Shown here piece after piece: positions 1 to 64,000 of a stretch of DNA of 64,000 nt; positions within the stretch are counted from its first letter, which is position 1, and each line of letters starts with the position of its first letter. The position numbers were made by a program, and so were the translations under genes. Under the pieces are notes generated by a model. The model had not been told where the DNA came from. It made no database searches and saw nothing but the letters and a program-made list of their open reading frames with translations. The DNA is from a virus: the IMG/VR virus record IMGVR_UViG_3300030041_000009, positions 1-64,000 of that record; one strand, 5' to 3'.

Positions 1-264
1 GTTTGTTTCATATTTTTTTAAATTGTTTAATTTTTGTTTTCTTTCAAATTTCAATGATGTTTCAAATAATCCTATATAATATATTTGATATGGTTCTTCT
101 TTTAATCCAACACGTATAATTGAATTGTCTACTATTGAATTGACTAATTGATCTACAGTATAAATTTCATTAAAATTTAATGTTTTTGGTACACCCATTT
201 CTTCAAATATATTTGTAGGTTGTTTAAGTACAATTTTATCACCAATTTTCAAAGATGTTATCAT
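1..264 (-). CDS. Small SH3/KOW-like family protein, 3' end outside window
   Basis: Open from an ATG at 264 to the window edge (88 codons, no stop seen). The start reads MITSLKIGDKIVLKQP and the end carries FERKQKLNNLKK. That is the layout of the small paralogues found at 17.7-21.5 kb and 24-25.4 kb: an N-terminal 'IGDxIVL' strand, a middle 'YTV' strand, and a basic R-K-x-K-L-x-x-L tail. Function unknown; a small beta-barrel is an inference from the pattern. It lies 11 bp downstream of the next minus-strand gene, so probably in the same operon. Confidence 0.6.
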   Translation of the reverse strand, partial: MITSLKIGDKIVLKQPTNIFEEMGVPKTLNFNEIYTVDQLVNSIVDNSIIRVGLKEEPYQIYYIGLFETSLKFERKQKLNNLKKYETN

Positions 265-275
265 TATTATATCAT

Positions 276-530
276 TTAGCATTCAAATTTTTCTTTTTCA
301 TCTATTTCATTTACATCACAAAAATGAGTTTTTAATACATATAATGCTTTATTAAAATTATTTTCAGTAGTATCTATAACATCTTTATATTCTGATGAAC
401 TATCAGCAAATAAAATTGTCCAACCATTTTCACCTGCTTGAATTGTTACTGTTAATTGTCCAACACCAACTTTAAAGCTTTTACTTTTTTTTACCTCACT
501 TGAAGGCATCATTCCAAAAAATCTATTCAT
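276..530 (-). CDS. Hypothetical phage protein, 84 aa
   Basis: Starts MNRFFGMMPSSEVKKSKSF and continues with a beta-rich stretch around VTIQAGENGWTILFAD. No function recognised. The segment FGMMPSSE resembles YGMFSSSE in the gene at 6497 and GWLPSSE in the gene at 2669, so a short G-x-(P/S)SSE motif recurs in three small proteins here. Minus-strand run with the genes on both sides. Confidence 0.65.
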   Translation of the reverse strand: MNRFFGMMPSSEVKKSKSFKVGVGQLTVTIQAGENGWTILFADSSSEYKDVIDTTENNFNKALYVLKTHFCDVNEIDEKEKFEC

Positions 531-547
531 ATTATTTATTTTTAAAA

Positions 548-967
548 TTAGTCCATCTCTGAAATTTCATCTTCTGAAATTTCAATACAATCAATATCTT
601 TTCTACAATCTTCAAGAAAAATATGAATAAATGTTTCATTTTTTCTTGGCATAATACCTCTTACTATAGTATGTCCATTTTTATTATAATGTTTCCAAAT
701 AGGAACATTAAATTTATCAAATTTCCAATCTGATTTTTCATATGATTCAAAAATTATTGGTTTTAAATCATTTTGTTTTCCTACTCTATTAAATCCATTA
801 GGAAGTCCTAATAATATATGCCCTATTCCAAATATCATAGTTCCTATTACATGTTTTCCACATCCAACTCCTGCTATTGTATTAGGTTCAAAACATTTAA
901 TGTTTGATCCACATACGCAACCAGGACATTGATATTCTTGAATTGCTAATTTAAATTTTTTTTCCAT
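548..967 (-). CDS. Cys-rich hypothetical protein, possible metal binding
   Basis: 139 aa. The N-terminal third has CPGCVCG, then Cys and CGKH, a spacing that suggests a bound zinc (inference). The rest, including the LLGLPNGFNRVG segment, looks like a compact phage protein of unknown function. The C-terminus is acidic (EISEDEISEMD). It is 17 bp from the next gene in the same minus-strand run. Confidence 0.65.
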   Translation of the reverse strand: MEKKFKLAIQEYQCPGCVCGSNIKCFEPNTIAGVGCGKHVIGTMIFGIGHILLGLPNGFNRVGKQNDLKPIIFESYEKSDWKFDKFNVPIWKHYNKNGHTIVRGIMPRKNETFIHIFLEDCRKDIDCIEISEDEISEMD

Positions 968-970
968 TAT

Positions 971-1138
971 TTATTTTAATAAATTTTTAATTTTTTCAGG
1001 TATTTTGTTATTATTTATTTTTTTTAAATTTTTTATATAATGATCATATGATATTTTTTCATCAATACATCTCTTAATTTGATTATAAAATGTATCAATT
1101 ATTTCATCTGGTATTAGTTCTAAGTAATTATAAATCAT
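971..1138 (-). CDS. Small hypothetical protein, 55 aa
   Basis: ATG at 1138, TAA at 971-973. Translation starts MIYNYLELIPDEIIDTFYNQ and ends KIPEKIKNLLK. Helical and Lys-rich; no function recognised. It ends 3 bp before the start of the gene at 548-967, which supports it as a real member of the operon. Confidence 0.5.
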   Translation of the reverse strand: MIYNYLELIPDEIIDTFYNQIKRCIDEKISYDHYIKNLKKINNNKIPEKIKNLLK

Positions 1139-1230
1139 AATTTTTAATTATTATCATTGGGTATAATATTATATATTTCATCTAATAATTTATATAAATC
1201 TTTTTCAGTTTTCAATAATTTTTTTTCATA

Positions 1231-1545
1231 TTATTTTTTCACAGCTAAAATTGAACTACCACAAGAATTATAAACTTCAATACCAACAAATACTGTATCT
1301 TCATATAGAGTAAAATAATCATTACTGCAACCTACTGTATAAATACCGTTAATACCAGTTTTATAGTAATTAGTTTTATCTATAATAGATGTTTCTTTCC
1401 AACTATTATCATGACATTCTTCAACACAATCTGTCATTCCATCAAATGAACTAATATTTTTTACAAATAGTTTATCACTATTCCTTTTTGCAAAACTTTT
1501 TAATGTAGCAAGTGTAATTTTTTTTGTGCCTATTAACTGTTTCAT
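1231..1545 (-). CDS. Hypothetical protein, 104 aa
   Basis: Starts MKQLIGTKKITLATLKSFAK and holds four Cys residues around DCVEECHDNSW and VGCSND. No family assigned with confidence. It has its own promoter: TATCTTTG on the minus strand at 1569-1576, 24 bp before the ATG. Downstream in the same frame, after the TAA, an open run of about 28 codons (to ~1150) begins with TTG and could be a tiny gene or a read-through tail. Confidence 0.65.
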   Translation of the reverse strand: MKQLIGTKKITLATLKSFAKRNSDKLFVKNISSFDGMTDCVEECHDNSWKETSIIDKTNYYKTGINGIYTVGCSNDYFTLYEDTVFVGIEVYNSCGSSILAVKK

Positions 1546-1568
1546 ATTGGTTATGTTTTAATTAGATA

Positions 1569-1576
1569 CAAAGATA
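1569..1576 (-). promoter_or_regulatory. Bacteroidota -7 promoter element TATCTTTG
   Basis: TATCTTTG on the minus strand matches the TAnnTTTG -7 element of Bacteroidota primary sigma promoters. It sits 24 bp upstream of the start at 1545. Confidence 0.6.
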
Positions 1577-1599
1577 CTAATTATTTATCAGATTAATAG

Positions 1600-2001
1600 T
1601 TATTTGACAAAATCTTTAATGATTTTTAATCTTTCTTCATCTGACATAGATTTTTTTATATCATAAGAATATTTTTCTGATATTAATCTTAATCTTTCAC
1701 TTTCAGAATAGTTATATAGATTATCAATATTAGAGCAATCTGTTATAATATTATCATTTTCATCATAAATGATATAATTATCTTTATTTTTTATTAATAT
1801 ATCATCTATACTATCATATATAAAATCATTTATAATATCATAAAATGTTTCACCATAAATAGATTTTAATAAAATATTATTGATTTTATTATAATCTTCT
1901 AAAAAATCAAATAAATCTAATCCATTATCATGAATATTATTTTCTTTTTTACCTTTTTCTATAGATAATTCTATAAATTTTATGAATGCATTTTTTGTCA
2001 T
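1600..2001 (-). CDS. Hypothetical acidic protein, 133 aa
   Basis: The start is taken at ATG 2001 (MTKNAFIKFIELSIEKGKKE). An upstream in-frame ATG at 2031 would run through the promoter element at 2021-2028, so it is less likely. The protein is rich in Asp, Asn and Ile and has a C-terminal SMSDEERLKIIKDFVK helix. No function recognised. Confidence 0.6.
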   Translation of the reverse strand: MTKNAFIKFIELSIEKGKKENNIHDNGLDLFDFLEDYNKINNILLKSIYGETFYDIINDFIYDSIDDILIKNKDNYIIYDENDNIITDCSNIDNLYNYSESERLRLISEKYSYDIKKSMSDEERLKIIKDFVK

Positions 2002-2020
2002 AATTATGTTATTTAGAGTA

Positions 2021-2028
2021 CAAATATA
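2021..2028 (-). promoter_or_regulatory. Bacteroidota -7 promoter element TATATTTG
   Basis: TATATTTG on the minus strand, 20 bp upstream of the ATG at 2001. The divergent gene begins at 2068, so this short gap probably carries promoters both ways. Confidence 0.5.
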
Positions 2029-2067
2029 CAAAATAAATTTGGAATAAAAAAATTAATATATAAATAT

Positions 2068-2691
2068 ATGAAAATAAAATTTGAAGAATTTATATTAGAA
2101 TCAAAAAATTATAACCTTTATAAAGGAGTAGGTAATTTAAAACAAATTTTACTTGATGGTAAAATAAAATTACTAAAAGGTGAATGGGGTTATCAATGGA
2201 GTTCAGATATGAGAAGAAATTTAGGAATAAAAGATGAAGTTGGCATATCAGTAACTAGAAATTTTTCAACTGCTGTTGGTTATGGTGATGCTGTAATAGA
2301 ATTTGATACTCAAAAATTGAGTGATAAATATAAAATTATTCCAATAATAGAAAATTTAGACTATTATTTGAATTTACCAAAAGAAAAAACTAAAAAATTA
2401 TCAATATCAAAACAACTTAGATTAAAAGAATTTGGTAAAGAATATTGGAACATCAAAACAAATAAAGATGCATTCGATTTTGGTATTGCAGAAGAGATAA
2501 TAGTATCAAATGAAGTTTCAATAAAATATATAAAAAAAGTATATATTATTTATAGTAATAGAGATATAACAAAAAAAATTGAATTGCTAAAATTGAATAA
2601 TATTCCTTACGAAATAATATCAAAAGATGATAAATATTTATCTAACGTTAAATATAGAAAAAATAAGATTAATACTTATTCACAGATGTGA
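2068..2691 (+). CDS. Putative ADP-ribosyltransferase-like protein with capsid-targeting-like N-terminus
   Basis: 207 aa. The N-terminus MKIKFEEFILESKNYNLYKG has the pattern of a T4 capsid-targeting peptide, with a possible cleavage after FILE. The body then reads like a small mono-ADP-ribosyltransferase: NLYKGVG near residue 15, GISVTRNFSTAVGYGD near 65-80 (the serine/threonine strand), and FGIAEEIIV near 145-153 (the acidic catalytic segment). It is followed by a Lys-rich tail. T4 Alt is the known precedent: an ADP-ribosyltransferase packaged in the head and injected with the DNA. The ART assignment rests on motif order only; a KptA- or RES-type relative is also possible. The 3' end overlaps the convergent gene at 2669 by 23 bp. 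Confidence 0.45.
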   Translation: MKIKFEEFILESKNYNLYKGVGNLKQILLDGKIKLLKGEWGYQWSSDMRRNLGIKDEVGISVTRNFSTAVGYGDAVIEFDTQKLSDKYKIIPIIENLDYYLNLPKEKTKKLSISKQLRLKEFGKEYWNIKTNKDAFDFGIAEEIIVSNEVSIKYIKKVYIIYSNRDITKKIELLKLNNIPYEIISKDDKYLSNVKYRKNKINTYSQM

Positions 2692-2866
2692 TATTATTAT
2701 CTTTAAATTCTATTTCTAAATTATTTGAGAATATTTCTACAACCTCATCATCTTTCATATAAACATAATCTTCACTTGAAGGCAGCCAACCATTTAAAGA
2801 TTCATTTAATCTACAAGATTTTTTTAATCTTAATTGTAAAATTTCGTCCAATTCTTTAAATTTCAT
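2669..2866 (-). CDS. Small hypothetical protein, 65 aa
   Basis: Starts MKFKELDEILQLRLKKSCRL. The first half is helical and the second half is acidic, with a GWLPSSEDYVYM segment similar to the PSSE segment of the gene at 276. Function unknown. A TATCTTTG promoter lies 31 bp upstream. Its end overlaps the convergent gene at 2068-2691. Confidence 0.55.
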   Translation of the reverse strand: MKFKELDEILQLRLKKSCRLNESLNGWLPSSEDYVYMKDDEVVEIFSNNLEIEFKDNNITSVNKY

Positions 2867-2896
2867 ATCATTTATATTTATATAAGTTTATAAATA

Positions 2897-2904
2897 CAAA
2901 GATA
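2897..2904 (-). promoter_or_regulatory. Bacteroidota -7 promoter element TATCTTTG
   Basis: TATCTTTG on the minus strand, 31 bp upstream of the start at 2866. Confidence 0.6.
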
Positions 2905-3149
2905 CTACATTATTAATCATATGTCAATAATATAAAGTATATTTTCAATTATTTATATATTTTTAACTTATTATCATAATTTGCTGATTATAAGTACATT
3001 AAAATAAAAATAAACTAATTATTTAATTTTTACTATATAACAATGAGAATAATTTAATTTTAGTAATAAAGAATTACTATATAATAACATAACTAATAAT
3101 TATAAATCAAATTAGATAACCTAATTTTATAATTAATTGATGAATTAAT

Positions 3150-3188
3150 CCGCTGATTTTCTTACTGTAAATCCTATCTTATAAGCGG
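3150..3188 (+). promoter_or_regulatory. Structured leader hairpin upstream of the lysis gene
   Basis: The 2905-3261 gap has no gene that I can support. Within it, CCGCT at 3150-3154 pairs with AGCGG at 3184-3188, extended by one T-A pair. An inner GATTT/AAATC stem (3154-3173) sits inside. These are among the few GC-rich stretches in the region and lie about 75 bp before the glucosaminidase start, so a structured 5' leader is plausible. It could also be a remnant of a small RNA. Two copies of TACTATATAA(C/T)A occur further upstream (near 3030 and 3075). Confidence 0.35.
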
Positions 3189-3261
3189 AATTTATTACCA
3201 TTTGGATATATTTATTTTTATCCTATTTACTGATTCATCAATAAAAAAACAATTTAAAGAC

Positions 3262-3732
3262 ATGAGAAAAATTTTACTAGGCATAATAATGCTATTCGCT
3301 TTTAGTGTATATTCAAATACTCAAAACATTACAACAAGATTTATTGATAAATATAATGCATTAACTATATCATTAAGCAACGAATATAAAATCCCTGCTA
3401 GCGTAATTCTTTCAATTTCAATATGGGAAAGTGGTTCTGGAACAAGTAAATTGAGTAGAACTAAACATAATTATTTTGGAGTTAAACAAGGAAAACATTA
3501 TAGAAGTTATGAAAATGATTCTATATCATTTAGGCATTTTTGTGAGTTTACTTCAAAAAGAAAATATTATTCTAAATTAATAAATAATAATGTTACAGAT
3601 TATAATATATGGGTACATAACATTCAAAGAGGTGGATATTCGCAAACAAAAAATTGGGGTAAACATATCGTTGACATGATTAAAATATACAATTTAAATA
3701 AAATTGATAATCAATATGTTTTTATTGATTAA
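3262..3732 (+). CDS. Secreted glucosaminidase-type endolysin
   Basis: 156 aa from ATG 3262. The first 20 residues (MRKILLGIIMLFAFSVYSNT) form a clear Sec signal peptide; the longer ORF start at 3202 would bury this signal, so it is rejected. The body matches the FlgJ/LytG-type glucosaminidase family (peptidoglycan hydrolase): IPASVILSISIWESGSGTSKL carries the catalytic Glu, followed by HNYFGVKQGKHY, the Y-x-S-FRHFCEF segment and GGYSQTKNWGKHIVDMIKIY near the end. It would cut the glycan backbone of the host wall and probably acts in lysis after export through the Sec system. No holin is obvious next to it. Its 3' end overlaps the convergent small gene by 11 bp. Confidence 0.85.
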   Translation: MRKILLGIIMLFAFSVYSNTQNITTRFIDKYNALTISLSNEYKIPASVILSISIWESGSGTSKLSRTKHNYFGVKQGKHYRSYENDSISFRHFCEFTSKRKYYSKLINNNVTDYNIWVHNIQRGGYSQTKNWGKHIVDMIKIYNLNKIDNQYVFID

Positions 3733-3889
3733 TTTGAAAATTATTTAATTTATTGAGTTTTTCAATTCTATCATCTTTCAATTTTTTTCTTTCTGCTTCT
3801 CTATCATATTTATATGATAGTTTTGCGTTTGAAAAACTTGGATCTGCTACTAAATCATAAGTAAATAGTTTATTTAAAATTATTTTCAA
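3722..3889 (-). CDS. Short protein with a DLVADPSF segment
   Basis: 55 codons from TTG at 3889, overlapping the 3' end of the upstream gene by 20 bp; no in-frame ATG exists. The segment YDLVADPSFSNAKL resembles the V-x-DPSF-x-NA pattern often seen near the C-terminus of phage prohead proteases, so this may be a relic of such a gene (low confidence). It ends in RIEKLNKLNNFQINQ, the basic tail shared by many small proteins in this window. Confidence 0.4.
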   Translation of the reverse strand: MKIILNKLFTYDLVADPSFSNAKLSYKYDREAERKKLKDDRIEKLNKLNNFQINQ

Positions 3890-4181
3890 TTGATTTTAAT
3901 TTCTTTTTTCTTAAATGCTTAACATATTCATTTGGAAAATTATCATAGTCTAATACAGGTTTATCAGATGCTTTTTTTATCATATCTAATTGCCATTGTA
4001 TAGATTCTATTGGATCCTCACATTCACTTTCATATGAAAAAATGTTTATTGAATTTTCTGTACAAGATTCAGGTATATCACTTTCATCATTGTAATATAC
4101 TTCATAAACACCAAATTCGACTTCAGAGTCAAAATCTGTTACCATTCTTTTTGCTAAAATTCTATAATTCCAATACGACAT
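3870..4181 (-). CDS. Conserved hypothetical protein, MSYWNYR family
   Basis: 103 aa. Begins MSYWNYRILAKRMVTDF and has FGVYEVYYND and PVLDYDNFP segments, a pattern I recognise from a small bacterial and phage family of unknown function. The C-terminus YVKHLRKKKLKSIENNFK carries the recurrent basic tail. Downstream of the asparagine synthetase terminator in the minus direction. Confidence 0.65.
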   Translation of the reverse strand: MSYWNYRILAKRMVTDFDSEVEFGVYEVYYNDESDIPESCTENSINIFSYESECEDPIESIQWQLDMIKKASDKPVLDYDNFPNEYVKHLRKKKLKSIENNFK

Positions 4182-4219
4182 AATATATTTATATCACATG
4201 ATAAAAAAAAGTTTAATAA

Positions 4220-4247
4220 AAAAGTCAGAATAATTATTCTGACTTTT
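4220..4247. terminator. Perfect palindromic terminator
   Basis: 28-bp palindrome with arms AAAAGTCAGAATAA. It holds the stop codon of the asparagine synthetase gene in its stem (Lys-Ser-Glu-stop). The same palindrome recurs at 15734-15761. Confidence 0.75.
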
Positions 4248-5691
4248 CTATTGTATCTAATTTAATTAATTTGTTTGTTTTTATAGCTGATCGTATGTCA
4301 AACTTATCAGAATGACAACCATTTTGAAATGGTACTTTTTTTCTCCATAAGAATTCGTCTGATATAATATTTTCAAATGATTTTCTCAAAATATACTTCA
4401 AGTGTTTTCCTTTACCGTTATTTTCATCACGATATTTTGGAGGTATTCTTAAACAAAAATTCACAAAATTATAATCAGCAAATGGAGTTCTTGCTTCAAT
4501 TGTACCTCCATACATCATAGATTTATTTAATGTACTCAGATTTTTATGATTTACATTTTTAACTAATGATATTCTTCTGTTATGATATTTTGTTTCATCA
4601 TTCCAGCACCACCTTTTAACATCATCATATGATCCAAATATTTCATCACTAACATCTCCACCAAATACTACTTTAAATCCTCTATTTGATATTTCTTTAG
4701 CTAATAATATTTGTGCAATAGCAAATGATAATTGAATATAATTTTCACTTTCTATCGCATAAATTGTTTCTTGCAATTTTTCTTTCATTACATCAAATGG
4801 AATATCAATAATAACTAATTTTATATTATTTTCTTCTGAGAATTTTTTTGCAAAATATAAATCATCTTTTAATATTTTTTTTGAATTTGTGGTGCCAGAT
4901 ATATTTATAACAAAACTTGTAATATTTTGTATTCTTTTAGATAATAAATATGTTATTAATGTAGAATCTATTCCACCACTTAATATTGTGCATATGGGTA
5001 CATCTGATACTAATTCATTATCAATAGCGGCATTTAGTAATCTTCTTATATTCGTTGTATAATAATTTTCACCTTTGTCAATTTTGTCATAATTAATATT
5101 ATCAAATGTAAAATATTTTGACATTTTTAATTCATTAGTATCTAAAAAATATTCTAATACTGTACCAGGCTGAACATCACAAATATTATCATTGGTATCA
5201 AAACATTTTTTTTCACTGGCAAATATCAGTTTACTATCATACTTATAATGAAATGGTAATCTTCCAATATAATCCCTACCTAAAACCAATTTATTTTTAA
5301 TTTTATCCAAGATACAAAAACAAAACATACCGTCTAATGATGACATAAATTTTATTAAATCGTCAGAATATTCTATATAAATTAATAATAATAATTCTAC
5401 ATCTGATTTATAATTATTAATATTGTATTTTTTTCTCAAATATGAAAAGTTATCAATAGTTCTATTAAATAATTCACCGTTAAAAACAATAACATAATTA
5501 TCATCTTTACTATGAAATGGCTGATTTGAATAATCTGACAAATCAACAATAGATAATCTATTATGACCCATAAATATATTTTTATATTCGTATATTTCTT
5601 GATAATCTCTTCCTCTGTGCTTAATTTTATCTAATGATATCTGAATATCTTCTTTAGATCCGAAACCATTTCCACCTACAATTCCACACAT
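4234..5691 (-). CDS. asnB: Asparagine synthetase (glutamine-hydrolysing)
   Basis: 485 aa. Starts MCGIVGG, giving the Cys2 nucleophile of class II glutamine amidotransferases. Then KIKHRGRD, GHNRLSIVDLS and VIVFNGELFN mark the glutaminase domain (residues 1-190). The synthetase domain follows with the ATP pyrophosphatase loop CTILSGGIDSTLITYLL near 237-253, GGDVSDEIFGSY near 345 and EARTPFADYNFVNF near 400. The enzyme makes Asn from Asp, Gln and ATP. At 485 aa it is a little shorter than typical bacterial AsnB. A phage copy could support protein synthesis during starvation or act on a different acceptor. It overlaps the downstream end of the small gene at 5676 by 16 bp. Confidence 0.9.
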   Translation of the reverse strand: MCGIVGGNGFGSKEDIQISLDKIKHRGRDYQEIYEYKNIFMGHNRLSIVDLSDYSNQPFHSKDDNYVIVFNGELFNRTIDNFSYLRKKYNINNYKSDVELLLLIYIEYSDDLIKFMSSLDGMFCFCILDKIKNKLVLGRDYIGRLPFHYKYDSKLIFASEKKCFDTNDNICDVQPGTVLEYFLDTNELKMSKYFTFDNINYDKIDKGENYYTTNIRRLLNAAIDNELVSDVPICTILSGGIDSTLITYLLSKRIQNITSFVINISGTTNSKKILKDDLYFAKKFSEENNIKLVIIDIPFDVMKEKLQETIYAIESENYIQLSFAIAQILLAKEISNRGFKVVFGGDVSDEIFGSYDDVKRWCWNDETKYHNRRISLVKNVNHKNLSTLNKSMMYGGTIEARTPFADYNFVNFCLRIPPKYRDENNGKGKHLKYILRKSFENIISDEFLWRKKVPFQNGCHSDKFDIRSAIKTNKLIKLDTIEKSE

Positions 5692-5858
5692 AAATTTAGT
5701 TTGTTTAATTTATTTCTTCTTGTAACATTCTTTATTGCTATATCAATAAGCTTGTTTGTGATATCTTTTTTATAATATCTGAAATAATAATCTCGTTTAA
5801 GTAATTCTAATTGAGATATACTAGCTGTCATTAATTTATTAAGAATACCATCTTCCAT
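5676..5858 (-). CDS. Small hypothetical protein, 60 aa
   Basis: Starts MEDGILNKLMTASISQLELL and ends with a basic RRNKLNKLNLCVEL tail. It stops at TAG, the only TAG stop I noticed in the window, inside the start of asnB, so the two are probably translationally coupled. Function unknown. Confidence 0.5.
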   Translation of the reverse strand: MEDGILNKLMTASISQLELLKRDYYFRYYKKDITNKLIDIAIKNVTRRNKLNKLNLCVEL

Positions 5859-5976
5859 TTTTTTTATATAATAGCATTTCTCCTACTACCTGAATATCTT
5901 TATATTTTAAAGTAAGTTCAGTAATTAATTCTAATTCTTCACAAGAATTATTTAACATTTTAATTAACTCTTCCAT
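5839..5976 (-). CDS. Small hypothetical protein, 45 aa
   Basis: ATG at 5976, TAA at 5839. Translation MEELIKMLNNSCEELELITE..., ending YKKNGRWYS. It overlaps the start of the next gene by 20 bp and sits 5 bp after the gene at 5982. Acidic helical first half; function unknown. Confidence 0.45.
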   Translation of the reverse strand: MEELIKMLNNSCEELELITELTLKYKDIQVVGEMLLYKKNGRWYS

Positions 5977-5981
5977 ATTTT

Positions 5982-6494
5982 CTACATTATTTTTTTACTT
6001 AATTTATTAAATATTGGAGAACAGTGTTTTAATTTGCACCATTGAACAGATTTAAATGTTTTTATGTCGTATAATCTACCTGTATCCTCACCATTATATG
6101 AAATGTCATGATAATATGCCTTACCCCAATGATAGACAAGGATCATCTCTGCTTTATAACCAAAATATTCAGATTGAATTATGTGATGATATGGTATTTC
6201 TTTTCCAAGGATATAATTAGCAGATAAATTACCATCCTTAAATTCAAAGTTATCTAAACTCTGATATTCACTTCCTTCAAATATCCAAGTTTCTTTAATG
6301 CTATTGAAATAAATATTCATTAATCTACTAAACTCTTGAGTATTAATAATCTTAACATTAAAAAGCATAAATTCATTAAATGATAATCTTTTATCTACTT
6401 TTTTTATATCATTTCTTATAGAATATGTATCAGTATCTCTATTATATTGTATTAATTTACCACACTCTGATTTATAATATACTTTTTTATTCAT
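5982..6494 (-). CDS. Hypothetical protein, 170 aa
   Basis: Starts MNKKVYYKSECGKLIQYNRD. Contains aromatic-rich segments YHHIIQSEYFGYKAEM and LVYHWGKAYYHDISYN that suggest a beta-sandwich or barrel. No recognised family. It lies 2 bp from the gene upstream, in a tight minus-strand operon. Confidence 0.6.
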   Translation of the reverse strand: MNKKVYYKSECGKLIQYNRDTDTYSIRNDIKKVDKRLSFNEFMLFNVKIINTQEFSRLMNIYFNSIKETWIFEGSEYQSLDNFEFKDGNLSANYILGKEIPYHHIIQSEYFGYKAEMILVYHWGKAYYHDISYNGEDTGRLYDIKTFKSVQWCKLKHCSPIFNKLSKKIM

Positions 6495-6496
6495 GT

Positions 6497-6832
6497 TTAT
6501 TTTTTAAGAGTTAGTAGATAATATTTATCTTTATTAATCATAGATTTATATGTTAATTCAGATTTACATTGATAATTTCCAGAAGGTAACATCATCAATA
6601 TATCCTGTTCTTCAATAGGCAAATCAAGTTGCTCATAATCACCATCTAAGAACACTGGAATATCAAATTTTGCTAATTCTTCTGCATCATTATCAATATA
6701 AGCTCCTACTCCTTTAGGTAAATAATTACTTAATTCTCCTAAATTTATATTATCAGTTGATATTAATAATTCACTTTCACTTGAAGAGAACATTCCATAA
6801 GGATGAGTTGTAGTAAATCTTAATTGCTTCAT
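6497..6832 (-). CDS. Hypothetical protein, 111 aa
   Basis: Starts MKQLRFTTTHPYGMFSSSES. The middle is acidic (DNDAEELAKFDIPVFLDGDY). The YGMFSSSE segment echoes the genes at 276 and 2669. No function assigned. Confidence 0.6.
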   Translation of the reverse strand: MKQLRFTTTHPYGMFSSSESELLISTDNINLGELSNYLPKGVGAYIDNDAEELAKFDIPVFLDGDYEQLDLPIEEQDILMMLPSGNYQCKSELTYKSMINKDKYYLLTLKK

Positions 6833-6848
6833 AAATATATTATTTTTT

Positions 6849-6962
6849 TTATATTATTTCTAATCTATAAGCTTTTCCTTCATTATTATCTTCACATTTA
6901 CTATCATATTCAAATTTATCAAAGTTTTTTATGATAAATTTCTTACATTTAGTTTTTCTCAT
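6849..6962 (-). CDS. Small hypothetical protein, 37 aa
   Basis: ATG at 6962 overlaps the TAA of the upstream gene by one base (TAATG). Reads MRKTKCKKFIIKNFDKFEYD and ends NEGKAYRLEII. Basic start and acidic middle; function unknown. The coupled start is the main support. Confidence 0.4.
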   Translation of the reverse strand: MRKTKCKKFIIKNFDKFEYDSKCEDNNEGKAYRLEII

Positions 6963-7339
6963 TATTCTATTTTTAAATTACCAAAAATATCTTTATTAAA
7001 ATATATAATTTCTTGTAGCTGTTTTGTTCTTGATTCCATTTTAATGTTATTTAAATAAAATTGAGCAACATTATTTAAATCTATAACAATTAAGTGTGTA
7101 TATAGTAAATCAATTCTCATTTCTTCTATACTTATACTACCAACCTTATGATTTATAATACTATCAGATAACAATTTAATAATAGCAAATTCTCCACAAA
7201 TTGACTTAATTAATATAGAAAGTGCAGAATTGTACACTTTTTCTTTGTTACATCTTGTGATTATAGCATCAGCTTTTTCTCTAAATAATTCTAATACTGA
7301 TTTGAAATTACCAATTGGTTTAATATCTTCAATTTTCAT
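6962..7339 (-). CDS. Hypothetical helical protein, 125 aa
   Basis: Starts MKIEDIKPIGNFKSVLELFR. Predicted to be mostly helical, with LLYTHLIVIDLNNVAQFYLNN near the middle. No family recognised. Spaced 2 bp from the gene upstream. Confidence 0.6.
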   Translation of the reverse strand: MKIEDIKPIGNFKSVLELFREKADAIITRCNKEKVYNSALSILIKSICGEFAIIKLLSDSIINHKVGSISIEEMRIDLLYTHLIVIDLNNVAQFYLNNIKMESRTKQLQEIIYFNKDIFGNLKIE

Positions 7340-7341
7340 TA

Positions 7342-7848
7342 TTAATGATTTAATTTTGAATCATATTCCATTCCAATTGATATTAACCAATCATTAGCAG
7401 ATTCAATTGTAGTAAAATGAATTGTTTCAAATATATTCTCCTCTATACAATCCCAATATCTATTAAAATCTGAATTATTAACATTTTCAATATCATCATA
7501 TGATTCATCTTCTTCTTTATAATCAATAACACAAGTAACGACATCATCTTCAATATAACATAAAAATACAGCTTCATCAGGATTTATAGTGCTCCTATTT
7601 CTATTTTTATATTTTTTTTCAATTCTATCATTTTTTATTGACATAACTTCATTATCATTAATATCAGTAACTAATGGAGTCCATATTTCAGTACCATTAA
7701 TTACTGTCACAAATGCTTCATAACCATCTTTATTTTTGAATCTATAATGCGTAACTACGTTATTATCAGGTTGTTCTACTACAAATTCCCAATCTATAAT
7801 ACCAAAATCTTCTTCTATTTTTTTCTTACAACGTTCTAATATGTTCAT
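7342..7848 (-). CDS. Hypothetical acidic protein, 168 aa
   Basis: Starts MNILERCKKKIEEDFGIIDW and runs through a beta-rich region (THYRFKNKDGYEAFVTVING). It ends in ESANDWLISIGMEYDSKLNH, a helix like those in small phage immunity or inhibitor proteins, but no specific function can be given. Its start overlaps the end of the upstream gene by 23 bp. Confidence 0.6.
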   Translation of the reverse strand: MNILERCKKKIEEDFGIIDWEFVVEQPDNNVVTHYRFKNKDGYEAFVTVINGTEIWTPLVTDINDNEVMSIKNDRIEKKYKNRNRSTINPDEAVFLCYIEDDVVTCVIDYKEEDESYDDIENVNNSDFNRYWDCIEENIFETIHFTTIESANDWLISIGMEYDSKLNH

Positions 7849-8071
7849 TATTATTTATTTTTTTAGATTCGATTTCTTTTTCTTTTTTCTTTACTTCTTC
7901 AATATTTTTATTCATATTTTGAATAATAGAACGAATTTCTTCTTCTTTCTGTTCAGATCCACTAAGATGACTATATTCATCATATCTAAAATTATATTTA
8001 GGATGATAAATTTTAGCAATACTATTCAATGCTTCATTCTTATACTGTTGTATGATTTGATTTTTTGTCAT
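7826..8071 (-). CDS. Coiled-coil hypothetical protein, 81 aa
   Basis: Starts MTKNQIIQQYKNEALNSIAK. The second half (EEEIRSIIQNMNKNIEEVKK onward) is a charged coiled coil. It lies between the 58-aa gene upstream and the 168-aa gene it overlaps. Confidence 0.55.
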   Translation of the reverse strand: MTKNQIIQQYKNEALNSIAKIYHPKYNFRYDEYSHLSGSEQKEEEIRSIIQNMNKNIEEVKKKEKEIESKKINNNEHIRTL

Positions 8072-8091
8072 GATTTTATATTTTATATTGT

Positions 8092-8268
8092 TTATAACTT
8101 AAGCCCAGAAATTTCAATCACAATATCTTCTTTTAATTTACCAGTACAAATTGCAAGAACTTCACTAATTTCAAAAATTGAAATTCTATCGACATCTTCT
8201 TGATTTTTGCTTGATCTAACAAATGCTCTTGCATTGTTTATCATCATTTTATAATACGGATTTTCCAT
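8092..8268 (-). CDS. Small hypothetical protein, 58 aa
   Basis: ATG at 8268, TAA at 8092-8094. Starts MENPYYKMMINNARAFVRSS and ends KEDIVIEISGLKL. It has a TATCTTTG promoter 26 bp upstream (8294-8301), so it is probably the first gene of the minus-strand operon that runs down to asnB. Function unknown. Confidence 0.6.
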   Translation of the reverse strand: MENPYYKMMINNARAFVRSSKNQEDVDRISIFEISEVLAICTGKLKEDIVIEISGLKL

Positions 8269-8293
8269 TTGATTTAGTTTTATAATTTTGATA

Positions 8294-8301
8294 CAAAGAT
8301 A
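8294..8301 (-). promoter_or_regulatory. Bacteroidota -7 promoter element TATCTTTG
   Basis: Minus-strand TATCTTTG 26 bp before the ATG at 8268. It probably drives the 8268 to 4234 gene run. Confidence 0.6.
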
Positions 8302-8309
8302 TATAAAAA

Positions 8310-8330
8310 AATCCAGAACTAATCTGGATT
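8310..8330. terminator. Hairpin terminator
   Basis: AATCCAGA / TCTGGATT arms around a short loop, between the promoter at 8294 and the end of the gene at 8360. Similar in core (CCAGA-ctaa-TCTG) to the hairpin at 11471. Confidence 0.6.
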
Positions 8331-8359
8331 TATTGTTTATTTAAAAAGATTAATATTAT

Positions 8360-8602
8360 TTAACTTATTTCATATTCACTTTTTATTTTTAATAACTTAA
8401 GTTTTCTCTGTTCTTGAAGTGTACAGAAATATTCATAGAAATTAGGATAATCTCCTACAAATTTAGTTTTATTAAGAGAAAATATTCCAAAATTATACAA
8501 ATAAACTATATAATCATCATAAAATATAATATAATAATATTCACCTTCAATATAATTATTATATGCCTTTTTACAAATATATTTTGTATTTTTATTTAAC
8601 AT
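8360..8602 (-). CDS. Small SH3/KOW-like family protein, 80 aa
   Basis: Starts MLNKNTKYICKKAYNNYIEG with an 'EYYYIIFYDDYIVYLYN' beta region and a Y-F-x-T-LQEQRKLKLLKIK tail. The tail matches the FISLKEYRKLKLEKL tail of the paralogue array at 17.7-21.5 kb. Single gene with its own promoter at 8652-8659. Function unknown. Confidence 0.6.
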   Translation of the reverse strand: MLNKNTKYICKKAYNNYIEGEYYYIIFYDDYIVYLYNFGIFSLNKTKFVGDYPNFYEYFCTLQEQRKLKLLKIKSEYEIS

Positions 8603-8651
8603 TATTTATATTTTTAAATTGAAGCATCATTTTCATGATTTTTAATTTTTA

Positions 8652-8659
8652 CAAAGATA
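8652..8659 (-). promoter_or_regulatory. Bacteroidota -7 promoter element TATCTTTG
   Basis: Minus-strand TATCTTTG, 50 bp upstream of the start at 8602. Confidence 0.5.
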
Positions 8660-8728
8660 ATGAAATTATTTGATATTACAAAAAAATAATAAATATTTTT
8701 ATATATAGTAGAAATAAATATTTTAAAT

Positions 8729-9388
8729 ATGAGTAGAATTAATAAATTTGATGAGTTTGTAAATGAGTATAATTATAAATTTGATGATTCAGAATTTTAT
8801 GATTCAGAATTTGATGACCCTGAATTCTATGACCCTGATTATGATGACTCTGTATTTGATGACCCAACAATGGGTGGTTTAAGTATTGATACTTTACAAA
8901 TTGCCGCAGATAAATATAAAACAAAAGAAGAATTTATTAAAAATGATCCAAGAGCTTATGATATTGCTCTTAAAAGTAATTTATTAGATTACTTATTCAA
9001 TAAACAATCTAAACAAGTGCCAAAAGGATATTGGACAGAAGAAAACCTTCAAAAAGAAGCTGATAAATATGAATTACGAAATGATTTCAAAGATAATAAT
9101 GCTTCAGCATATAATATTGCTTGTGATAAAGACATATTAGATAAATTGTTTAACGATCATGAGAATCAAGGATATGCGGAAAAACATAATCCTAATAAAG
9201 TTTTTACGAAAAAACAATTACAAAATATAGTAAATAAATATAAAACACGAAGAGAATTTCAAAAAAATGATTCAGAAGCATATTCTAATGCTGTTAGAAA
9301 TAGTTTACTAGATGAATTGTTCAAAGATAAACCAAACCAAGGATATAAAGGAAATCAAAGACAAAATAATAAAAATGACATCAGATGA
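8729..9388 (+). CDS. Tagged protein with acidic pentapeptide repeats and three DNA-binding-type repeats
   Basis: 219 aa. The N-terminus MSRINKFDEFVNEYNYKFDD has a capsid-targeting-like form with a possible cut after FVNE. Next come about six copies of (D/Y)D(S/P)EF (residues 19-45). Three copies of a ~45-residue unit follow, of the type L-Q-x-E-A-x-K-Y-x-T-R-x-x-F with AY-x-x-A and LxDxLF and then NQGY. The same unit occurs seven times, beside a GIY-YIG domain, in the homing endonuclease at 14449. Here no nuclease is present. The simplest reading is an endonuclease DNA-binding array reused in a virion-internal protein. The stop codon lies in the terminator stem. Confidence 0.6.
   Translation: MSRINKFDEFVNEYNYKFDDSEFYDSEFDDPEFYDPDYDDSVFDDPTMGGLSIDTLQIAADKYKTKEEFIKNDPRAYDIALKSNLLDYLFNKQSKQVPKGYWTEENLQKEADKYELRNDFKDNNASAYNIACDKDILDKLFNDHENQGYAEKHNPNKVFTKKQLQNIVNKYKTRREFQKNDSEAYSNAVRNSLLDELFKDKPNQGYKGNQRQNNKNDIR
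8783..8865 (+). repeat. Tandem 15-bp coding repeat
   Basis: Five and a half imperfect 15-bp units of the type GATGATTCAGAATTT, encoding (D/Y)D(S/P)EF in the gene at 8729. Confidence 0.8.
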
Positions 9389-9398
9389 TGTCATTTTT
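9371..9398. terminator. Hairpin terminator
   Basis: 12-bp arms (AAAAATGACATC / GATGTCATTTTT) around AGAT. The TGA of the gene at 8729 is in the hairpin. Confidence 0.75.
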
Positions 9399-9522
9399 AT
9401 TTTTAGTAATTTAAATTTTATTTCTTCTATTCTACTGTAAAAATAATCCGTAATTCTACTATCACAAGTTAATATAGAAATATTATAGAAACATTTAGAT
9501 TTCAATGTATCTATATATTTTT

Positions 9523-10455
9523 TTATTCATATTTTTGTTTAAAAATGAATTTTTTATGAATATAAAGAAGTAAATCTTTTATATTAATTGTATCTGATTT
9601 GTTATTTTTAAATTCATTTATAGATAAAATATCATCCAAAACTTTATATCCTTCTATTATATATTCATCAGATTTAGTAATAAAATATTTTTTCCAATTT
9701 TCAAAAAATATAAATATATCATTTTTATCTGCACATAAATTACCACCAAAATAATTTATAAAAATATTTACTTTATCTATAATATCTTGCTCATTAATTA
9801 ATTTATTATAATCAAATGATTTTAAAATATTAAAAGATTTATACATGTAAGAATCATGATATAACCTATATAATTCTTCTTTAGAACACTTACAATTTAT
9901 AAACATCTCCCATATCATAGTATTTCTAGCTATTAATTCGTGTTCTAATGATAAATAAATTAATTGTAAAAAATCTATAAAATATTTATTGCTTTCATTT
10001 TTAAGTAACTCAGTATAAAATAAAGAATTTGTGAATGATTTCATATCACTTTCTTCATTTATAGTGTAAACATCATAGATATGTCTTATTTCATGACTTA
10101 TAACTGAACATAATTTATCTACATTTAAATTTATATCATCAATTATAATTGGTATTATTGTTCTATCTTTTCCTGTTACTAAATCATTTATATTTACATT
10201 TGAATAGTAAATAATATCTTTATCCTCATATCTTATTTCAGAATTCAATTTGTTAAATTTAACATCTAATTCTATGATCAAATTACAAAATTCTAATGAA
10301 TTTAAATCTATATTTTTTTTAAATGATTTCGTTTGATTGCCTATAATTTGCCTTATTTCATTAAATAACTTTTTTAATTCATCTGGAATTTCTTTATTGA
10401 ATGATTCATATGTTTTTATGTATTTATTCCATAAATTTTTATTTAATATTTTCAT
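9523..10455 (-). CDS. HExxH metallopeptidase-like protein with tag-like N-terminus
   Basis: 310 aa. The start MKILNKNLWNKYIKTYESFN is a longer version of the shared N-terminal tag. The zinc site is SVISHEIRHIYDVY (HEIRH near residue 123). About 60 residues further on, LSLEHELIARNTM holds an acidic residue in a helix, consistent with a third ligand of a gluzincin-type site (inference). The remainder is helical. One of six HExxH proteins in this window, all likely related. The target is unknown; a host or virion protein is possible. Confidence 0.6.
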   Translation of the reverse strand: MKILNKNLWNKYIKTYESFNKEIPDELKKLFNEIRQIIGNQTKSFKKNIDLNSLEFCNLIIELDVKFNKLNSEIRYEDKDIIYYSNVNINDLVTGKDRTIIPIIIDDINLNVDKLCSVISHEIRHIYDVYTINEESDMKSFTNSLFYTELLKNESNKYFIDFLQLIYLSLEHELIARNTMIWEMFINCKCSKEELYRLYHDSYMYKSFNILKSFDYNKLINEQDIIDKVNIFINYFGGNLCADKNDIFIFFENWKKYFITKSDEYIIEGYKVLDDILSINEFKNNKSDTINIKDLLLYIHKKFIFKQKYE

Positions 10456-10537
10456 ATAAAGTTTTTATTTATATATAAAAAGATAATAAATCTAATATTA
10501 ATTTTTAATATATAAACGAAATAAAATTTTTAAAATT

Positions 10538-11452
10538 ATGAAATATGTAAAAACATTTGAATTATATCGTGACTATGATATAGATTCTGTTGGTAATCTT
10601 GCTGTTGGTAATCTTGGTGGCTATCCTAATAATAAAAAACAATTATTAGCTTATATAGAAGCTGGCGGCGATATTGATGTTATAGATAAAAATGGAAACA
10701 CTCCTTTAATTAGATCTGTTACAAATAGCAAGAGTGAACTGACAAATATTTTAATTAAAAGTGGAGCAGATTTAAATATTCAAAATAATAATGGAGAAAC
10801 AGCATTAATGAAAGCAACAAAAAATAGAGATGTCATGAGATACATTAGTTTATTGATAGATGCTGGTGCAGATTGGAATATAGAAAAATATGACAAATTT
10901 TTATCATCTGTAGAAAATCCTATCTCTTATAGAGACAAATTATTAGCTAATATTGATTTTTTTGAGATGTTAACACCAAAATATCAAGAATTAACAAAAG
11001 AAAAATATCCAGAAAAATATAACTATTATTTAAGTAAAAAAGAAAGTTCAAATTCAAATTCAAATTCAAATTCACAGAATAATAAAGGAGATACAGCATT
11101 AATTTATGCAGTGAAAGATAGAAACATTAAACGTGTAGAATCTTTAATAAAATCTGGTGCAAATTTGAATATACAGAATAATAAAGGTGAAACAGCATTA
11201 ATTATTGCTGCTCGTTATCTAAATATGAATATAATTTATAAATTGATAGAAGCTGGATCAGATTGGAATATAACTAAATATAAAGATAATACTATTCTTT
11301 CATTTAATTCTATTAATGGTGGTAAACCTTATACGCCGAGAGGTAAATTTTATGAAGAAAAAGATTTTTTTGAAATATTATCACCAAAATATCAAGAAAT
11401 ATTAAAAGAGAAATATCCAGAAAAATATGCTAAATATTTGGCAAAAAAATAA
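10538..11452 (+). CDS. Ankyrin-repeat protein made of an internal duplication
   Basis: 304 aa. Tag-like start MKYVKTFELYRDYDIDSVGN. Ankyrin repeats are clear: KNGNTPLIRSVTNSKSELTN, LIKSGADLNIQNNNGETALM, LIDAGADWNIEKYD, and again after residue 180. Each half ends with DFFE(M/I)L(T/S)PKYQE..KEKYPEKY, so the protein is a duplicated ankyrin-plus-tail module joined by a Ser-Asn run (residues 169-179). Ankyrins bind proteins; with the tag this could be an injected host-interaction factor. Faces away from the metallopeptidase at 9523. An AATTCA microsatellite at about 11045-11075 encodes the linker. Confidence 0.8.
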   Translation: MKYVKTFELYRDYDIDSVGNLAVGNLGGYPNNKKQLLAYIEAGGDIDVIDKNGNTPLIRSVTNSKSELTNILIKSGADLNIQNNNGETALMKATKNRDVMRYISLLIDAGADWNIEKYDKFLSSVENPISYRDKLLANIDFFEMLTPKYQELTKEKYPEKYNYYLSKKESSNSNSNSNSQNNKGDTALIYAVKDRNIKRVESLIKSGANLNIQNNKGETALIIAARYLNMNIIYKLIEAGSDWNITKYKDNTILSFNSINGGKPYTPRGKFYEEKDFFEILSPKYQEILKEKYPEKYAKYLAKK

Positions 11453-11470
11453 TATTCAAATTGAAAAATA

Positions 11471-11500
11471 AAAAAAGCCAGAACTAATCTGACTTTTTTA
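11471..11500. terminator. Hairpin terminator
   Basis: AAAAAAGCCAGA / TCTGACTTTTTT with one mismatch, after the ankyrin gene and before the convergent exported protein gene. Confidence 0.65.
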
Positions 11501-11530
11501 TTTAAAAAGATTAATATCATTTAATATCAT

Positions 11531-12094
11531 TCAATTTAAAATATTAAATAATATATATTCATTTGACATTATCAACTTAAATGAATAATTTCCATAATCT
11601 AAATTTTCAAGTTCAATTAAATATGAACTATCGCCGTATTTTGTAGCTTTATATTCAATTGTGTTTGGATTTTTTGATTCACCTCCACCAAAAACACTAC
11701 CAGTTGCTATTACAATAGATAGATATTTTTCACCTTCTGGTTCTAATTTTATAATCTTTATAATAGTAGTAGGATCAATTGTATTATTAAAACATTTAAT
11801 GATAAATTTATTGTTTTTATTTTTGAATGTGTATGAACCATTATCATGTGATAAAAATCTCAATCTTATTGTAGCTTTACCAGCAAATAACCCAACATAT
11901 GGTATATAAGATGCAGCATTTGCATTATTTTTATATGTTGGTATTTGTTTTTTTAATAATATACCGTCGCCAATTGTGTCATTGACATATACAACATTAT
12001 TTAAAAATTCAGGTTCTTTTATTTTTATTGTTTGTGTGAAAGAATTAATGCTAAAAATAATTAACATTATTAAAAATAATATATTTTTTTTCAT
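11531..12094 (-). CDS. Exported protein with signal peptide, probable moron
   Basis: 187 aa from ATG 12094. The first 21 residues (MKKNILFLIMLIIFSINSFT) are a Sec signal peptide; the longer ORF start at 12163 would put the promoter inside the gene. The mature part is beta-rich (EPEFLNNVVYVNDTIGDGIL, TIIKIIKLEPEG, YLIELENLDYGNYSFKL) and resembles secreted proteins of Bacteroidota that I know only in outline. Likely expressed from a host-type promoter at 12153. It might alter the infected cell surface. Function unknown. Confidence 0.6.
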   Translation of the reverse strand: MKKNILFLIMLIIFSINSFTQTIKIKEPEFLNNVVYVNDTIGDGILLKKQIPTYKNNANAASYIPYVGLFAGKATIRLRFLSHDNGSYTFKNKNNKFIIKCFNNTIDPTTIIKIIKLEPEGEKYLSIVIATGSVFGGGESKNPNTIEYKATKYGDSSYLIELENLDYGNYSFKLIMSNEYILFNILN

Positions 12095-12152
12095 ATTTGT
12101 TAGACGATAACCTATACATCGTGAGGTTTTGGATTTTAAGATTTTTGAAAAA

Positions 12153-12160
12153 CAAATATA
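12153..12160 (-). promoter_or_regulatory. Bacteroidota -7 promoter element TATATTTG
   Basis: Minus-strand TATATTTG, 59 bp before the ATG at 12094. Confidence 0.45.
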
Positions 12161-12273
12161 CAAAAAAAGTTTGGATTAACCAAACTTTTTTAAATATTTT
12201 TAATAAATTACTATACTAAAAATTATAAATATTACAATCCATATACTATTATCTTCTCAATATTTTTAAAATT

Positions 12274-13116
12274 TTATTTTTTAAAATTATTAAAATCAGA
12301 TATATATTTATTATAATCAATAACTTTTGATTTATTATATGTATTTGAAACATAAGTCTCAAAAATTTCCCAGTCTTTTTCTATTTCATTCAAAATTCTT
12401 TCAGAATTTTTTAAAAAAACATCTGATTTTAATTTAAATATTTTAAACCAGAAATTTAGCCAAGTTTCAATACTATTTGAAGTTATTGTTTTAACATCGT
12501 TTTTAATAAGTATATCATTAAAATCATCAACTTCTTTTTGTTTTAATTGTGAAACAAGAATACTCATTTTTATATTTTTTATATTATCATATAATTTATA
12601 TGTTTCCCAATCTTTTAATCTTAATATAGCATCATCTTTTGAACATCTACCTTCACTTTTAATATAAATATAAGTTTGAGCAACATTAGCATTAACTTCA
12701 TTGTCCAATGTTTTATAAAAAATATCAGTAATAAATTCCATTGCATTAGACATAGAATAATTTTTAAATTTTAATAAAGATGTTTTTATTTTATTATATT
12801 TTGGATAGTCCTTATCTCCAATACCTAAAATTTCTATAACATGAGTTAGCTCATGCGATATATTTTCCTTAACTCTATTTTCATTACCATTTGTTGGTAT
12901 TCCAATATTAACTATAATATTATTAGGTTTAATAATTTTAATGTTTGAGTAATAACTATTTATATTGTTAAAAATTATTGTAATATCTCTATATCCAATA
13001 TCATCACGTCCAAATTTTAATATGTGAGATGAATATGAATTATTAATAAATAATTTCCATATATTGTTTACTTCGTTCTTTATTATATCTGATATACCTT
13101 TACCCTCATTTAACAT
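12274..13116 (-). CDS. HExxH metallopeptidase-like protein with minimal tag
   Basis: 280 aa. Starts MLNEGKGISDIIKNEVNNIW; an in-frame stop lies four codons upstream, so this start is firm. The zinc site is ENISHELTHVIEIL (HELTH near residue 84), followed by LDNEVNANVAQTYIY, which may give the third ligand. The N-terminus aligns with FINEGNGISNIIK at 41436 and ILENRGISNIIK at 48949, but lacks their leader residues; it starts right at the putative cleavage site LNE-G. Confidence 0.6.
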   Translation of the reverse strand: MLNEGKGISDIIKNEVNNIWKLFINNSYSSHILKFGRDDIGYRDITIIFNNINSYYSNIKIIKPNNIIVNIGIPTNGNENRVKENISHELTHVIEILGIGDKDYPKYNKIKTSLLKFKNYSMSNAMEFITDIFYKTLDNEVNANVAQTYIYIKSEGRCSKDDAILRLKDWETYKLYDNIKNIKMSILVSQLKQKEVDDFNDILIKNDVKTITSNSIETWLNFWFKIFKLKSDVFLKNSERILNEIEKDWEIFETYVSNTYNKSKVIDYNKYISDFNNFKK

Positions 13117-13236
13117 ATACTTATTCTATTTTTATTATATATTAAAGAATATATGTTATATTATTAAAAAATCAGAATAATTACTATTGATTTTTAATTT
13201 TACTAATTATTCTCAATACTAATATCTTCACAATAT

Positions 13237-13500
13237 TTATATCATTTCATATGTTTTTTGATACATATGTTCAATTTTATTAAGTTCTAATATATCATAA
13301 ATATCATCAGTTTCCATAGATATAAATGAAGTATCATCTTCATTTAATAATGATAATAATTTTTCAAATTTTATTTTGAAAAAATCACGAGTTTTTTCAT
13401 TAACATCTAAGACATCCCAATAAAAATCCCAAGTATCATTAGTTTTAACTAATGCAGAACAACAAAATTCAAATTCTTTTTTTAATTCTTTTTTATTCAT
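13237..13500 (-). CDS. Hypothetical acidic protein, 87 aa
   Basis: Starts MNKKELKKEFEFCCSALVKT. Acidic and helical with DDIYDILELNKIEHMYQKTY at the end. It overlaps the end of the upstream gene by 4 bp (ATGA), so the two are probably coupled. It could be a partner or inhibitor of the upstream protein, but nothing shows this directly. Confidence 0.55.
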   Translation of the reverse strand: MNKKELKKEFEFCCSALVKTNDTWDFYWDVLDVNEKTRDFFKIKFEKLLSLLNEDDTSFISMETDDIYDILELNKIEHMYQKTYEMI

Positions 13501-13958
13501 ATTTTTGTTTTTAATTCTATTATATTTTTTACATCAATAGTTTTTTGACCTGGTAATATTGTTATTATATTAATATTCAAATTATTAGAAATATTAACAA
13601 TTATAGTAAAATTATATTCTGAAAACCATAATGAGTATTTTCCATTATTCTTAATATAATCATAATTATTAATAAATAATTCATCTAATCCTTTACTAAT
13701 TAATGTATTTAATTCTGTTATATTTTTTAACGAAGTTCTTTCTTTAAATCTTTTTATTAAATCATGCTTAATTGTGTGATTCCAATTTATATTCAACCTA
13801 ATCTTTTTATTATCTATTCTTTTAGAGATAGTTTTATTTTTTATAAAATTATCTGTATTAATAATTTCTTGATCACTAAAAGTGACTCCAGTACCTTTAA
13901 TTATAGATATATCTGATAATCTTGCTTCATTAAATAATTTAAAATTTAATATCCTCAA
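13497..13958 (-). CDS. Tagged hypothetical protein, possible RNase-toxin-like
   Basis: 153 aa. The N-terminus MRILNFKLFNEARLSDISII has a tag with a near-ideal T4-type cleavage site (LFNE-A). The rest includes NHTIKHDLIKRFKERTSLKN and later YSLWFSEYNFTIIVNI with a terminal ITILPGQK. A His followed by an RF-x-ERT helix and beta strands recalls small RNase toxin folds, but this is weak. Coupled to the small acidic gene downstream. Confidence 0.5.
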   Translation of the reverse strand: MRILNFKLFNEARLSDISIIKGTGVTFSDQEIINTDNFIKNKTISKRIDNKKIRLNINWNHTIKHDLIKRFKERTSLKNITELNTLISKGLDELFINNYDYIKNNGKYSLWFSEYNFTIIVNISNNLNINIITILPGQKTIDVKNIIELKTKI

Positions 13959-13979
13959 AGTACGATTTTTAAGTATATA

Positions 13980-14138
13980 TTATTTTTTTATTTTACTAAT
14001 TATTATTTTCTCAATATATTCAGAATAATTCTCAATCCCATTATCCTCACAATATTTTTGCCAAAGTTCATACACTTCAGGATCAATAGATACTGATAAC
14101 TTTTTTCTTTTCTTATCTTCTGGCACAGTCTTTCTCAT
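13980..14138 (-). CDS. Ribbon-helix-helix regulator, 52 aa
   Basis: ATG at 14138, TAA at 13980-13982. Reads MRKTVPEDKKRKKLSVSIDP then EVYELWQKYCEDNGIENYSE and ends EKIIISKIKK. The KLSVSIDPEVYELWQKYC pattern is the RHH (Arc/MetJ) fold: one strand, then two helices with a short turn. It diverges from another RHH gene at 14270; the shared 131-bp gap is the likely operator. The same divergent arrangement recurs at 46853/47111. Confidence 0.65.
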   Translation of the reverse strand: MRKTVPEDKKRKKLSVSIDPEVYELWQKYCEDNGIENYSEYIEKIIISKIKK

Positions 14139-14269
14139 GACATATATAATAAAATTATTTTAAAATGTTTTATTTTTATTAAACTTTTTCTTAATAATTA
14201 ACTACAATTATTATAAAATTGTCAAAAAATGATTTTTGTATATTAATATATACAATAAAAATAATAATT

Positions 14270-14452
14270 ATGAGAAGAAAAATAGAAAAAAAGAAAATGA
14301 CATTTTCAATATCATTTGATCCAGATATATTAAATACTGTAAATAATACAATAGCAAATAGATCAAAATATATACAAAATATTATGATAGATGAAATGTG
14401 CAAAAATTATGAAATAAAAGAAGAACTAAAAAATAAACATATTATATTATGA
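14270..14452 (+). CDS. Ribbon-helix-helix protein upstream of GIY-YIG endonuclease
   Basis: 60 aa from ATG 14270 (MRRKIEKKKMTFSISFDPDI), then NRSKYIQNIMIDEMCKN. RHH pattern of a basic start, a TFSISFDP strand and two helices. The longer ORF start at 14219 lies upstream of the AAUAAAAAUAAU-like leader and is not used. Its TGA overlaps the start of the endonuclease gene (ATGA), so it is probably an autoregulator of that gene. Confidence 0.65.
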   Translation: MRRKIEKKKMTFSISFDPDILNTVNNTIANRSKYIQNIMIDEMCKNYEIKEELKNKHIIL

Positions 14453-15747
14453 AGTGGACTAAGGAAATGTTGCAGGAAGAAGCAAACAAATATACAAATA
14501 GAATGGAATTTAGAGAAAATAGCAAAGCGGCTTACAGATATTCATATAGAAATCATATAATGAATGAATTATTCGAAAAACATATAAATAAAGGATATAT
14601 TATAACATGGACTAAAAAAAAATTAAAATATACCAACAAGCAGTTACAAGAAGAGGCTAATAAGTATTTTACTCGTGGAGAATTTATTAAAAATAATAAA
14701 CCTGCGTATCAATATTCATGTAGCAAAAATATGATAGATGATTTGTTTAAAAATCATAAAAATAATGGATATTATATAAAATGGACTGATGAAAAATTAC
14801 AAGAAGAGTCTAATAAATATTGTACTAGATGTGAATTTCAACAAAAATCGAATGGTGCATATTTATCTGCAGTTAGAAGAAATCTGATGGATGATTTATT
14901 TAAAAATCATAATAATAATGGATATTCAGATAAATACTCTAAAAATTATATTTATTTTGTTTATGTTTATGAATTGATAGATTATAATAAAGCTTATATT
15001 GGATTGACTATTAATATTGATAGAAGAGACAAAGAGCACGTATTTGATCAAAATGAAAAATTAAATAAATTTTGTAAAGAATCTAATATTTCATATCCAA
15101 AATATAAAATATTAGATTCTAATTTAAATTCAATAGATGCTAAAGAAGCTGAAATATTTTGGATTGATTATTATAAACAAAATAATTGGAAATTATTTAA
15201 TATTGCGAAAGGAGGTTCTTTAGGTGGCAAACCTTTTAAATGGACCGAAAATAAATTAATAAAATACGTTAAAAAATATAAAACTAGAGGAGATTTTTGT
15301 AATGATAACGAATCTGCATATAATTCTGCAAATAGATTAAAAATAATGGACAAATTATTCGAAAATCATATAAATAGTGGTTATACTAATAGACAAGTTA
15401 AAGAAGGATATTGGACGAAAGAAAAAATACAAGAAGAAGCTAACAAATATAATACTATAATGCAATTTAGAAAAGAATGTAGTAAAGCATATCATGCGGC
15501 AAGTAATTTAAAAATAATTGATGAATTATTTAAAAATCATATTAATCAAGGCAGGACAGCAAAGCATAAATATTATTGGACAACAGAAAGATTACAAGAA
15601 GAAGCTAACAAATATAAAACAAGAAATGATTTTAGAAAAAATGATATAAACTCTTATAGTTATTCTAAAACTAAAAAAATATTAAATGAATTATTTAAAA
15701 ATCATATAAATCAAGGATATATTCAAAAACAAAAAAAGTCAGAATAA
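14449..15747 (+). CDS. GIY-YIG homing endonuclease with seven DNA-binding repeats
   Basis: 432 aa. Three repeats of W-T-x-x-x-LQEEANKY-x-TR-x-EF...AY...LxDELFKNHxNxGY occupy residues 1-165. A GIY-YIG nuclease domain follows (YIYFVYVYELIDYNKAYIGL with RRDKEH, ending in AEIFWIDYYKQNNWKLFN) near 166-255. Four more repeats complete the protein. The repeats probably read the DNA target; the nuclease nicks or cuts it. The layout is that of phage free-standing homing enzymes. It is coupled to an RHH gene. The stop codon lies in the same palindrome used after asnB. Confidence 0.8.
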   Translation: MKWTKEMLQEEANKYTNRMEFRENSKAAYRYSYRNHIMNELFEKHINKGYIITWTKKKLKYTNKQLQEEANKYFTRGEFIKNNKPAYQYSCSKNMIDDLFKNHKNNGYYIKWTDEKLQEESNKYCTRCEFQQKSNGAYLSAVRRNLMDDLFKNHNNNGYSDKYSKNYIYFVYVYELIDYNKAYIGLTINIDRRDKEHVFDQNEKLNKFCKESNISYPKYKILDSNLNSIDAKEAEIFWIDYYKQNNWKLFNIAKGGSLGGKPFKWTENKLIKYVKKYKTRGDFCNDNESAYNSANRLKIMDKLFENHINSGYTNRQVKEGYWTKEKIQEEANKYNTIMQFRKECSKAYHAASNLKIIDELFKNHINQGRTAKHKYYWTTERLQEEANKYKTRNDFRKNDINSYSYSKTKKILNELFKNHINQGYIQKQKKSE

Positions 15748-15761
15748 TTATTCTGACTTTT
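15734..15761. terminator. Perfect palindromic terminator, second copy
   Basis: Identical to the 28-bp palindrome at 4220-4247, and again encodes Lys-Ser-Glu-stop at the gene end. Confidence 0.75.
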
Positions 15762-15783
15762 TGTTTTTGAATTATTTTAAAAA

Positions 15784-17655
15784 TTAGTGAACTTCTTCGA
15801 AATCCACGTCATTTATGTTTTCAGATTCATCTTTATTAGTTGATGTACTTTCATTAGTTGATTGATTATTATTCTCTTCGTAAAGCTTAGAACTTATATT
15901 TTGCCAAGTATCATTCAATTCTTTACTATATTTATCAATATCATCCAGATTTTGAGTTTTGTGAGCTTCTTTAAGATTATCAAGCTTAGAATTCAATTCA
16001 GTTTTATTTGATTCATTCAATTTATCGCCATATTCTTCAATTTGTTTTTCAGTTTGAAAAATCATAGCATCTGCTTGATTAAGTTTATCAATCTTTTCTT
16101 TTTCTTTTTTATCTGATTCCGCATTTTGCTCAGCTTCCATCTTCATTTTTTCAATTTCTTCTTTTGTTAAAGATGATTTACCTTCTATTCTAATATCATT
16201 AGATTTACCAGTTGCTTTATCAACTGCTTTAACTGTCAAAATTGAATTGCTATCTAAACTGAATGTAATTTCAATCTGTGGTGTGCCTCTACGAGCAGGT
16301 GGAACATCAAGTGAAAATGTGCCTAAATGTTTATTGTTTTTGTATAGAGGTCTATCTCCAGTACAAACATTTACCTGTACGCTTGGTTGTGAATCTGATG
16401 CTGTACTAAATACTTGACTCTTAGATGTCGGGATCGTAGTATTTGCGGGAATCATGATAGTAGCAATTTCACCCATTGTCTCAATAGAAAAGTTCAACGC
16501 TGTTACATCAAGTAATAATATATCTGTATTATCTCCATTTAATACAGAACCTTGAATAGCGGCTCCAGATGCAATTGCAGTATCAGCATTTAGAGATTTA
16601 TTTGCTTTTTTACCAAAGTATTTTTCAATACTTTCTACCAAATAAGGTATCCTGGTGCTACCCCCCACTAAAATTATATCATCAAATTGTGAAATTTGTT
16701 TGTTACTTTTCTTAAGTGATGACATAATTAATTTCATTGTTTTATCAACATAAAATTGAATTAATTGCTCAAATTTAGCACGAGTAATAATTTTATTTAA
16801 ATGTCGTGGTTGTCCATCTACCGCCGTGATGTACGGTAAGTTGATTTCAGTTTGTGTTACACTAGATAATTCTATTTTTGCTTTTTCTGCGGATTCAGTA
16901 ATACGTTGTAGTGCCATTGAATCTTTACGAATATCTACACCAGTTTCTTTTAAAAATTCTTCAGAAACATAATCAACAATTGCATCATCAATCAAATTTC
17001 CGCCTAAATCTAAATTACCGTCTGTTGATAGTACTTCATATAAACCATCTGATACCGTAATTGCTGAGCTATCCGTTGTACAACCACCAGCATCTATGAC
17101 CATATATAGTTTATCTGTCTTATCTTTAATATTTAATGCTGCTGCTGTTGGCTCTGAAATAATTCTATCTACTTGAAACCCAGCTATTTCACCTGCTACC
17201 TTAGTGCAACTTCTTTCATCCGAATTGAAATAAGCTGGAGTCGTTATAATTACCGAGTCTATTTTACAAGATAGATAATCTTCTGCTGTTTTTTTCATTT
17301 TTTGAAGAATCATTGCTGAAATTTCTTCTGGCGAATATACTCTATCACCAATTTTTACTGCTGCCTTACCATTATTATCAACTATATCATAAGGACGTTT
17401 TAGATGTTTAACTTCATCATATGTTCTACCAATAAGTCGTTTAATATTAAAAATGGTATTTTTAGGATTTAATGCTGCTTGGCGTTTAGCAGACTCTCCA
17501 ACTTTAATTTCTCCTGTTTTTTGATCAAATGCTACGATAGAAGGAGTTGTTAAATTTCCTTCTGCGTTTGGTATAACAACTGCTACACCTCCCTCAATGA
17601 TGCTTACTACCGAATTGTATGATCCAAGATCTACTCCAATAATTTTTTTACTCAT
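15784..17655 (-). CDS. dnaK: Full-length DnaK (Hsp70) chaperone
   Basis: 623 aa. The ATPase domain has IIGVDLGSYNSVVSI (phosphate 1), TTPAYFNSDERSCTKVAGEI and VDRIISEPTAAALN, IDAGGCTTDSSAI (phosphate 2) and ILVGGSTRIPYLVE (adenosine). Then the linker ILLLDVTALNFSIETMG, the beta substrate-binding domain (PPARRGTPQIEITF) and a helical lid ending in NDVDFEEVH, close to the usual DnaK tail. Two changes from the usual sequence are notable: DLGTTNS is DLGSYNS and DLGGGTFD is DAGGCTTD. It would fold phage proteins with host DnaJ and GrpE, or phage-specific ones. No J-protein or GrpE gene is visible here. The gene directly upstream ends at 17659. Confidence 0.93.
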   Translation of the reverse strand: MSKKIIGVDLGSYNSVVSIIEGGVAVVIPNAEGNLTTPSIVAFDQKTGEIKVGESAKRQAALNPKNTIFNIKRLIGRTYDEVKHLKRPYDIVDNNGKAAVKIGDRVYSPEEISAMILQKMKKTAEDYLSCKIDSVIITTPAYFNSDERSCTKVAGEIAGFQVDRIISEPTAAALNIKDKTDKLYMVIDAGGCTTDSSAITVSDGLYEVLSTDGNLDLGGNLIDDAIVDYVSEEFLKETGVDIRKDSMALQRITESAEKAKIELSSVTQTEINLPYITAVDGQPRHLNKIITRAKFEQLIQFYVDKTMKLIMSSLKKSNKQISQFDDIILVGGSTRIPYLVESIEKYFGKKANKSLNADTAIASGAAIQGSVLNGDNTDILLLDVTALNFSIETMGEIATIMIPANTTIPTSKSQVFSTASDSQPSVQVNVCTGDRPLYKNNKHLGTFSLDVPPARRGTPQIEITFSLDSNSILTVKAVDKATGKSNDIRIEGKSSLTKEEIEKMKMEAEQNAESDKKEKEKIDKLNQADAMIFQTEKQIEEYGDKLNESNKTELNSKLDNLKEAHKTQNLDDIDKYSKELNDTWQNISSKLYEENNNQSTNESTSTNKDESENINDVDFEEVH

Positions 17656-17658
17656 AAT

Positions 17659-18006
17659 TTACTTTAATTTTTTTTTTGAATTATTAATTTTTTTTAATTT
17701 TAATTTTCTATATTCTTTTAGTGATATGAATCTTTTAACATCTAATGAAAATGAACTATTACCAAATTCTTCAAATGATAAATTTATATATATGTAATCT
17801 AAATTACCAAAAGTTTTATAATAATCTGTTGTAAAATAATCATTATCTGATGAATACCACACTCTTCTGACTGTTAATATATCATATTTTTTAATATTAA
17901 TATTATCTTTTTCAAATAATTTATTATTTTTTAAAAGTTTCAAATAATCATCAAATGAAAATATATTATAATCTACAATTACTACTTTATCTCCTGATTT
18001 AAACAC
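17659..18006 (-). CDS. Small SH3/KOW-like family protein, 115 aa
   Basis: Starts MFKSGDKVVIVDYNIFSFDD and ends with RFISLKEYRKLKLKKINNSK. First member (from the dnaK side) of the array of paralogues running to 22.4 kb. N-terminal F-K-x-G-D-x-V-V-I strand, a YDILTVRRVW centre and the basic tail. Overlaps the upstream paralogue by 25 bp. Function unknown. Confidence 0.65.
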   Translation of the reverse strand: MFKSGDKVVIVDYNIFSFDDYLKLLKNNKLFEKDNINIKKYDILTVRRVWYSSDNDYFTTDYYKTFGNLDYIYINLSFEEFGNSSFSLDVKRFISLKEYRKLKLKKINNSKKKLK

Positions 18007-18230
18007 AACTTTTCAAGTTTTAATTTTCTATATTCTTTTAGTGATATGAATCTGTCTGCTCTGAAATTTCCTCCTATATTAATTAATTTTATATATTGAT
18101 TAAGCATATAATAATGACCATAACTTTCTATTTTATACGTAGAATATTTTTTCAAATTCTTATATGGTTCAAATGTTTTAGTATCATTACTATCATCAAT
18201 ACAAACTATTATATTTCCTTCTTTAAACAT
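17982..18230 (-). CDS. Small SH3/KOW-like family protein, 82 aa
   Basis: Starts MFKEGNIIVCIDDSNDTKTF, centre STYKIESYGHYYML, tail RFISLKEYRKLKLEKLCLNQ. The start and tail are nearly the same as in the next gene, showing recent duplication. Confidence 0.65.
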   Translation of the reverse strand: MFKEGNIIVCIDDSNDTKTFEPYKNLKKYSTYKIESYGHYYMLNQYIKLINIGGNFRADRFISLKEYRKLKLEKLCLNQEIK

Positions 18231-18327
18231 AATTAATATATTAATTACTTTTTATTATTATTCAAATGTTATGCCAAACCAAAAATAATGTCAATTTGTC
18301 ATATAATATGACACAATGACATCATAA

Positions 18328-18510
18328 TTAATAATACCAGCAATTTAAGCATTCATCAATACTATCATCAATATGAATCAATGATTGTATATCTTGTTTT
18401 CCTTCTGGAAAATATACATTATTAGAAATTTTTTCTCTTAAATCATCAATATGTTTTAAAATATCTTCTCTAATTGTATGCTCATAAATTTTTATTTCTT
18501 CGTTTTCCAT
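18328..18510 (-). CDS. Small hypothetical protein, 60 aa
   Basis: Start taken at ATG 18510 (MENEEIKIYEHTIREDILKH); the longer ORF start at 18531 would run into the promoter element. Acidic helical, ending in SIDECLNCWYY. Own promoter at 18529. Function unknown. Confidence 0.55.
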   Translation of the reverse strand: MENEEIKIYEHTIREDILKHIDDLREKISNNVYFPEGKQDIQSLIHIDDSIDECLNCWYY

Positions 18511-18528
18511 ATTTTTATAATTTTGATG

Positions 18529-18536
18529 CAAAGATA
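18529..18536 (-). promoter_or_regulatory. Bacteroidota -7 promoter element TATCTTTG
   Basis: Minus-strand TATCTTTG, 19 bp before the ATG at 18510. Confidence 0.6.
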
Positions 18537-18571
18537 ATACATTTTTAGATATTTACCAAATTTTATAATGA

Positions 18572-18607
18572 AAAAAGGATGAAAAATAATTATTTTTCAT
18601 CCTTTTT
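18572..18607. terminator. Long hairpin terminator
   Basis: Perfect 18-bp arms (AAAAAGGATGAAAAATAA and its complement) ending in T runs, just after the stop of rtcB. Confidence 0.8.
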
Positions 18608-18611
18608 GTTA

Positions 18612-20006
18612 TTAAAACTTTTTCATTTTTTGATAAGAAATAGCATTTCTTTCATTGCTACGTTGTTTATCTTTCTTTTTTTGTTCTTTTCTATCTTTCC
18701 ATGAAGTACCTTCAGATTTATCTTTGATGTTTAAGATTGGTTTAATTTTATCAAGAATTAATGCAGTAGGTTCAATAGCTTTTTCAATCATTTCTGAGTT
18801 TTTGTAAGCAAATGGAGATTCATCAATTGTACTTTTACATACAGATGTTGAATAAACATTTTTCATTACTCTCTGAAAATCTTTTAAATCAATTGACTCT
18901 TTTGCTTTTGATCTTGACATCAATCTACCACTACCATGCGGAGCTGAATTATTCCAGTCTTCATTCGATTTCCCTTCACATATAAGTATTCCATCTCTCA
19001 TATTGAATGGTATAATCATTTTTTCTCCAAGATAAGATGATATTGCTCCTTTTCTTATGATAAAGTCTTTAAAGTCGACATAGTTATGTATTGAATTTAT
19101 TTCTTCATCAAATTTTTTGATATTTAATGCTTTTTTTATCAAAGATAACATAGTTTTTCTATTCCATAGAGCATATTGTTGTGCAAAAATCATATCAAAT
19201 AGATATCCAATAAGATTTTCACCGTCTAAATATTCTTTATTAATATTAAGACTATATCTTGTTCTTAAATCTTTTATTTTTTTATCAATATCAGATTTTG
19301 GATAAGTGTTCATAACAATATCATCTAATTCCATATTATATTCTTTGGTAGCAACAAATACTTTACCTCTTGCTACATTAGTCCAATATTCAGCAATTTT
19401 CAAACCAAAATTTCTTGAGCCAGAGTGAACTGTTATCCAATAATCATTAGTTTTATCTGATTTGCCAAGTTCAATAAAGTGATTGCCTCCTCCTAATGTA
19501 CCAATTGATTGAAAAAATTTACCTTCATCCATATTAATATCTTTCAATTTAGCTGTTAACCATTTTTCATTATATGTTGGTGACTCATAAGAAGTTCCAA
19601 ATTTCTCATTAAATTTTGCAGCAAATTTATCAGCAATTACTTGTACATCATCAAAAGGAATATTTTTGAATACTATATCTTCATGCATATCAAATCCCAT
19701 AGGAACATTTTCACGTATCAGATTATCAATTTTCTCTAAATCTAATGAAGTTTTACCTGAAAATCTTGCAGACAACATGCCACATCCGATATCTGTTCCG
19801 ATCGTACTTGGTTTGATGTATTTTCCTAATTCCATGGAAAATCCAATGCAGATATCCGATCCAACATGTGCATCTGGCATTATTCTAATTTTCAATCCAT
19901 TAGATGTTTCTGAGTTTATAACATTGTATATTTGAGTAAATACTCCTTCTTCAACTTCATCTATAAATATTTTAGCATCTGTATATTTACCTTTTAATTC
20001 TATCAT
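18612..20006 (-). CDS. rtcB: RtcB RNA ligase
   Basis: 464 aa, near the usual RtcB length. Motifs in order: RIMPDAHVGSDICIGF (metal-binding Asp), TIGTDIGCGMLSARF (metal Cys), SIGTLGGGNHFIELG (metal His), WITVHSGSRNFGLKIA, and APHGSGRLMSRSKAKES, which carries the His that takes GMP. The enzyme joins 2',3'-cyclic phosphate or 3'-phosphate to 5'-OH RNA ends with GTP and manganese. In a phage it would repair tRNAs cut by host anticodon nucleases. A host-type promoter is at 20037 and a strong terminator follows. Confidence 0.93.
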   Translation of the reverse strand: MIELKGKYTDAKIFIDEVEEGVFTQIYNVINSETSNGLKIRIMPDAHVGSDICIGFSMELGKYIKPSTIGTDIGCGMLSARFSGKTSLDLEKIDNLIRENVPMGFDMHEDIVFKNIPFDDVQVIADKFAAKFNEKFGTSYESPTYNEKWLTAKLKDINMDEGKFFQSIGTLGGGNHFIELGKSDKTNDYWITVHSGSRNFGLKIAEYWTNVARGKVFVATKEYNMELDDIVMNTYPKSDIDKKIKDLRTRYSLNINKEYLDGENLIGYLFDMIFAQQYALWNRKTMLSLIKKALNIKKFDEEINSIHNYVDFKDFIIRKGAISSYLGEKMIIPFNMRDGILICEGKSNEDWNNSAPHGSGRLMSRSKAKESIDLKDFQRVMKNVYSTSVCKSTIDESPFAYKNSEMIEKAIEPTALILDKIKPILNIKDKSEGTSWKDRKEQKKKDKQRSNERNAISYQKMKKF

Positions 20007-20036
20007 AATTTTACTTTTTTATTTATATTTAATTTG

Positions 20037-20044
20037 CAAATGTA
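20037..20044 (-). promoter_or_regulatory. Bacteroidota -7 promoter element TACATTTG
   Basis: Minus-strand TACATTTG, 31 bp before the rtcB start. Confidence 0.5.
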
Positions 20045-20062
20045 CAACAATTATTTTAATTA

Positions 20063-20311
20063 TTAAAATGTTTCACTAATTTCTTTCAATTTATTTTTTC
20101 TTTCAATTCTTTTACTAATAAAAAATGTTTTAATAATTATATAGCAATCAACGTTAACATCAGTCATTATTAATATAGAACTATTTTTTTCATCTTCATA
20201 AATGTTTAATATTCTATATTCTTTACCTACTGTTATTAATAAATCATTTGTATTATCATTTTTTATACAAATAGCTAATTCTCCAACTTTAAATTTGTTG
20301 TTTGATTTCAT
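20063..20311 (-). CDS. Small SH3/KOW-like family protein, array member
   Basis: 82 aa. Starts MKSNNKFKVGELAICIKNDN, centre LITVGKEYRILNIYED, tail FFISKRIERKNKLKEISETF. The start overlaps the end of the upstream paralogue by 23 bp. The N-terminus is nearly identical to that of the next gene (KFKVGEL(A/V)ICIKND), so these are recent tandem copies. Confidence 0.7.
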   Translation of the reverse strand: MKSNNKFKVGELAICIKNDNTNDLLITVGKEYRILNIYEDEKNSSILIMTDVNVDCYIIIKTFFISKRIERKNKLKEISETF

Positions 20312-20531
20312 TTATTTTCATTTTTCTAAGTTTTTGTTTACTAATGAAATAAGATTCAGGTACAAAAAAATTATAATTATTATTACATATCATATACATA
20401 TTACTTGAATTACAATTACTTAATTGAAGTACTTTATATTCGTTATTTATTGTCAATAATAGTTCAGTAAAAGTATCATTTTTTATACAAATAACTAATT
20501 CACCAACTTTAAATTTGTTTTTTGATTTCAT
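20289..20531 (-). CDS. Small SH3/KOW-like family protein, array member
   Basis: 80 aa. Starts MKSKNKFKVGELVICIKNDT, centre LLTINNEYKVLQLSNC, tail YFISKQKLRKMKINEIKQQI. Overlaps both neighbours by 23 bp. Confidence 0.7.
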   Translation of the reverse strand: MKSKNKFKVGELVICIKNDTFTELLLTINNEYKVLQLSNCNSSNMYMICNNNYNFFVPESYFISKQKLRKMKINEIKQQI

Positions 20532-20733
20532 TTATTTTCATTTTTCTAAGTTCTTTTTTACTAGCAAAACAGGATTTAGGTACAAAATAATTAATATTTA
20601 TATCGCATGTTACGCATATATTATCAGTATTAAATATTCCCATTGCTGATATTTTATATTCTTTATTTATTGTCAATATATTTGAATATTCAAAGGTTTT
20701 TATACAAACAATGGTATCATTTGTTTTGAACAT
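20509..20733 (-). CDS. Small SH3/KOW-like family protein, array member
   Basis: 74 aa. Starts MFKTNDTIVCIKTFEYSNIL, centre LTINKEYKISAMGIF, tail CFASKKELRKMKINEIKKQI. The tail differs from the 20289 gene by only a few residues, as expected for a tandem duplication. Confidence 0.7.
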   Translation of the reverse strand: MFKTNDTIVCIKTFEYSNILTINKEYKISAMGIFNTDNICVTCDININYFVPKSCFASKKELRKMKINEIKKQI

Positions 20734-20971
20734 ATTTATTTAGTTTTTCAAGTTTAAATTTTCTTAAATCTTTTAAATTCTTTTTATTTATAAAATATGA
20801 ATCAGGTAACGGCATTATAAGATTATTATCGCATATTATATTTAAATATCCGCTATTTTTATATATCCATAATATTTTATATTCTTTATCTACTGTTATT
20901 AATTGATTGCTATTTTTTATACAAATAGCATAATCATCAATTTCAAATTTATTATTTTTAACTAATTTCAT
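20717..20971 (-). CDS. Small SH3/KOW-like family protein, array member
   Basis: 84 aa. Starts MKLVKNNKFEIDDYAICIKN, centre LITVDKEYKILWIYKN, tail NLKDLRKFKLEKLNKYVQNK. The last codons of the tail overlap the ATG of the next gene (AAATAAATATG), a layout repeated through the array. Confidence 0.7.
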   Translation of the reverse strand: MKLVKNNKFEIDDYAICIKNSNQLITVDKEYKILWIYKNSGYLNIICDNNLIMPLPDSYFINKKNLKDLRKFKLEKLNKYVQNK

Positions 20972-21293
20972 TTAGTTTATTTAATTTTAATTTTCTATAT
21001 CCTTTTACACTTATAAATCTCGTCATATCATAAACTGAATATCCATATTTATTTTCAATTTCATCTAATATATATGAAGTGCTTTCATATCGACTACTAG
21101 TATCATCAAGTGATTCATAACAATTTCCATCATCTCCCCAATATGATAGAATTTTTTTAATTGTGTAAGTTTTATTTATTTCTAATGGATTTATTTTATG
21201 AAATTCTAACATATATGATACGAAATCATAAAAAACATAATCTTGTTTAGGTTCATTATCTATACAAACAACTACATCACCTATTTTGTACAT
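20958..21293 (-). CDS. Small SH3/KOW-like family protein, array member
   Basis: 111 aa. Starts MYKIGDVVVCIDNEPKQDYV, centre INKTYTIKKILSYWGDD, tail TRFISVKGYRKLKLNKLNEI. It has a longer insertion between the first and second strands than its neighbours. Confidence 0.7.
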   Translation of the reverse strand: MYKIGDVVVCIDNEPKQDYVFYDFVSYMLEFHKINPLEINKTYTIKKILSYWGDDGNCYESLDDTSSRYESTSYILDEIENKYGYSVYDMTRFISVKGYRKLKLNKLNEIS

Positions 21294-21549
21294 ATTTATT
21301 TAGTTTTTTTAATTTTAATTTTCTGATTGATTTAATATCAGTAAAAAAACTTATTGGTACAAATTGGCTGAATTTTTTAGTGTCACTTTTTACTACAATT
21401 TTATTTTGAAAATACCAATCAATATATTCAATTTTATATTTTTTACCTATTGTTAAATGTTGATCCCAATAATCATTATCATCAATTTTTACACAAGTGA
21501 CAATTTGGCCAATTTTAAAATCATAATTTGTCAATTCATTTTCTTTCAT
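21277..21549 (-). CDS. Small SH3/KOW-like family protein, array member
   Basis: 90 aa. Starts MKENELTNYDFKIGQIVTCV, centre LTIGKKYKIEYIDWYF, tail SIRKLKLKKLNKYVQNR, the same last eight residues as the gene at 20717 apart from the final one. Confidence 0.7.
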   Translation of the reverse strand: MKENELTNYDFKIGQIVTCVKIDDNDYWDQHLTIGKKYKIEYIDWYFQNKIVVKSDTKKFSQFVPISFFTDIKSIRKLKLKKLNKYVQNR

Positions 21550-21808
21550 TTAGTTTATTTAGTTTAACTTTTCTTAAAATTAAAATTAATTGATTTTCGG
21601 GTAAAGATAATAATCTAAATCTCATATTTGTATTCACTATATGATTATAATGAATAGTTACAACATAATTATCATTATTACAATCATATCTTATTTCACG
21701 TATATAAAAATCACTGTCTGGTATTTGTTCATCATAATATTTTTTCAGTTCTCTTAATAACAATAAATATGATTTGGTATCTAAGTTTGAAACTATATTG
21801 GTTGGCAT
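21536..21808 (-). CDS. Small protein of the array with a different N-terminal domain
   Basis: 90 aa. Starts MPTNIVSNLDTKSYLLLLRE; the front is not the FKxGD type. It shares the pattern 'LLxELKxYY...Y.V.I' with the next gene, and ends LILRKVKLNKLNERK with the common basic tail. Function unknown. Confidence 0.6.
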   Translation of the reverse strand: MPTNIVSNLDTKSYLLLLRELKKYYDEQIPDSDFYIREIRYDCNNDNYVVTIHYNHIVNTNMRFRLLSLPENQLILILRKVKLNKLNERK

Positions 21809-22089
21809 AATTTATTTAGTTTATTTAGTTTATTTATTCTGGATATATTATTTAATTTGCATTCAGATAAATAATGATGTTCAGTAGTATAAAAATATCC
21901 TGATAATCTATATTTTTTTCTCATTTTAACAGAAATAACATACTCAGAATTATTATGATAACTTTTTCTAAATCCTGATATATCATATACAGTATATTTA
22001 AAATTATCATTTAGTATATTTGAATAATATATTTTTAATTCTTTGAGTAAATTTTCATATGATTGCGTATTTTCTTTATATTTATACAT
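21793..22089 (-). CDS. Small protein of the array with a different N-terminal domain
   Basis: 98 aa. Starts MYKYKENTQSYENLLKELKI and ends NISRINKLNKLNKLCQPI. Paralogous to the gene at 21536 in the front half (SY-x-x-LLxELKxYY), so two domain types share the array and the same tail. Confidence 0.6.
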   Translation of the reverse strand: MYKYKENTQSYENLLKELKIYYSNILNDNFKYTVYDISGFRKSYHNNSEYVISVKMRKKYRLSGYFYTTEHHYLSECKLNNISRINKLNKLNKLCQPI

Positions 22090-22420
22090 TATTAATTTTT
22101 TCTAATTTTTGTTTTCTTAAAAAAATATTATGTTCTTTATCATCATTAAATTGATATAATATATCATTAACTACTTCATATTTAGAGTATGTAATAACAA
22201 ATGGCAAATAATCATCAAATTTAATATAGAAAGAATATTCACTTGACATAAAAATTGAAAAACTTAAATTAAATTTCTCAGTCATTGCAATTATTGCGCC
22301 AGATCTAATTAATTCATTTTTTTCATTCAATTGAATATATTTATCCATAGAATAACAGTTTTTAGGCATACCCCATAACCCGTTATCTTGTTTTTTAGAA
22401 TTTATTTTTATTATTTGCAT
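22082..22420 (-). CDS. Small hypothetical protein with basic tail, 112 aa
   Basis: Starts MQIIKINSKKQDNGLWGMPK and ends NIFLRKQKLEKINNV. The front, GLWGMPKNCYSMDKYIQLNE, is unlike the other array members. Function unknown. Confidence 0.6.
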   Translation of the reverse strand: MQIIKINSKKQDNGLWGMPKNCYSMDKYIQLNEKNELIRSGAIIAMTEKFNLSFSIFMSSEYSFYIKFDDYLPFVITYSKYEVVNDILYQFNDDKEHNIFLRKQKLEKINNV

Positions 22421-22428
22421 AATACTGA

Positions 22429-22932
22429 TTATAAATTGCCTAATTTACTTACTTCGTCATTTAATTTAGTTCCAAGTGATTCTAAATTTATCATTTGCTT
22501 TTTTATTTGTTCTATACTATTATTAAATTCTTCTTTAATATCTTCTTCAGATATATCTTCGCTTGTCATTAGTTCATCAAATTTTTTAAATAATTCTTGA
22601 CTTTCTATATTATTTGATACAAATTCGAATGAATCATAATCTATATTTTGATCAATTTGATATTCATTTTCAGTTATTTTTTTATCTATGGTAAGTATAT
22701 CATTTTTCCTTTTATCTGAAAATTCTTTAAAGTTAAAAACATATTCTTCATTTTTAAGAGGACACCATTCTGCAGTGTAAAAACTAACATTATCATTAAA
22801 ATTAATAAAATATTCATCATTTTTTAAAAATTTTGATAGTATACATTCACTTATTGGTTCATCTCCTGATTCATAATAATATTCAGTATTACAAAATGGA
22901 CAATTTCCACAGCAATTTACGGTTTTTTTCAT
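22429..22932 (-). CDS. Cys-rich N-terminus plus coiled coil, 167 aa
   Basis: Starts MKKTVNCCGNCPFCNTEYYY; the six Cys and later ECILSK and AEWCPL suggest a zinc-binding fold, as in small phage metal-binding proteins. The last 100 residues are a charged coiled coil. Its ATG overlaps the stop of the upstream small gene (ATGA). Confidence 0.6.
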   Translation of the reverse strand: MKKTVNCCGNCPFCNTEYYYESGDEPISECILSKFLKNDEYFINFNDNVSFYTAEWCPLKNEEYVFNFKEFSDKRKNDILTIDKKITENEYQIDQNIDYDSFEFVSNNIESQELFKKFDELMTSEDISEEDIKEEFNNSIEQIKKQMINLESLGTKLNDEVSKLGNL

Positions 22933-23093
22933 TTTAAATTATTTATTTTTTCGATTTTTTCTTTTCTTTTCTTATTGAGTTCTTTTCTTTTAATTTCTCT
23001 CATAAATTCGTCATCAAATATAATATGTTTAGGATATAAGTTTGCATAATCCATATTTACTATCTGATATTCAAATTTATAATTTTTCTTCAT
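22929..23093 (-). CDS. Small hypothetical protein, 54 aa
   Basis: ATG at 23093, TGA at 22929-22931 overlapping the next start. Reads MKKNYKFEYQIVNMDYANLY and ends RKELNKKRKEKIEKINNLK, again the basic tail. Spaced 2 bp from the upstream gene. Confidence 0.55.
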   Translation of the reverse strand: MKKNYKFEYQIVNMDYANLYPKHIIFDDEFMREIKRKELNKKRKEKIEKINNLK

Positions 23094-23095
23094 AA

Positions 23096-23314
23096 TTATT
23101 TATATTGTTTATTTCTATTATGCTTCCAAGTTTTATACATTCTTATTTGATACATCAATAATTGTTTCTTTTTATATTTTTTTGTTATTCTTGAATATTC
23201 TGGATAAAAGTGTAAACCTTCGTCCCAATACGGATCTGTATCATCTTTTGTTAAGATGTTATAAGTTTTGTTGTCAGTTACAACTTCTGATTTTTTACAT
23301 TTGAATTTTTTCAT
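23096..23314 (-). CDS. Small basic hypothetical protein, 72 aa
   Basis: Starts MKKFKCKKSEVVTDNKTYNI and has YWDEGLHFYPEYSRITKKYK. Strongly basic C-terminal half (MYKTWKHNRNKQYK). Function unknown. First gene of the leftward run. Confidence 0.55.
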   Translation of the reverse strand: MKKFKCKKSEVVTDNKTYNILTKDDTDPYWDEGLHFYPEYSRITKKYKKKQLLMYQIRMYKTWKHNRNKQYK

Positions 23315-23318
23315 TTTT

Positions 23319-23344
23319 ATTAGATTATTTTTTAATAATCTAAT
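23319..23344. terminator. Hairpin in the divergent intergenic region
   Basis: ATTAGATTATT / AATAATCTAAT arms around a T run, just upstream of the gene at 23096. No T run follows, so it could be a leader structure and not a terminator. The 23315-23539 gap holds this and the promoter at 23502. Confidence 0.35.
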
Positions 23345-23501
23345 ATTTATCTAATTTTTTCTTCATTTTTGATATATTATGCTAATTTATTTTTTATATA
23401 TATGTTTTTTAAATAAATGTTTTTTAAAAATATAAAACTTTTTTTATTTATAATATATAAGTGATATAATTTTAAATGAACTATACTCAACTAGATTTTT
23501 A

Positions 23502-23509
23502 CAAAGATA
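23502..23509 (-). promoter_or_regulatory. Bacteroidota -7 promoter element TATCTTTG
   Basis: Minus-strand TATCTTTG in the divergent region, 188 bp before the ATG at 23314, so the leftward array would have a long leader including the hairpin at 23319. Confidence 0.4.
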
Positions 23510-23539
23510 ACAAAAATATTTAATAATACAAATTTTTAT

Positions 23540-23830
23540 ATGATAAATAATAAAGTTGAAAGACTTTTAGCTGGAGAAACTATTATTAGTAAAGAACCAG
23601 GAAACTCAATGCTTCCAATAATCAAATCAAAACAGCCTGTAACATTAGAACCTGCAACTTGGGAATCAGTTGAAGTGGGAGATATTGTATATGCTAAATA
23701 TCACGGAAAATTATATACACACTTAGTAAAATCAAAAAACTCAGAACAAGGTGTTCTTATTGGTAACAATAAAGGACATATAAATGGATGGACCAAAAAT
23801 GTTTATGGTAAAGTAATAAACATTTTATAA
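23540..23830 (+). CDS. S24/S26 peptidase-like protein
   Basis: 96 aa. The segment KEPGNSMLPIIKSKQPVTLE has the G-x-S-M-x-P catalytic Ser pattern of LexA/UmuD (S24) and signal peptidase (S26) families, and VGDIVYAKYHGKLYTHLVKS follows in the usual order with the Lys region. It is a minimal version with no DNA-binding domain. It may be a degenerate processing enzyme or a regulator. First gene of a rightward operon. Confidence 0.65.
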   Translation: MINNKVERLLAGETIISKEPGNSMLPIIKSKQPVTLEPATWESVEVGDIVYAKYHGKLYTHLVKSKNSEQGVLIGNNKGHINGWTKNVYGKVINIL

Positions 23831-23846
23831 AAAATAAATAAATATA

Positions 23847-24038
23847 ATGATGAGAGCAATATGTAAGCTAGATTACGGACAGTTTGAAAATAACAAAACC
23901 TACAATTATTCATGCACTAACGACAATAAATTCCACGTTGATGGTCAATATGGAAAAACAGAATTTAATAAAAGACAATTTAATGCATTATTTACATTAG
24001 AAAGAACAAAAAACCCAAACAAATCATTTAATTTTTAA
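23847..24038 (+). CDS. Small hypothetical protein, 63 aa
   Basis: Starts MMRAICKLDYGQFENNKTYN. Beta-rich with KFHVDGQYGKTEFNKRQFNA. Basic. Function unknown. Confidence 0.55.
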   Translation: MMRAICKLDYGQFENNKTYNYSCTNDNKFHVDGQYGKTEFNKRQFNALFTLERTKNPNKSFNF

Positions 24039-24048
24039 TATCTAATTT

Positions 24049-24291
24049 ATGAAATTTAATATCGGAGATAATGTTATATTCATAAATAATTCTAAAACTA
24101 TTTATGCTTGGGATCTTGTTGATTATAAAATCTATAAAATTGAGAATTTTTCAATTCGTTCGTCTGAATTTATGTATTCGGTGAGTGATAATGATAGTAA
24201 TACAACTCAAAGTTGGTATTTTGAATGTGATTTTATTTCATTGCAAGAATATAGAAAAATTAAATTAAACGAAATAAAACAATTATCATGA
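24049..24291 (+). CDS. Small SH3/KOW-like family protein, 80 aa
   Basis: Starts MKFNIGDNVIFINNSKTIYA, centre YKIYKIENFSIRSSEF, tail DFISLQEYRKIKLNEIKQLS. A rightward relative of the 17.7-21.5 kb array. Its TGA overlaps the ATG of the next gene. Confidence 0.65.
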   Translation: MKFNIGDNVIFINNSKTIYAWDLVDYKIYKIENFSIRSSEFMYSVSDNDSNTTQSWYFECDFISLQEYRKIKLNEIKQLS

Positions 24292-24599
24292 GAAGATTTA
24301 GTAAAAAATTAAAAAATATATTTAATTCTATTAATCCATATTACGAAATTAATAAAGAATCCGATAGATTTCAAGAACTCAGAATAAAATTGAATGAAAA
24401 TCGATTAGATTATATAATAAAAGAGTTTGAAAGAATAGAAAATATGAGTGATGAAGAAAGAATAGAATATAAAAAAAATTTATTGAAAGAAGAAGCAAAT
24501 AATATAATTGATAAATTAGAATCAAATTCAGAATTATATAAAGAATATAATAATATTATGAGGAGAAAGAAAATTAAAAAATTAGAAAGTAATGAGTAA
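24288..24599 (+). CDS. Hypothetical coiled-coil protein with basic tail, 103 aa
   Basis: Starts MRRFSKKLKNIFNSINPYYE. Charged helical middle (SDEERIEYKKNLLKEEANNI) and a MRRKKIKKLESNE end. Overlaps both neighbours. Confidence 0.6.
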   Translation: MRRFSKKLKNIFNSINPYYEINKESDRFQELRIKLNENRLDYIIKEFERIENMSDEERIEYKKNLLKEEANNIIDKLESNSELYKEYNNIMRRKKIKKLESNE

Positions 24600-25164
24600 T
24601 TTAGTAGAACATGCAAAAAGAGAATTTCTTAAATTAGGTTATAAACCAATTGATAAATGCGAAAATGATCCAAATAAATGGATACAAGAAAATATATTAG
24701 AATTACTTGAAATATTTTCTAAACAAGGTCATTCTGGATTTTCAGCATCATATGTACTTAGTTATTTTAATAAATTGGCTAATTTTGAACCAATTGCTCC
24801 GATTATGTGTACCGATGATGAATGGAATGATATAGCAGATGAATGTTATCAAAATAATCGTTGTTCTGCAGTATTTAAAGAAAAAATTGATAGTAATCCA
24901 TATTATTTGGATGCTATTATTTTTGTTGATGAAAATAATTCATCTTTTACTGGTAGAGCATATAATAATAGTCATGATAGTATAACAAGTAGGCAAACAA
25001 TTAAATTACCATTTACACCTAAACGTTTTTATGTTGATGTAGTTTATTATAATGATGAAAATCATATTAAAGATGAATCCCAATTAAAAGAAGTTTGGAA
25101 ATATTATGAGCATCAAGAAACTAAGTCATATATTAGATTACAAAAATTAAAATCAATAGAATGA
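24592..25164 (+). CDS. Conserved phage protein of unknown function, 190 aa
   Basis: Starts MSNLVEHAKREFLKLGYKPI with FSKQGHSGFSASYVLSYFNK, DEWNDIADECYQNNRCSAVF, SITSRQTIKLPFTPKRFYVD. I recognise this as a family found across many tailed phages without known function. This copy adds the local basic tail SYIRLQKLKSIE at its end, as if the tail were a portable segment. Confidence 0.75.
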   Translation: MSNLVEHAKREFLKLGYKPIDKCENDPNKWIQENILELLEIFSKQGHSGFSASYVLSYFNKLANFEPIAPIMCTDDEWNDIADECYQNNRCSAVFKEKIDSNPYYLDAIIFVDENNSSFTGRAYNNSHDSITSRQTIKLPFTPKRFYVDVVYYNDENHIKDESQLKEVWKYYEHQETKSYIRLQKLKSIE

Positions 25165-25412
25165 AAATTGGAGATGTTCAAGTTTATTTAGGAGATACTA
25201 ATATGTATTATACTAAAAATAAAAAATATTATGTATATAGGATAAATTCTCATTTTATACCTGGAACTATTTGTGGACATATAATGAATGATATAGGAGA
25301 TAGTGTTTATTTTCGTGATGATGATATCGACAGGAATTGGATAGATTTAAAAAAATATAGAAAAGAAAAAATTAATAATTTAAATAATATTTATGAAAAA
25401 AACTTTGAATGA
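25161..25412 (+). CDS. Small SH3/KOW-like family protein, 83 aa
   Basis: Starts MKIGDVQVYLGDTNMYYTKN, centre KYYVYRINSHFIPG, tail WIDLKKYRKEKINNLNNIYE. Coupled to both neighbours by overlap. Confidence 0.65.
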   Translation: MKIGDVQVYLGDTNMYYTKNKKYYVYRINSHFIPGTICGHIMNDIGDSVYFRDDDIDRNWIDLKKYRKEKINNLNNIYEKNFE

Positions 25413-25563
25413 TTTTGATTATAGTTTTAAATTTCCTGATAATGATTTTAATAATTTATCGTTAGAAATGCTACAAAAATGGAAAACATTAATCAATCAA
25501 GATAAAATAAAATTAAAAAAAGAAGAAAGAATTGCTAAATTAAATGAAATAAATTCTAAATAA
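25393..25563 (+). CDS. Small hypothetical protein, 56 aa
   Basis: ATG at 25393, TAA at 25561-25563. Reads MKKTLNDFDYSFKFPDNDFN and ends KKEERIAKLNEINSK with the recurrent tail. Overlaps the upstream gene by 20 bp; the next gene starts 2 bp later. Confidence 0.55.
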   Translation: MKKTLNDFDYSFKFPDNDFNNLSLEMLQKWKTLINQDKIKLKKEERIAKLNEINSK

Positions 25564-25564
25564 A

Positions 25565-25879
25565 ATGACAATACAAAATTATAAGAAAAAATATTTAATA
25601 TGTAAAGATGATTTTGGTAAAAATATTTATGTTGGAGATACTGTGGAATTATTTTGTCCACTTGAATTTTCAACTACATGGAAATCAATTGTTTATTGGA
25701 GTATGTTATCTGGAGCGTGGGTAGATTTTCCTACTATATTTATTGATACTCCAAATCCTCAAAGAATTTTATATTCATTACTTAATCAGCAAGAATATAA
25801 TATTTGTGATGTAGATAGTGATATTCCAATAAAATATAAAGGATATTGTAAAAAAATAAAATCTTTTTATACAAAATAA
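25565..25879 (+). CDS. Conserved phage protein of unknown function, 104 aa
   Basis: The segment LICKDDFGKNIYVGDTVELF followed by FSTTWKSIVYWSMLSGAWVD matches a small phage and bacterial family of unknown function that usually reads CKDDFGN...VGDTVE. Last gene of the rightward run, followed by a strong terminator. Confidence 0.7.
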   Translation: MTIQNYKKKYLICKDDFGKNIYVGDTVELFCPLEFSTTWKSIVYWSMLSGAWVDFPTIFIDTPNPQRILYSLLNQQEYNICDVDSDIPIKYKGYCKKIKSFYTK

Positions 25880-25882
25880 TAA

Positions 25883-25914
25883 AAAAAGACTGAAATAATT
25901 ATTTCAGTCTTTTT
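25883..25914. terminator. Hairpin terminator
   Basis: AAAAAGACTGAAATAA and its perfect complement, with T run, between convergent genes. Confidence 0.8.
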
Positions 25915-25933
25915 ATTATATAATAAATGTTAT

Positions 25934-26308
25934 TTACTTTGAATCGTTTCCTATAGTATTAGTTTTTGTAGTATTCGTATCAGTAGTATTTTCTCCTGTA
26001 TTATCATTAGTAATATTACTAGTATTTGTATCAGTAGTGTTAATTATTTTTTTACCTTTTTCTATATAATTAATAATATATCCAGCAACCGCAAATTCTA
26101 TTCCAGCCCATATTGCGAAATCACCTGCTGATATTGTACTTAATGAGTGTAATAAAAAATAAATCATACCCCATTGACCAATTATAAACGCAATCGAAGA
26201 TTCAATCCTTTTCTTAGAAAAAAATGATGGTTGATTTGAATAAATTTTTAATATTTCCATGACAAATCTTTTTATATTAGTCCATCCAAAAAAATATGTT
26301 TTATTCAT
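25934..26308 (-). CDS. Two-helix membrane protein
   Basis: 124 aa. Two hydrophobic segments (SIAFIIGQWGMIYFLLHSL and FAIWAGIEFAVAGYIINYI) around residues 37-80, then a polar tail rich in Thr, Asn and Asp. Size and layout are compatible with a holin or other phage membrane protein; no further evidence. Confidence 0.6.
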   Translation of the reverse strand: MNKTYFFGWTNIKRFVMEILKIYSNQPSFFSKKRIESSIAFIIGQWGMIYFLLHSLSTISAGDFAIWAGIEFAVAGYIINYIEKGKKIINTTDTNTSNITNDNTGENTTDTNTTKTNTIGNDSK

Positions 26309-26319
26309 AAATTATATTA

Positions 26320-26841
26320 TTATTTTTTACCTTGTCTTTTTAATATGGCTTGCTGCAATGCAGTTGGTAGTTTCTTTTGGGCTGCAGAAAGACCAGTTTT
26401 TTCTTCTTTTTCATCATCGTCTTTAGAAAACTTTTTTATTGCCCCTTTTTTATCTTTACATTCTTTTTCATCATCTTTACATTTTTTTACGACTTTACCT
26501 TTTTTCTCATATTTATCATCGTCATCATCGTCATCATCTTTGATGTTTTTGAATTCTTTAAGAATATCTTTACCTACATTTGTGCGTTTAGTTGGACCAG
26601 AACTTTTAAAAAATTCTTTATCTGTAAAATTATCAAGATCACAAAGATTATTCAATTTACCAAATACGTGTTCTTCTTTACTTTTTGGTTTTTCTGTAAT
26701 ACATTTACCACCAGATTCTTCTTTATTTTCAAAAATATCTTTAGCAACTTCAGTTCTTTTAGTCACTTTTGCATTTTTGAAAATTTCTTTTTCTGTAAAA
26801 TCATCAATACTAAGTAGATTATTTAATTTATTATCTTTCAT
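26320..26841 (-). CDS. Probable head-assembly protein with repeated TKRT motif
   Basis: 173 aa. Two repeats: LLSIDDFTEKEIFKNA then VTKRTEVAKDIF, and CDLDNFTDKEFFKSSG then PTKRTNVGKDIL. A run of eight Asp follows, then alternating Lys/Glu/Asp blocks. The same TKRT-x-VAKD motif occurs in the gene at 37727. Highly charged composition and position in a run of tagged genes suggest a core or scaffold role (inference). The opposite strand holds long spurious ORFs because of the low-complexity composition. Confidence 0.6.
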   Translation of the reverse strand: MKDNKLNNLLSIDDFTEKEIFKNAKVTKRTEVAKDIFENKEESGGKCITEKPKSKEEHVFGKLNNLCDLDNFTDKEFFKSSGPTKRTNVGKDILKEFKNIKDDDDDDDDKYEKKGKVVKKCKDDEKECKDKKGAIKKFSKDDDEKEEKTGLSAAQKKLPTALQQAILKRQGKK

Positions 26842-26864
26842 ATTATTTTATTTTTATTTTTATA

Positions 26865-27200
26865 TTATTTTATTGTTTTGTATTCTATATATTTTTTATA
26901 AAAAATGTCGTGATATATACTATTAAAATTTTTAGCAGATTTCATGTTTTGGGTTAAATGATTATCTGTTTCAGTTCTCAAATCATTTAACATTTTTATG
27001 CCTTGTTCATTCTTTCCATTTTTAAAATAATTATTAGCAGTTTCATCTAATAGTTTAGATTGTATATTAAGATAATTAACTAATTCAGTTTCAGCATTTT
27101 TATCTTGTGTTATTCCGTTTTCTGAATATCCAGCATAATCATCATCATTATTTTCGTTGTTTTCATTAACGAACATATCAAAAATCTTTAAGTGATTCAT
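26865..27200 (-). CDS. Tagged hypothetical protein, 111 aa
   Basis: Starts MNHLKIFDMFVNENNENNDD, a capsid-targeting-like form with possible cut after FVNE. The rest is helical (LDETANNYFKNGKNEQGIKM). An AT-rich late-type promoter box lies at about 27211-27240. Function unknown; likely virion-internal. Confidence 0.6.
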   Translation of the reverse strand: MNHLKIFDMFVNENNENNDDDYAGYSENGITQDKNAETELVNYLNIQSKLLDETANNYFKNGKNEQGIKMLNDLRTETDNHLTQNMKSAKNFNSIYHDIFYKKYIEYKTIK

Positions 27201-27231
27201 ACATTTATTTTTTTTTTATATACTATATATA

Positions 27232-27498
27232 TTATTTTTTATTTGTTTTTTCTTCACCGCAAATATCAATTTTAATTTTTTCTAAATCTTTAGTTGCACC
27301 TTTTCCTTTTGTCCAATATTTGTTTACATTATCAAAAAATTCACTTTTCTTTTCATCTGATAATTTAGCAGGAGATTTAACATCATAACAATCAAGTATG
27401 AATTTAAAATATTCTCTATATTCTATTTGTAAATCTGATAATTTTTCATTTAATGATAAACTTTCATTATATTGTTTGAAATTTTTAATTTTATTCAT
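27232..27498 (-). CDS. Tagged hypothetical protein, 88 aa
   Basis: Starts MNKIKNFKQYNESLSLNEKL, with possible cleavage after QYNE or SLNE. The body LQIEYREYFKFILDCYDVKS to the end is helical and ends in Lys. Late-type box TTTAATATATATATAAAAAA upstream (27511-27530). Confidence 0.6.
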   Translation of the reverse strand: MNKIKNFKQYNESLSLNEKLSDLQIEYREYFKFILDCYDVKSPAKLSDEKKSEFFDNVNKYWTKGKGATKDLEKIKIDICGEEKTNKK

Positions 27499-27549
27499 TG
27501 ATATTATTAGTTTTTTATATATATATTAAATAATAAAAATCATTTTTTA

Positions 27550-27756
27550 TTATTTTAATGTAAATTGTCTTTTAATTAAATTTCCTTTTAATTTAACAGA
27601 TTTTTTAGTACCATCTTCAAAATAAATTATAATCTCAAAATTATCAAAAATTAAACCAAAGTCTTGATATTCAATCATATCATAACTACTTGATAGAATG
27701 ACAACATTTTTATTATGATAAAATCCTTTTCTTCCTATATAATATTCTTTAAACAT
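27550..27756 (-). CDS. Small hypothetical protein, 68 aa
   Basis: Starts MFKEYYIGRKGFYHNKNVVI. Beta-rich with YEDGTKK-like hairpin (YFEDGTKKSVKLKGN). No function recognised. Lies between two tagged or core-like genes. Confidence 0.55.
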   Translation of the reverse strand: MFKEYYIGRKGFYHNKNVVILSSSYDMIEYQDFGLIFDNFEIIIYFEDGTKKSVKLKGNLIKRQFTLK

Positions 27757-27769
27757 TTATAAATTTAAT

Positions 27770-28258
27770 TTATCTTGGATTAATTCTATTCGCAACTTGC
27801 ATCATAGAATTATATCTTGCTTTTTCAAACATTTCTAATGATACATAATCAGTATTAGTGAAATCTACTGTTTCATTTAAACTTTGACGTTCTTGCGCTT
27901 GTTTAACTTCATTTAGTCTTTCATCATGAAGTTTTTGCATAACTTCATTTAATTTATTTTCTTTTGCTTCTTGTTTAACTTCATTAATATTAAATCCATT
28001 TACTTTTGTTTCAATGTTAAATTCATTAATGTTAAAGTCTTGTGAGTATTCTTGACGTCTTACTTCATTTATATTTTGTTGACTATAATTACTATAATTA
28101 GTATTATAATTAGTATAATCAGGAGTTTCTTTTAACATTTGTCCATTAAAAGAATTATCATTACCTCTTAATTGCTCGTATGTGTAATCTGTTGTTTCTA
28201 TTTTTTTAGCATTTACTTGTTTGAATAAATCTAAATACGATTGATCATAATATTCCAT
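27770..28258 (-). CDS. Candidate scaffold/core protein with many (I/L)NE sites
   Basis: 162 aa. Reads MEYYDQSYLDLFKQVNAKKI, Gln/Asn/Tyr-rich, then six (I/L)NE tripeptides: QNINEVRRQ, FNINEFNI, FNINEVKQ, NKLNEVMQ, ERLNEVKQ and QSLNETVD. T4 prohead protease cuts after hydrophobic-x-Glu and shreds the scaffold gp22 this way, so a cleavable core protein is a reasonable guess. Late-type box TTAATATATAA at 28278-28288. Confidence 0.5.
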   Translation of the reverse strand: MEYYDQSYLDLFKQVNAKKIETTDYTYEQLRGNDNSFNGQMLKETPDYTNYNTNYSNYSQQNINEVRRQEYSQDFNINEFNIETKVNGFNINEVKQEAKENKLNEVMQKLHDERLNEVKQAQERQSLNETVDFTNTDYVSLEMFEKARYNSMMQVANRINPR

Positions 28259-28309
28259 AAAAATTTATTATTTTTTGTTATATATTAATAATTAAGTATA
28301 TATTAATAT

Positions 28310-28528
28310 TTACATATTGAATTTATTTGATTTATTTTTAATTTTTTGAATTTCTATTGCTTCTTTCGTAGCTAATATTAATTCATCTTCTGCTCCAGTA
28401 AAAATTTCACCTTCCCTTTTTAATCCGTTTTTTGGTTCAGATCCCATATATCTGGTAAACATAATAAGATTATTAGGTACATTATCATACTTAACATCAT
28501 AATAGCATATAGTTTCTAATTTCGATGA
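28310..28528 (-). pseudogene. Truncated gene cut at its 5' end by the TnpB insertion
   Basis: In frame from just after a TGA near 28537 to TAA at 28310: FSSKLETICYYDVKYDNVPN, then LIMFTRYMGSEPKNGLKREG, GEIFTGAEDELILATKEAIE, ending NKFNM. The conserved-looking coding continues upstream of the first ATG (28462), so the real N-terminus is lost. tnpB begins right beside it. A 50-aa product from ATG 28462 is possible. Confidence 0.5.
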
Positions 28529-28540
28529 AAAACAATGAAA

Positions 28541-29779
28541 TCAGTTTAAAATTAAGTTAATAATTTTTGGGGTAACTACAAACCCCTCTATTCCGTCAAT
28601 AAATATATTCGGAAATGCTTTTCTTAAAATGTTATAACTACCATTTACATCTGCGTTAATTATCACATTTGAATTTTTTATTTTATATAAACCTCTACTT
28701 TGACGATATCCACTGAATATTTTTTCGGTTTTGTCTCCGTAAACTGGTATTAAATCTAAATTCAAAAATGAAGATTTGCTAGTATAACTTTCTTCTTGTA
28801 ATATAACTCTTATTCCTTCTTTTTCGCACTTATACGATAACATCGATATAAATCTACTATGTGGAATCTGTATGAAATTCTGGTTGTTCTGTTTTGACAT
28901 GTTGCATTCTTGTTTCCAACCATCATTTTTACCAATAACTAATTTTGATATGTTATTGATAATTAATTCTTTAACTATTTGATTACTTGCTTTGTGTAGG
29001 TAATCATCTACTTTATTGTTTCGTTTATTTGTTAACTTCCTTATTCCTTTACTTGACTTCTTTTTATTAGTGATTTCAAGAACTGATTTCATTTCTGCTA
29101 AACGTTTATTGTAATATTGATTTGTAGATTTAAGTGGTCTACCATTAAAAATTAATGGTTGAAATCCTTTAATACTGGTCGTTAATGTCGCTAAATTATT
29201 TACACCTAAATCAATTGAAGCGTATCGTTTGTTGTCTCTGACTTGTTTCTTTTCATTATAGGTATAACACACTTCAATCACGTATTGATCAAGCCTTGGT
29301 ATTATCCGAACGCAATCTATTGAATTAATATCAGTTAACTTGGTATAGAATTCTATTTTAGTACCTGATAACTTGATTTTGTTTGTTTTCTTGAATACTT
29401 TTCTTGATATCGCTTGATAATTATATGAAATAATAAATCTTCCTTTAATCTTATGAAGAAATCCTGGTTGCTCTGGATAACTTTTATACTTTGATTTATT
29501 TTTACCATAATCTTTACATGAATTAAAGAAACTTTTGTAATTTCGTTGAACCTGAATGATAGTTCCAGTCGCAACTTTCATTGGTAATCTCTGAAAGCAC
29601 TCTTCAGACTTCATTACTTGATATAACTTATTTAAAGGATTATAATCAGTTGTTTCTAAACCTTGTCTGATTAAATAAACTGATCGATTATAGATGTTCT
29701 TTGATTTAAAACATAATTCATCACACTCTTTATAATTTGAATGTGATTTAGTAATTATATGTCTTTCCGTCAATTTCAT
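28541..29779 (-). mobile_element. tnpB: IS605/IS1341-type tnpB (RNA-guided nuclease), no tnpA
   Basis: 412 aa. N-terminal helical region, then the RuvC-like core: YASIDLGVNNLATLTT (first Asp), ISKLVIGKNDGWKQE, EEGIRVILQEESYTSKSSF, and IINADVNGSYNILRKAF (last Asp). The Cys pairs of the usual zinc knuckle are absent: where relatives have TSKCS this reads TSKSS. The RuvC-II segment has LVIGKN and lacks an evident Glu at the usual place, which is common in this subgroup, so activity is uncertain. No transposase gene is next to it. It interrupts a small gene whose remnant lies at 28310-28528. Confidence 0.85.
28569..28586 (-). ncRNA. Possible guide-RNA (reRNA) hairpin at the tnpB 3' end
   Basis: Minus strand GGGGT-TTGTAGTT-ACCCC inside the last codons of tnpB. 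Short GC-rich hairpins at this place form part of the right-end RNA in IS605 elements. The exact RNA end and guide are not determinable from this alone. Confidence 0.4.
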
Positions 29780-29925
29780 GTATTAATACCTAATTTTAAT
29801 GTATATATTAATAAAAATATATTATTTATTTATATTTTATAGAAATTAAATCATTAAAAGTTTAAATTAATTTATTATTTTTATTTAACTATTTATTTTA
29901 ATTTATATGATAAATATTTACTATC

Positions 29926-30162
29926 TTAGTTTATTAAATCATTTGATGAAATAATTTCATTGAAATTCATTATTTTTCATTCATTTATATGAAGATTTTG
30001 AATACCTTTATCATATTCAAAGTCAGCAATGATACCTACATTATTATCTAAAAAATCAACAATAGATTCATATTTATTTTGTCTATCTTTGATGTCAATT
30101 ATAACATAATCACCAATTTTAAATTTAGTATTTATATTTTCAAAAAATCTAATATATTTCAT
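29926..30162 (-). pseudogene. Tagged small protein broken by an in-frame TGA
   Basis: The intact part is 30162 to the TGA at 29977 (61 aa): MKYIRFFENINTKFKIGDYV, then NNVGIIADFEYDKGIQNLHI. The frame then continues open for 16 codons, ending FNEIISSNDLIN and TAA at 29926. The continuation reads like the natural C-terminus, so the TGA is probably a mutation. The 61-aa product may still be made. Late-type box TTAATATATATAAA at 30175-30191 shared with the divergent gene. The gap 29780-29925 up to tnpB holds no other gene that I can see. Confidence 0.5.
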
Positions 30163-30212
30163 TTATAACTTATATTTATTTATATATATTAAAAAAATAA
30201 AGTTATTTTTGT

Positions 30213-30839
30213 ATGTCAAAAAGTGAAACACCAACAGCAAAAGATTATAAAGAATCTTTTCAAGATAATATAGATAAATTAAAAAGTGAAATTGAAGATG
30301 CCCAAGAAGAATTAGATTTTGATCCAACAGAATTTTTTCCAGTAAATAATAATATTGATCTAAATTTCAAAATTGAAATGCATGATTATGAAAAAGATTT
30401 GGAAGTAATTAGAGAAGAGTCAAAAGAAACTCTTGAATGTATAGCAAATTTGTATTTATCTGAGGATATTATGTTAAATAAAAACATAAATAATATAATT
30501 AAAAATGATGCACTTGCAATTTCGGATTTAAAATTTTCAATATCATGTTCAAAAAGAGGATTGATTAATTTAATGAAGCAAATAGATAATGGTAGCTCTG
30601 ATGCAGATTTGTTTCAAGCAGTATCAATGTTTCAAAGAGAGATGAAAGATTGTATTGAAACTTTATATAAATTACAAAAGAGTATGAAAGAGTTCTTTAA
30701 AGATCTTAAAGAAGAATTAAAAGAAATAAATATCGGAGATGCTGATTTAGAAATACATGATAAATATAAAGATATGAGAATTTCGGATAGAGATATAAAT
30801 AAATCAATTGATGCTGCATTAGCAAATAAGAAAAAATAA
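30213..30839 (+). CDS. Coiled-coil protein, possible small terminase
   Basis: 208 aa. Starts MSKSETPTAKDYKESFQDNI, has acidic segment LDFDPTEFFPVNN, then helices including DALAISDLKFSISCSKRGLI and FQREMKDCIETLYKLQKSMK. The layout (acidic N-terminus, central long helices, charged C-terminus) is similar to T4 gp16-type small terminase, but there is no decisive motif. Alone on the plus strand between minus-strand genes. Confidence 0.5.
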   Translation: MSKSETPTAKDYKESFQDNIDKLKSEIEDAQEELDFDPTEFFPVNNNIDLNFKIEMHDYEKDLEVIREESKETLECIANLYLSEDIMLNKNINNIIKNDALAISDLKFSISCSKRGLINLMKQIDNGSSDADLFQAVSMFQREMKDCIETLYKLQKSMKEFFKDLKEELKEINIGDADLEIHDKYKDMRISDRDINKSIDAALANKKK

Positions 30840-30869
30840 AAAAATTCAGTAGATTTATACTGAATTTTT
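30840..30869. terminator. Hairpin terminator
   Basis: AAAAATTCAGTA / TACTGAATTTTT arms right after the stop of the gene at 30213. Confidence 0.75.
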
Positions 30870-31141
30870 TTAAATGTTTCTGATTTAACTTTGTATATTG
30901 CTGCTATAATAATATTAACATATTGAGTTTTTTTATTATCCAACAAATTATACATTTTCTTTGTACTATCAGACAATCCTTTTAATTTATTATATTCTTA
31001 TTCTGTTAAATAAACAATTTTAGAATTTTTGTTTCTAACTTCAAATTCCTGAGTTTTAGTTAATTCTCCATTTTCAGATAACTCATATATATTTCTAATT
31101 TTAGACGTATCAAATTATTCATTAATTTTTTCTATTTTCAT
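30870..31141 (-). pseudogene. Small gene with two in-frame TAA stops and lost 3' end
   Basis: From ATG 31141: MKIEKINE, TAA, FDTSKIRNIYELSENGELTK, EFEVRNKNSKIVYLTE, TAA, EYNKLKGLSDSTKKMYNLLD, then KTQYVNIIIAAIYKVKSETF. One frame carries sensible protein across both stops. Downstream it runs into the terminator and the antisense of the gene at 30213 with no natural end, so the 3' end seems to have been replaced. Both stops are GAA TAA, one change from a Gln or Glu codon. Confidence 0.5.
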
Positions 31142-31150
31142 TTAATTTTT

Positions 31151-31876
31151 TTAATTTTTTTTATATTTATTTAATATAGATAATATTTGTTTATTATATT
31201 TATTAGAATAAAAATAATCATTTTTATTTACAATATCAAATACATTAAGTCCATCATCATTAGGTTCTGGTTTAAAATTATAGTCTTTAGCATATAAATT
31301 TGCACCTTTCTGTAAAAGTTCATCAATAATTTTCAATCTCATATCAACATTATGATTTTCACCAGAAAGTATATGATCTTTTCTTTTTAAATTTTCGACT
31401 GCTAGTATTAATGGAGTAGATCCATCTCTACTTATAGAATTAATATCAATATTAGGCTGTTCTAATAATAGTTCAAATACCTTAAATCCTTCTTCATTTA
31501 AACGTTTCTCATACACAATACTAGATAGTGGGCTAAAATTTGCATGTCCTTTTAAATTAATATCAGCTCCTTTATCAATTAAATACTTACATACATCATA
31601 ATTCTGATATGAACTTGATAAATTAAGTATATTATCACCAGCCAATTCAACATTTATTATTTCAGGATGCGCATCAATAAGACTTATAACATTATTTGTT
31701 TCTTTATTCATAAGATATGTTCTACACTCATAATAATAACTATGAATATTTTTTTCTAAATCTTTTTTCTGTTTTCTGCCGTCACTGTATTTCGTGAATG
31801 TTGATGTATAATCATCACCATAAAAATGTTCATCATTTGTAAATCCTTCAAATGATTTTAAATGTTTATTTTTCAT
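31151..31876 (-). CDS. Tagged ankyrin-repeat protein
   Basis: 241 aa. Starts MKNKHLKSFEGFTNDEHFYG. Ankyrin repeats from residue 65: LIDAHPEIINVELAGDNILN, CKYLIDKGADINLKGHANFS, FELLLEQPNIDINSISRDGS, LLQKGANLYAKDYNFKP. Likely a protein-interaction factor. Directly downstream of the 27-aa tag-only ORF and the gene at 31979. Related in type to the protein at 10538. Confidence 0.75.
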   Translation of the reverse strand: MKNKHLKSFEGFTNDEHFYGDDYTSTFTKYSDGRKQKKDLEKNIHSYYYECRTYLMNKETNNVISLIDAHPEIINVELAGDNILNLSSSYQNYDVCKYLIDKGADINLKGHANFSPLSSIVYEKRLNEEGFKVFELLLEQPNIDINSISRDGSTPLILAVENLKRKDHILSGENHNVDMRLKIIDELLQKGANLYAKDYNFKPEPNDDGLNVFDIVNKNDYFYSNKYNKQILSILNKYKKN

Positions 31877-31891
31877 AATATCTATTTTTTT

Positions 31892-31975
31892 TTATAAATT
31901 AAATTTATCTGTTGTTCTATTAAATTCAGAATCATCTTTAACTCTTAAATATTCTTCAAATTTATTTACTTTCAT
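31892..31975 (-). CDS. 27-aa ORF made of little more than the N-terminal tag
   Basis: ATG at 31975, TAA at 31892-31894. Reads MKVNKFEEYLRVKDDSEFNR then TTDKFNL. It has the Met-Lys-x-x-Lys-Phe-Glu-x-Tyr-Leu form of the tag seen on larger proteins. It sits between two tagged genes with 3-bp and 15-bp gaps. It may be a tiny packaged peptide or the remnant of a deleted effector. Confidence 0.45.
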   Translation of the reverse strand: MKVNKFEEYLRVKDDSEFNRTTDKFNL

Positions 31976-31978
31976 ATA

Positions 31979-32287
31979 TCAATTTTTATTTTTAATATAT
32001 TTATCATAAATAACTTCTGCAGTATATTCTTTTCTTTTATCTTTAAGATTATTAATTTCTTTTATTATTTCTGGATTATTATCAAAAATATTTCTAATAA
32101 ATAATACAGCGTCATCTGATTGCTTAAATGATTTTTCACTTATATTGTGTTCATTACAATATATGTAGTCAATATGATCAAATACATCATCAACATAATT
32201 TCTTATAGGTACTTTCCATCCAAATGAATTTATTTCATGATCTGGATTTTTATTGTACATCTCTGTTATTAATTTTATGTGATTCAT
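31979..32287 (-). CDS. Tagged hypothetical protein, 102 aa
   Basis: Starts MNHIKLITEMYNKNPDHEIN; LITEMY recalls the N-terminus of T4 Alt as I remember it (LITELF). Rest is acidic and aromatic (DDVFDHIDYIYCNEHN) with a charged helix. Late-type boxes in the duplicated region just upstream. Confidence 0.6.
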   Translation of the reverse strand: MNHIKLITEMYNKNPDHEINSFGWKVPIRNYVDDVFDHIDYIYCNEHNISEKSFKQSDDAVLFIRNIFDNNPEIIKEINNLKDKRKEYTAEVIYDKYIKNKN

Positions 32288-32294
32288 TGAAATA

Positions 32295-32362
32295 ATTTTT
32301 TTATTATATATAAAAAATTAAATAATTTAATTTTTTTATTATATATAAAAAATTAAATAATT
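32295..32362 (-). repeat. Tandem duplicated promoter region (2 x 33 bp)
   Basis: Copies at 32295-32327 and 32330-32362 are identical; the core is ATTATATATAAAAAATTAAA. On the minus strand each has TTTTTTATATATAATAAA, a late-promoter-like box. The second copy covers the stop codon of the DHH gene (32361), so the 72-bp gap between the genes holds two promoter candidates. Confidence 0.7.
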
Positions 32363-34208
32363 ATTTTATAAATTTTTCAACCTTTTTATTAGTATCTTCT
32401 TTTAAGTATATTTTATTCATTATATTAAATATATATTTAAAAAATTTTTTAAGTTCTTTTCGTTGAAATTTTCTTGAATCAATAAGAATATCACTATGTA
32501 TATTATTTAATTCAAATTTAGTATATATTGCTTTAAATAATATACTATTTTCTATAACACTATTATTTTTGAAATATATTCTTTCTAAATCATTACATTT
32601 TATTGTTCTATTTTTTATTTCATTAAATTCAGTCTCAATATAAATTTCATAAATTTTTCTTATTGTATTATTTTTAAATTTTGAAATAATATCTTTATCT
32701 ATAATATTATTAATCACAAGATAATTTAATATTTCTCTTTCATCATTTTCAATTAAAATATCATTTTCACTACTAATATTATTGATATCAAGTAGTTTTT
32801 TATTAACTTCATCAGGTGCAAATACTTTACCTTTTTCATCTGATTCATTCCATAGCATAGTTATTCCCCATTTAACTCCTGATATATCATTAATGATTTT
32901 ATTTCTAAATAAATCTAAAAACTTAATATCTTTATATGATTCTAATTTACATTTATTGAATATATTAGAGCAAGAACCTATACCATCATGCCCCCCTGCA
33001 ACAGTTCTATCATCATTATATCCCATATGAGTTTGAAAATTTTTTAATAAACCATCCATATATTTACCTAAATTATTAATCGGTAATCCTAATTTATCTT
33101 TTGGTAAATCTTCTTCTAACATATCTGACATTTTAGTTGTTAAATTTGCAAGTTGAAGAGTATTACCATATTGTAATAATACAAAATTTATTTTAGTATC
33201 ATTAGGTATGATGCCAGATTTTACATCTTGTGCAAAAATTGCTTTTGCTCTTAGAGCATTAGACCATGTACCAGATGGAACATACATAAGATTTACAATA
33301 ATTTGATATACAACTGGTTTAACTTGTAATTTTACTACATCTGAATTTATAATATTACCATCATTGTCATAATCTATATATGAAATATTTTGTGCGAATT
33401 TTTTCCAAAATTGTTCTTGTGAAGTGAATATAATTTTTTTACCATCTTCTGAGAATCCTTGATATTTTTCTCCAATACCTTTTGTTTTTATTTTCATTTG
33501 TGCTAATCTTAAATATGCATCAGATACAAAATCAGGTTCATCACCATTTTTGAAATTAGGATTGTTTTTAGGATAGAATATTTTAAATAACCTGAATATA
33601 TTATAAATTGATGGCTCTTGAGATGCATTTATAACTTCAATAAATGTTTTATGATCAGAACGTTTTAACATTTGATTAAATGATGCTGCAAAATTTAATT
33701 TTGCATTAGGCCCGCTAGCAATTTTTTTTAAATCAAAATCTAATATTCCTTTGATATCAACGTTATATTCTTCATATTTAGCAGAATCAACCATATCAAT
33801 CCAATCTTTAGTATCATTTGAAAACGGTATTCCTAATTGTAACGCTAAACCTTCAGCAGCAGAACCTGTATCAGTTTTTATGCTACCTTTCTTTTGAGCT
33901 ATTATTTTATCTTCTTCTGAAAAAACACCGTGATGATCAACGTAATAATTAAATATTTCGTCATCTGATGCAAAATCTAAAGTTATATTAATCAACGAGT
34001 CATCAAGTTTAAATGCTGAAACACCTTCTTGATAATCAATCAATCCATATTTGATAATTTTAAAATCATGATTAATTAAATAATTTTTCATTATTATTGC
34101 GGAAACAATTCCGTCTAAATCGTTGTGTGTAATTAAACATACATTTTTTCCAGATTTTCCTTTTTTAATCCAATAATTTATATTATTTGGAAGTCTTGGC
34201 GCTGCCAT
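32361..34208 (-). CDS. DHH-family phosphoesterase
   Basis: 615 aa. CLITHNDLDGIVSAIIM is motif I (Asp-x-Asp), ITLDFASDDE supplies motif II, YYVDHHGVF is the DHH motif near residue 90, and KTDTGSAAEGLALQLG is the following segment. Glycine-rich GGHDGIGS near 400 is the DHHA1-type substrate motif. The family cuts short RNA, DNA or cyclic dinucleotides; the substrate cannot be fixed. Possible roles are recycling host nucleic acid or degrading signalling nucleotides. The C-terminal 150 residues are a Lys/Asn-rich helical extension. It has a host-type promoter at 34236. Confidence 0.8.
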   Translation of the reverse strand: MAAPRLPNNINYWIKKGKSGKNVCLITHNDLDGIVSAIIMKNYLINHDFKIIKYGLIDYQEGVSAFKLDDSLINITLDFASDDEIFNYYVDHHGVFSEEDKIIAQKKGSIKTDTGSAAEGLALQLGIPFSNDTKDWIDMVDSAKYEEYNVDIKGILDFDLKKIASGPNAKLNFAASFNQMLKRSDHKTFIEVINASQEPSIYNIFRLFKIFYPKNNPNFKNGDEPDFVSDAYLRLAQMKIKTKGIGEKYQGFSEDGKKIIFTSQEQFWKKFAQNISYIDYDNDGNIINSDVVKLQVKPVVYQIIVNLMYVPSGTWSNALRAKAIFAQDVKSGIIPNDTKINFVLLQYGNTLQLANLTTKMSDMLEEDLPKDKLGLPINNLGKYMDGLLKNFQTHMGYNDDRTVAGGHDGIGSCSNIFNKCKLESYKDIKFLDLFRNKIINDISGVKWGITMLWNESDEKGKVFAPDEVNKKLLDINNISSENDILIENDEREILNYLVINNIIDKDIISKFKNNTIRKIYEIYIETEFNEIKNRTIKCNDLERIYFKNNSVIENSILFKAIYTKFELNNIHSDILIDSRKFQRKELKKFFKYIFNIMNKIYLKEDTNKKVEKFIK

Positions 34209-34235
34209 ATTTTTATATCTTTAATAATTAGATTA

Positions 34236-34243
34236 CAAAGATA
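34236..34243 (-). promoter_or_regulatory. Bacteroidota -7 promoter element TATCTTTG
   Basis: Minus-strand TATCTTTG, 28 bp before the DHH gene start. Confidence 0.6.
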
Positions 34244-34276
34244 CAAAATATTTTTTATATACAACTATTTAAGTGA

Positions 34277-34774
34277 TTATTTTTTCTTTGATAGTAAAGA
34301 TGTTATATCATTAATAAATTTCTCAGAATTTTTTGGATTCATATTTTCAATTATAGTAAAATTTTGATTCCCTTTAATTTTTATTCCTTCTGTAATTTTT
34401 CTTAATTCAGGTTTTGTTGAATAATATTTTAATAAAGTATTGACGAATTCATTAATATTCATTTTTAATTTTTCATTATATTTAACAATATGTAATTGAT
34501 TATCTTTTTTTCTAATAAAGTAATCAGTATCTGAATATTTATTTTTTATAGTTTCTAATATATCAGTTATATGTCCGCTATTAAATTTTATAATTTTTTC
34601 CTCTAATATTTCAATACTCAACATAGAGTCATCTTTAGGAGCTAGTAAAACTTCTTCTTTTATAGGTTTAATAACCTTTTCAATAGTTTCATCTACTGCA
34701 TTATTTGATGAAATATTATCAGATTCTATTTTTGTATCAATTATATTAAAATCTGTATATTTTTTAATAGGCAT
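34277..34774 (-). CDS. Hypothetical protein paralogous to the gene at 48550
   Basis: 165 aa. Starts MPIKKYTDFNIIDTKIESDN, tag-like. The C-terminal 100 residues (LHIVKYNEKLKMNINEFVNT, LLKYYSTKPELRK, IKIKGNQNFTII) align with LQCIKYNNKMGVNLTLLIEG, MKNYYEKDENIQK, LKIEGNDKFSII in the gene at 48550. Unknown function. Late-type box at 34791-34804. Confidence 0.6.
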   Translation of the reverse strand: MPIKKYTDFNIIDTKIESDNISSNNAVDETIEKVIKPIKEEVLLAPKDDSMLSIEILEEKIIKFNSGHITDILETIKNKYSDTDYFIRKKDNQLHIVKYNEKLKMNINEFVNTLLKYYSTKPELRKITEGIKIKGNQNFTIIENMNPKNSEKFINDITSLLSKKK

Positions 34775-34851
34775 ATTATATTGTTATTTTTTATTATATA
34801 TTAATAAATTAAAGTCATTTTTATTTTTTATTGAATAAAAGTTAATTATAT

Positions 34852-34889
34852 AAAAAAAGATTATTACTTTATAGTAATAATCTTTTTTT
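34852..34889. terminator. Long hairpin terminator
   Basis: AAAAAAAGATTATTACT / AGTAATAATCTTTTTTT arms after the gene at 34905. Confidence 0.8.
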
Positions 34890-34904
34890 GTGTTAAATAA
34901 TTAA

Positions 34905-35414
34905 TTAAATTTCTTGTGCTGGTACTTGAGATGCAGCAGATTGAGCACTTGGTTGAATAGTTGCTTGAACTTGTCCTTGTGCTGAGCCTGCAGGTTGAGC
35001 TTGTGCAGTTCTTGGTTGAACTTGTGCTTGTGCACCTTGTGCCTGTGGTTGAGCTTGTGAATCATCATTAAATTCATCTTGTGCACCTTGAGCTTGTGGT
35101 TGAGCCTGAACTGGTCCTTTATCTGAACCTGTTACTATTTCAACAGGAAGATTTTCTATGTTCAAATAATTTTCATTTGCCCATTGTACTAATCTTTCAG
35201 CTAATCTTTTTTCACCCATTTCTGCTCTTAAATCTTTACCAGAGCTTTCTTTTACTTTTTTGATGAATGATCCAACTAAAGATTTAGGAAGATCAACATC
35301 AACACTAACTCTATAAAAATCATCAATAGCATCTACCATTTCATTTATTGCTGAATCTTGTGTAATAGATTTCTTACCTTTGAAATCGTTTAAACTTAAA
35401 ATATTTTTTGTCAT
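34905..35414 (-). CDS. Probable structural protein with Gln/Ala/Pro repeats
   Basis: 169 aa. Starts MTKNILSLNDFKGKKSITQD. Ordered helical part (VSVDVDLPKSLVGSFIKKVK and RLVQWANENYLNIENLPVEI) to residue ~105, then QAQPQAQGAQ-type repeats to the end. High expression is suggested by two late-type boxes upstream and a strong terminator. Possibly a head or internal virion protein. Confidence 0.6.
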   Translation of the reverse strand: MTKNILSLNDFKGKKSITQDSAINEMVDAIDDFYRVSVDVDLPKSLVGSFIKKVKESSGKDLRAEMGEKRLAERLVQWANENYLNIENLPVEIVTGSDKGPVQAQPQAQGAQDEFNDDSQAQPQAQGAQAQVQPRTAQAQPAGSAQGQVQATIQPSAQSAASQVPAQEI

Positions 35415-35434
35415 TTTGTTGATATTATTTTTTT

Positions 35435-35465
35435 TTATTTATATATTAATTTTATTTATATATTA
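35435..35465 (-). promoter_or_regulatory. Two late-promoter-like boxes
   Basis: TTAATATATAAATAA at 35435-35449 and TTAATATATAAATA at 35452-35465, minus strand, upstream of the gene at 34905. TATAAATA is the T4 late -10 consensus. The remaining gap to 35599 has no other feature I can support. Confidence 0.45.
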
Positions 35466-35599
35466 AAATTCATATGCCTATTTTTATTCAAGTATATATA
35501 TTAAATAAAAAAACTCATTTTTTGATTTTTTTATACTAAATAATTAATTAAACTTTATAAGAAAAATATTATAAATAAATCAAATTGAATAATTAAAAT

Positions 35600-36091
35600 A
35601 TGAAAATAAATATTATTGTAGCAGCATCAGAAAATTGGGTTATCGGTAATGATAATAAATTATTATGGAAACTTAGTAATGATCTTAAAAAATTTAAAGA
35701 ATTAACTCTAAATAAACCTATTATAATGGGTGATAAAACATTTTACTCTTTACCAAAAGGCGCATTACCAAATAGAATAAACATTATACTGACATTAGAT
35801 GAGAGTTTTAATGAACCTAATACAATTGCTGCATATTCAATAGAAGATGCTTTAAAAACAGCCGAAATGTATGGAGATGATGTTTTTATAACAGGCGGAG
35901 GTGGTATATATAAACAATTTTTAAATATTTCAGATACTGTATATTTAACTGTAGTTCATACAATTATAGATGGAGATACTAAATTTCCAGAACTTGATGA
36001 TAAATGGATTTGTATATCTGAAAAATTTGAATCAAAAGATGAAAAAAATGATTACGACCATACTTATAAAATATATAATAGAAAGATATGA
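35600..36091 (+). CDS. folA: Dihydrofolate reductase
   Basis: 163 aa, normal length. INIIVAASENWVIGNDNKLL and WKLSNDLKKFKELT carry the substrate-binding Trp and Asp. KPIIMGDKTFYSLPKGALPN is the loop where most enzymes have GR(K/H)T; here Arg is Asp. DDVFITGGGGIYKQFL is the cofactor motif. Makes tetrahydrofolate for thymidylate synthesis. The start of a rightward operon with a small gene and phoH. Start chosen for the MKINIIVA strand. Confidence 0.93.
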   Translation: MKINIIVAASENWVIGNDNKLLWKLSNDLKKFKELTLNKPIIMGDKTFYSLPKGALPNRINIILTLDESFNEPNTIAAYSIEDALKTAEMYGDDVFITGGGGIYKQFLNISDTVYLTVVHTIIDGDTKFPELDDKWICISEKFESKDEKNDYDHTYKIYNRKI

Positions 36092-36339
36092 TAATATTAA
36101 AACGTAGTAAAATAAATGCGATGATAGAATTATTAAATCATAATAATTCATACATAGAAAATGATGATACTGAATATCTAATGAGTCACATATATAAAAC
36201 TTTAGAAATAAGAAAGAAAATTTCTATTAATAATAATTTTACTTCTGATGAATTTAAAGAAACTGCAAATTTTGTGAAATTATTGAACAATGAAGAATAT
36301 GAAAAATTAACAAATTATTACGTTGATGAAAATCAATAA
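36088..36339 (+). CDS. Small hypothetical helical protein, 83 aa
   Basis: Overlaps the end of the DHFR gene by 4 bp (ATGA). Starts MIILKRSKINAMIELLNHNN. Acidic, helical, unknown. Confidence 0.6.
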   Translation: MIILKRSKINAMIELLNHNNSYIENDDTEYLMSHIYKTLEIRKKISINNNFTSDEFKETANFVKLLNNEEYEKLTNYYVDENQ

Positions 36340-36359
36340 AACAAAAAAAATTAAAATTA

Positions 36360-37694
36360 ATGGCTAAAAAAGAAAAAAGTGATAAAATATTTGTACTCGA
36401 TACAAGTGTAATACTTTATGATCACAATGCAATTTACAATTTCGAAGAAAATGATGTCGCAATTCCTATTACAGTTTTTGAAGAATTAGACGATTTTAAA
36501 AAAGGTAACGATACAATTAATTACGAAGCAAGAGAATTTATTAGAAAAACAGACAAATTAGCAGCAAAAAATAATTTGAGTGATTGGATTTCTATTGGTA
36601 AAGGTAAAGGAAATTTGAAAGTTGTGATGAATGAAACTACTGGAACAACAGATGCTTGCGTAGTTTTTAAAACTACAAAACCAGATCATTTGATTTTAAA
36701 TACAGCAATCTCATTATCAGAAGAATATCCTAATAAAAAGATTATACTTGTATCAAAAGATATAAATCTGAGATTAAAAGCTAAATCATTAAATATTAAC
36801 GCAGAAGATTATTTAACAGGTAAAATCAAAGATACTGATAAATTATTTACAGGTAGATCAACAATAGAACTTGACGACGATGAAATAATTACAAAATTAT
36901 ATCAAAATAAAGTTTGTACACCTCAAGAATTAGGTATCACAGATCTATTAAATAATAAATATTTAATTATTAAATCTTCAACATCATCTGCATTAGCATA
37001 TTACAATTCTTTAACTCAACAAGTAGAAAGAATTGATAAAGAAACTTGTTATAAAATAACTCCAAGAAATTCAGAACAAATTTTTGCTCTACACGCATTA
37101 TTAAATCCTGATGTTAAATTAGTTTCATTACAAGGAGTCGCCGGTACAGGTAAAACATTGCTAGCATTGGCTGCAGCACTTCAGCAAAAAAGAAATTTTA
37201 AACAAATATTTTTGGCAAGACCAATTATACCTCTAAGTAACTCATCAATAGGCTATTTACCTGGCGATGTGTCGGAAAAAATATCCCCATATATGCTTGC
37301 ATTGTTCGATAACTTAAAATTTATACAAAGTCAGTTTAAAGATACTGATAAAGAATATAAATTTATTCAAGATTGTGTTAAAGAAGAAAAATTAGTAATT
37401 ACTCCGTTAGCATATATTCGTGGACGTAGTATTTCAAATGTATTTTTTATAGTAGACGAATCCCAAAATCTAACTCCTCACGAAATTAAGACTATTATAA
37501 CTAGAGCAGGAGAAGGAACTAAAATAGTATTCACTGGAGATATAAATCAAATTGATACTCCTTATTTAGATGCACAAAGTAATGGATTATCACATATGAT
37601 TGCTAAAATAAAAGGACAACCTATTTATTCTCACGTAACATTGGTAAAAGGAGAAAGATCCGAATTAGCAAATATCGCAAATGAATTATTATAA
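36360..37694 (+). CDS. phoH: PIN-PhoH fusion ATPase
   Basis: 444 aa. The N-terminal PIN ribonuclease domain runs from FVLDTSVILYDHNAI to about residue 160 with VPITVFEELDDF-type acidic residues (AIPITVFEELDDF, TTDACVVF). The C-terminal PhoH ATPase has the P-loop LQGVAGTGKTLLALAAAL, FIVDESQNLTPHEIKTIITR (Walker B) and FTGDINQIDTPYLD. This is the PhoH2 layout; PIN-PhoH proteins unwind and cut RNA. Common in large phages. Followed by a strong terminator. Confidence 0.92.
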   Translation: MAKKEKSDKIFVLDTSVILYDHNAIYNFEENDVAIPITVFEELDDFKKGNDTINYEAREFIRKTDKLAAKNNLSDWISIGKGKGNLKVVMNETTGTTDACVVFKTTKPDHLILNTAISLSEEYPNKKIILVSKDINLRLKAKSLNINAEDYLTGKIKDTDKLFTGRSTIELDDDEIITKLYQNKVCTPQELGITDLLNNKYLIIKSSTSSALAYYNSLTQQVERIDKETCYKITPRNSEQIFALHALLNPDVKLVSLQGVAGTGKTLLALAAALQQKRNFKQIFLARPIIPLSNSSIGYLPGDVSEKISPYMLALFDNLKFIQSQFKDTDKEYKFIQDCVKEEKLVITPLAYIRGRSISNVFFIVDESQNLTPHEIKTIITRAGEGTKIVFTGDINQIDTPYLDAQSNGLSHMIAKIKGQPIYSHVTLVKGERSELANIANELL

Positions 37695-37696
37695 AT

Positions 37697-37726
37697 AAAA
37701 AAGCTACTCATTTGAGTAGCTTTTTT
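37697..37726. terminator. Hairpin terminator
   Basis: AAAAAAGCTACTCA / TGAGTAGCTTTTTT between convergent phoH and the gene at 37727. Confidence 0.85.
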
Positions 37727-38578
37727 TTATTTTTCTTTTTTAAGTTTAACAGCATCTTTAATACTAAATTTTTTAATTACTAGAGGATCATCAGGAGATT
37801 CAATATAAACATCTTTACCGTCAATTCTATTCACACGTCCATTCATAATATCATTATCTATGTATACACCAGCATTAAGAATTGATCTTTCTTTTGGTGT
37901 TTGTGGATCGATAACATTAAAGTCTGATATTTTTTTAACCCATTGTGCTTTTACTGCACCTATGCCGAAGTTTGGATCAGATTTAGGTTCTTCTTCTTGA
38001 CCTAACATAGTATATTTAGGCATTTCATTTGATTCTGTTATTTCATCAATTTTTAAATAATCATACAAATCTTCAACTTCTTTATCACTAATTGAATTTA
38101 ATGCATCTTCATCAATATCTGAGTTACTATTAAGTATTTCTTTTTTTAAAGTTTCAATATATTCACTATATTCGTCATATGCAGGTTTAGCTTCTACAGA
38201 ATCTCTACTATAATATTCTTTTATTACATCTTTTGCTACATCAGTTCTTTTTGTCTTTGTTACATTTTCTTCTTTCCAATTATCATCAAAATCTTTAAAT
38301 TTTAATACATTTTCAATATTTTTCATATTACTATAATTATTTTCTTTTATTGATTGATTTACTAATTTAGATTTGAACGCAATTGTTTGTAGTTTACTAT
38401 CCTTTGCAGCAAATTCATCCCAGCTTTCTATATGATGATCAACTGCATTACCTATATATTGAAGATTTGGAATGCCTTTATTCATTCTATCATTGGTTGT
38501 TAAATCTCCGATATCTTTTCCTTTGGTCTCTGCTCTTAATTTTTTTAATTGTCGAATACTAGTTTCTCTTGGTAACAT
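37727..38578 (-). CDS. Probable head-assembly protein with TKRT motif
   Basis: 283 aa. Starts MLPRETSIRQLKKLRAETKG. Residues ~84-105 (MKNIENVLKFKDFDDNWKEE) look like an internal version of the N-terminal tag. It is followed by VTKTKRTDVAKDVIKEYYS, the motif found twice in the gene at 26320. Acidic middle with coiled coil; C-terminal small beta domain (MNGRVNRIDGKDVYIESPDD). Late-type box TTAATATATACATAAAAAAT upstream (38587-38612). Confidence 0.6.
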   Translation of the reverse strand: MLPRETSIRQLKKLRAETKGKDIGDLTTNDRMNKGIPNLQYIGNAVDHHIESWDEFAAKDSKLQTIAFKSKLVNQSIKENNYSNMKNIENVLKFKDFDDNWKEENVTKTKRTDVAKDVIKEYYSRDSVEAKPAYDEYSEYIETLKKEILNSNSDIDEDALNSISDKEVEDLYDYLKIDEITESNEMPKYTMLGQEEEPKSDPNFGIGAVKAQWVKKISDFNVIDPQTPKERSILNAGVYIDNDIMNGRVNRIDGKDVYIESPDDPLVIKKFSIKDAVKLKKEK

Positions 38579-38636
38579 ATTAAGTTGTTATTTTTTATGT
38601 ATATATTAAAAACCGTTTTCCGTTTTTTTATAAAAA

Positions 38637-38664
38637 AATGTTGTGAAAATTAATTCACAACATT
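38637..38664. terminator. Hairpin terminator
   Basis: AATGTTGTGAA / TTCACAACATT arms; the stop codon of the gene at 38650 lies in it. Confidence 0.65.
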
Positions 38665-39177
38665 ATCATTTTTCTTTTCCATTATTTTTATTAATTCAAG
38701 AATTTTTGTTTTTTCATTAAATGTTTGAATTTCTTTATCAGAAATTTCTAATGGTTTAAAATGTAAAACTATTTCACCTCCTGCTAATTTGTGTAATTTA
38801 CCTTCAACAGTATGCCAATCTAAAATTCTGTGAATTCCTTCTATATGTGAAATTACATTTTCATTTTTTGATATTTTAATAGCATGTTTTTTATTTCTTT
38901 TATAAATTTCAATCGAAGGACATCCTTGATTACTAATAATACCAATCTCTTTAGAATTTTCATCAAATAATTTAGAATAAATAGTGAACTCTATGTTACA
39001 ACGCTTTGTTGTATATCCAAGTGATATACATATATCTTCCATAAAATTAATATTAAATACATCATTTATGACATAGTATTCCATTATACCATATTTTTCA
39101 ATTATTGGATTTTTAATATTATTATTTTTTCCTATCCATTCTTCTTTTGTCATATTTGTCATTTTACCAACAATCAT
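38650..39177 (-). CDS. Hypothetical protein, 175 aa
   Basis: Start at 39177 (MIVGKMTNMTKEEWIGKNNN) overlaps the upstream gene by 14 bp; an internal ATG at MTNM is an alternative. HRILDWHTVEGKLHKLAGGE is the best-conserved-looking part. Function unknown. Confidence 0.55.
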   Translation of the reverse strand: MIVGKMTNMTKEEWIGKNNNIKNPIIEKYGIMEYYVINDVFNINFMEDICISLGYTTKRCNIEFTIYSKLFDENSKEIGIISNQGCPSIEIYKRNKKHAIKISKNENVISHIEGIHRILDWHTVEGKLHKLAGGEIVLHFKPLEISDKEIQTFNEKTKILELIKIMEKKNDNVVN

Positions 39178-39370
39178 AATCAGTTATATTTTCTTCTTTT
39201 TTTAAAAGATTATCAATTATAATTACTGCAGTTCCTATTCCTGTTGGAGTAAATCTATAACTAAATCTACCGCCTATTGCTGTTTTCGGTGATTTTTTCT
39301 TTTTCTCTTGTTTTTTGATCCATTCATTTGCAGATTTTTCTTCTTTTTCATTTAAATAATATGTTATCAT
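39164..39370 (-). CDS. Small hypothetical protein, 68 aa
   Basis: Starts MITYYLNEKEEKSANEWIKK with a Lys run, then GGRFSYRFTPTGIGTAVIII. Function unknown; three bp from the next gene upstream. Confidence 0.55.
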   Translation of the reverse strand: MITYYLNEKEEKSANEWIKKQEKKKKSPKTAIGGRFSYRFTPTGIGTAVIIIDNLLKKEENITDYDCW

Positions 39371-39373
39371 AAT

Positions 39374-39613
39374 TTAATATATTTTTAATTGTTCAAGTTT
39401 TTGCTTACGAATATCTTGTTTACAAAAATGATGATAATCTATTAATCTAATAGTAATTAATTTCATTCTATTTTTTGCAAGTTCTATATCAAAATATTTT
39501 ACTGAATAACAAGCTAAATCATCAGTATACGTAGATAATTTTATATCTTTTATTATATTTTCACCTAATGAATTTATAGATTTTAAATAATTTTTAACTG
39601 ATGTATTTTTCAT
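39374..39613 (-). CDS. Small hypothetical protein with basic tail, 79 aa
   Basis: Starts MKNTSVKNYLKSINSLGENI, ends CKQDIRKQKLEQLKIY. Adds another distinct N-terminus to the set with the same tail. Overlaps the upstream gene by one base. Confidence 0.6.
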   Translation of the reverse strand: MKNTSVKNYLKSINSLGENIIKDIKLSTYTDDLACYSVKYFDIELAKNRMKLITIRLIDYHHFCKQDIRKQKLEQLKIY

Positions 39614-40023
39614 TATTTTAATTTCTTAATTGTTTTAATTTTTATATCTATCATTGATATCAATCTATTTATTTCTTGAGAATGAATGCCACCCTGTGAT
39701 ATTTTAATTAAATATTGAATATTTATATTATATAAATCTTCTAATATGGTAATTGTATCAGAATTATTTATCAAAGTTTCAAGTTCTGTACTATCATTCC
39801 AAAAAATTTTATTTTTCCTTGTAGAATTAGTAGTAATTATTATTAATGAAGAAAATAAAAAAGATATATAAAGCGCCAATTTAAGCATAATATTAACTGA
39901 AATATCTTTATCTATAGTAATAAAATAAACCATCGAATAAATAATAATAAAATATATCACGAATGATATACCAAAAATAATCCATAAAGAACATTTACTA
40001 AAAAATTTAGTTATTGCTTTCAT
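39613..40023 (-). CDS. Membrane protein, 136 aa, two TM segments
   Basis: Starts MKAITKFFSKCSLWIIFGIS. Two hydrophobic helices (residues 12-35 and 44-65), then a soluble helical domain. The first 14 residues match the 34-aa gene just upstream (MKAINNFFSK), so one arose from the other by local duplication. Confidence 0.6.
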   Translation of the reverse strand: MKAITKFFSKCSLWIIFGISFVIYFIIIYSMVYFITIDKDISVNIMLKLALYISFLFSSLIIITTNSTRKNKIFWNDSTELETLINNSDTITILEDLYNINIQYLIKISQGGIHSQEINRLISMIDIKIKTIKKLK

Positions 40024-40027
40024 AATT

Positions 40028-40132
40028 TTATTTTTTTAAACTGAAATAATATAGAATTAACCATGATAAAACTAATATAATAAAAATAATTAACAAATAA
40101 TATTTACTAAAAAAATTATTTATTGCTTTCAT
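40028..40132 (-). CDS. 34-aa single-span membrane peptide, paralogue of its neighbour
   Basis: ATG at 40132, TAA at 40028-40030. Reads MKAINNFFSKYYLLIIFIIL, then VLSWLILYYFSLKK. One transmembrane segment. The 5' flank ATTGCTTTCATAATTTTATT is repeated before both genes. Phage small membrane peptides can be lysis or superinfection factors, but nothing specific shows here. Confidence 0.5.
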   Translation of the reverse strand: MKAINNFFSKYYLLIIFIILVLSWLILYYFSLKK

Positions 40133-40165
40133 AATTTTATTTTTTAAATGTAAATACTAAAAAGT

Positions 40166-40498
40166 TTATAAACCTATGCTTATGAATAATATCAAACAAT
40201 TACTTTTAAATTTATTTGAGAAAATAGAATACATATTTAAAAATATAGTAAATTCGCTAATCAATTCTTTAAATTTTATATCTGCATCTTCTTGACTCAT
40301 TTTATTATCAAGTACATAATTTTTAATATCAATCATTCTATTTGATAAACTAAATACTTTTTCGACCATTTTGTCAGAAAAAACTCCAATCAAATCAAAT
40401 GTTTCCATTAATTTGTTGAAAGATTTATAATTATCAATATTATTATCATTTATCCAAGAATTTTCTAAATTAAAACTATAGTCTGATTTCATTTCCAT
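40166..40498 (-). CDS. Hypothetical helical protein, 110 aa
   Basis: Starts MEMKSDYSFNLENSWINDNN; helical with a hydrophobic end FSNKFKSNCLILFISIGL. Own promoter at 40528. Function unknown. Confidence 0.55.
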   Translation of the reverse strand: MEMKSDYSFNLENSWINDNNIDNYKSFNKLMETFDLIGVFSDKMVEKVFSLSNRMIDIKNYVLDNKMSQEDADIKFKELISEFTIFLNMYSIFSNKFKSNCLILFISIGL

Positions 40499-40527
40499 TT
40501 ACATTTGTTTGTTTAATTAATAATGTA

Positions 40528-40535
40528 CAAAGATA
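40528..40535 (-). promoter_or_regulatory. Bacteroidota -7 promoter element TATCTTTG
   Basis: Minus-strand TATCTTTG, 30 bp before the start at 40498. Confidence 0.6.
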
Positions 40536-40565
40536 ATAAAAATAATATGTAGTTCATTACATTTT

Positions 40566-40793
40566 TTATTTATTTAATTTTTTTTTAATGTTTTTTGAAT
40601 TAGATATTTTTTCAAGATTTTTTAATTTTTTAATTCTTTCTTCCTTTTTCTTTCTTTTGTTTTCGTATTTTTTTAATATTTCTGCAGTTTTAAAATTAAT
40701 AATTATAAAATCTCCTGATCCTGAAAGTTTTTTATTATGTATCAGATTAGATGCATCTAATAATTTTTGATAAAGTTCATTATTAATCGACAT
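40566..40793 (-). CDS. Small basic protein, 75 aa
   Basis: Starts MSINNELYQKLLDASNLIHN, then a very basic KKKEERIKKLKNLEK end. Overlaps the end of the upstream gene by 11 bp. Function unknown. Confidence 0.55.
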   Translation of the reverse strand: MSINNELYQKLLDASNLIHNKKLSGSGDFIIINFKTAEILKKYENKRKKKEERIKKLKNLEKISNSKNIKKKLNK

Positions 40794-41265
40794 TTAATTT
40801 TTTTAATTTTTTGCTTCTTATATATTTAACAATATTAGAATTTTTATTAATTATATCATTACTAATATAACGAATACAATTTTCTTCTACTTCACAATAA
40901 TTATTGTAACAATTTTTTAATTTACATGCATCATATTTATCATAAGAATCCCATTCAATTCTTTTATTCGGACAATTTTCATCAATAAAATTAATAAATT
41001 TTTTCTTATTTTCAATATTAATATATCTATTCTTTGATGTTTTTATATCTGTTTTTATTGTGAAAGTTTTTAATGCACTTGATGATATAGTTAATTCTAT
41101 TTCAGCCTCATTATCTCTTATGGTGTATCCCGTTATTGAATCATAATCAATTATTGTGAATTCATGATAACAACTAAATTTACAATAACTTAAAGTTATT
41201 TCAGTTAATGATACAATTATATCTCTTACTTTAAATTCTGGATTTAAATAAATTGGAATTACCAT
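40783..41265 (-). CDS. Hypothetical Cys-containing protein with basic tail, 160 aa
   Basis: Starts MVIPIYLNPEFKVRDIIVSL. Beta-rich first half; YDACKLKNCYNNYCEVEENC gives a Cys cluster that could bind metal. Ends KYIRSKKLKKLNVD, the recurrent tail. Promoter at 41279. Confidence 0.6.
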   Translation of the reverse strand: MVIPIYLNPEFKVRDIIVSLTEITLSYCKFSCYHEFTIIDYDSITGYTIRDNEAEIELTISSSALKTFTIKTDIKTSKNRYINIENKKKFINFIDENCPNKRIEWDSYDKYDACKLKNCYNNYCEVEENCIRYISNDIINKNSNIVKYIRSKKLKKLNVD

Positions 41266-41278
41266 ATTATATTTTTTT

Positions 41279-41286
41279 CAAAGATA
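41279..41286 (-). promoter_or_regulatory. Bacteroidota -7 promoter element TATCTTTG
   Basis: Minus-strand TATCTTTG, 14 bp before the start at 41265. Confidence 0.55.
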
Positions 41287-41332
41287 ATAAAAAAAAATTG
41301 AATTACCTACTATTTTAAAAATATTTATATAA

Positions 41333-41357
41333 AAAAAGTCCCATAAAGAGACTTTTT
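41333..41357. terminator. Hairpin terminator
   Basis: AAAAAGTC / GACTTTTT arms (imperfect inner part) just beyond the tRNA-like sequence at 41364. Confidence 0.6.
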
Positions 41358-41445
41358 AATTTGAGCAAGTGGTCTGATTTGAACAGAATCCTTTAACTGG
41401 AAGCTAAACGCATTAACATATGCTACCACTGCATTTTAATAATAT
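41358..41445 (-). repeat. 88-bp direct repeat, copy 1
   Basis: Identical over 88 bp to 43271-43358. The two copies flank two metallopeptidase genes. Each copy contains a tRNA-like sequence and the AT-rich flank AAAATGC. Confidence 0.9.
41364..41432 (-). tRNA. tRNA-Gly(UCC)-like sequence, copy 1
   Basis: On the minus strand: acceptor GCAGTGG pairs with CCAC-T-TGC (one bulged T), then TA, D arm GCAT/ATGC with a short loop, anticodon arm TTTAG-CTTCCAG-TTAAA (anticodon TCC), and T arm TCTG-TTCAAAT-CAGA. The D loop lacks the usual GG and the acceptor has a bulge. An alternative D arm ATGC-AGTGGTA-GCAT looks more Gly-like but leaves no acceptor. It could be a real phage tRNA or a decayed one. No CCA is encoded. 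Confidence 0.5.
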
Positions 41446-42293
41446 CTATATTTTTCATTCATATTTCCTTGATCCTTAATAACTTCATTAATTATAGATA
41501 ATAACTTTTTTTTATTTTTAATACATTTATTTTTAAATATATTTTCCCATTTTTTAAAATAATCTATTAATGGTAAATTTGAATCTATAAAATCTAAATT
41601 GTAATTATTTTTAATAATTTGTTCATTTAAATGATTAATTAAAACTATTAACGCTGGCTCTGATATTTTTTCTAACATATAATTATAAAATTTTTCAGCA
41701 TTAAAACTATCCAATTCTTCATATTTTTTCCATGATTCACATTCTTTAATTTTTTCTAATAAAATATTTTTATCTATGCTATTAAATTTCATTAAAAAAT
41801 GATACGCTTCTGAAACTCTAGCGTTTAATTCATTATCCAAAGATAAATAAATAAAATATGTAAAATCATTTAAAGGTGTCTCGATTTTGTTAAAATTTGT
41901 TATAATTTTTTGTAAATTAACATGAGTAGGTAAATCTCTTTGATTCTTAACCAAATTATAAAATTCTAAAACATGAGTCAATTCATGAGATATTTTACTT
42001 TTTATGATGTAATCATCAGTTCCAATAGGAACAAAAAAGTATAAATTTATATTTTTTAATATATTATTTGAAAAAGTATAATTTATAGGATCAAATTTAG
42101 CATAACAATCTAATCTTTTTTCAAAATTAATAGTCAATTTAATATTATATAAAGGAAATAAAATATCTTTTAAATCTAAAAAAATAATCTTATCTTCATA
42201 GTCTAAAAAATTAGTATAAATAATATCAGAATATGTTTTAATAATGTTAGAAATACCATTACCTTCATTGATAAAATTTAAATACTTTTTCAT
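41436..42293 (-). CDS. Tagged HExxH metallopeptidase-like protein
   Basis: 285 aa. Starts MKKYLNFINEGNGISNIIKT with a near-ideal cleavage site (FINE-G). Zinc site KISHELTHVLEFY (HELTH near residue 103), then LSLDNELNARVSEAYHFL, which may supply the Glu ligand. Best relative in the window is the gene at 48949. Its ATG overlaps the end of the upstream metallopeptidase gene by 4 bp, so they are coupled. Confidence 0.65.
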   Translation of the reverse strand: MKKYLNFINEGNGISNIIKTYSDIIYTNFLDYEDKIIFLDLKDILFPLYNIKLTINFEKRLDCYAKFDPINYTFSNNILKNINLYFFVPIGTDDYIIKSKISHELTHVLEFYNLVKNQRDLPTHVNLQKIITNFNKIETPLNDFTYFIYLSLDNELNARVSEAYHFLMKFNSIDKNILLEKIKECESWKKYEELDSFNAEKFYNYMLEKISEPALIVLINHLNEQIIKNNYNLDFIDSNLPLIDYFKKWENIFKNKCIKNKKKLLSIINEVIKDQGNMNEKYRYY

Positions 42294-43264
42294 ATTGGTA
42301 TATTAAAATTTTCATTTAATAAATTTTTAAAAAATATAGGATCATATAAATACATTCTATTAAAATCTTTATGAAATATTGCAGATGGTATCGATGAGAA
42401 CTCTAAATTACCCTCATTAATCCTATTATCAACACTTGATATTTTACTTTTTATATATTTTAACCTAATATCAAATAATTCTTTAAGATCAATTAAAAAT
42501 TTATCATTATTAGTTTCTTTCCATATAGATTTATTTAATTTCTTAATATATTTCTTATTTTTTGAATAATAATAAATACTCTGATATATTTTATCTTTTA
42601 ATAAATTTAATTCAATTTCTTCTATATTACTAAGCTTTTTTATATTAAATTTTTCAATATCTTTAATATTATCAAATATTTTATTGTATTTTTTACCAAT
42701 CTTACTAAAATAATAATATTGATGTATTTGAGCATCGATTTCATGACTTAAAGTTTTATATAATAATTCAATTATATTATTAATATAATCTGATTTAAAA
42801 TTGTTTCTAAATTGACTCAAAATAACTCCGATAGACCAAGAAGATGACCTAAATTTATTATTTTTAGAAATATTGTAATATTGAAAAATGTGTAAACATT
42901 CATGTAAAATGACAGAATCTATATAATCATTAAAATATATCTCATCTTTATCAGAAATATAAATATCTAAAACTATTTCAATATTAGATAAAATATCATT
43001 ACTCATTTTAGAGTTATTAAATCTAGCAACAGAGTTGCAAACATTTTCTTTATATTTATATAAATTAAATATTACTTTAATATTATCTAATTTTAAGTCA
43101 TTTTCAGATAATTCATAAGTAAACTCATTACTTAAATTAATATTATTAAAATTAATTAATATATTATGCAAATCTTTTGATATAGTCTCCTGTAAAATTT
43201 CACAAGAATCAGATATCGATTTTCTTTCTAATAAATATGTGTTGTAATTGTTTAAATAATCCAT
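42290..43264 (-). CDS. Tagged HExxH metallopeptidase-like protein
   Basis: 324 aa from ATG 43264 (MDYLNNYNTYLLERKSISDS), with a tag and possible cut after LLE. The longer ORF start (43342, GTG) lies inside the tRNA-like sequence and is rejected. Zinc site VILHECLHIFQYYNI (HECLH near residue 120), and TLSHEIDAQIHQYYYF, about 65 residues later, as candidate third ligand. Coupled to the next metallopeptidase. Confidence 0.6.
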   Translation of the reverse strand: MDYLNNYNTYLLERKSISDSCEILQETISKDLHNILINFNNINLSNEFTYELSENDLKLDNIKVIFNLYKYKENVCNSVARFNNSKMSNDILSNIEIVLDIYISDKDEIYFNDYIDSVILHECLHIFQYYNISKNNKFRSSSWSIGVILSQFRNNFKSDYINNIIELLYKTLSHEIDAQIHQYYYFSKIGKKYNKIFDNIKDIEKFNIKKLSNIEEIELNLLKDKIYQSIYYYSKNKKYIKKLNKSIWKETNNDKFLIDLKELFDIRLKYIKSKISSVDNRINEGNLEFSSIPSAIFHKDFNRMYLYDPIFFKNLLNENFNIPI

Positions 43265-43270
43265 AATATA

Positions 43271-43358
43271 AATTTGAGCAAGTGGTCTGATTTGAACAGA
43301 ATCCTTTAACTGGAAGCTAAACGCATTAACATATGCTACCACTGCATTTTAATAATAT
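43271..43358 (-). repeat. 88-bp direct repeat, copy 2
   Basis: Identical to 41358-41445; lies just before the metallopeptidase pair. Confidence 0.9.
43277..43345 (-). tRNA. tRNA-Gly(UCC)-like sequence, copy 2
   Basis: Identical in sequence to the copy at 41364-41432, with the same fold and anticodon TCC. Confidence 0.5.
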
Positions 43359-43379
43359 AGTAATTAAATATTAAAAAGT

Positions 43380-43706
43380 TTATAAATTAAATTTTTTAAT
43401 ATCATATTTTATTTGTATTTCTGGATCTAATTTTACATCATTTAAAACCTTAGCAGTATCTAAATAAATTTTTTTATCTAAATCACATACATTAAAATTC
43501 TCAATTAATGTATCAATATCAAAAATATCTTCAATTTCATAATCTATATCATTGTCTTTATATTCATTGCAAATATGATTTATAGTAAAATTATTTCTGC
43601 TTAATTTATCATCAAATGAATACATATCATTTATACCACAATCTGATATAGTACAAAGATAAATTATTGTTCCAGTATTATTTTCAAATAATTTTAAATG
43701 CTTCAT
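43380..43706 (-). CDS. Tagged hypothetical protein, 108 aa
   Basis: Starts MKHLKLFENNTGTIIYLCTI; the first eight residues are the shortest tag form (LFE). Acidic body with DIDTLIENFNVCDLDKKIYL. It lies 2 bp after the endonuclease gene. Function unknown. Confidence 0.6.
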   Translation of the reverse strand: MKHLKLFENNTGTIIYLCTISDCGINDMYSFDDKLSRNNFTINHICNEYKDNDIDYEIEDIFDIDTLIENFNVCDLDKKIYLDTAKVLNDVKLDPEIQIKYDIKKFNL

Positions 43707-43707
43707 A

Positions 43708-45309
43708 TTATTTTTTTAAAGTATATATAAATTTTAAAAATCCAGAATCATATATGCGATATACCTTCCGTTCTAACATAATTTCATGCTCTGTTTTATT
43801 TATATCAAATCCTTCTGTTACTAATTTATTTTTACGAAAATTACATTTATTATGCCTAATATTATCAATAATATATTGATAATCTGGCTTAACTTTATCG
43901 ACAAAATCAAATCCTATTTTTTTATATAAATTAATTTGACTAAAACTTCTATCAAAATAACATACTATTTCTTTCGCACTATATTTATTTATAAAATAAT
44001 TTAATAACGTAATTTCACTATCAATAATATTAGTATTTATTTTATTACTAAAACTTATCATCTCATAATTATTATTCTTAATATTAAATGTCATTAAACT
44101 AATTAATTCATTACCTAAATATAAACCAATTTTTATATTAGATTTAATATATCCATGTATATCATTTTTTTCTAAATAACTTTTAATTAAATTTATATCT
44201 AAAACTTCTCTTATTTCACAATCTTTTGAATCAATTACGTTTTCAAAAATATTTAATTTACTTAATATTATAGATTTTATAATTTCATTATTATAAATCC
44301 AGTCATCTTCATAAATATGAATCAATTGAATGCCTTGTTTTTCACATTCTTCAGTTTTATTTAAATGATAATCTTTATCTTTATTTAATTCATTGTGCCA
44401 CCATAAACCATTAAATTCAAATGCTAATTTCAAATTAGGTAAATAAATATCTAATTCTAAAGGATTTAAAATTTTTCTATCATTCAAAATTATCTCATCA
44501 TTATAATTTTCTTTAATAAAACCTAATAATTGTAACTCTAACCCACTAACATTTTTTGAAATTGGATTGCATTCTGTACATAATATTGTTTTATTATTTA
44601 TCCTATTCCACAATAATTTATAATCAATATTAAAATGATGATCTTTATGTAAATCACATTTAAATTCATATTGACCATTTGATAAATATCCAACAAATAT
44701 ATCTTTTCTATCTCTAATAATTTCAGATTTATATAATCCTTTATCAAAATTTTTCTTAAAACTAATAAATTGATTTTCTCTCATTTTAATAGATATTTCT
44801 GCATTTTGACTAGCATATTCTACTCCATATCTTTCTAAATTCGTTGATTTCATTTTATATGGATTTGTATAGTTAGCATCTCCATATTTTTCTAATTTAC
44901 TTACATGTCCTTTTTTGTTAATTTCTTTAGATTGCTGAGGATATTCGACACCAAAATTTTTTAAACAAGTTTCTACTTTTTTATCTTTAATAATTTGAGA
45001 ATTTGAAACATTTTCTACTCCATATTTTTCTAAATTTGTATTTTTTGATTTTTGTTCAGAACATTTTCTACTACAAGCATAATATGTTGTTGAATTTTTT
45101 GTGTTATAATTATATCTACTATATGAAATAATAGTTTCTTCGCCACAAACATCACATTTTGCTTTAATTTTTGATACACTTCTTGTAGGTAAATCTATTG
45201 CAAGTATAGAAATAATTTCATTTCCTCCTTTTACTTCATACCCTTTTTCTTTATAATATTTAATTTGATTATTAGATATTTTTACATCGACATACTTTGT
45301 CAAAATCAT
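43708..45309 (-). CDS. EDxHD-type homing endonuclease
   Basis: 533 aa. N-terminal Cys region (AKCDVCGEETII, YYACSRKCSEQK), then four YG-V-E-type repeats (LEKYGVENVSNS, LKNFGVEYPQQS, LEKYGDANYTNP, LERYGVEYASQN), as in DNA-binding NUMOD-like motifs. The nuclease part follows: LQLLGFIKENYNDEIILNDR, LELDIYLPNLKLAFEFNGLW, then WHNE, HLNKTEECEKQGIQLIHIYE and DDW: the EDxHD fold known from phage homing enzymes. It sits right after the truncated polymerase gene. Confidence 0.8.
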   Translation of the reverse strand: MILTKYVDVKISNNQIKYYKEKGYEVKGGNEIISILAIDLPTRSVSKIKAKCDVCGEETIISYSRYNYNTKNSTTYYACSRKCSEQKSKNTNLEKYGVENVSNSQIIKDKKVETCLKNFGVEYPQQSKEINKKGHVSKLEKYGDANYTNPYKMKSTNLERYGVEYASQNAEISIKMRENQFISFKKNFDKGLYKSEIIRDRKDIFVGYLSNGQYEFKCDLHKDHHFNIDYKLLWNRINNKTILCTECNPISKNVSGLELQLLGFIKENYNDEIILNDRKILNPLELDIYLPNLKLAFEFNGLWWHNELNKDKDYHLNKTEECEKQGIQLIHIYEDDWIYNNEIIKSIILSKLNIFENVIDSKDCEIREVLDINLIKSYLEKNDIHGYIKSNIKIGLYLGNELISLMTFNIKNNNYEMISFSNKINTNIIDSEITLLNYFINKYSAKEIVCYFDRSFSQINLYKKIGFDFVDKVKPDYQYIIDNIRHNKCNFRKNKLVTEGFDINKTEHEIMLERKVYRIYDSGFLKFIYTLKK

Positions 45310-45371
45310 AACATTTTTTATTTTATATATAAAAATAAAAATATAAAAAAATTATATTTTTATTTATTATT

Positions 45372-46856
45372 TCATAAAGGAGTTCCCTCTAATTTTTTAA
45401 GCTCATTTTGTAATTTATCAAGTTCTTCATGTTTTTCCATCATCACGTTTTTCCACTTTTTTCTATCAGAATATACTTCTCTCATTACACTACTAACAAC
45501 TCCTTCCTCATTCTTAAATACTGATCCATTTAAAGTTATGATATCATCAGGCTCAATTGTTAATTGATGTCCATTAAATATGGAATAATCTTTACCTTTT
45601 ACTTTTTGACCTTTATATGAATCTGCAGATATGTTAAATTCTCTCATAGTAGTAGGATACAAGGAACTAAAGTCAAAACAGCATGTCCATTCTGCCATAC
45701 CTCTTACAGGTTCTTTAACCCATCCTCCTTTTATAGATTCAGTTTCAGTATCTCCGTATTCACTATCTTCATTTCTAACAAGAACAATATTTTTTTGATC
45801 TCTTAATTTTTCTCTTAAAATTCCTTCTGTTAATGCAAGAGTTGAAATTGCATCTTTAATCTTAATTTTACCCAATACAGCCATGCCATAAAGTATGTCT
45901 ACATATTTCATTTTTTTATGTATCTGTTGAACTAAGCAACTATCTACAGCATTATAGAATACAAATTTCTTATAGTCCTCTTTATGCAATTTTTTTAAAT
46001 CTCCATCGTAATTAATTTTCTTAATTTCTTTTCCTAGTAATTTTTCAGAAGCGAAATCTAAAGATAAACTTTCCTTTACTTTAACTGATTGATCCCATTT
46101 TTTAAATAATTCCATATAATCAACTATAACCCTATGCGCTGGCATTTCTGCGTAACTTGGATTAATAGCATTAGGAGGATTAAATGGTTTATTAAGTTTT
46201 TTTGTGAATGAGGCAACCTCAGGTTCAAGTCCAATTCTTCTTGCTCTTGCAACTAAATATGTCCAGTCATAATTAATGAAATTCCAACCAGTTATTACTG
46301 GCATTTTAGGAACTAATTTGTTAAAAAAACTATGAAGCATATCATATTCAGTTTTGTACTGAACATATTTAAATTTATAATTTGTTCCAAATTTTTGAAA
46401 ATGAGTATTGATATCATTACCAATTGATTCAATTTGTGCAGCATCTAAAAACTGAGTTCCAATTACCAACACTTTATCTTTATTTACTATTGATATTGTT
46501 TGTATCTCACCCTCAGCAAGTTGTGGTTGTGGTTTACCAGTATTAAGAATCTCGTTCTCAATATCAACGAAGAATATATCTGGTTCTGCATATGAATATA
46601 TTTCATCTCGTTCTTCTTTATCAAAACTATCTATGAAATCATAAATGGAATACCGATTTGGGTATTTTGTATAAATCTCTTTAACATTTTCTCCTGACCA
46701 TGTGACAAATCTACCACTTTTTTCTTTATCATCATCAGTAGTTTTTATAAATTTTGTTGGGCGACTCCAATTTTTATATTTTAGTTTGATCTGACCAGAA
46801 CTATCTATATATGAGATAATTAGGTTATTATTTTTATATTCAGTATCTACAATCAT
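45372..46856 (-). CDS. DNA polymerase B, N-terminal fragment (exonuclease to motif A)
   Basis: 494 aa. The exonuclease motifs are present: DIFFVDIENEI (Exo I), ITGWNFINYDWTYLVARA (Exo II) and YNAVDSCLVQQIHKKM (Exo III region). Motif A follows as FDFSSLYPTTMREFNI near 397-412. The protein then ends after DRKKWKNVMMEKHEELDKLQ. Motif B (K-x3-N-S-x-Y-G) and motif C (D-T-D-S), which should follow, are missing, and no ORF in this window carries them. T4-like phages with split gene 43 are known, also with an endonuclease between the halves. The second half must be outside this window if the enzyme works. Confidence 0.85.
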   Translation of the reverse strand: MIVDTEYKNNNLIISYIDSSGQIKLKYKNWSRPTKFIKTTDDDKEKSGRFVTWSGENVKEIYTKYPNRYSIYDFIDSFDKEERDEIYSYAEPDIFFVDIENEILNTGKPQPQLAEGEIQTISIVNKDKVLVIGTQFLDAAQIESIGNDINTHFQKFGTNYKFKYVQYKTEYDMLHSFFNKLVPKMPVITGWNFINYDWTYLVARARRIGLEPEVASFTKKLNKPFNPPNAINPSYAEMPAHRVIVDYMELFKKWDQSVKVKESLSLDFASEKLLGKEIKKINYDGDLKKLHKEDYKKFVFYNAVDSCLVQQIHKKMKYVDILYGMAVLGKIKIKDAISTLALTEGILREKLRDQKNIVLVRNEDSEYGDTETESIKGGWVKEPVRGMAEWTCCFDFSSLYPTTMREFNISADSYKGQKVKGKDYSIFNGHQLTIEPDDIITLNGSVFKNEEGVVSSVMREVYSDRKKWKNVMMEKHEELDKLQNELKKLEGTPL

Positions 46857-47005
46857 ATATTATTTTTTAATTTATTTTTTAATAAAGTTTCAATGAATTT
46901 TGATTTAGATTTTTTAATATATTTATCTAATAATTCATAAATATATGGATTTAGTGAAAAACTCACTGTAATTTTTTTTTCACTATCTAACATTTTTTTC
47001 TTCAT
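46853..47005 (-). CDS. Ribbon-helix-helix protein, 50 aa
   Basis: ATG at 47005, TGA overlapping the start of the polymerase fragment. Reads MKKKMLDSEKKITVSFSLNP, then YIYELLDKYIKKSKSKFIET. RHH pattern (strand, then two helices). It diverges from the RHH gene at 47111. It could regulate the polymerase gene or the endonuclease gene. Confidence 0.55.
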   Translation of the reverse strand: MKKKMLDSEKKITVSFSLNPYIYELLDKYIKKSKSKFIETLLKNKLKNNI

Positions 47006-47110
47006 ATAATTTATATATGTTTTTATATTATTTGTTTGTTATTTTATAAATAAGATATATTCTTGTGTTATGACTTGAAATTATTTATATATAGAATAAA
47101 AATAAAAGTT

Positions 47111-47275
47111 ATGAAAAAAGTTGAAGAAAAAAAGAGGAAAATAACAATAACATTAAGTCCTGACATACTTATATTATTAGATGATAAAACATCTAATAGA
47201 TCTAATTATGTAGATAATTTATTATTAGAATATTTTAATAAATTAGGAGAAGATGTATCAAAAATAAAATTATAA
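47111..47275 (+). CDS. Ribbon-helix-helix protein, 54 aa
   Basis: Start ATG 47111 (MKKVEEKKRKITITLSPDIL, then NRSNYVDNLLLEYFNKL). The longer ORF start at 47063 lies before the AT-rich promoter-like leader. The RHH pattern and the NRS(K/N)Y turn match the gene at 14270. Ends 2 bp before the chimeric gene. Confidence 0.65.
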   Translation: MKKVEEKKRKITITLSPDILILLDDKTSNRSNYVDNLLLEYFNKLGEDVSKIKL

Positions 47276-47277
47276 TA

Positions 47278-48492
47278 ATGAGAAAATTAACTACAAATGA
47301 ATTTATAGAAAAATCAAATGAGATACATAATAATAGATATGATTATTCAAATACTATTTATACTGGTTGTAAAAATGATGTCGAAATAATTTGTTCAATA
47401 CACGGAAAATTTACTCAAAATGCTCAATCTCATTTAAATGGGCATGAATGTACGAAATGTTCTGGTCATTATATATATTCTAAAATAGAATTTATTGAAA
47501 AAGCTAATATTGTACATAATAAATATGACTATAGTTTAACGAATTATATAAATAGTAGAAATAAGATTAAAATAATATGTCCGATTCACGGAGAATTTAT
47601 CATAAGGGCGAATAATCATTTACTTGGAATAGGATGTTCAAAATGTAGTGGAAAAAATAAAAATATATCTGAAATAATTGATGATTTTAATAAAATATAT
47701 GATTATAAATATGATTATAGTTTAGTTAATAATTATAAAGATAAACATTCTATAATTAAAATAATATGTCCAATTCACGGAGAATTCGAAAAAATTGCAT
47801 ATGCTCATAACAATGGTCACGGATGTCCAAAATGCGGCATAAATACATTATCTACTTCTAAATTTATAGAATTATCAAAATTAAATCATAATAATAAATA
47901 TGATTATAGTTTAGTTAAATATAATGGTGTTATGAATACTGTAAAAATAATATGTCCAATACATGGTATGTTTGAACAGATTAGTAGATTTCATTTAAAT
48001 GGTAGTGATTGTCCAAACTGTTCAGAATCTAAAGGTGAAAAAGAAATCAGAAATTATTTAGATAATAATAATATAACTGAGAATGAATTTAATAAATTAT
48101 TTAAAAAATATTATAAACAATGTTACATATATGATGCTTCTATAATGTTAGATAAATTTAATTTAAAAAATTTTAGTAGATTAAATTCTAATAATTTGGT
48201 TATATTTTTTAATGTTTTAAATGATAAAAAGAATTTATTGAAAATACATCAAAAAAGTGGAAAATTTAAAAAATTTTTATTAGATATTTATGATGTGTTA
48301 ACTAACCGTTATTTTAATGATTATTATTATAAAAAAATAGATAAGAGTATTAAAATAGAAAATTTGGATAATATATTAGAAATTTATGATAAAAGATTTA
48401 AGAATGCATCAAAAACTATTAAAAATAAGTTATCTAAATTATATAGTTTAATATTAGATGAATTAAAACATGAAAATTTAATAAAAAATTAA
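47278..48492 (+). CDS. Chimera: zinc-ribbon endonuclease front fused to metallopeptidase end
   Basis: 404 aa. Residues 1-250: four repeats of the type F-x-x-K-x-x-x-x-x-H-x-x-K-Y-D-Y-S, then KIICPIHGEF, then a Cys pair (GHECTKCSGH, GIGCSKCSGK, HGCPKCGIN, DCPNCSESKGE); this is a homing-enzyme DNA-binding front. After SKGEKEIRNYLDNNNI, the expected nuclease domain is absent. From residue ~262 it continues as ENEFNKLFKKYYKQCYIYDA and ends nearly identical to the metallopeptidase at 49934 (KIENLD-ILEIYDKRFK then ASKTIKNKLSKLYSL). It lacks the HExxH part. So endonuclease and metallopeptidase sequences have been joined. It may be non-functional. Confidence 0.7.
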   Translation: MRKLTTNEFIEKSNEIHNNRYDYSNTIYTGCKNDVEIICSIHGKFTQNAQSHLNGHECTKCSGHYIYSKIEFIEKANIVHNKYDYSLTNYINSRNKIKIICPIHGEFIIRANNHLLGIGCSKCSGKNKNISEIIDDFNKIYDYKYDYSLVNNYKDKHSIIKIICPIHGEFEKIAYAHNNGHGCPKCGINTLSTSKFIELSKLNHNNKYDYSLVKYNGVMNTVKIICPIHGMFEQISRFHLNGSDCPNCSESKGEKEIRNYLDNNNITENEFNKLFKKYYKQCYIYDASIMLDKFNLKNFSRLNSNNLVIFFNVLNDKKNLLKIHQKSGKFKKFLLDIYDVLTNRYFNDYYYKKIDKSIKIENLDNILEIYDKRFKNASKTIKNKLSKLYSLILDELKHENLIKN

Positions 48493-48549
48493 TTATAAAA
48501 TTGAATCTTTTAATATTAATATATAAAAGTATAAAAATTTAAATTAAAA

Positions 48550-48936
48550 ATGGAAGATAAAGATAAAAAACTAGAATTTATCGGTAAAGTGGTTAAAATG
48601 CCAAAAAACACTAAAGCAAAAAATGCATACAATTTTTTAGAAAACATAAAAGTTTCAAAAAGTAAATTGTGGTATATTCTTATTGAAAAAGATGAGAATA
48701 AGTTACAATGTATTAAATATAATAATAAAATGGGTGTTAATTTAACTTTATTAATAGAAGGAATGAAGAATTATTATGAAAAGGATGAGAACATTCAGAA
48801 ATATATTAATGAGCTTAAAATTGAAGGTAATGATAAATTTAGTATAATTACAGCTATTCCTGATGTAGAAATTTTACCAGGTAAAAAAATGATAACGTTT
48901 TTAACAGAGAATTTAATACAGTTATTATATAAATAA
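48550..48936 (+). CDS. Hypothetical protein, paralogue of the gene at 34277
   Basis: 128 aa. Starts MEDKDKKLEFIGKVVKMPKN; LQCIKYNNKMGVNLTLLIEG and LKIEGNDKFSII align with the C-terminal domain at 34277. It lacks the long N-terminal part. Unknown function. Confidence 0.6.
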   Translation: MEDKDKKLEFIGKVVKMPKNTKAKNAYNFLENIKVSKSKLWYILIEKDENKLQCIKYNNKMGVNLTLLIEGMKNYYEKDENIQKYINELKIEGNDKFSIITAIPDVEILPGKKMITFLTENLIQLLYK

Positions 48937-48948
48937 AAAATTAAATAT

Positions 48949-49893
48949 ATGATAAATAATTACGATGAATATATATTAGAAAATAGAGGAATATCAAATA
49001 TTATAAAACAATATACAGATATAATATTTATAGAAATTAAAAAAAATATAGAAGATAATATTTCAGATGAAATAATATTAGATTTAGATGCTCAGAATGA
49101 TTTTATTTTAAAAAATATGTTAATTGATTATAAATTATCTAATAGAAATTATGGATTATTTGATTCATCTCATATTATATTTAAAGATGATATATTATAT
49201 AATGTTATAATTAGAATTGAAATAGATCAAAATAAATTCAACGACGTAAAAATAAAGGAAATAATAACTCACGAATTGACTCACATTTTAGAATATTTTA
49301 GAATAAAACAAAATGATGTAAAATTAAATTTAAATATTAACGTTGATCCGAACTATATTTCAGTTCGTAAATCTATAAACTATATTAATTTTGATAATGA
49401 GTGGAATAGTTTTAAAACTCTGATTTATTTATCTTTAGATACTGAATATAACGCAAGGATTGCACAACTTTATCAATTTTTAATAGATTTTAATTCAAAA
49501 GATAGTGATTTTTTAATGAATAAATTTTTAAATAGTGAAACTTATAAATGTTACAGTTATTTAGATGAATTTAATGCAGAACTATTTTTGATAAAATTAA
49601 AAATGAATATTGGAGAAAATACATTAATATCGGAAATTAATAGATTGAATCAGGAATTAATAAATAGTGGTGTAAACAAACTTAATGGTTATAAATTTAT
49701 AAAAATTGTTGATATAGATAATGTTGAAGCATATTTAAACAATTGGAAAAATTTATTTAAGAATAAAAATAAAAAACACATAAAAAAAATAAATTTGATT
49801 ATCAAAGAAGTTATATCCGATGTTAAAGATAATAAAAAATGGTGTGATAATTTTGAAATTGATGAGAGTTATAAAAATAGATTATTAGAATAA
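48949..49893 (+). CDS. Tagged HExxH metallopeptidase-like protein
   Basis: 314 aa. Starts MINNYDEYILENRGISNIIK, with a tag and possible cut after YILE. Zinc site IITHELTHILEYFRI (HELTH near residue 106). LSLDTEYNARIAQLYQFL as candidate ligand segment, matching LSLDNELNARVSEAYHFL at 41436, so the two are close relatives on opposite strands. Confidence 0.65.
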   Translation: MINNYDEYILENRGISNIIKQYTDIIFIEIKKNIEDNISDEIILDLDAQNDFILKNMLIDYKLSNRNYGLFDSSHIIFKDDILYNVIIRIEIDQNKFNDVKIKEIITHELTHILEYFRIKQNDVKLNLNINVDPNYISVRKSINYINFDNEWNSFKTLIYLSLDTEYNARIAQLYQFLIDFNSKDSDFLMNKFLNSETYKCYSYLDEFNAELFLIKLKMNIGENTLISEINRLNQELINSGVNKLNGYKFIKIVDIDNVEAYLNNWKNLFKNKNKKHIKKINLIIKEVISDVKDNKKWCDNFEIDESYKNRLLE

Positions 49894-49933
49894 ATTATAT
49901 AATTAAAAAATAAATTGAATTATAAATAAAATA

Positions 49934-50866
49934 ATGATAATAAAAAATAAAATATTTAATTTAATAGTAGAGAAAGTTGGAATTGAGTTGGATATTAAAG
50001 ATTTAAGTGATCAAATTTATAAATTGATTATAAATGATAAAAAATTATATTATAAATTTGATGGTAAGTTATTTGATGTTAGAATTATGCACATTAATTC
50101 AATACTGATATTTATATCAAACAATGATTCTTCATTTGATGCATCATCTTCAACATTAACTGAAAAAGGATTTGATATTATATTGAATATAAATAAGAAT
50201 GATATAGAAACTAAAGTTATACATCACGAATTAAATCATGCTTTAAAATTTTATATGATAGGTAAAGAAAAATATATAGATAAAACTCGTGAATTAAAAA
50301 GTTATAAAATGAGTAGAACTTTTATTAAAAACCCAGATATTGAAGATTTTATAGATTTGGTTTATTATTCTGATTTAGAAGAAGTTGATTCTTTCATTAG
50401 TGAAGCATATTATGAAATTATGGAAAATTTTAAAAAAATTGGTAGAGTTATAACTAATATAGAATTTAATAAATATTTTAATTCATTTCACAAAGATACT
50501 TACATATATAAAATGTCTGATGTATTATATAATTATAATTTTAAAATATTAAAAAAATATAATTCTGATATGCTGGTTGTATTTTTTAATGTTTTAAATG
50601 ATAAAAAAAATTTATTAATAATATCAAAAAAAAGTGGAAAATTTAAAAAATTTTTATTGAATATTATAAATTTATTTAATGATAAATATTATATGAGTTG
50701 GTATTATAGTAGAATAGATAAAAACATTAAAATTGAGAATTTAGATGAGATATTAGAAATATATGATAAAAGATTTAAAAGTGCATCAAAAACTATTAAA
50801 AATAAATTATCTAAATTATATAGTTTAATCTTGGAAGAATTAAAGAATGAAAATTTAATAAAATAA
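49934..50866 (+). CDS. HExxH metallopeptidase-like protein
   Basis: 310 aa. Starts MIIKNKIFNLIVEKVGIELD; the FNLIVE segment resembles the tag cleavage region. Zinc site VIHHELNHALKFYMI (HELNH near residue 97). YSDLEEVDSFISEAYYEI may provide the third ligand. Its last 105 residues are shared with the chimera at 47278. Confidence 0.65.
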   Translation: MIIKNKIFNLIVEKVGIELDIKDLSDQIYKLIINDKKLYYKFDGKLFDVRIMHINSILIFISNNDSSFDASSSTLTEKGFDIILNINKNDIETKVIHHELNHALKFYMIGKEKYIDKTRELKSYKMSRTFIKNPDIEDFIDLVYYSDLEEVDSFISEAYYEIMENFKKIGRVITNIEFNKYFNSFHKDTYIYKMSDVLYNYNFKILKKYNSDMLVVFFNVLNDKKNLLIISKKSGKFKKFLLNIINLFNDKYYMSWYYSRIDKNIKIENLDEILEIYDKRFKSASKTIKNKLSKLYSLILEELKNENLIK

Positions 50867-50896
50867 AAAATGTAGATATTAATATCTACATTTTTT
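50865..50896. terminator. Hairpin terminator
   Basis: AAAAAATGTAGATATT and its complement, after the metallopeptidase gene. Confidence 0.8.
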
Positions 50897-50897
50897 A

Positions 50898-51546
50898 TTT
50901 TCAAGGAAGTTGAGAGTAATAATCTATTTTAAAATTAGGATATAATTCTATTATATAAATAATTCATCAACACTGACTAATTTAAGTAATTCTTTTCTAT
51001 TATAATTAAAATAATTCCAATCTGTTTGTAAATTATATTTTTTTGAACTAAAATTTATGTTTTCCTTATTTTTTTATAACTTCGACTCCCCAATCTGTAT
51101 CTACTGTAAAATAATTTAATTCAAAAGTAGTTACTGCATTAATATAACCACAATATACATTTCCATTCCAATCACCTCCATCTTTAATCCACAAAGTTGA
51201 AAATCACCTATCATATCAGAAAAAGAAAAATAATCAAAAATGTATAATATAAGAATTCATAACAACCCTAATATCACTTAAATCTTTTGATATATAATTA
51301 TCATAACAATATTGAAGAGCAGTTTTATGATGCATTGCTGTCATATTAATCTTATCGTTATTTTGTATAACTATTTCTTTAATATTTAATATATCACAAA
51401 AATCTCTTATTGTTTTTCTAAAATCATCATCAATTCCATTATTTACAATAACATAATTTATTTTTTTTACAATATTTCATTAATTGAAAATATTGTAAAT
51501 ATAGATGATCTAATTTATTATAATGAATAGAATATACTGTTATCAT
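50898..51546 (-). pseudogene. Frameshifted glycosyltransferase-like gene
   Basis: On the minus strand from ATG 51546 the reading passes through several frames: MITVYSIHYNKLDHLYLQYF; then INYVIVNNGIDDDFRKTIRD, IKEIVIQNNDKINMTAMHHK; then FSFSDMIGDFQLC; then WNGNVYCGYINAVTTFELNY and VDTDWGVEVIKK; then YNLQTDWNYFNYNRKELLKL. Together this is a GT-A-like sequence of about 200 aa broken by at least four shifts, mostly at runs of A or T. Either a decayed glycosyltransferase gene or base-call errors in homopolymers. No intact gene remains in this stretch. Confidence 0.6.
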
Positions 51547-51547
51547 A

Positions 51548-51608
51548 AATTATATATTAGTTTATTATTTTGAATATTAATAAATTCATTCTTATATATT
51601 AATAATTC
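51548..51608. repeat. Direct repeat flanking the GIY-YIG gene, copy 1
   Basis: AATTATATATTAG plus a 48-bp core (51561-51608) identical to 52415-52462. The core is a duplicate of the 3' end of the GT6 gene (encodes ELLIYKNEFINIQNNKLI). Confidence 0.85.
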
Positions 51609-51653
51609 ATTTTTAATATTTTGAATATCTAAATTTGTATATTAATTAAATAA

Positions 51654-52385
51654 TTATTTATAATATTTCAATCTAGATTTATTTAATCTTATATTAGTCA
51701 CCAAAGTAGAATATGTTAAATTTAAATCCTTTGCTGCTTGTCCTATGGTATCATAAATTTTATTAGTTAATGTATCAATAACTTTTTTTGATTTTTTGTG
51801 ATTTTTACCGGATTTTTTTTCTATTTGTTCAATGGTTTGTTTTATACCAAAAAACGGAGAAGTACTTCCTGTTTTACCATACCAATAATTATTTTCTCCA
51901 CTAGTTTTTAATATTCTTTCAATTGTTTGTTTTTTTCCAAAATTCGGATTTTTTTCTCCTTTATTACCAAAATTCGCATTACCTTCTCCTTTTATTTTTT
52001 CACAAAATTCTTTAGTTCTTTTTTTACCATAAGAAGGATGCAATACCCCTTTTCTATTTCTCATTTTTTCTTTTGATTCTTCACTATGCTTTCCTCTACT
52101 ACCACCTGATGCCAAATTTAACATATCAAATCCGTTATTTTTATATTCATTAATATAATATATTTCTTTTTGATCTAATATATCTTGTGTAATATCATCA
52201 TTAAATTCACATATTATTTCTACAATATGGTTTTCAAAACCATATTTAACTAATGAATTAAATAATTTTCTTTGTTTTTCACAATTTAGATTTTTATATT
52301 TATTAAATCTTTTTTTTAAATCCCAACTTTGTCCGATATATATTTTTCCTGATGGACTAATAATTTTATATATTCCTATGTTCAT
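51654..52385 (-). CDS. GIY-YIG homing endonuclease
   Basis: 243 aa. GIY-YIG domain at the start: MNIGIYKIISPSGKIYIGQS with RFNKYKN, DQKEIYYINEYKNNGFDMLN. Then NUMOD3-type repeats: GVLHPSYGKKRT, GNANFGNKG, KNPNFGKKQT, NYWYGKTG, SPFFGIKQT, and a final HTH: TIGQAAKDLNLTYSTLVTNI. Layout like T4 Seg enzymes. Inserted after the GT6 gene between two copies of its 3' end. Confidence 0.85.
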   Translation of the reverse strand: MNIGIYKIISPSGKIYIGQSWDLKKRFNKYKNLNCEKQRKLFNSLVKYGFENHIVEIICEFNDDITQDILDQKEIYYINEYKNNGFDMLNLASGGSRGKHSEESKEKMRNRKGVLHPSYGKKRTKEFCEKIKGEGNANFGNKGEKNPNFGKKQTIERILKTSGENNYWYGKTGSTSPFFGIKQTIEQIEKKSGKNHKKSKKVIDTLTNKIYDTIGQAAKDLNLTYSTLVTNIRLNKSRLKYYK

Positions 52386-52462
52386 AATTATATATTAGTT
52401 TATTAGTTTATTAGTTTATTATTTTGAATATTAATAAATTCATTCTTATATATTAATAATTC
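52386..52462. repeat. Direct repeat flanking the GIY-YIG gene, copy 2
   Basis: Same as 51548-51608 with a 16-bp insertion of two extra TTTATTAG units. This copy contains the real end of the GT6 gene. Confidence 0.85.
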
Positions 52463-53158
52463 TTTTTTAAGTTCATCTACATTTAGATCTGGATATCTAG
52501 TTTCTCCTATTCCACCTTTATCACTAATAGCAAAAGCAAAGTCTTTACATAAAACTACTTTTGTTGGTGGATTAAAGTGTAAGTAGCAATTAATGTAACT
52601 TTCATCGTTTACCCCAGGTTCATATGGTATTTTTTTATCTTCCAATTGATAATATCTCATAGTTTTACAAAATTCAATCATATTTTCAGATGTACCACCA
52701 AAAAAAGCACCATAAAAATACATTTGATGTAATTTAGTATCAAATGGTACATATGCTTTTGATAACGGATTTCTATCAAATCCTTTTTCATTTTTCATCC
52801 AATCTTGATCTGCATAATGCTGGCCTCCAACTAAATCTCCAATAAACCAATCTTCAATAAAATCTTTATTTACATTAGTATCAGCATCAAAATAAAATAG
52901 ATAATCACTTTTTAATTTATCTTTAATTGATAATATAGATGTAAATTTTAAGTTTGTTCCATCTACCCAATTACTATTAGTCACATGAAAATATTCAACA
53001 TCAATATTATCAGGTATATAATTTTTTGGATCATTATCCGAGAAAAAATAGAATGTGATATTTTTATCACCTTTGTAAAATTTCATAAATCTTTTAATAA
53101 ATCTTATTCCTAACACAAAATAAGCATTTGTAGCTAATACAACTATTCCTATATTCAT
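52403..53158 (-). CDS. GT6 family glycosyltransferase (ABO-type fold)
   Basis: 251 aa. Matches the GT6 family: IVVLATNAYFVLGIRFIKRF, SDYLFYFDADTNVNKDFIED (DxD-type metal site), VGGQHYADQDWM, SKAYVPFD, MYFYGAFFGGTSENMIEF and GVNDESYINCYLHFNPPTKV, near the order and spacing of the human ABO enzymes. GT6 members add Gal or GalNAc in alpha-1,3 linkage, retaining. Bacterial and phage members are known. The acceptor here is unknown: perhaps a virion protein sugar or host glycan. The ATG at 53158 follows MNIGIVVLATNAYF. Confidence 0.85.
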   Translation of the reverse strand: MNIGIVVLATNAYFVLGIRFIKRFMKFYKGDKNITFYFFSDNDPKNYIPDNIDVEYFHVTNSNWVDGTNLKFTSILSIKDKLKSDYLFYFDADTNVNKDFIEDWFIGDLVGGQHYADQDWMKNEKGFDRNPLSKAYVPFDTKLHQMYFYGAFFGGTSENMIEFCKTMRYYQLEDKKIPYEPGVNDESYINCYLHFNPPTKVVLCKDFAFAISDKGGIGETRYPDLNVDELKKELLIYKNEFINIQNNKLIN

Positions 53159-53173
53159 TTAATTTTTTATTTT

Positions 53174-54085
53174 TTACCAGATTATATCTTTGAAATTTTC
53201 TTCTGTCTCTTTTATTTCTTTTACATAATTATATGTACAATTATCATCATCACCGTTGAGTTCTTTATTAAATGGAGAAACTTGATATTCTATTTTACTA
53301 AAATGTGTATCACTTTTTCCAGCAATACCTGCATTATGAAAAATATAAGTTTCATTCCATCTATTTATTGAATCAGTAGCCCAACAAAAATCCAATTCTT
53401 TATTAATCTCAACTTCATGATTATAATAAACTGCATTCCATAGAACTGCCCACATATCAGATGTCCATGATTGAATAGGATGTTCAGGATTATATATACT
53501 TTCTGTTTTTTTCATATGAGAATATAAATTTTCACTATCATCATACACCTTTTTCCAATAATCAGAATTTATTCCTTTCATTAAATATTGTGCTCCTCCT
53601 GCATTTTCATCAATTGCTACAATATCTTCTGGTTTTACTTTAGATATTTCACACATCTCATTAAATAATTGTTCACTTTTACTTTTAATATACACTGTAT
53701 CAATATACGATTTTGTATCACTTAAATGCCATTTTTTATCATTTATCATTTCAGTGAAATCTAATTTTTTTGTGAAAACCATATCTGGATCACAATAAAA
53801 TAAAGTTTCATCATTATATTCAGGATGTTCATTAAAGAATTTTTCTAATATATGAGGTCTTAATGAAGATGGATATATTGGATTTACTCTTTCATCTTTA
53901 TAAATAAAAAATTTAGATTTAATTTTTTCATTATTCATTAATGATTTTAAAATTGGACTAGGATTTGAAGATGATACTACATAAATAGTGTCTTCATCAT
54001 ATCCATATTTCATAAAATTATTTATTTGTACAAGAACTTGCCATAAATAATAATTGTGATCAAAAGTTGCTACTAATATTTTCAT
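53174..54085 (-). CDS. GT-A type glycosyltransferase
   Basis: 303 aa from ATG 54085 (MKILVATFDHNYYLWQVLVQ). The annotated longer start at 54115 is TTG and is rejected. DETLFYCDPDMVFTKKLDFT is a DxD site; LSDTKSYIDTVYIKSKSEQL and QSWTSDMWAVLWNAVYYNHE follow. Likely transfers a sugar from a nucleotide sugar; the family could not be fixed. Part of the glycosylation island. Confidence 0.7.
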   Translation of the reverse strand: MKILVATFDHNYYLWQVLVQINNFMKYGYDEDTIYVVSSSNPSPILKSLMNNEKIKSKFFIYKDERVNPIYPSSLRPHILEKFFNEHPEYNDETLFYCDPDMVFTKKLDFTEMINDKKWHLSDTKSYIDTVYIKSKSEQLFNEMCEISKVKPEDIVAIDENAGGAQYLMKGINSDYWKKVYDDSENLYSHMKKTESIYNPEHPIQSWTSDMWAVLWNAVYYNHEVEINKELDFCWATDSINRWNETYIFHNAGIAGKSDTHFSKIEYQVSPFNKELNGDDDNCTYNYVKEIKETEENFKDIIW

Positions 54086-54145
54086 TGATTTATTTGTTTT
54101 TTTTATTGTAGGCAAAATATATAAATAGGTTTATATTTTATAAAA

Positions 54146-54171
54146 AAAATGACTGATTAATCAGTCATTTT
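54146..54171. terminator. Hairpin terminator
   Basis: Perfect 13-bp palindrome arms AAAATGACTGATT, between the IPT/TIG gene and the glycosyltransferase genes. Confidence 0.75.
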
Positions 54172-54177
54172 AATAAT

Positions 54178-56208
54178 TTATATAAAATTTAAATTTGTTT
54201 CTTGATCAACACCAGCGGAGGTTACTACTTTAATCATAGAAAGTCCAATATATGTAGTATTAGGTATAATTCCTTGTATTTCAGTACTAGATATAAATTT
54301 TTGAGAATCTAATACTAAATATTGAACTGTACTTCCTGTAATTATACTTACATAAACATCAGTATAATATTTAACAAAATTACTTCCAAGAATAGTAATT
54401 AATGTTCCTCCTGATACATTTACAGGACTATCTAATTTATTTATTATTGGAGATGATGATGCTTCTACATAAATTTCAAAAGGAGAATATGTACAAGATC
54501 CAGCTATTGTTGTAGCATAAATATTTATAATTTCATTAGAATCTATTGTAAATCCAGATGGTACATAAACACTTAAATGAGTATCATCTATTGTAGTTGT
54601 TTCTGCATAAGTTCCTGGATACGAAGTTCCAAAACTAATGGTACCTCCTGATAAATATGTACCATAGATATCAATAATATCATCATATTGACCATATATA
54701 GGACTTATTTTTGAAATTATTGGTGGATTTAAACCTGTATTAGGATCAACTGTAAATCCATTTAATGTATAACTTGAATTTATACTTTCTACTCTAATAT
54801 CAACTGGTCCAGTCGGAATTAAATCACTTGTTGATGAAGCATTTAATATTTGAACAGTTAATCCTGATTGATTATTATAAGAAAATCTTGATAATACATT
54901 TCCAATATAAACACTCATTGATGGACTATTAATAAACCCACTACCATATAATCCAATTGAATTATTTCCTCTTTGCATATGATTAATACTAAAACTTGTT
55001 ATAGTCAAACTACCAGGATTTAATACTGTATAAGAATAAGGTAATGATGATCCATATTTATTTATAACAATTACTGTATTTATACCTGGAATTACATTAG
55101 TTCCTATATAAATATAGCAACTACCTGAATCTATAGGTAAAGTATTACATATAACGCTACTAAAAGTAACTGTTAATGGTGAATCTAAATTTGTCCCTGT
55201 CATAATTACAGTATTCCCTGGATATACTGATGTCGATATACTTGATACTGTTGGAATTAATGTAGAAGTAGAGCCACAAACTGTAAATCCTGAAAATGTC
55301 ATATCATTAACGCTAATTAATGTATCTCCAATTGGAGTATCTCCTGATATTGTAACTGTTAACTGTCCTGAATTTATTATGCTAATATTTGATGATTGAT
55401 TAGGTCCAAAACGTACTAATAAATTATTAATATCTATAAAATTTTCGCCAAATATATTAATAGTATCTCCTAAATTTGCATATGTTGGGTAAAAATTAGT
55501 AACTATTGGAATTGTTCCGCCATTAATATTAATATTTGAAAGTAAACTTTGTCCAAAAGTTGTTTGAATATAAAATTGTGTTGATCCAGTTGGAATTATT
55601 GGAACTACTGCTGTTAACGTAGTTGAATTAATTACCGTTGTTGTTGAAATAGTAGATGCTGGATTAAAATATACAGAAGTTTGTCCAGCGATAAAATATA
55701 ATCCATTAATAGTTATTGTAGAATTTATATTAGCAATTGATGGATAACTAGTAATTACAGGCTTATTTATTTGCTGATATACTTTATATTTTACGGAAGT
55801 TCCTGTTCCTAATGAAGAAGTTATTACAACATCAACTTCATTATCATAATTAGGTAAATTAGGTATTATTACGGTCAATTGATTTGAATTCACTACTGTT
55901 GTTATTCCTGTAATTCCACTAAATGACGCCACTACAGCACCAAAGAAATTTATACCATATATTGTTATAGTATCACCATTAAATGCTGATGATGTTGGAT
56001 TAAAAGATATAATATTTGGCGCATTTGAATAACCTGCAAATAAATATGTTGCTCCGCTACCAGTATCATCTTTCATCCAAAATCCACCAGTTACTCCACT
56101 AGTTACTCCACTACCAACTGTTGAATCATCATAACCAAAATAAATATAACCTTCTTCAGGTGTTTCAACTTCTTCTTTAAGTATTTTTTGAATTTTTATA
56201 TAGCTCAT
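54178..56208 (-). CDS. Virion adhesin with seven IPT/TIG domains
   Basis: 676 aa. After a short N-terminal part (MSYIKIQKILKEEVETPEEG, YIYFGYDDSTVGSG), seven IPT/TIG immunoglobulin-like domains repeat about every 80-90 residues: IISFNPTSSAFNGDTITIYG, VITSYPSIANINSTITINGL, IVTNFYPTYANLGDTINIFG, TVSSISTSVYPGNTVIMTGT, ITSFSINHMQRGNNSIGLYG, IISKISPIYGQYDDIIDIYG, IINKLDSPVNVSGGTLITIL. Rich in Ser and Thr. IPT/TIG domains occur in phage tail fibres and baseplate adhesins that bind carbohydrates. A late-type box lies upstream (56228-56241). The neighbouring glycosyltransferases could act on it. Confidence 0.85.
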   Translation of the reverse strand: MSYIKIQKILKEEVETPEEGYIYFGYDDSTVGSGVTSGVTGGFWMKDDTGSGATYLFAGYSNAPNIISFNPTSSAFNGDTITIYGINFFGAVVASFSGITGITTVVNSNQLTVIIPNLPNYDNEVDVVITSSLGTGTSVKYKVYQQINKPVITSYPSIANINSTITINGLYFIAGQTSVYFNPASTISTTTVINSTTLTAVVPIIPTGSTQFYIQTTFGQSLLSNININGGTIPIVTNFYPTYANLGDTINIFGENFIDINNLLVRFGPNQSSNISIINSGQLTVTISGDTPIGDTLISVNDMTFSGFTVCGSTSTLIPTVSSISTSVYPGNTVIMTGTNLDSPLTVTFSSVICNTLPIDSGSCYIYIGTNVIPGINTVIVINKYGSSLPYSYTVLNPGSLTITSFSINHMQRGNNSIGLYGSGFINSPSMSVYIGNVLSRFSYNNQSGLTVQILNASSTSDLIPTGPVDIRVESINSSYTLNGFTVDPNTGLNPPIISKISPIYGQYDDIIDIYGTYLSGGTISFGTSYPGTYAETTTIDDTHLSVYVPSGFTIDSNEIINIYATTIAGSCTYSPFEIYVEASSSPIINKLDSPVNVSGGTLITILGSNFVKYYTDVYVSIITGSTVQYLVLDSQKFISSTEIQGIIPNTTYIGLSMIKVVTSAGVDQETNLNFI

Positions 56209-56227
56209 ATGTAACGATTTTTCTTTT

Positions 56228-56241
56228 CGTTATATATAAAT
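56228..56241 (-). promoter_or_regulatory. Late-promoter-like box
   Basis: TTTATATATAACG on the minus strand, 20 bp before the IPT/TIG gene start. Confidence 0.4.
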
Positions 56242-56243
56242 TT

Positions 56244-58715
56244 TTAAATATCATATTGCAATTCTAATATTTTATTTTTTTCGTAAAATACTATAAGTAA
56301 CTTATTTGTTTCTTCAAACATTTTTTTCTCTGGTATACTCCAAATTATATTATTTTTACTTAATGATGTGTCAGATAATGTATAATATATCATATCTGAA
56401 TTATAATCTCTAATATCAATATTTAAAGGTTCAACATCATCACCTTTATAAATTATTGTAAATTTATTTTCATTTTTATCATATTTAAAGAAAATATCAT
56501 TTTTATTTAAATTATATTTTAAATTATATTTAGTAAAATTGAAATTATTAGGATTTTCAATGAGTTTACATTTAATAATTTTATCAGTTATCATTTTTGG
56601 CGTAATATTAGTTGAACATTCAAATTGATTATCTGTATTTTTATGTATAGGACACCAATTCCAATCTCCTGGATCAAATTGATGAGTATTAAAACAACCA
56701 TTACAAACATTAAAATTATGAACATTTATATTATTAGATTTAAATTCACAGAAAGGATTAGAAAATCCAGACATCATTACTACTTTTTTACCAACAGCCC
56801 AAGCTAACCAACTTAATCCAGAACCAACTCCAATATAAAATTCACACCATTTTAATTCATTTATTCTTTGCTCAATAGGAAAATCACCAGTTTTATTTAT
56901 TATATTTTTAAGAGTAGTTGACTGCTTACTTATTACCATAACTTTATAACCTTGAACATTAAGCCAATCAACTAAAATTTGCCAGCCTTTGTTGCTATCT
57001 TTACAAGGGTAATGCCAGTGTTTTGCATTCGCAGTAGAAAATTGTCCAATACAAACATATTTTTCTTTAATTGGTCTAACTCCTTCAGGAATTTCAATTT
57101 TTGGTACAATTTCTTTATATTCTAATCCAAGAATATCACATGCTGTTTTTTGCAAAGGAATAGTTTTATAATCAATTGGATTTTTATTTCTATCAAATGG
57201 TAAATACCATCCTATTTTATATTTAGCATATAAATCGTTAATATTTGATTGACCAGGCTTTAAAAATGTAATTTCAGGATATTGATTTATAAACCAATTA
57301 TTCCAAAATGTAGAACAATAAACTTTACAGTTATGAATTTTTCTAAATTCTTCTATATATGGAAACCACGCTAATGTATCACCAATAGATTTACTTTCTA
57401 ATGTTATTAATACATTTCTATTTGTTAAATCAAAATTATGATTAATTACTAATTTATTATTATGATAAATGTTAATTTTATATTCTTTATAACATTCATT
57501 ATTTGTTTTACACCAATTATTATTATTTATTAAATTTTTATATATGACTTCTTTGGTATTTTTATCTAATATCTCAACATAAAATTCTGATTTTTTTGTA
57601 CCAAGAATTTCAACTTTTGCACCTTCAATAAAATCAATATTATATTCATATTGAGCATCAATTGAATTTTGTTTTATTTTATCTATATTAAGTACTTCTT
57701 TATATTCATTTATTAATATATCTTCAAATGTATCATTATCATCTATAAGTTTTATATTAAAATTATCTAATATTCTTTTAGCATCTTTATCAACATCTCT
57801 TGTAAGATATTTTATATTTTTATAAGAATCATAAGTATCTAAATATGTACTAAGATTATTTAAATATATCGGTAAATCATAAGATGTTGCTTCTTTTACT
57901 GCTAACGGATTTAATTCATTTATAGATGAATGTATAAGTAAATTTGATGCCTGATAAAATAAATCAATATCATCTCTTTCACCGTGAATAATACAATTAT
58001 TTGGTTTATTTTCTAATAAAGGTTTCCAATAATCTGAAAAATTATCAGCTTGATTACCTACAAAATGAAATTGTATTTTATATTTTTCTAATCTTCTTGC
58101 TATTTCAAATACATAACCTTGATTTTTACCTGATGTGAATAATCCAACATTCAAAACATGAAAATATTCAGGATCAAAATTTAATTTTTTAATAGCATAT
58201 CCTTGATTTTTTTTTAATTTATTCATTGGATATTCAACCACAGATGAAGGAATATTAAATTTTTCATATTGTAATTGTGAAAATTTAGATACGAATAAAA
58301 ATTTATCAGGAAAATATACTTTCTTATTTACATCAAATGTTGATGTGTGAGTAGTTTCAATAATTTTATATGGTCTATCATTCCTATATAACCAATCTGA
58401 ATGTTCTTCCCTCATTCCATCATTGAACAGTTCAGGAATTTCTTCCATATGAATGATATCAGGATTAATATTTTCAATTATTTCTTGAAATTTGTCTCTA
58501 ACACTTTCATCTTTATCCCATGTATTACCTAATGATATAAATCTATCTCCTAATAATTCTATTATTTTATTTCGTTGTACAACAAAACTCCAAGAAATTT
58601 GTCTATATTCTATAAGATATACTTCATTATTTTTTATTAAATATTCAACTCTTTTTAAAGATACAGAAGGCATTCCTCCAGTACTAACATGAGGTAAAAT
58701 TAACAATATTCTCAT
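56244..58715 (-). CDS. Fusion of GT4 glycosyltransferase and TibC-like heptosyltransferase
   Basis: 823 aa. The N-terminal part (1-360) is a GT-B GT4 enzyme: LPHVSTGGMPSVSLKRVEYL, LNVGLFTSGKNQGYVFEIAR and SSINELNPLAVKEATSYDLP (E-x7-E type). The C-terminal part (from ~400) reads LITLESKSIGDTLAWFPYIE, ICKF-like strands, VCIGQFSTANAKHWHYPCKD, YIGVGSGLSWLAWAVGKKVV, and CNGCFNTHQFDPGDWNWCPI with a later Cys (QFECS). That is the GT9 heptosyltransferase TibC family of autotransporter O-heptosylation enzymes, whose four Cys bind a metal. So this one protein could start a glycan on Ser/Thr and extend it. Its overlap with the endonuclease start at 58715 is one base. Confidence 0.8.
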   Translation of the reverse strand: MRILLILPHVSTGGMPSVSLKRVEYLIKNNEVYLIEYRQISWSFVVQRNKIIELLGDRFISLGNTWDKDESVRDKFQEIIENINPDIIHMEEIPELFNDGMREEHSDWLYRNDRPYKIIETTHTSTFDVNKKVYFPDKFLFVSKFSQLQYEKFNIPSSVVEYPMNKLKKNQGYAIKKLNFDPEYFHVLNVGLFTSGKNQGYVFEIARRLEKYKIQFHFVGNQADNFSDYWKPLLENKPNNCIIHGERDDIDLFYQASNLLIHSSINELNPLAVKEATSYDLPIYLNNLSTYLDTYDSYKNIKYLTRDVDKDAKRILDNFNIKLIDDNDTFEDILINEYKEVLNIDKIKQNSIDAQYEYNIDFIEGAKVEILGTKKSEFYVEILDKNTKEVIYKNLINNNNWCKTNNECYKEYKINIYHNNKLVINHNFDLTNRNVLITLESKSIGDTLAWFPYIEEFRKIHNCKVYCSTFWNNWFINQYPEITFLKPGQSNINDLYAKYKIGWYLPFDRNKNPIDYKTIPLQKTACDILGLEYKEIVPKIEIPEGVRPIKEKYVCIGQFSTANAKHWHYPCKDSNKGWQILVDWLNVQGYKVMVISKQSTTLKNIINKTGDFPIEQRINELKWCEFYIGVGSGLSWLAWAVGKKVVMMSGFSNPFCEFKSNNINVHNFNVCNGCFNTHQFDPGDWNWCPIHKNTDNQFECSTNITPKMITDKIIKCKLIENPNNFNFTKYNLKYNLNKNDIFFKYDKNENKFTIIYKGDDVEPLNIDIRDYNSDMIYYTLSDTSLSKNNIIWSIPEKKMFEETNKLLIVFYEKNKILELQYDI

Positions 58716-59638
58716 TATAAATTATTTTTTTCTCTTTTTATAAGTTTATATCCCAAAAAATGTTTACATATAAAGAAATATAAACTGCAATCTAATTTTT
58801 TTATTATTTCACTTTTTTTATTAAATATTAATATTTCTCCATTAGGAGATTCAATAGTATAAATATAATATTCATCATCTTCTTTATTTATTATTATTTC
58901 TTTTTTATTTATTATTTCTTTTCTTATAAGTTTATATCCTTTATATTTTTTTAATGTAAAAAATCCCATGCTACATCCAATATATTCAATTACTTCTTTT
59001 CTACTATTAAATATTAATTCTTTTTTATCTGGTGTTTCAATATAATATCTAGTTGCAGCAGGATTATTAATACCTACATTTTTACCTTTTCTTATTTCAC
59101 TCCAATGTTTTTTAGTTTCTTCTGAATGAGTTTTACCGTAAAAAGTAGATTTTTCCCCATATCTATCTAATTCTTTTGCTGCATTTTTTATTTTTTCTAT
59201 TGTTTCATTTGATTTATTTTTGCCTGGATTAGCATTAGTTTTCCATAATTTTCTAAGTCTTTCTTTTTCAAAATTAGACATTTTTTGAAGTTTTCTTTTT
59301 TCTTTAATTATAGCTCTAGTTTCTTCTGTATGATGTTTACCAAAAAATGGATGATTTTCACCTTTCATTGTTCTATATGTTTTTCCTCCTTCACAAATAT
59401 TATAAGCTATTTTTTTATTTGTTGCATTAAGTTCTTTTATCCAAAATATTTCTCTTTCATCCATATGTTTTTCATCAGTACAATATTCTATTATCTCTTT
59501 TTTAAAATTTTCTTTACCATATTTTTTTATTGCAAATGTAATTAATTTACCAGAACCATAATATTTAGGATTATCATTAAAATCTTGCCCAATATAAAAT
59601 TTATTATTAATGAGATTTGTAGTTTTATATATTATCAT
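58715..59638 (-). CDS. GIY-YIG homing endonuclease
   Basis: 307 aa. MIIYKTTNLINNKFYIGQDF, YYGSGKLITFAIKKYGKENF and DEREIFWIKELNATNKKIAY make the GIY-YIG domain. NUMOD3-type repeats (GENHPFFGKHHTEETR, EKSTFYGKTHSEETKKHW, GKNVGINNPAA), then helix-turn-helix-like pairs ending KKYKGYKLIRKE and KHFLGYKLIKRE. Like T4 SegA-type enzymes. A tRNA-Leu fragment lies just upstream. Confidence 0.85.
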   Translation of the reverse strand: MIIYKTTNLINNKFYIGQDFNDNPKYYGSGKLITFAIKKYGKENFKKEIIEYCTDEKHMDEREIFWIKELNATNKKIAYNICEGGKTYRTMKGENHPFFGKHHTEETRAIIKEKRKLQKMSNFEKERLRKLWKTNANPGKNKSNETIEKIKNAAKELDRYGEKSTFYGKTHSEETKKHWSEIRKGKNVGINNPAATRYYIETPDKKELIFNSRKEVIEYIGCSMGFFTLKKYKGYKLIRKEIINKKEIIINKEDDEYYIYTIESPNGEILIFNKKSEIIKKLDCSLYFFICKHFLGYKLIKREKNNL

Positions 59639-59671
59639 AATTTTTTTATTAATATATATAAAAAATGAACC

Positions 59672-59704
59672 GCCCGTCGTGAAATTGGTAGTTAGATTTA
59701 CATT
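59672..59704 (+). tRNA. 5' fragment of a tRNA-Leu-like gene (pseudo)
   Basis: GCCCGTCGTGAAATTGGTAG has the acceptor 5' arm and D-loop of a tRNA-Leu (compare GCCCG..GGTGGAATTGGTAG). The D-stem 3' half, anticodon and T arm do not follow; the sequence becomes AT-rich. It stands out in GC content and abuts the GIY-YIG gene. Likely a relic of a tRNA target broken by insertion. The 59639-59817 gap holds nothing else I can name. Confidence 0.35.
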
Positions 59705-59817
59705 ATATTCTCATATTATAAATTATTTATTTTTTATGTAATTTTTTATTATATTTTTTATAATAAGTTTAAACTTTTTATTTATTTTGTTATAGATATA
59801 AACAAAAAAATATAGTT

Positions 59818-59997
59818 ATGGAAAATTTGAAATTTGAATTCACAGTAGAAGAAGTAAATTTAATATTGGGTGCATTATCTGAAATGCCTTATAAAGTAGT
59901 AAATACTCTTTTATTAAAAGTTACTAAGGAAGCTAATGATCAAGTAAACGCACAAAACATTGCTAATGCACCAAAAGAACAAGCTTCAATTCAATAA
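59818..59997 (+). CDS. Small conserved phage protein, 59 aa
   Basis: ATG at 59818, TAA at 59995-59997. Reads MENLKFEFTVEEVNLILGAL, then SEMPYKVVNTLLLKVTKEAN and a Gln/Ala/Asn tail. The LGALSEMPYKVV..LL.K pattern is like small proteins found in T4-type phages near structural genes, but function is unknown. Confidence 0.6.
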   Translation: MENLKFEFTVEEVNLILGALSEMPYKVVNTLLLKVTKEANDQVNAQNIANAPKEQASIQ

Positions 59998-60048
59998 TTA
60001 AAAAATTTTGATCGTTTTATTGATAAGATGACCAAATTTTTTAATTTT

Positions 60049-60080
60049 AAAAAACTCATAAATATTTTTATGAGTTTTTT
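60049..60080. terminator. Hairpin terminator
   Basis: AAAAAACTCATAAA / TTTATGAGTTTTTT arms after the 59-aa gene and before the promoter of nadE. Confidence 0.85.
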
Positions 60081-60102
60081 TGTTTATATCAATTGTTATA
60101 TG

Positions 60103-60110
60103 TATCTTTG
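60103..60110 (+). promoter_or_regulatory. Bacteroidota -7 promoter element TATCTTTG
   Basis: Plus-strand TATCTTTG, 27 bp before the ATG at 60138; the only plus-strand case of the full element that I found before a gene. Confidence 0.65.
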
Positions 60111-60137
60111 TACTCAAATTTAAAACATTTATATATT

Positions 60138-61919
60138 ATGATTGAAAATGCAAATATTTCAGTACACCAAATTAATACAGTTACAGGAGATTTAATCGGT
60201 AATACCAGAAAAATTTTAAATTGTTTAAAGTTGGATAAAAATCATGCTAGTTATGATGATAATGTAGATATATCAGTGTTTCCAGAAACAGCTATTAGTG
60301 GATATTGCTGTGGTTCTCTTTGGGATAGAGAGGATTTTATTCGTGACCAAATTTCAAGGTTGAAAAAAATTGAAGAATATAGAAAAGAATTAGGATTGTG
60401 TGGAATAATTGTAATTGGATTTGTATCATCTCATGGTATAAATAGAAATGGATTTCCAATTTTAAAAAATTCAGTAGCTGTAATTGATGATAATGGAATT
60501 CGTACATATGATAAACAATTATTAGCTGATACAGACCATCATGAAGATAGAAAATATTTTACAGAAGGAACTGAAACTAAAGTGTTCGAAGTTAATTTAC
60601 CAAGTATTGGTAAAACCATTATAGGTACACCAATTTGTGAAGATGCTTGGTTTATGAATCATAGTAGAGATATTTCACGAGAAATGGTTGATATGGGTGC
60701 TGAAATTTTGATTATACCTAATCAATCTTATTTTTATTATGGAAAGCAAAAAATTAGAAAAAATTTATTTTCTAAAATTGCCAAAAATAATATGGTTCCA
60801 GTTATTTCAGTAAATTCAGTTGGTTGCGGTGATATAGTTAAAAATATTATAATTTATGATGGTGCTTCTCTTGTATATAATAGTTATGGAAGATTAGTTA
60901 AAGAACTTCCTAAATTTGAAGAAAAAACTGAAACATTCAGATTAAAAGATTGTGAACCAATATTAGGCAGTAATGATAGTAAATATAAAGAAATAACTGA
61001 AGCTATTATATTTGAGCAGAAAGAATTTTTTAAATTATCAGGTATTGAAAATGCTCAGGTTCATGTATCTGGCGGACTTGATTCGTCTATTGTAGCAGCA
61101 TTGGTTTATCGTGCTATGGGCAAAGAACACACTATATTCATTTCAAATCCATCTTCATTGAATACTAAATCTAAAAGTTATGTAAATCAATTAGATGAAA
61201 AATTAGGAATGATTACATATTGGCAACCTATTCAATCAACAGTTGATGAAATATTAAATGTAGATGATGTACATATGAAAAATGCGCCTAAACTAAGTGA
61301 TACGGGTAAAGCTTCAATACATGCAGTATTAAGAACTGTATTAGGTTTAGAAGATACTCATAGATTTAAAAGTGGTATCGTTTCAACAGGCAATCAAACA
61401 GAAATAGTGCTTTCTTGGTCTTCCTTTCATGACATTGGAAGTATTGGCGTTCATGCTATTATTGGAGATTTAACTAAAGTTGAATTATATGAATTATCTG
61501 AATATATTAATAAAGAATTATATAATGATGAAATAGTACCATATGATTTATATAATGGTAAATTTAAACCCGCTGCAGAATTACCTGATGCAAATGAAGA
61601 TCCAATTGATTATTGGGTACAAAGTGGTATATGTGCTTCATTAATACGTGATAGAAAAACAAGAGATGATTTAATTTTAGATTATAAAAATAAATCTTTG
61701 AATATTGATTATTTTCCTAAAATGGATGAAGTATATAAATATGACATTAAACAATGGGATGAGCAAGTCAATTTTGCAGTTAATAAAATGAAAATTTCAG
61801 TTTATAAAGCTGCTCAAAGTTCACCAATTGTTATTATTAGTCCACGTAGTAGAGGATTTAGTAATCGTGAAACATTAATCAATAAATATAAATCTATTAA
61901 TAATATATCATTAGATTAA
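60138..61919 (+). CDS. nadE: Glutamine-dependent NAD+ synthetase
   Basis: 593 aa from ATG 60138 (MIENANISVHQINTVTGDLI); the ORF start at 60093 lies in the promoter. The N-terminal nitrilase-fold glutaminase (1-270) has Glu in SVFPETAISGYCCG, Lys in TYDKQLLADTDHHEDR and Cys in IIGTPICEDAWFMN, the expected triad. The C-terminal synthetase has HVSGGLDSSIVAALVYRAMG and IVSTGNQTEIVLSWSSFHDI. It makes NAD+ from nicotinate adenine dinucleotide, ATP and Gln. Phage NAD synthesis could counter NAD-depleting host defences or feed ADP-ribosylation. Promoter is host-type, so it is probably expressed early. Confidence 0.92.
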   Translation: MIENANISVHQINTVTGDLIGNTRKILNCLKLDKNHASYDDNVDISVFPETAISGYCCGSLWDREDFIRDQISRLKKIEEYRKELGLCGIIVIGFVSSHGINRNGFPILKNSVAVIDDNGIRTYDKQLLADTDHHEDRKYFTEGTETKVFEVNLPSIGKTIIGTPICEDAWFMNHSRDISREMVDMGAEILIIPNQSYFYYGKQKIRKNLFSKIAKNNMVPVISVNSVGCGDIVKNIIIYDGASLVYNSYGRLVKELPKFEEKTETFRLKDCEPILGSNDSKYKEITEAIIFEQKEFFKLSGIENAQVHVSGGLDSSIVAALVYRAMGKEHTIFISNPSSLNTKSKSYVNQLDEKLGMITYWQPIQSTVDEILNVDDVHMKNAPKLSDTGKASIHAVLRTVLGLEDTHRFKSGIVSTGNQTEIVLSWSSFHDIGSIGVHAIIGDLTKVELYELSEYINKELYNDEIVPYDLYNGKFKPAAELPDANEDPIDYWVQSGICASLIRDRKTRDDLILDYKNKSLNIDYFPKMDEVYKYDIKQWDEQVNFAVNKMKISVYKAAQSSPIVIISPRSRGFSNRETLINKYKSINNISLD

Positions 61920-61926
61920 AAATTAT

Positions 61927-62427
61927 TTATAATAAAGCTATTGCAACCGTCCAAAACGCAATCCATTCTAGTATATACATCCATTGAGGTAATTTTTTAT
62001 TAAGTAAGTATAATATTACTGCACTTACTGCGGTAATAATAACTAAATAATATAAATGATAGAAAAATATTAATGATAGTTGACTTAATACTACTGCTCC
62101 TAACGCACTATATTGATGCATATTTGCTGTAAAACTATCAAGTCTGAATGCTGACGCTATGCCTACAAAACAAATTAACCCACAAGCAAAAAACATAAAT
62201 CCATCGGTTACTAAGAATAAGGTTGGTATTGCATATCCTAAGCAAAATAAAAGAAATAATGAATTATATTTAATAGGTAAAGTTAATACTACATTATTAT
62301 TCCATTTTATTTTTATATATTCATCAGGTAAACTGTAGTAGCTTGCTGATATCGAATTTAACCATCCATATTTTAAAAGAATGAATAAATTGTAAAGTAC
62401 AAAAACTGAAATCATTGTTATCCACAT
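61927..62427 (-). CDS. Multi-span membrane protein, 166 aa
   Basis: Five or six hydrophobic segments (MWITMISVFVLYNLFILLKY, LFLLFCLGYAIPTLFLVTDG, MFFACGLICFVGIASAF, YSALGAVVLSQLSLIFFYHL, YYLVIITAVSAVILYLL, MYILEWIAFWTVAIALL). No family assigned. It is convergent with nadE and downstream of the tail fibre in the minus direction, 16 bp away. Confidence 0.7.
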   Translation of the reverse strand: MWITMISVFVLYNLFILLKYGWLNSISASYYSLPDEYIKIKWNNNVVLTLPIKYNSLFLLFCLGYAIPTLFLVTDGFMFFACGLICFVGIASAFRLDSFTANMHQYSALGAVVLSQLSLIFFYHLYYLVIITAVSAVILYLLNKKLPQWMYILEWIAFWTVAIALL

Positions 62428-62443
62428 AATATATTATTGTTTT

Positions 62444-64000
62444 TTATACGCTCGTAATCGTCTCCCAACCTGTTGCACCACCAATTCTCATCTTATTCAA
62501 GGTAGTATCGAAATACATTCCACCTTTAACATATGCTGGTGCTGCTGCAGTAGTTGCTTGTTGTGGCATTATTACTCCCTGAACTACTAAACTACCAGTT
62601 GCTCCAACATACGCTTTTTCAACCCCATTATTTCTGAATGAAAATAACTTAGCTGTTGCATTTGCTAAAGCACTTGATGTATCTGTAAATGCTCCTACTG
62701 CACTCGCTCCATCAACTACACGAGGATCAATTCTAAATCTTTCAGTAGATACTATTGTACCTGAAATTAATGCTCCTGAAACTGATGTACAGTTGGTTGG
62801 GTTATCAGTTATATTTAATAAATTACCACTTACTGCATATGTGGAGTTACCATCAACACGTCTTGACATTATAAGTACAGAACCAGTATTGTTTTGGGTT
62901 AATTTATCTACCCCATCACCTATATACATTGCTCCACCAGATGAATTTGTTGATATACCAATAAATCCAACTCCAGTTGTTGATATACCGCCTAATCCAT
63001 AAGAACTACTTGATTGTCCATAAACTCCATAATTATTTGTAGAGTTTCCATTAACTCCAGCACTATTTGTAGAGATTCCTTGAACTCCATAACTATTTGT
63101 AGAGTTTCCATTAACTCCAGTACTATTTGTAGAGTTTCCGTAAACTCCATAACTATTTGTAGAGATTCCATAAACTCCACCACTATTTGTAGAGATTCCT
63201 TGAACTCCATAACTATTTGTAGAGCTTCCATAAACTCCAACATAATTTGTAGAGGTTACATAAATACCCCTTGGAGTCTGTCCATAAATAATATATCTTC
63301 CTAAACCTGTATTTATTGTCCAATCTCCACTCGCAGGAGTTACAACATTTGTCGTACTTAAAGAATTAGAATTTCTATCAACTGTAATTGAACCTCCTCC
63401 TGTTACCGATGCACTTCTTTCAACTACTAACCAATATGAAGTACCATTAACCATCGTATAGTCTCCACCAAACAAGTATTCAACATAAGAAGTCGTTAAT
63501 GTGCCCATTTTAACCTGATCAGAAGTGTATAATAAAGCATTTGGGGCTGTACCTGTATCTGAATATAATTTAAGTCTAATATAATCTGTTGTATTTGTAA
63601 CAGTACCTATTTTCTTCAATCTAACTGATAACGAACCCATTGTGTTTGCAGCACTTGCGGTAAATTTCCAGGCATAGTATTGATTTAAAAGTGGTTCATC
63701 ATTACCTGTAGATACTATATCTTGTTGAAGATTAGTAGCATTCATCACCACGTTTAATCCATAAACAGTGCGTTGATTCTGAGTTTGAGTATTATCTAAG
63801 AAATGTAAAGGAGTTGTATATCCGCCAATACCAGTATTACCCTGTAAAATAGTTTTAGTAATTAATGTATTACCTAATGTTACTGAGTTACTTCCATTAC
63901 CAGTTGCGTTATATCCAATTACTATTTCATTTGAATTGCCATCAGCAGATGCCATTGTATTTGCTCCAATATAGACAGAATTATAAGAATTGATATTAGT
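62444..64000 (-). CDS. Tail fibre, 5' end outside window
   Basis: 519 codons to the window edge; the frame stays open past the internal Met at 63955 (NSVYIGANTMASADGNSNEI), so the gene extends upstream. Hydrophilic, Gly/Ser/Thr/Asn-rich. Fibre-like fold signals: GNGSNSVTLGNTLITKTILQ start, a carbohydrate-binding-like middle (AWKFTASAANTMGSLSVRLK, YWLVVERSASVTGGGSITVD), then about nine decapeptide repeats GV(Y/Q/N)G(I/N)STNSY, and an end VMYFDTTLNKMRIGGATGWE typical of phage tail-fibre tips (GGMYFDTTLNKMRIGGATGW). Binds the host surface. Confidence 0.85.
   Translation of the reverse strand, partial: TNINSYNSVYIGANTMASADGNSNEIVIGYNATGNGSNSVTLGNTLITKTILQGNTGIGGYTTPLHFLDNTQTQNQRTVYGLNVVMNATNLQQDIVSTGNDEPLLNQYYAWKFTASAANTMGSLSVRLKKIGTVTNTTDYIRLKLYSDTGTAPNALLYTSDQVKMGTLTTSYVEYLFGGDYTMVNGTSYWLVVERSASVTGGGSITVDRNSNSLSTTNVVTPASGDWTINTGLGRYIIYGQTPRGIYVTSTNYVGVYGSSTNSYGVQGISTNSGGVYGISTNSYGVYGNSTNSTGVNGNSTNSYGVQGISTNSAGVNGNSTNNYGVYGQSSSSYGLGGISTTGVGFIGISTNSSGGAMYIGDGVDKLTQNNTGSVLIMSRRVDGNSTYAVSGNLLNITDNPTNCTSVSGALISGTIVSTERFRIDPRVVDGASAVGAFTDTSSALANATAKLFSFRNNGVEKAYVGATGSLVVQGVIMPQQATTAAAPAYVKGGMYFDTTLNKMRIGGATGWETITSV
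62998..63259 (-). repeat. Tandem 30-bp coding repeats in the tail fibre
   Basis: About nine imperfect 30-bp units, of which the plus-strand core is ACTATTTGTAGAG(A/T)TTCC. Each codes for a decapeptide like GVYGISTNSY. The other strands show long spurious ORFs in the same stretch. Confidence 0.85.

Follow-up and report, generated by a model that had tools for sequence, protein, structure and literature searches.

The internal proteins IPI-III and Alt of phage T4 carry a capsid-targeting sequence (CTS), an N-terminal leader of 10–14 residues on differing, variable bodies, which is cut by the prohead protease gp21. According to PMC9026906, T4 mutagenesis showed that residues 4 and 7 serve chiefly targeting and residues 8 and 10 processing, with the cut after L/I-x-E, and processing of the T4 capsid protein removes 65 residues. 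In the giant phages phiKZ and SPN3US, a head protease likewise trims N-terminal propeptides of inner head proteins after Glu, but PMC5694885 and PMC9026906 describe propeptides that are mostly longer than 100 residues and, in phiKZ, have S/A-x-E as their site, whereas the leaders reported here have about 8–14 residues. For phage P1, PMC9024508 describes a short N-terminal stretch of DarB that suffices to load this anti-restriction protein into the head, similar to the signal proposed below, although the Dar N-termini gave no consensus there.

The window analyzed here comprises 64,000 nucleotides from one end of the 256-kb virus record IMGVR_UViG_3300030041_000009. Its shared leader, with the core aromatic-x-x-aromatic-hydrophobic-x-Glu that is also present in T4 IPII and IPIII, is best read as part of a much enlarged T4-type capsid-targeting system, in which the leaders resemble single scaffold repeats. 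Further similarities to T4 are a gp21-family protease, found here in relatives, and a late-type promoter motif. In contrast to the three internal proteins and Alt of T4, 22 of the 182 proteins examined here were tagged at 8 bits, and relatives have scaffold and protease as one polyprotein with tandem core repeats. These are also huge phages with predicted Bacteroidetes hosts, and their leader system is known from sequence alone.

A common N-terminus on many proteins

A leader HMM was built from 26 seeds chosen by eye in LR756501 and LR756502 only, and was tested on IMGVR_UViG_3300030041_000009 at a threshold of ≥8 bits. Counts in this record cover its first 123.6 kb, i.e. the window and the adjoining 63.8–123.6 kb, and internal stretches or segments of proteins served as background for the N-termini. 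In addition, a strict core, [FYHW]xx[FY][ILVM]xE, was sought in the first 16 residues of each protein. The leader genes of the window, named below by their lower coordinate, and one promoter motif are:

2068..2691, + strand: leader MKIKFEEFILE, then S, 207 aa; HMM 12.7 bits; late-type motif at -15, host-type motif also, at -34
8698..8707, + strand: late-type promoter motif TTTATATATA, 31 nt upstream of the 8729 start
8729..9388, + strand: leader MSRINKFDEFVNE, then Y; HMM 15.0 bits
9523..10455, - strand: leader-like MKILNKNLWNKYIKTYESF, absent from the preliminary list; HMM 13.9 bits
10538..11452, + strand: leader MKYVKTFELY, ankyrin repeats (Ank_2 5.8e-25); HMM 7.6 bits
12274..13116, - strand: HExxH paralog (alignment A3) with shortened leader MLNE, then G; HMM only 1.0 bits; late-type motif at -29
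13497..13958, - strand: leader MRILNFKLFNE, then A, TTG start codon; HMM 6.2 bits; late-type motif at -24
26865..27200, - strand: leader MNHLKIFDMFVNE, then N; HMM 14.4 bits; late-type motif at -34
27232..27498, - strand: leader MNKIKNFKQYNE, then S; HMM 11.7 bits; late-type motif at -31
29977..30162, - strand: leader MKYIRFFE, then N, short type; HMM 5.1 bits; late-type motif at -30
31151..31876, - strand: leader MKNKHLKSFEGF, ankyrin repeat body (Ank 2e-10); HMM 16.9 bits
31979..32287, - strand: leader MNHIKLITEMYN; HMM 6.3 bits; late-type motif at -27
34277..34774, - strand: leader-like MPIKKYTDF, absent from the preliminary list; HMM 9.4 bits; late-type motif at -30
41436..42293, - strand: leader MKKYLNFINE, then G, HExxH paralog (SHELTHVLE; A3); HMM 9.4 bits
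42290..43264, - strand: leader MDYLNNYNTYLLE, then R, diverged HExxH paralog (LHECLH; A3); HMM 7.8 bits; the leader starts at an internal ATG (base 43264) of a longer GTG frame
43380..43706, - strand: leader MKHLKLFE, then N; HMM 7.7 bits; late-type motif at -25
48949..49893, + strand: leader MINNYDEYILE, then N, HExxH paralog (A3); HMM 7.0 bits

The common N-terminus is genuine. All 13 N-termini of the preliminary description were found at their positions, but its list was incomplete, as 9523 and 34277 also reach 8 bits, and 14 further genes at 74.5–114.7 kb do so as well. Scores among the 13 are uneven, with six at ≥8 bits, 12 at ≥6 bits and 29977 lowest. The proposed enrichment was borne out at ≥8 bits by 22/182 N-termini compared to 15/1485 internal segments, composed of 8/101 versus 9/776 in the window (p 2.4e-4) and 14/81 versus 6/709 at 63.8–123.6 kb (p 1.1e-10). 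The strict core occurred in 6/101 window proteins and 5/1027 internal stretches (p 1.4e-4); a looser regular expression was not enriched at window N-termini (17/101 versus 144/1027 internal, p 0.26). After N-terminal aromatic pairs in this record, a hydrophobic residue followed at +1 in 17/38 cases (internal 102/485) and Glu at +3 in 11/38 (internal 37/485, p 2e-4), the latter being weaker in related loci (42/308 versus 381/4100, p 0.016). The common sequence stops within about 14 residues. Orthologs of 2068 and 27232 retain FEEFILE and FKQYNES, respectively, and 12274 retains the leader Glu despite its shortening. Many leaders, such as MKYIRFFE and MKHLKLFE, have a shortened or shifted Glu site, so it is uncertain that every leader is cut.

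When 45 T4 proteins (60–90 kb) were ranked by the relatives' leader profile, IPI, IPIII and IPII took ranks 1, 3 and 5, with all T4 internal proteins scoring below 8 bits. In MKTYQEFIAE (NC_000866), Y, F, I and E at positions 4, 7, 8 and 10 correspond to the four fixed core positions, and the residues removed from the T4 capsid protein end in FGSFLTE, which equals the leader core. As a group, although not in every case, the leaders fit the T4 CTS at positions 4, 7, 8 and 10. A late-type promoter motif, picked by eye, was assigned to all 13 named genes, to 31151 via its operon as it lacks a motif of its own. Leader genes at ≥8 bits comprised 20 late, 0 host-type and 2 unassigned genes compared to 69, 37 and 54 among other genes (p 8e-4), a test that is not independent because leader genes were among those from which the motif had been picked out by eye. 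The assignment supports the prediction that leader genes are expressed late.

It is probable that the leaders are T4-type capsid-targeting sequences directing proteins to the head, which includes targeting without an injected function. This part of the preliminary description agrees with the ranks of the T4 internal proteins, the protease-scaffold of relatives with its core repeats, the late-type motifs and the leaderless control phages, while the occurrence of the protease in this record only as a C-terminal fragment counts against it. Tagged proteins and head proteins would be produced together late in infection, and the leader, as one unit with two spaced aromatic residues, would enter the prohead core; we propose that this entry depends on its likeness to the recurring 14-residue unit of the scaffold. 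Next, the protease forming the N-terminal part of the scaffold polyprotein would cleave both scaffold and leader behind hydrophobic-x-Glu and so release the cargo within the head, and the cargo would pass into the next host alongside the DNA. We infer packaging, cutting after Glu and injection, as well as head genes like those of relatives and binding of the leader to the core.

Bodies behind the leader

The description of the bodies as unrelated was nearly right: the 13 proteins form 11 BLASTP body clusters, the exception being the paralogs 41436, 42290 and 48949, which share one cluster with 12274 and 9523. BLASTP placed 39 leader proteins in 31 body clusters and 128 leader proteins of relatives in 65, ruling out a single common ancestor of the bodies. 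In relatives, 50 of the 65 cluster representatives have no common conserved string past the leader; the leader part of their consensus is expected because representatives were picked by HMM.

Among the functions suggested earlier, ankyrin repeats were confirmed in 10538 and 31151, whereas the ART-like enzyme at 2068 was not: this protein has no match in Pfam, PHROGs, NCBIfam or the phage collection, its best PDB sequence match is GldN (E 0.11), no ART was found among the weak PDB sequence matches, and its AlphaFold model has a pLDDT of 47. The HExxH motif of the supposed peptidases is present in one paralog family, but a family or structure match was not obtained (its AlphaFold model, pLDDT 59, matched no fold in the PDB at E ≤0.001, and a PDB sequence search with A3 gave no matches). 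The product of 8729 has an acidic linker after the leader, followed by repeats common to proteins of other phages (residues 53–201 match phrog_20046, 9.3e-27), and four retrieved relatives of it are without the leader. The resemblance of two leader proteins of relatives (L021:2650 and L043:8941) to a nicotinamidase and a kinase, respectively, was not confirmed by searches, and PADLOC, run on ten proteins, matched only the two ankyrin proteins.

It is somewhat unlikely that the leaders bind scaffold and bring proteins into the head as structural or morphogenetic components (core fillers, head-size or DNA-condensing proteins) rather than injected effectors. In the cultured Chryseobacterium phage MA9V-2, the two top scorers of 51 proteins scanned sit in the head cluster, and the gene of one of them, encoding a MKTFTYFINEA protein, occupies the place of T4 gp67/gp68, flanked by the protease and by a 'capsid assembly protein' gene that we take as portal; this arrangement also speaks for head targeting as such. 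Enzyme matches were few among the leader-protein bodies scanned, and IPIII is thought to contribute to head assembly in T4, according to PMC9026906. The number and variability of the bodies argue against this alternative, as does the occurrence of ankyrin, SET and LRR bodies. One relative, whose polymerase is 83% identical, has orthologs of 4/15 leader genes of the window compared to 45/71 for the remaining genes (p 0.02), but variability is also seen in late genes that lack a leader (7/16, p 0.46).

For Mahaphage-type phages, we give about even chances to a loading code, in which the 14-residue scaffold unit, repeated in the polyprotein, leads dozens of swappable effectors as a single copy and thereby specifies a modular, fast-changing injected arsenal by an N-terminal tag. 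Extrapolation from 22 in 123.6 kb would give about 100 tagged effectors per 600-kb genome. To our knowledge, the majority of genes in the largest phages have no assigned function. Should the leader prove to be a head-loading tag, cargo that this clade may inject could be listed from sequence alone and tested against host defences, and a simple physical idea of loading would follow: cargo mimics a scaffold repeat and is released by the scaffold-fused protease.

Head protease and scaffold

A search for the prohead protease found one fragment in the record, whereas relatives carry a T4-family enzyme:

3788..3886, - strand: S77 prohead protease, C-terminal fragment (E 5.7e-8 to positions 139–171 of 204 in alignment A1)

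The fragment is without the stretch bearing the invariant His and Ser, and fragments of this type occur in 5/6 related records. Terminase, portal, capsid protein and intact protease were not found in the 256-kb record, the capsid and portal searches having no positive control. PF03420, PF07068, PF03237 and PF07230 gave no match there, and only PF03237 matched in control genomes; for PF03420, a second search included T4 as a positive control. The S77 model exceeded its curated cut-off in LR756500, MA9V-2 and Lak-B1 and stayed below it in LR756501, LR756502 and LR745206 (E 7.5e-6 to 1.1e-4). Proteins of L048 and L031 match the PHROG head maturation protease (1.3e-33 and 5.1e-33), and in one relative the intact protease shares its contig with a polymerase 77% identical to that of this record. 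L015–L017 have GEFDHP and VSSRAAG, comparable to GELNHP and VSSRGLG of T4 gp21; His and one Ser of these motifs, presumably the catalytic residues, are invariant in all five sequences of A1.

In relatives, this protease is fused to the scaffold in one polyprotein. Four Mahaphage-type polyproteins have 12–15 cores each, with 10 or 11 gaps of exactly 14 residues, and 891 cores were counted across 71 related ORFs. The repeat-bearing loci are a non-random sample, chosen for their similarity to a small number of relatives (the best 80 of at least 584). LR756500 has the protease with only 2 cores, and leader enrichment is absent from it (1/49 N-termini versus 5/701 internal). The strict core is also absent from the MA9V-2 polyprotein and from T4 gp22; a repeat scaffold is therefore not needed for such leaders.

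It is improbable that the leader sends proteins elsewhere, e.g. to the inner membrane or to a compartment for phage replication, with its likeness to scaffold repeats being merely that of a common amphipathic helix. The leader HMM seldom scores the scaffold repeats, as 1 of 105 internal matches at ≥8 bits lies in a protease-scaffold, which we put down to the first hydrophobic residue being putatively spaced differently. Targeting elsewhere is countered by the core itself, which recurs in leaders, in scaffold repeats, at the T4 capsid-protein cut site and in T4 IPII and IPIII, and by the late-type promoter motifs of leader genes.

Relatives and control phages

It is very improbable that the leader is a general N-terminal trait of AT-rich phage genes whose products have many Lys and Phe residues (owing to translation start context or an amphipathic helix) and has no part in targeting: the window has about 77% A+T, Met-Lys starts and Phe are common, and internal segments often score 2–4 bits (272/776 in the window at ≥2 bits), but at 8 bits the leader is absent or nearly so from internal segments and from crAss001 (0/42), phage G (0/68; both 66–70% A+T) and Lak-B1 (0/68), and the enriched positions include those important in T4.

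Enrichment in MA9V-2 was weak (1/51 versus 1/675 at ≥8 bits, p 0.14; 3/51 versus 6/675 at ≥6 bits, p 0.02). In related loci other than the training loci, which include close relatives of the training genomes, 94/1275 N-termini compared to 88/15905 internal segments reached 8 bits (p 1.6e-57). The strict core, applied to related loci independently of the HMM, gave 21/1204 versus 84/17347 (p 3e-6), and at 400–450 kb of LR756502 the leader HMM matched 13/65 N-termini and 1/575 internal segments at ≥8 bits.

Leader sequences in the record and related phages

The best explanation for the short N-termini (leaders) shared by otherwise different proteins is an unusually large capsid-targeting system of the T4 type that has a repeat scaffold and in which packaging, cutting and injection are putative steps. 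All 13 N-termini named in the preliminary description were present as claimed. A leader HMM was trained on 26 N-termini picked by eye in the related phages LR756501 and LR756502 and applied at a threshold of ≥8 bits, with internal 20-residue segments as background. The proposed enrichment was recovered in the window (8/101 proteins versus 9/776 internal segments) and was also seen at 63.8–123.6 kb of the record (14/81 versus 6/709); 6 of the 13 named proteins reached 8 bits and 12 reached 6 bits. Among related loci, with training loci excluded, 94 of 1275 N-termini matched the HMM versus 88 of 15905 internal segments (p 1.6e-57), and LR756502 at 400–450 kb gave 13/65 versus 1/575 at 8 bits. 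With regular expressions, window N-termini were enriched for the strict core [FYHW]xx[FY][ILVM]xE (6/101 versus 5/1027 internal), but not for a loose pattern (17/101 versus 144/1027).

At 8 bits, no N-terminus matched in the control phages crAss001 (0/42, versus 0/607 internal segments), phage G (0/68 versus 3/599) and Lak-B1 (0/68 versus 5/464), the last being an imperfect control because gene calling used the standard code though the Lak-B1 protease frame has TAG codons. The related phage LR756500 showed no leader enrichment (1/49 versus 5/701 internal) despite its protease, and enrichment was weak in the cultured Chryseobacterium phage MA9V-2 (1/51 versus 1/675 at 8 bits; 3/51 versus 6/675 at 6 bits). 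The leader pattern is real and present in several phages of this kind. Among the papers listed on capsid targeting with internal proteins, Mahaphages and other huge phages, T4-like cyanophages, injected effectors and scaffold fusion, no title or abstract opening described leaders of this type or a repeat scaffold for Mahaphages, a limited negative.

Similarity to T4 capsid targeting

Internal proteins II and III of T4 begin with MKTYQEFIAE and internal protein I with MKTFKEF (NC_000866). According to mutagenesis results for the IPIII leader (PMC9026906), head targeting depends mainly on residues 4 and 7, and cutting, which occurs after L/I-x-E, on residues 8 and 10; these residues correspond to the four fixed positions of the leader core described here. 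The T4 capsid-protein propeptide ends in FGSFLTE, which has the same core as the leaders. When the relatives' profile was run on 45 T4 proteins (60–90 kb), IPI ranked first, IPIII third and IPII fifth, all below 8 bits, a threshold reached by 0/45 N-termini versus 2/365 internal segments. In this record, Glu occurred at +3 after 11 of 38 N-terminal aromatic pairs versus 37 of 485 internal ones, and also at +2 (10/38 versus 36/485); in related loci, the +3 counts were 42/308 versus 381/4100. In T-even phages, many internal-protein genes were recognised through their leader, and Ip1–3 block different GmrSD restriction enzymes (PMC12373910).

Affiliation of the record

The record comprises 256,033 bases, the window being its first 64 kb, with a G+C content of 18–30% per 4-kb stretch (mean about 23%). 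Shine-Dalgarno-like sites are present at few starts (by eye), and TAnnTTTG motifs, which we take to be the Bacteroidetes promoter type, lie within 75 bases upstream of 21 of 182 genes; together, these features fit a Bacteroidetes-type host. The DNA polymerase protein (window 45372–46856, minus strand) is 54.6% identical to that of LR756501, an uncultured phage of 735,411 bases, and the next-best identities (41–43%) are to phages of 634–642 kb. In excerpts of Al-Shayeb et al. (PMC7162821), the Mahaphage clade takes in all largest genomes of that study, and Bacteroidetes hosts are predicted for the five genomes above 634 kb.

The polymerase gene is probably split, since its protein extends over roughly positions 1–500 of the 856 in phrog_262 and a homing-endonuclease-like gene adjoins it (window 43708–46856, minus strand). 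In MA9V-2, a TnpB gene lies between two polymerase genes. A DnaK-like chaperone gene (window 15784–17655, minus strand) was called from its N-terminal sequence alone. Many small genes in window 20063–25563 and in G000 at 104–123 kb end in similar Lys/Leu-rich tails (approximately RKxKLxKLN, by eye), and the A-rich DNA coding for them directly precedes the next start codon, where it may also provide ribosome entry for the following gene.

Prohead protease and scaffold repeats

The prohead protease expected for such a system was not recovered intact from the record when an alignment from five relatives was used as query. The sole match is a C-terminal fragment (3788–3886, minus strand) within a frame of 53–57 residues (window 3722–3889, minus strand); this fragment is common to five of six related records, and no other protease part was found in those five. 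In relatives, an S77 (T4 gp21-family) protease is fused to the scaffold as a polyprotein. The S77 model was matched above its curated cut-off in T4, Lak-B1, LR756500 and MA9V-2 and below it in LR756501, LR756502 and LR745206 (E 7.5e-6 to 1.1e-4), and proteins of the related loci L048 (1.3e-33) and L031 (5.1e-33) matched the PHROG head maturation protease. LR756501 has another S77-like match, stand-alone and away from the head cluster (L018, 9886–13287; E 1.1e-5, below cut-off).

The strict core occurs 15 times in the polyprotein of L048, 13 times in L031, 14 times in LR756501 and 12 times in LR756502, with a spacing of exactly 14 residues for 10 or 11 gaps in each. A slightly looser core had 9–16 matches in 34/34 polyproteins inspected, from 80 fetched loci that were the best by likeness of at least 584; across 71 related ORFs, 891 strict cores were counted. 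The polyproteins of LR756500 and Lak-B1 contain two and one, respectively, and that of MA9V-2 lacks the strict core and has many INES or LNEA sites. In LR756502, the genes upstream and downstream of the polyprotein match portal and major head protein, respectively (PHROGs). The two best of 51 leaders in MA9V-2 end in FINEA and both lie within the head cluster; one of the two is located between the protease and the gene for a 'capsid assembly protein', which is taken to be the portal.

The L048 contig is likely the head cluster of the record's phage population, as it came nearest to the record in tetranucleotide usage (r 0.88) of the 17 loci examined and its sample prefix also includes a polymerase with 100% identity to that of the record. 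The polymerase was found in 7 of 20 contigs searched, and in one relative the protease and a 77% identical polymerase share a single contig. This relative, L031, argues against the tetranucleotide method, as its r was only 0.60.

Promoters and gene turnover

A late-type motif, TTAATATATA or TTTATATATA, is mostly located 24–35 bases upstream of leader-gene starts where present, and also precedes several large structural-looking genes. It lies within 40 bases upstream of 9/22 leaders (8 bits) versus 29/160 other genes, a modest difference (p 0.02). After operon extension, 20 leader genes were assigned as late, none as host-type and two remained unassigned, versus 69, 37 and 54 of the others (p 8e-4). 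Because the motif was chosen by eye after viewing both gene groups, this association backs the capsid-targeting reading as supporting evidence only.

Of the 15 leader genes in the window (the 13 named, 9523 and 34277), 4 have orthologs in a relative whose polymerase is 83% identical, versus 45 of 71 other genes (p 0.02); late non-leader genes vary too (7/16, p 0.46). This relative itself has matches at 8 bits in 9/100 N-termini versus 11/751 internal segments. Five of the nine leader bodies are unmatched in the record's first 123.6 kb, and one of the nine is probably a false match, as its ortholog is the non-leader gene 5982.

Proteins carrying the leader

In the first 123.6 kb, 39 leader proteins were considered (34 at ≥6 bits and five lower-scoring ones added by hand), and these fall into 31 body clusters. 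An alignment of 50 of 65 body-cluster representatives from relatives showed MKxxKxFExF at the start, followed by lone consensus positions only; as the representatives were HMM-selected, the informative part is the absence of further shared sequence. No Pfam model was matched by most bodies scanned. Among the effector-like bodies proposed previously, ankyrin repeats were confirmed in 10538 and 31151, and the HExxH peptidases held at the level of an HExxH-type motif, the letters of which occur in all four paralogs (12274, 41436, 42290 and 48949), whereas an ART-like enzyme in 2068 was unsupported. The leader Glu is invariant across the four paralogs, even in a shortened MLNE leader. Repeats of 8729 match proteins of other phages (phrog_20046), and its four fetched relatives have the repeats without the leader. 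In other leader proteins, the matches were to LRR and to a model of the ExoX C-terminus. In LR756502, a protein with leader and SET domain (L021:3299-3742; 2.3e-11) is a candidate injected methyltransferase.
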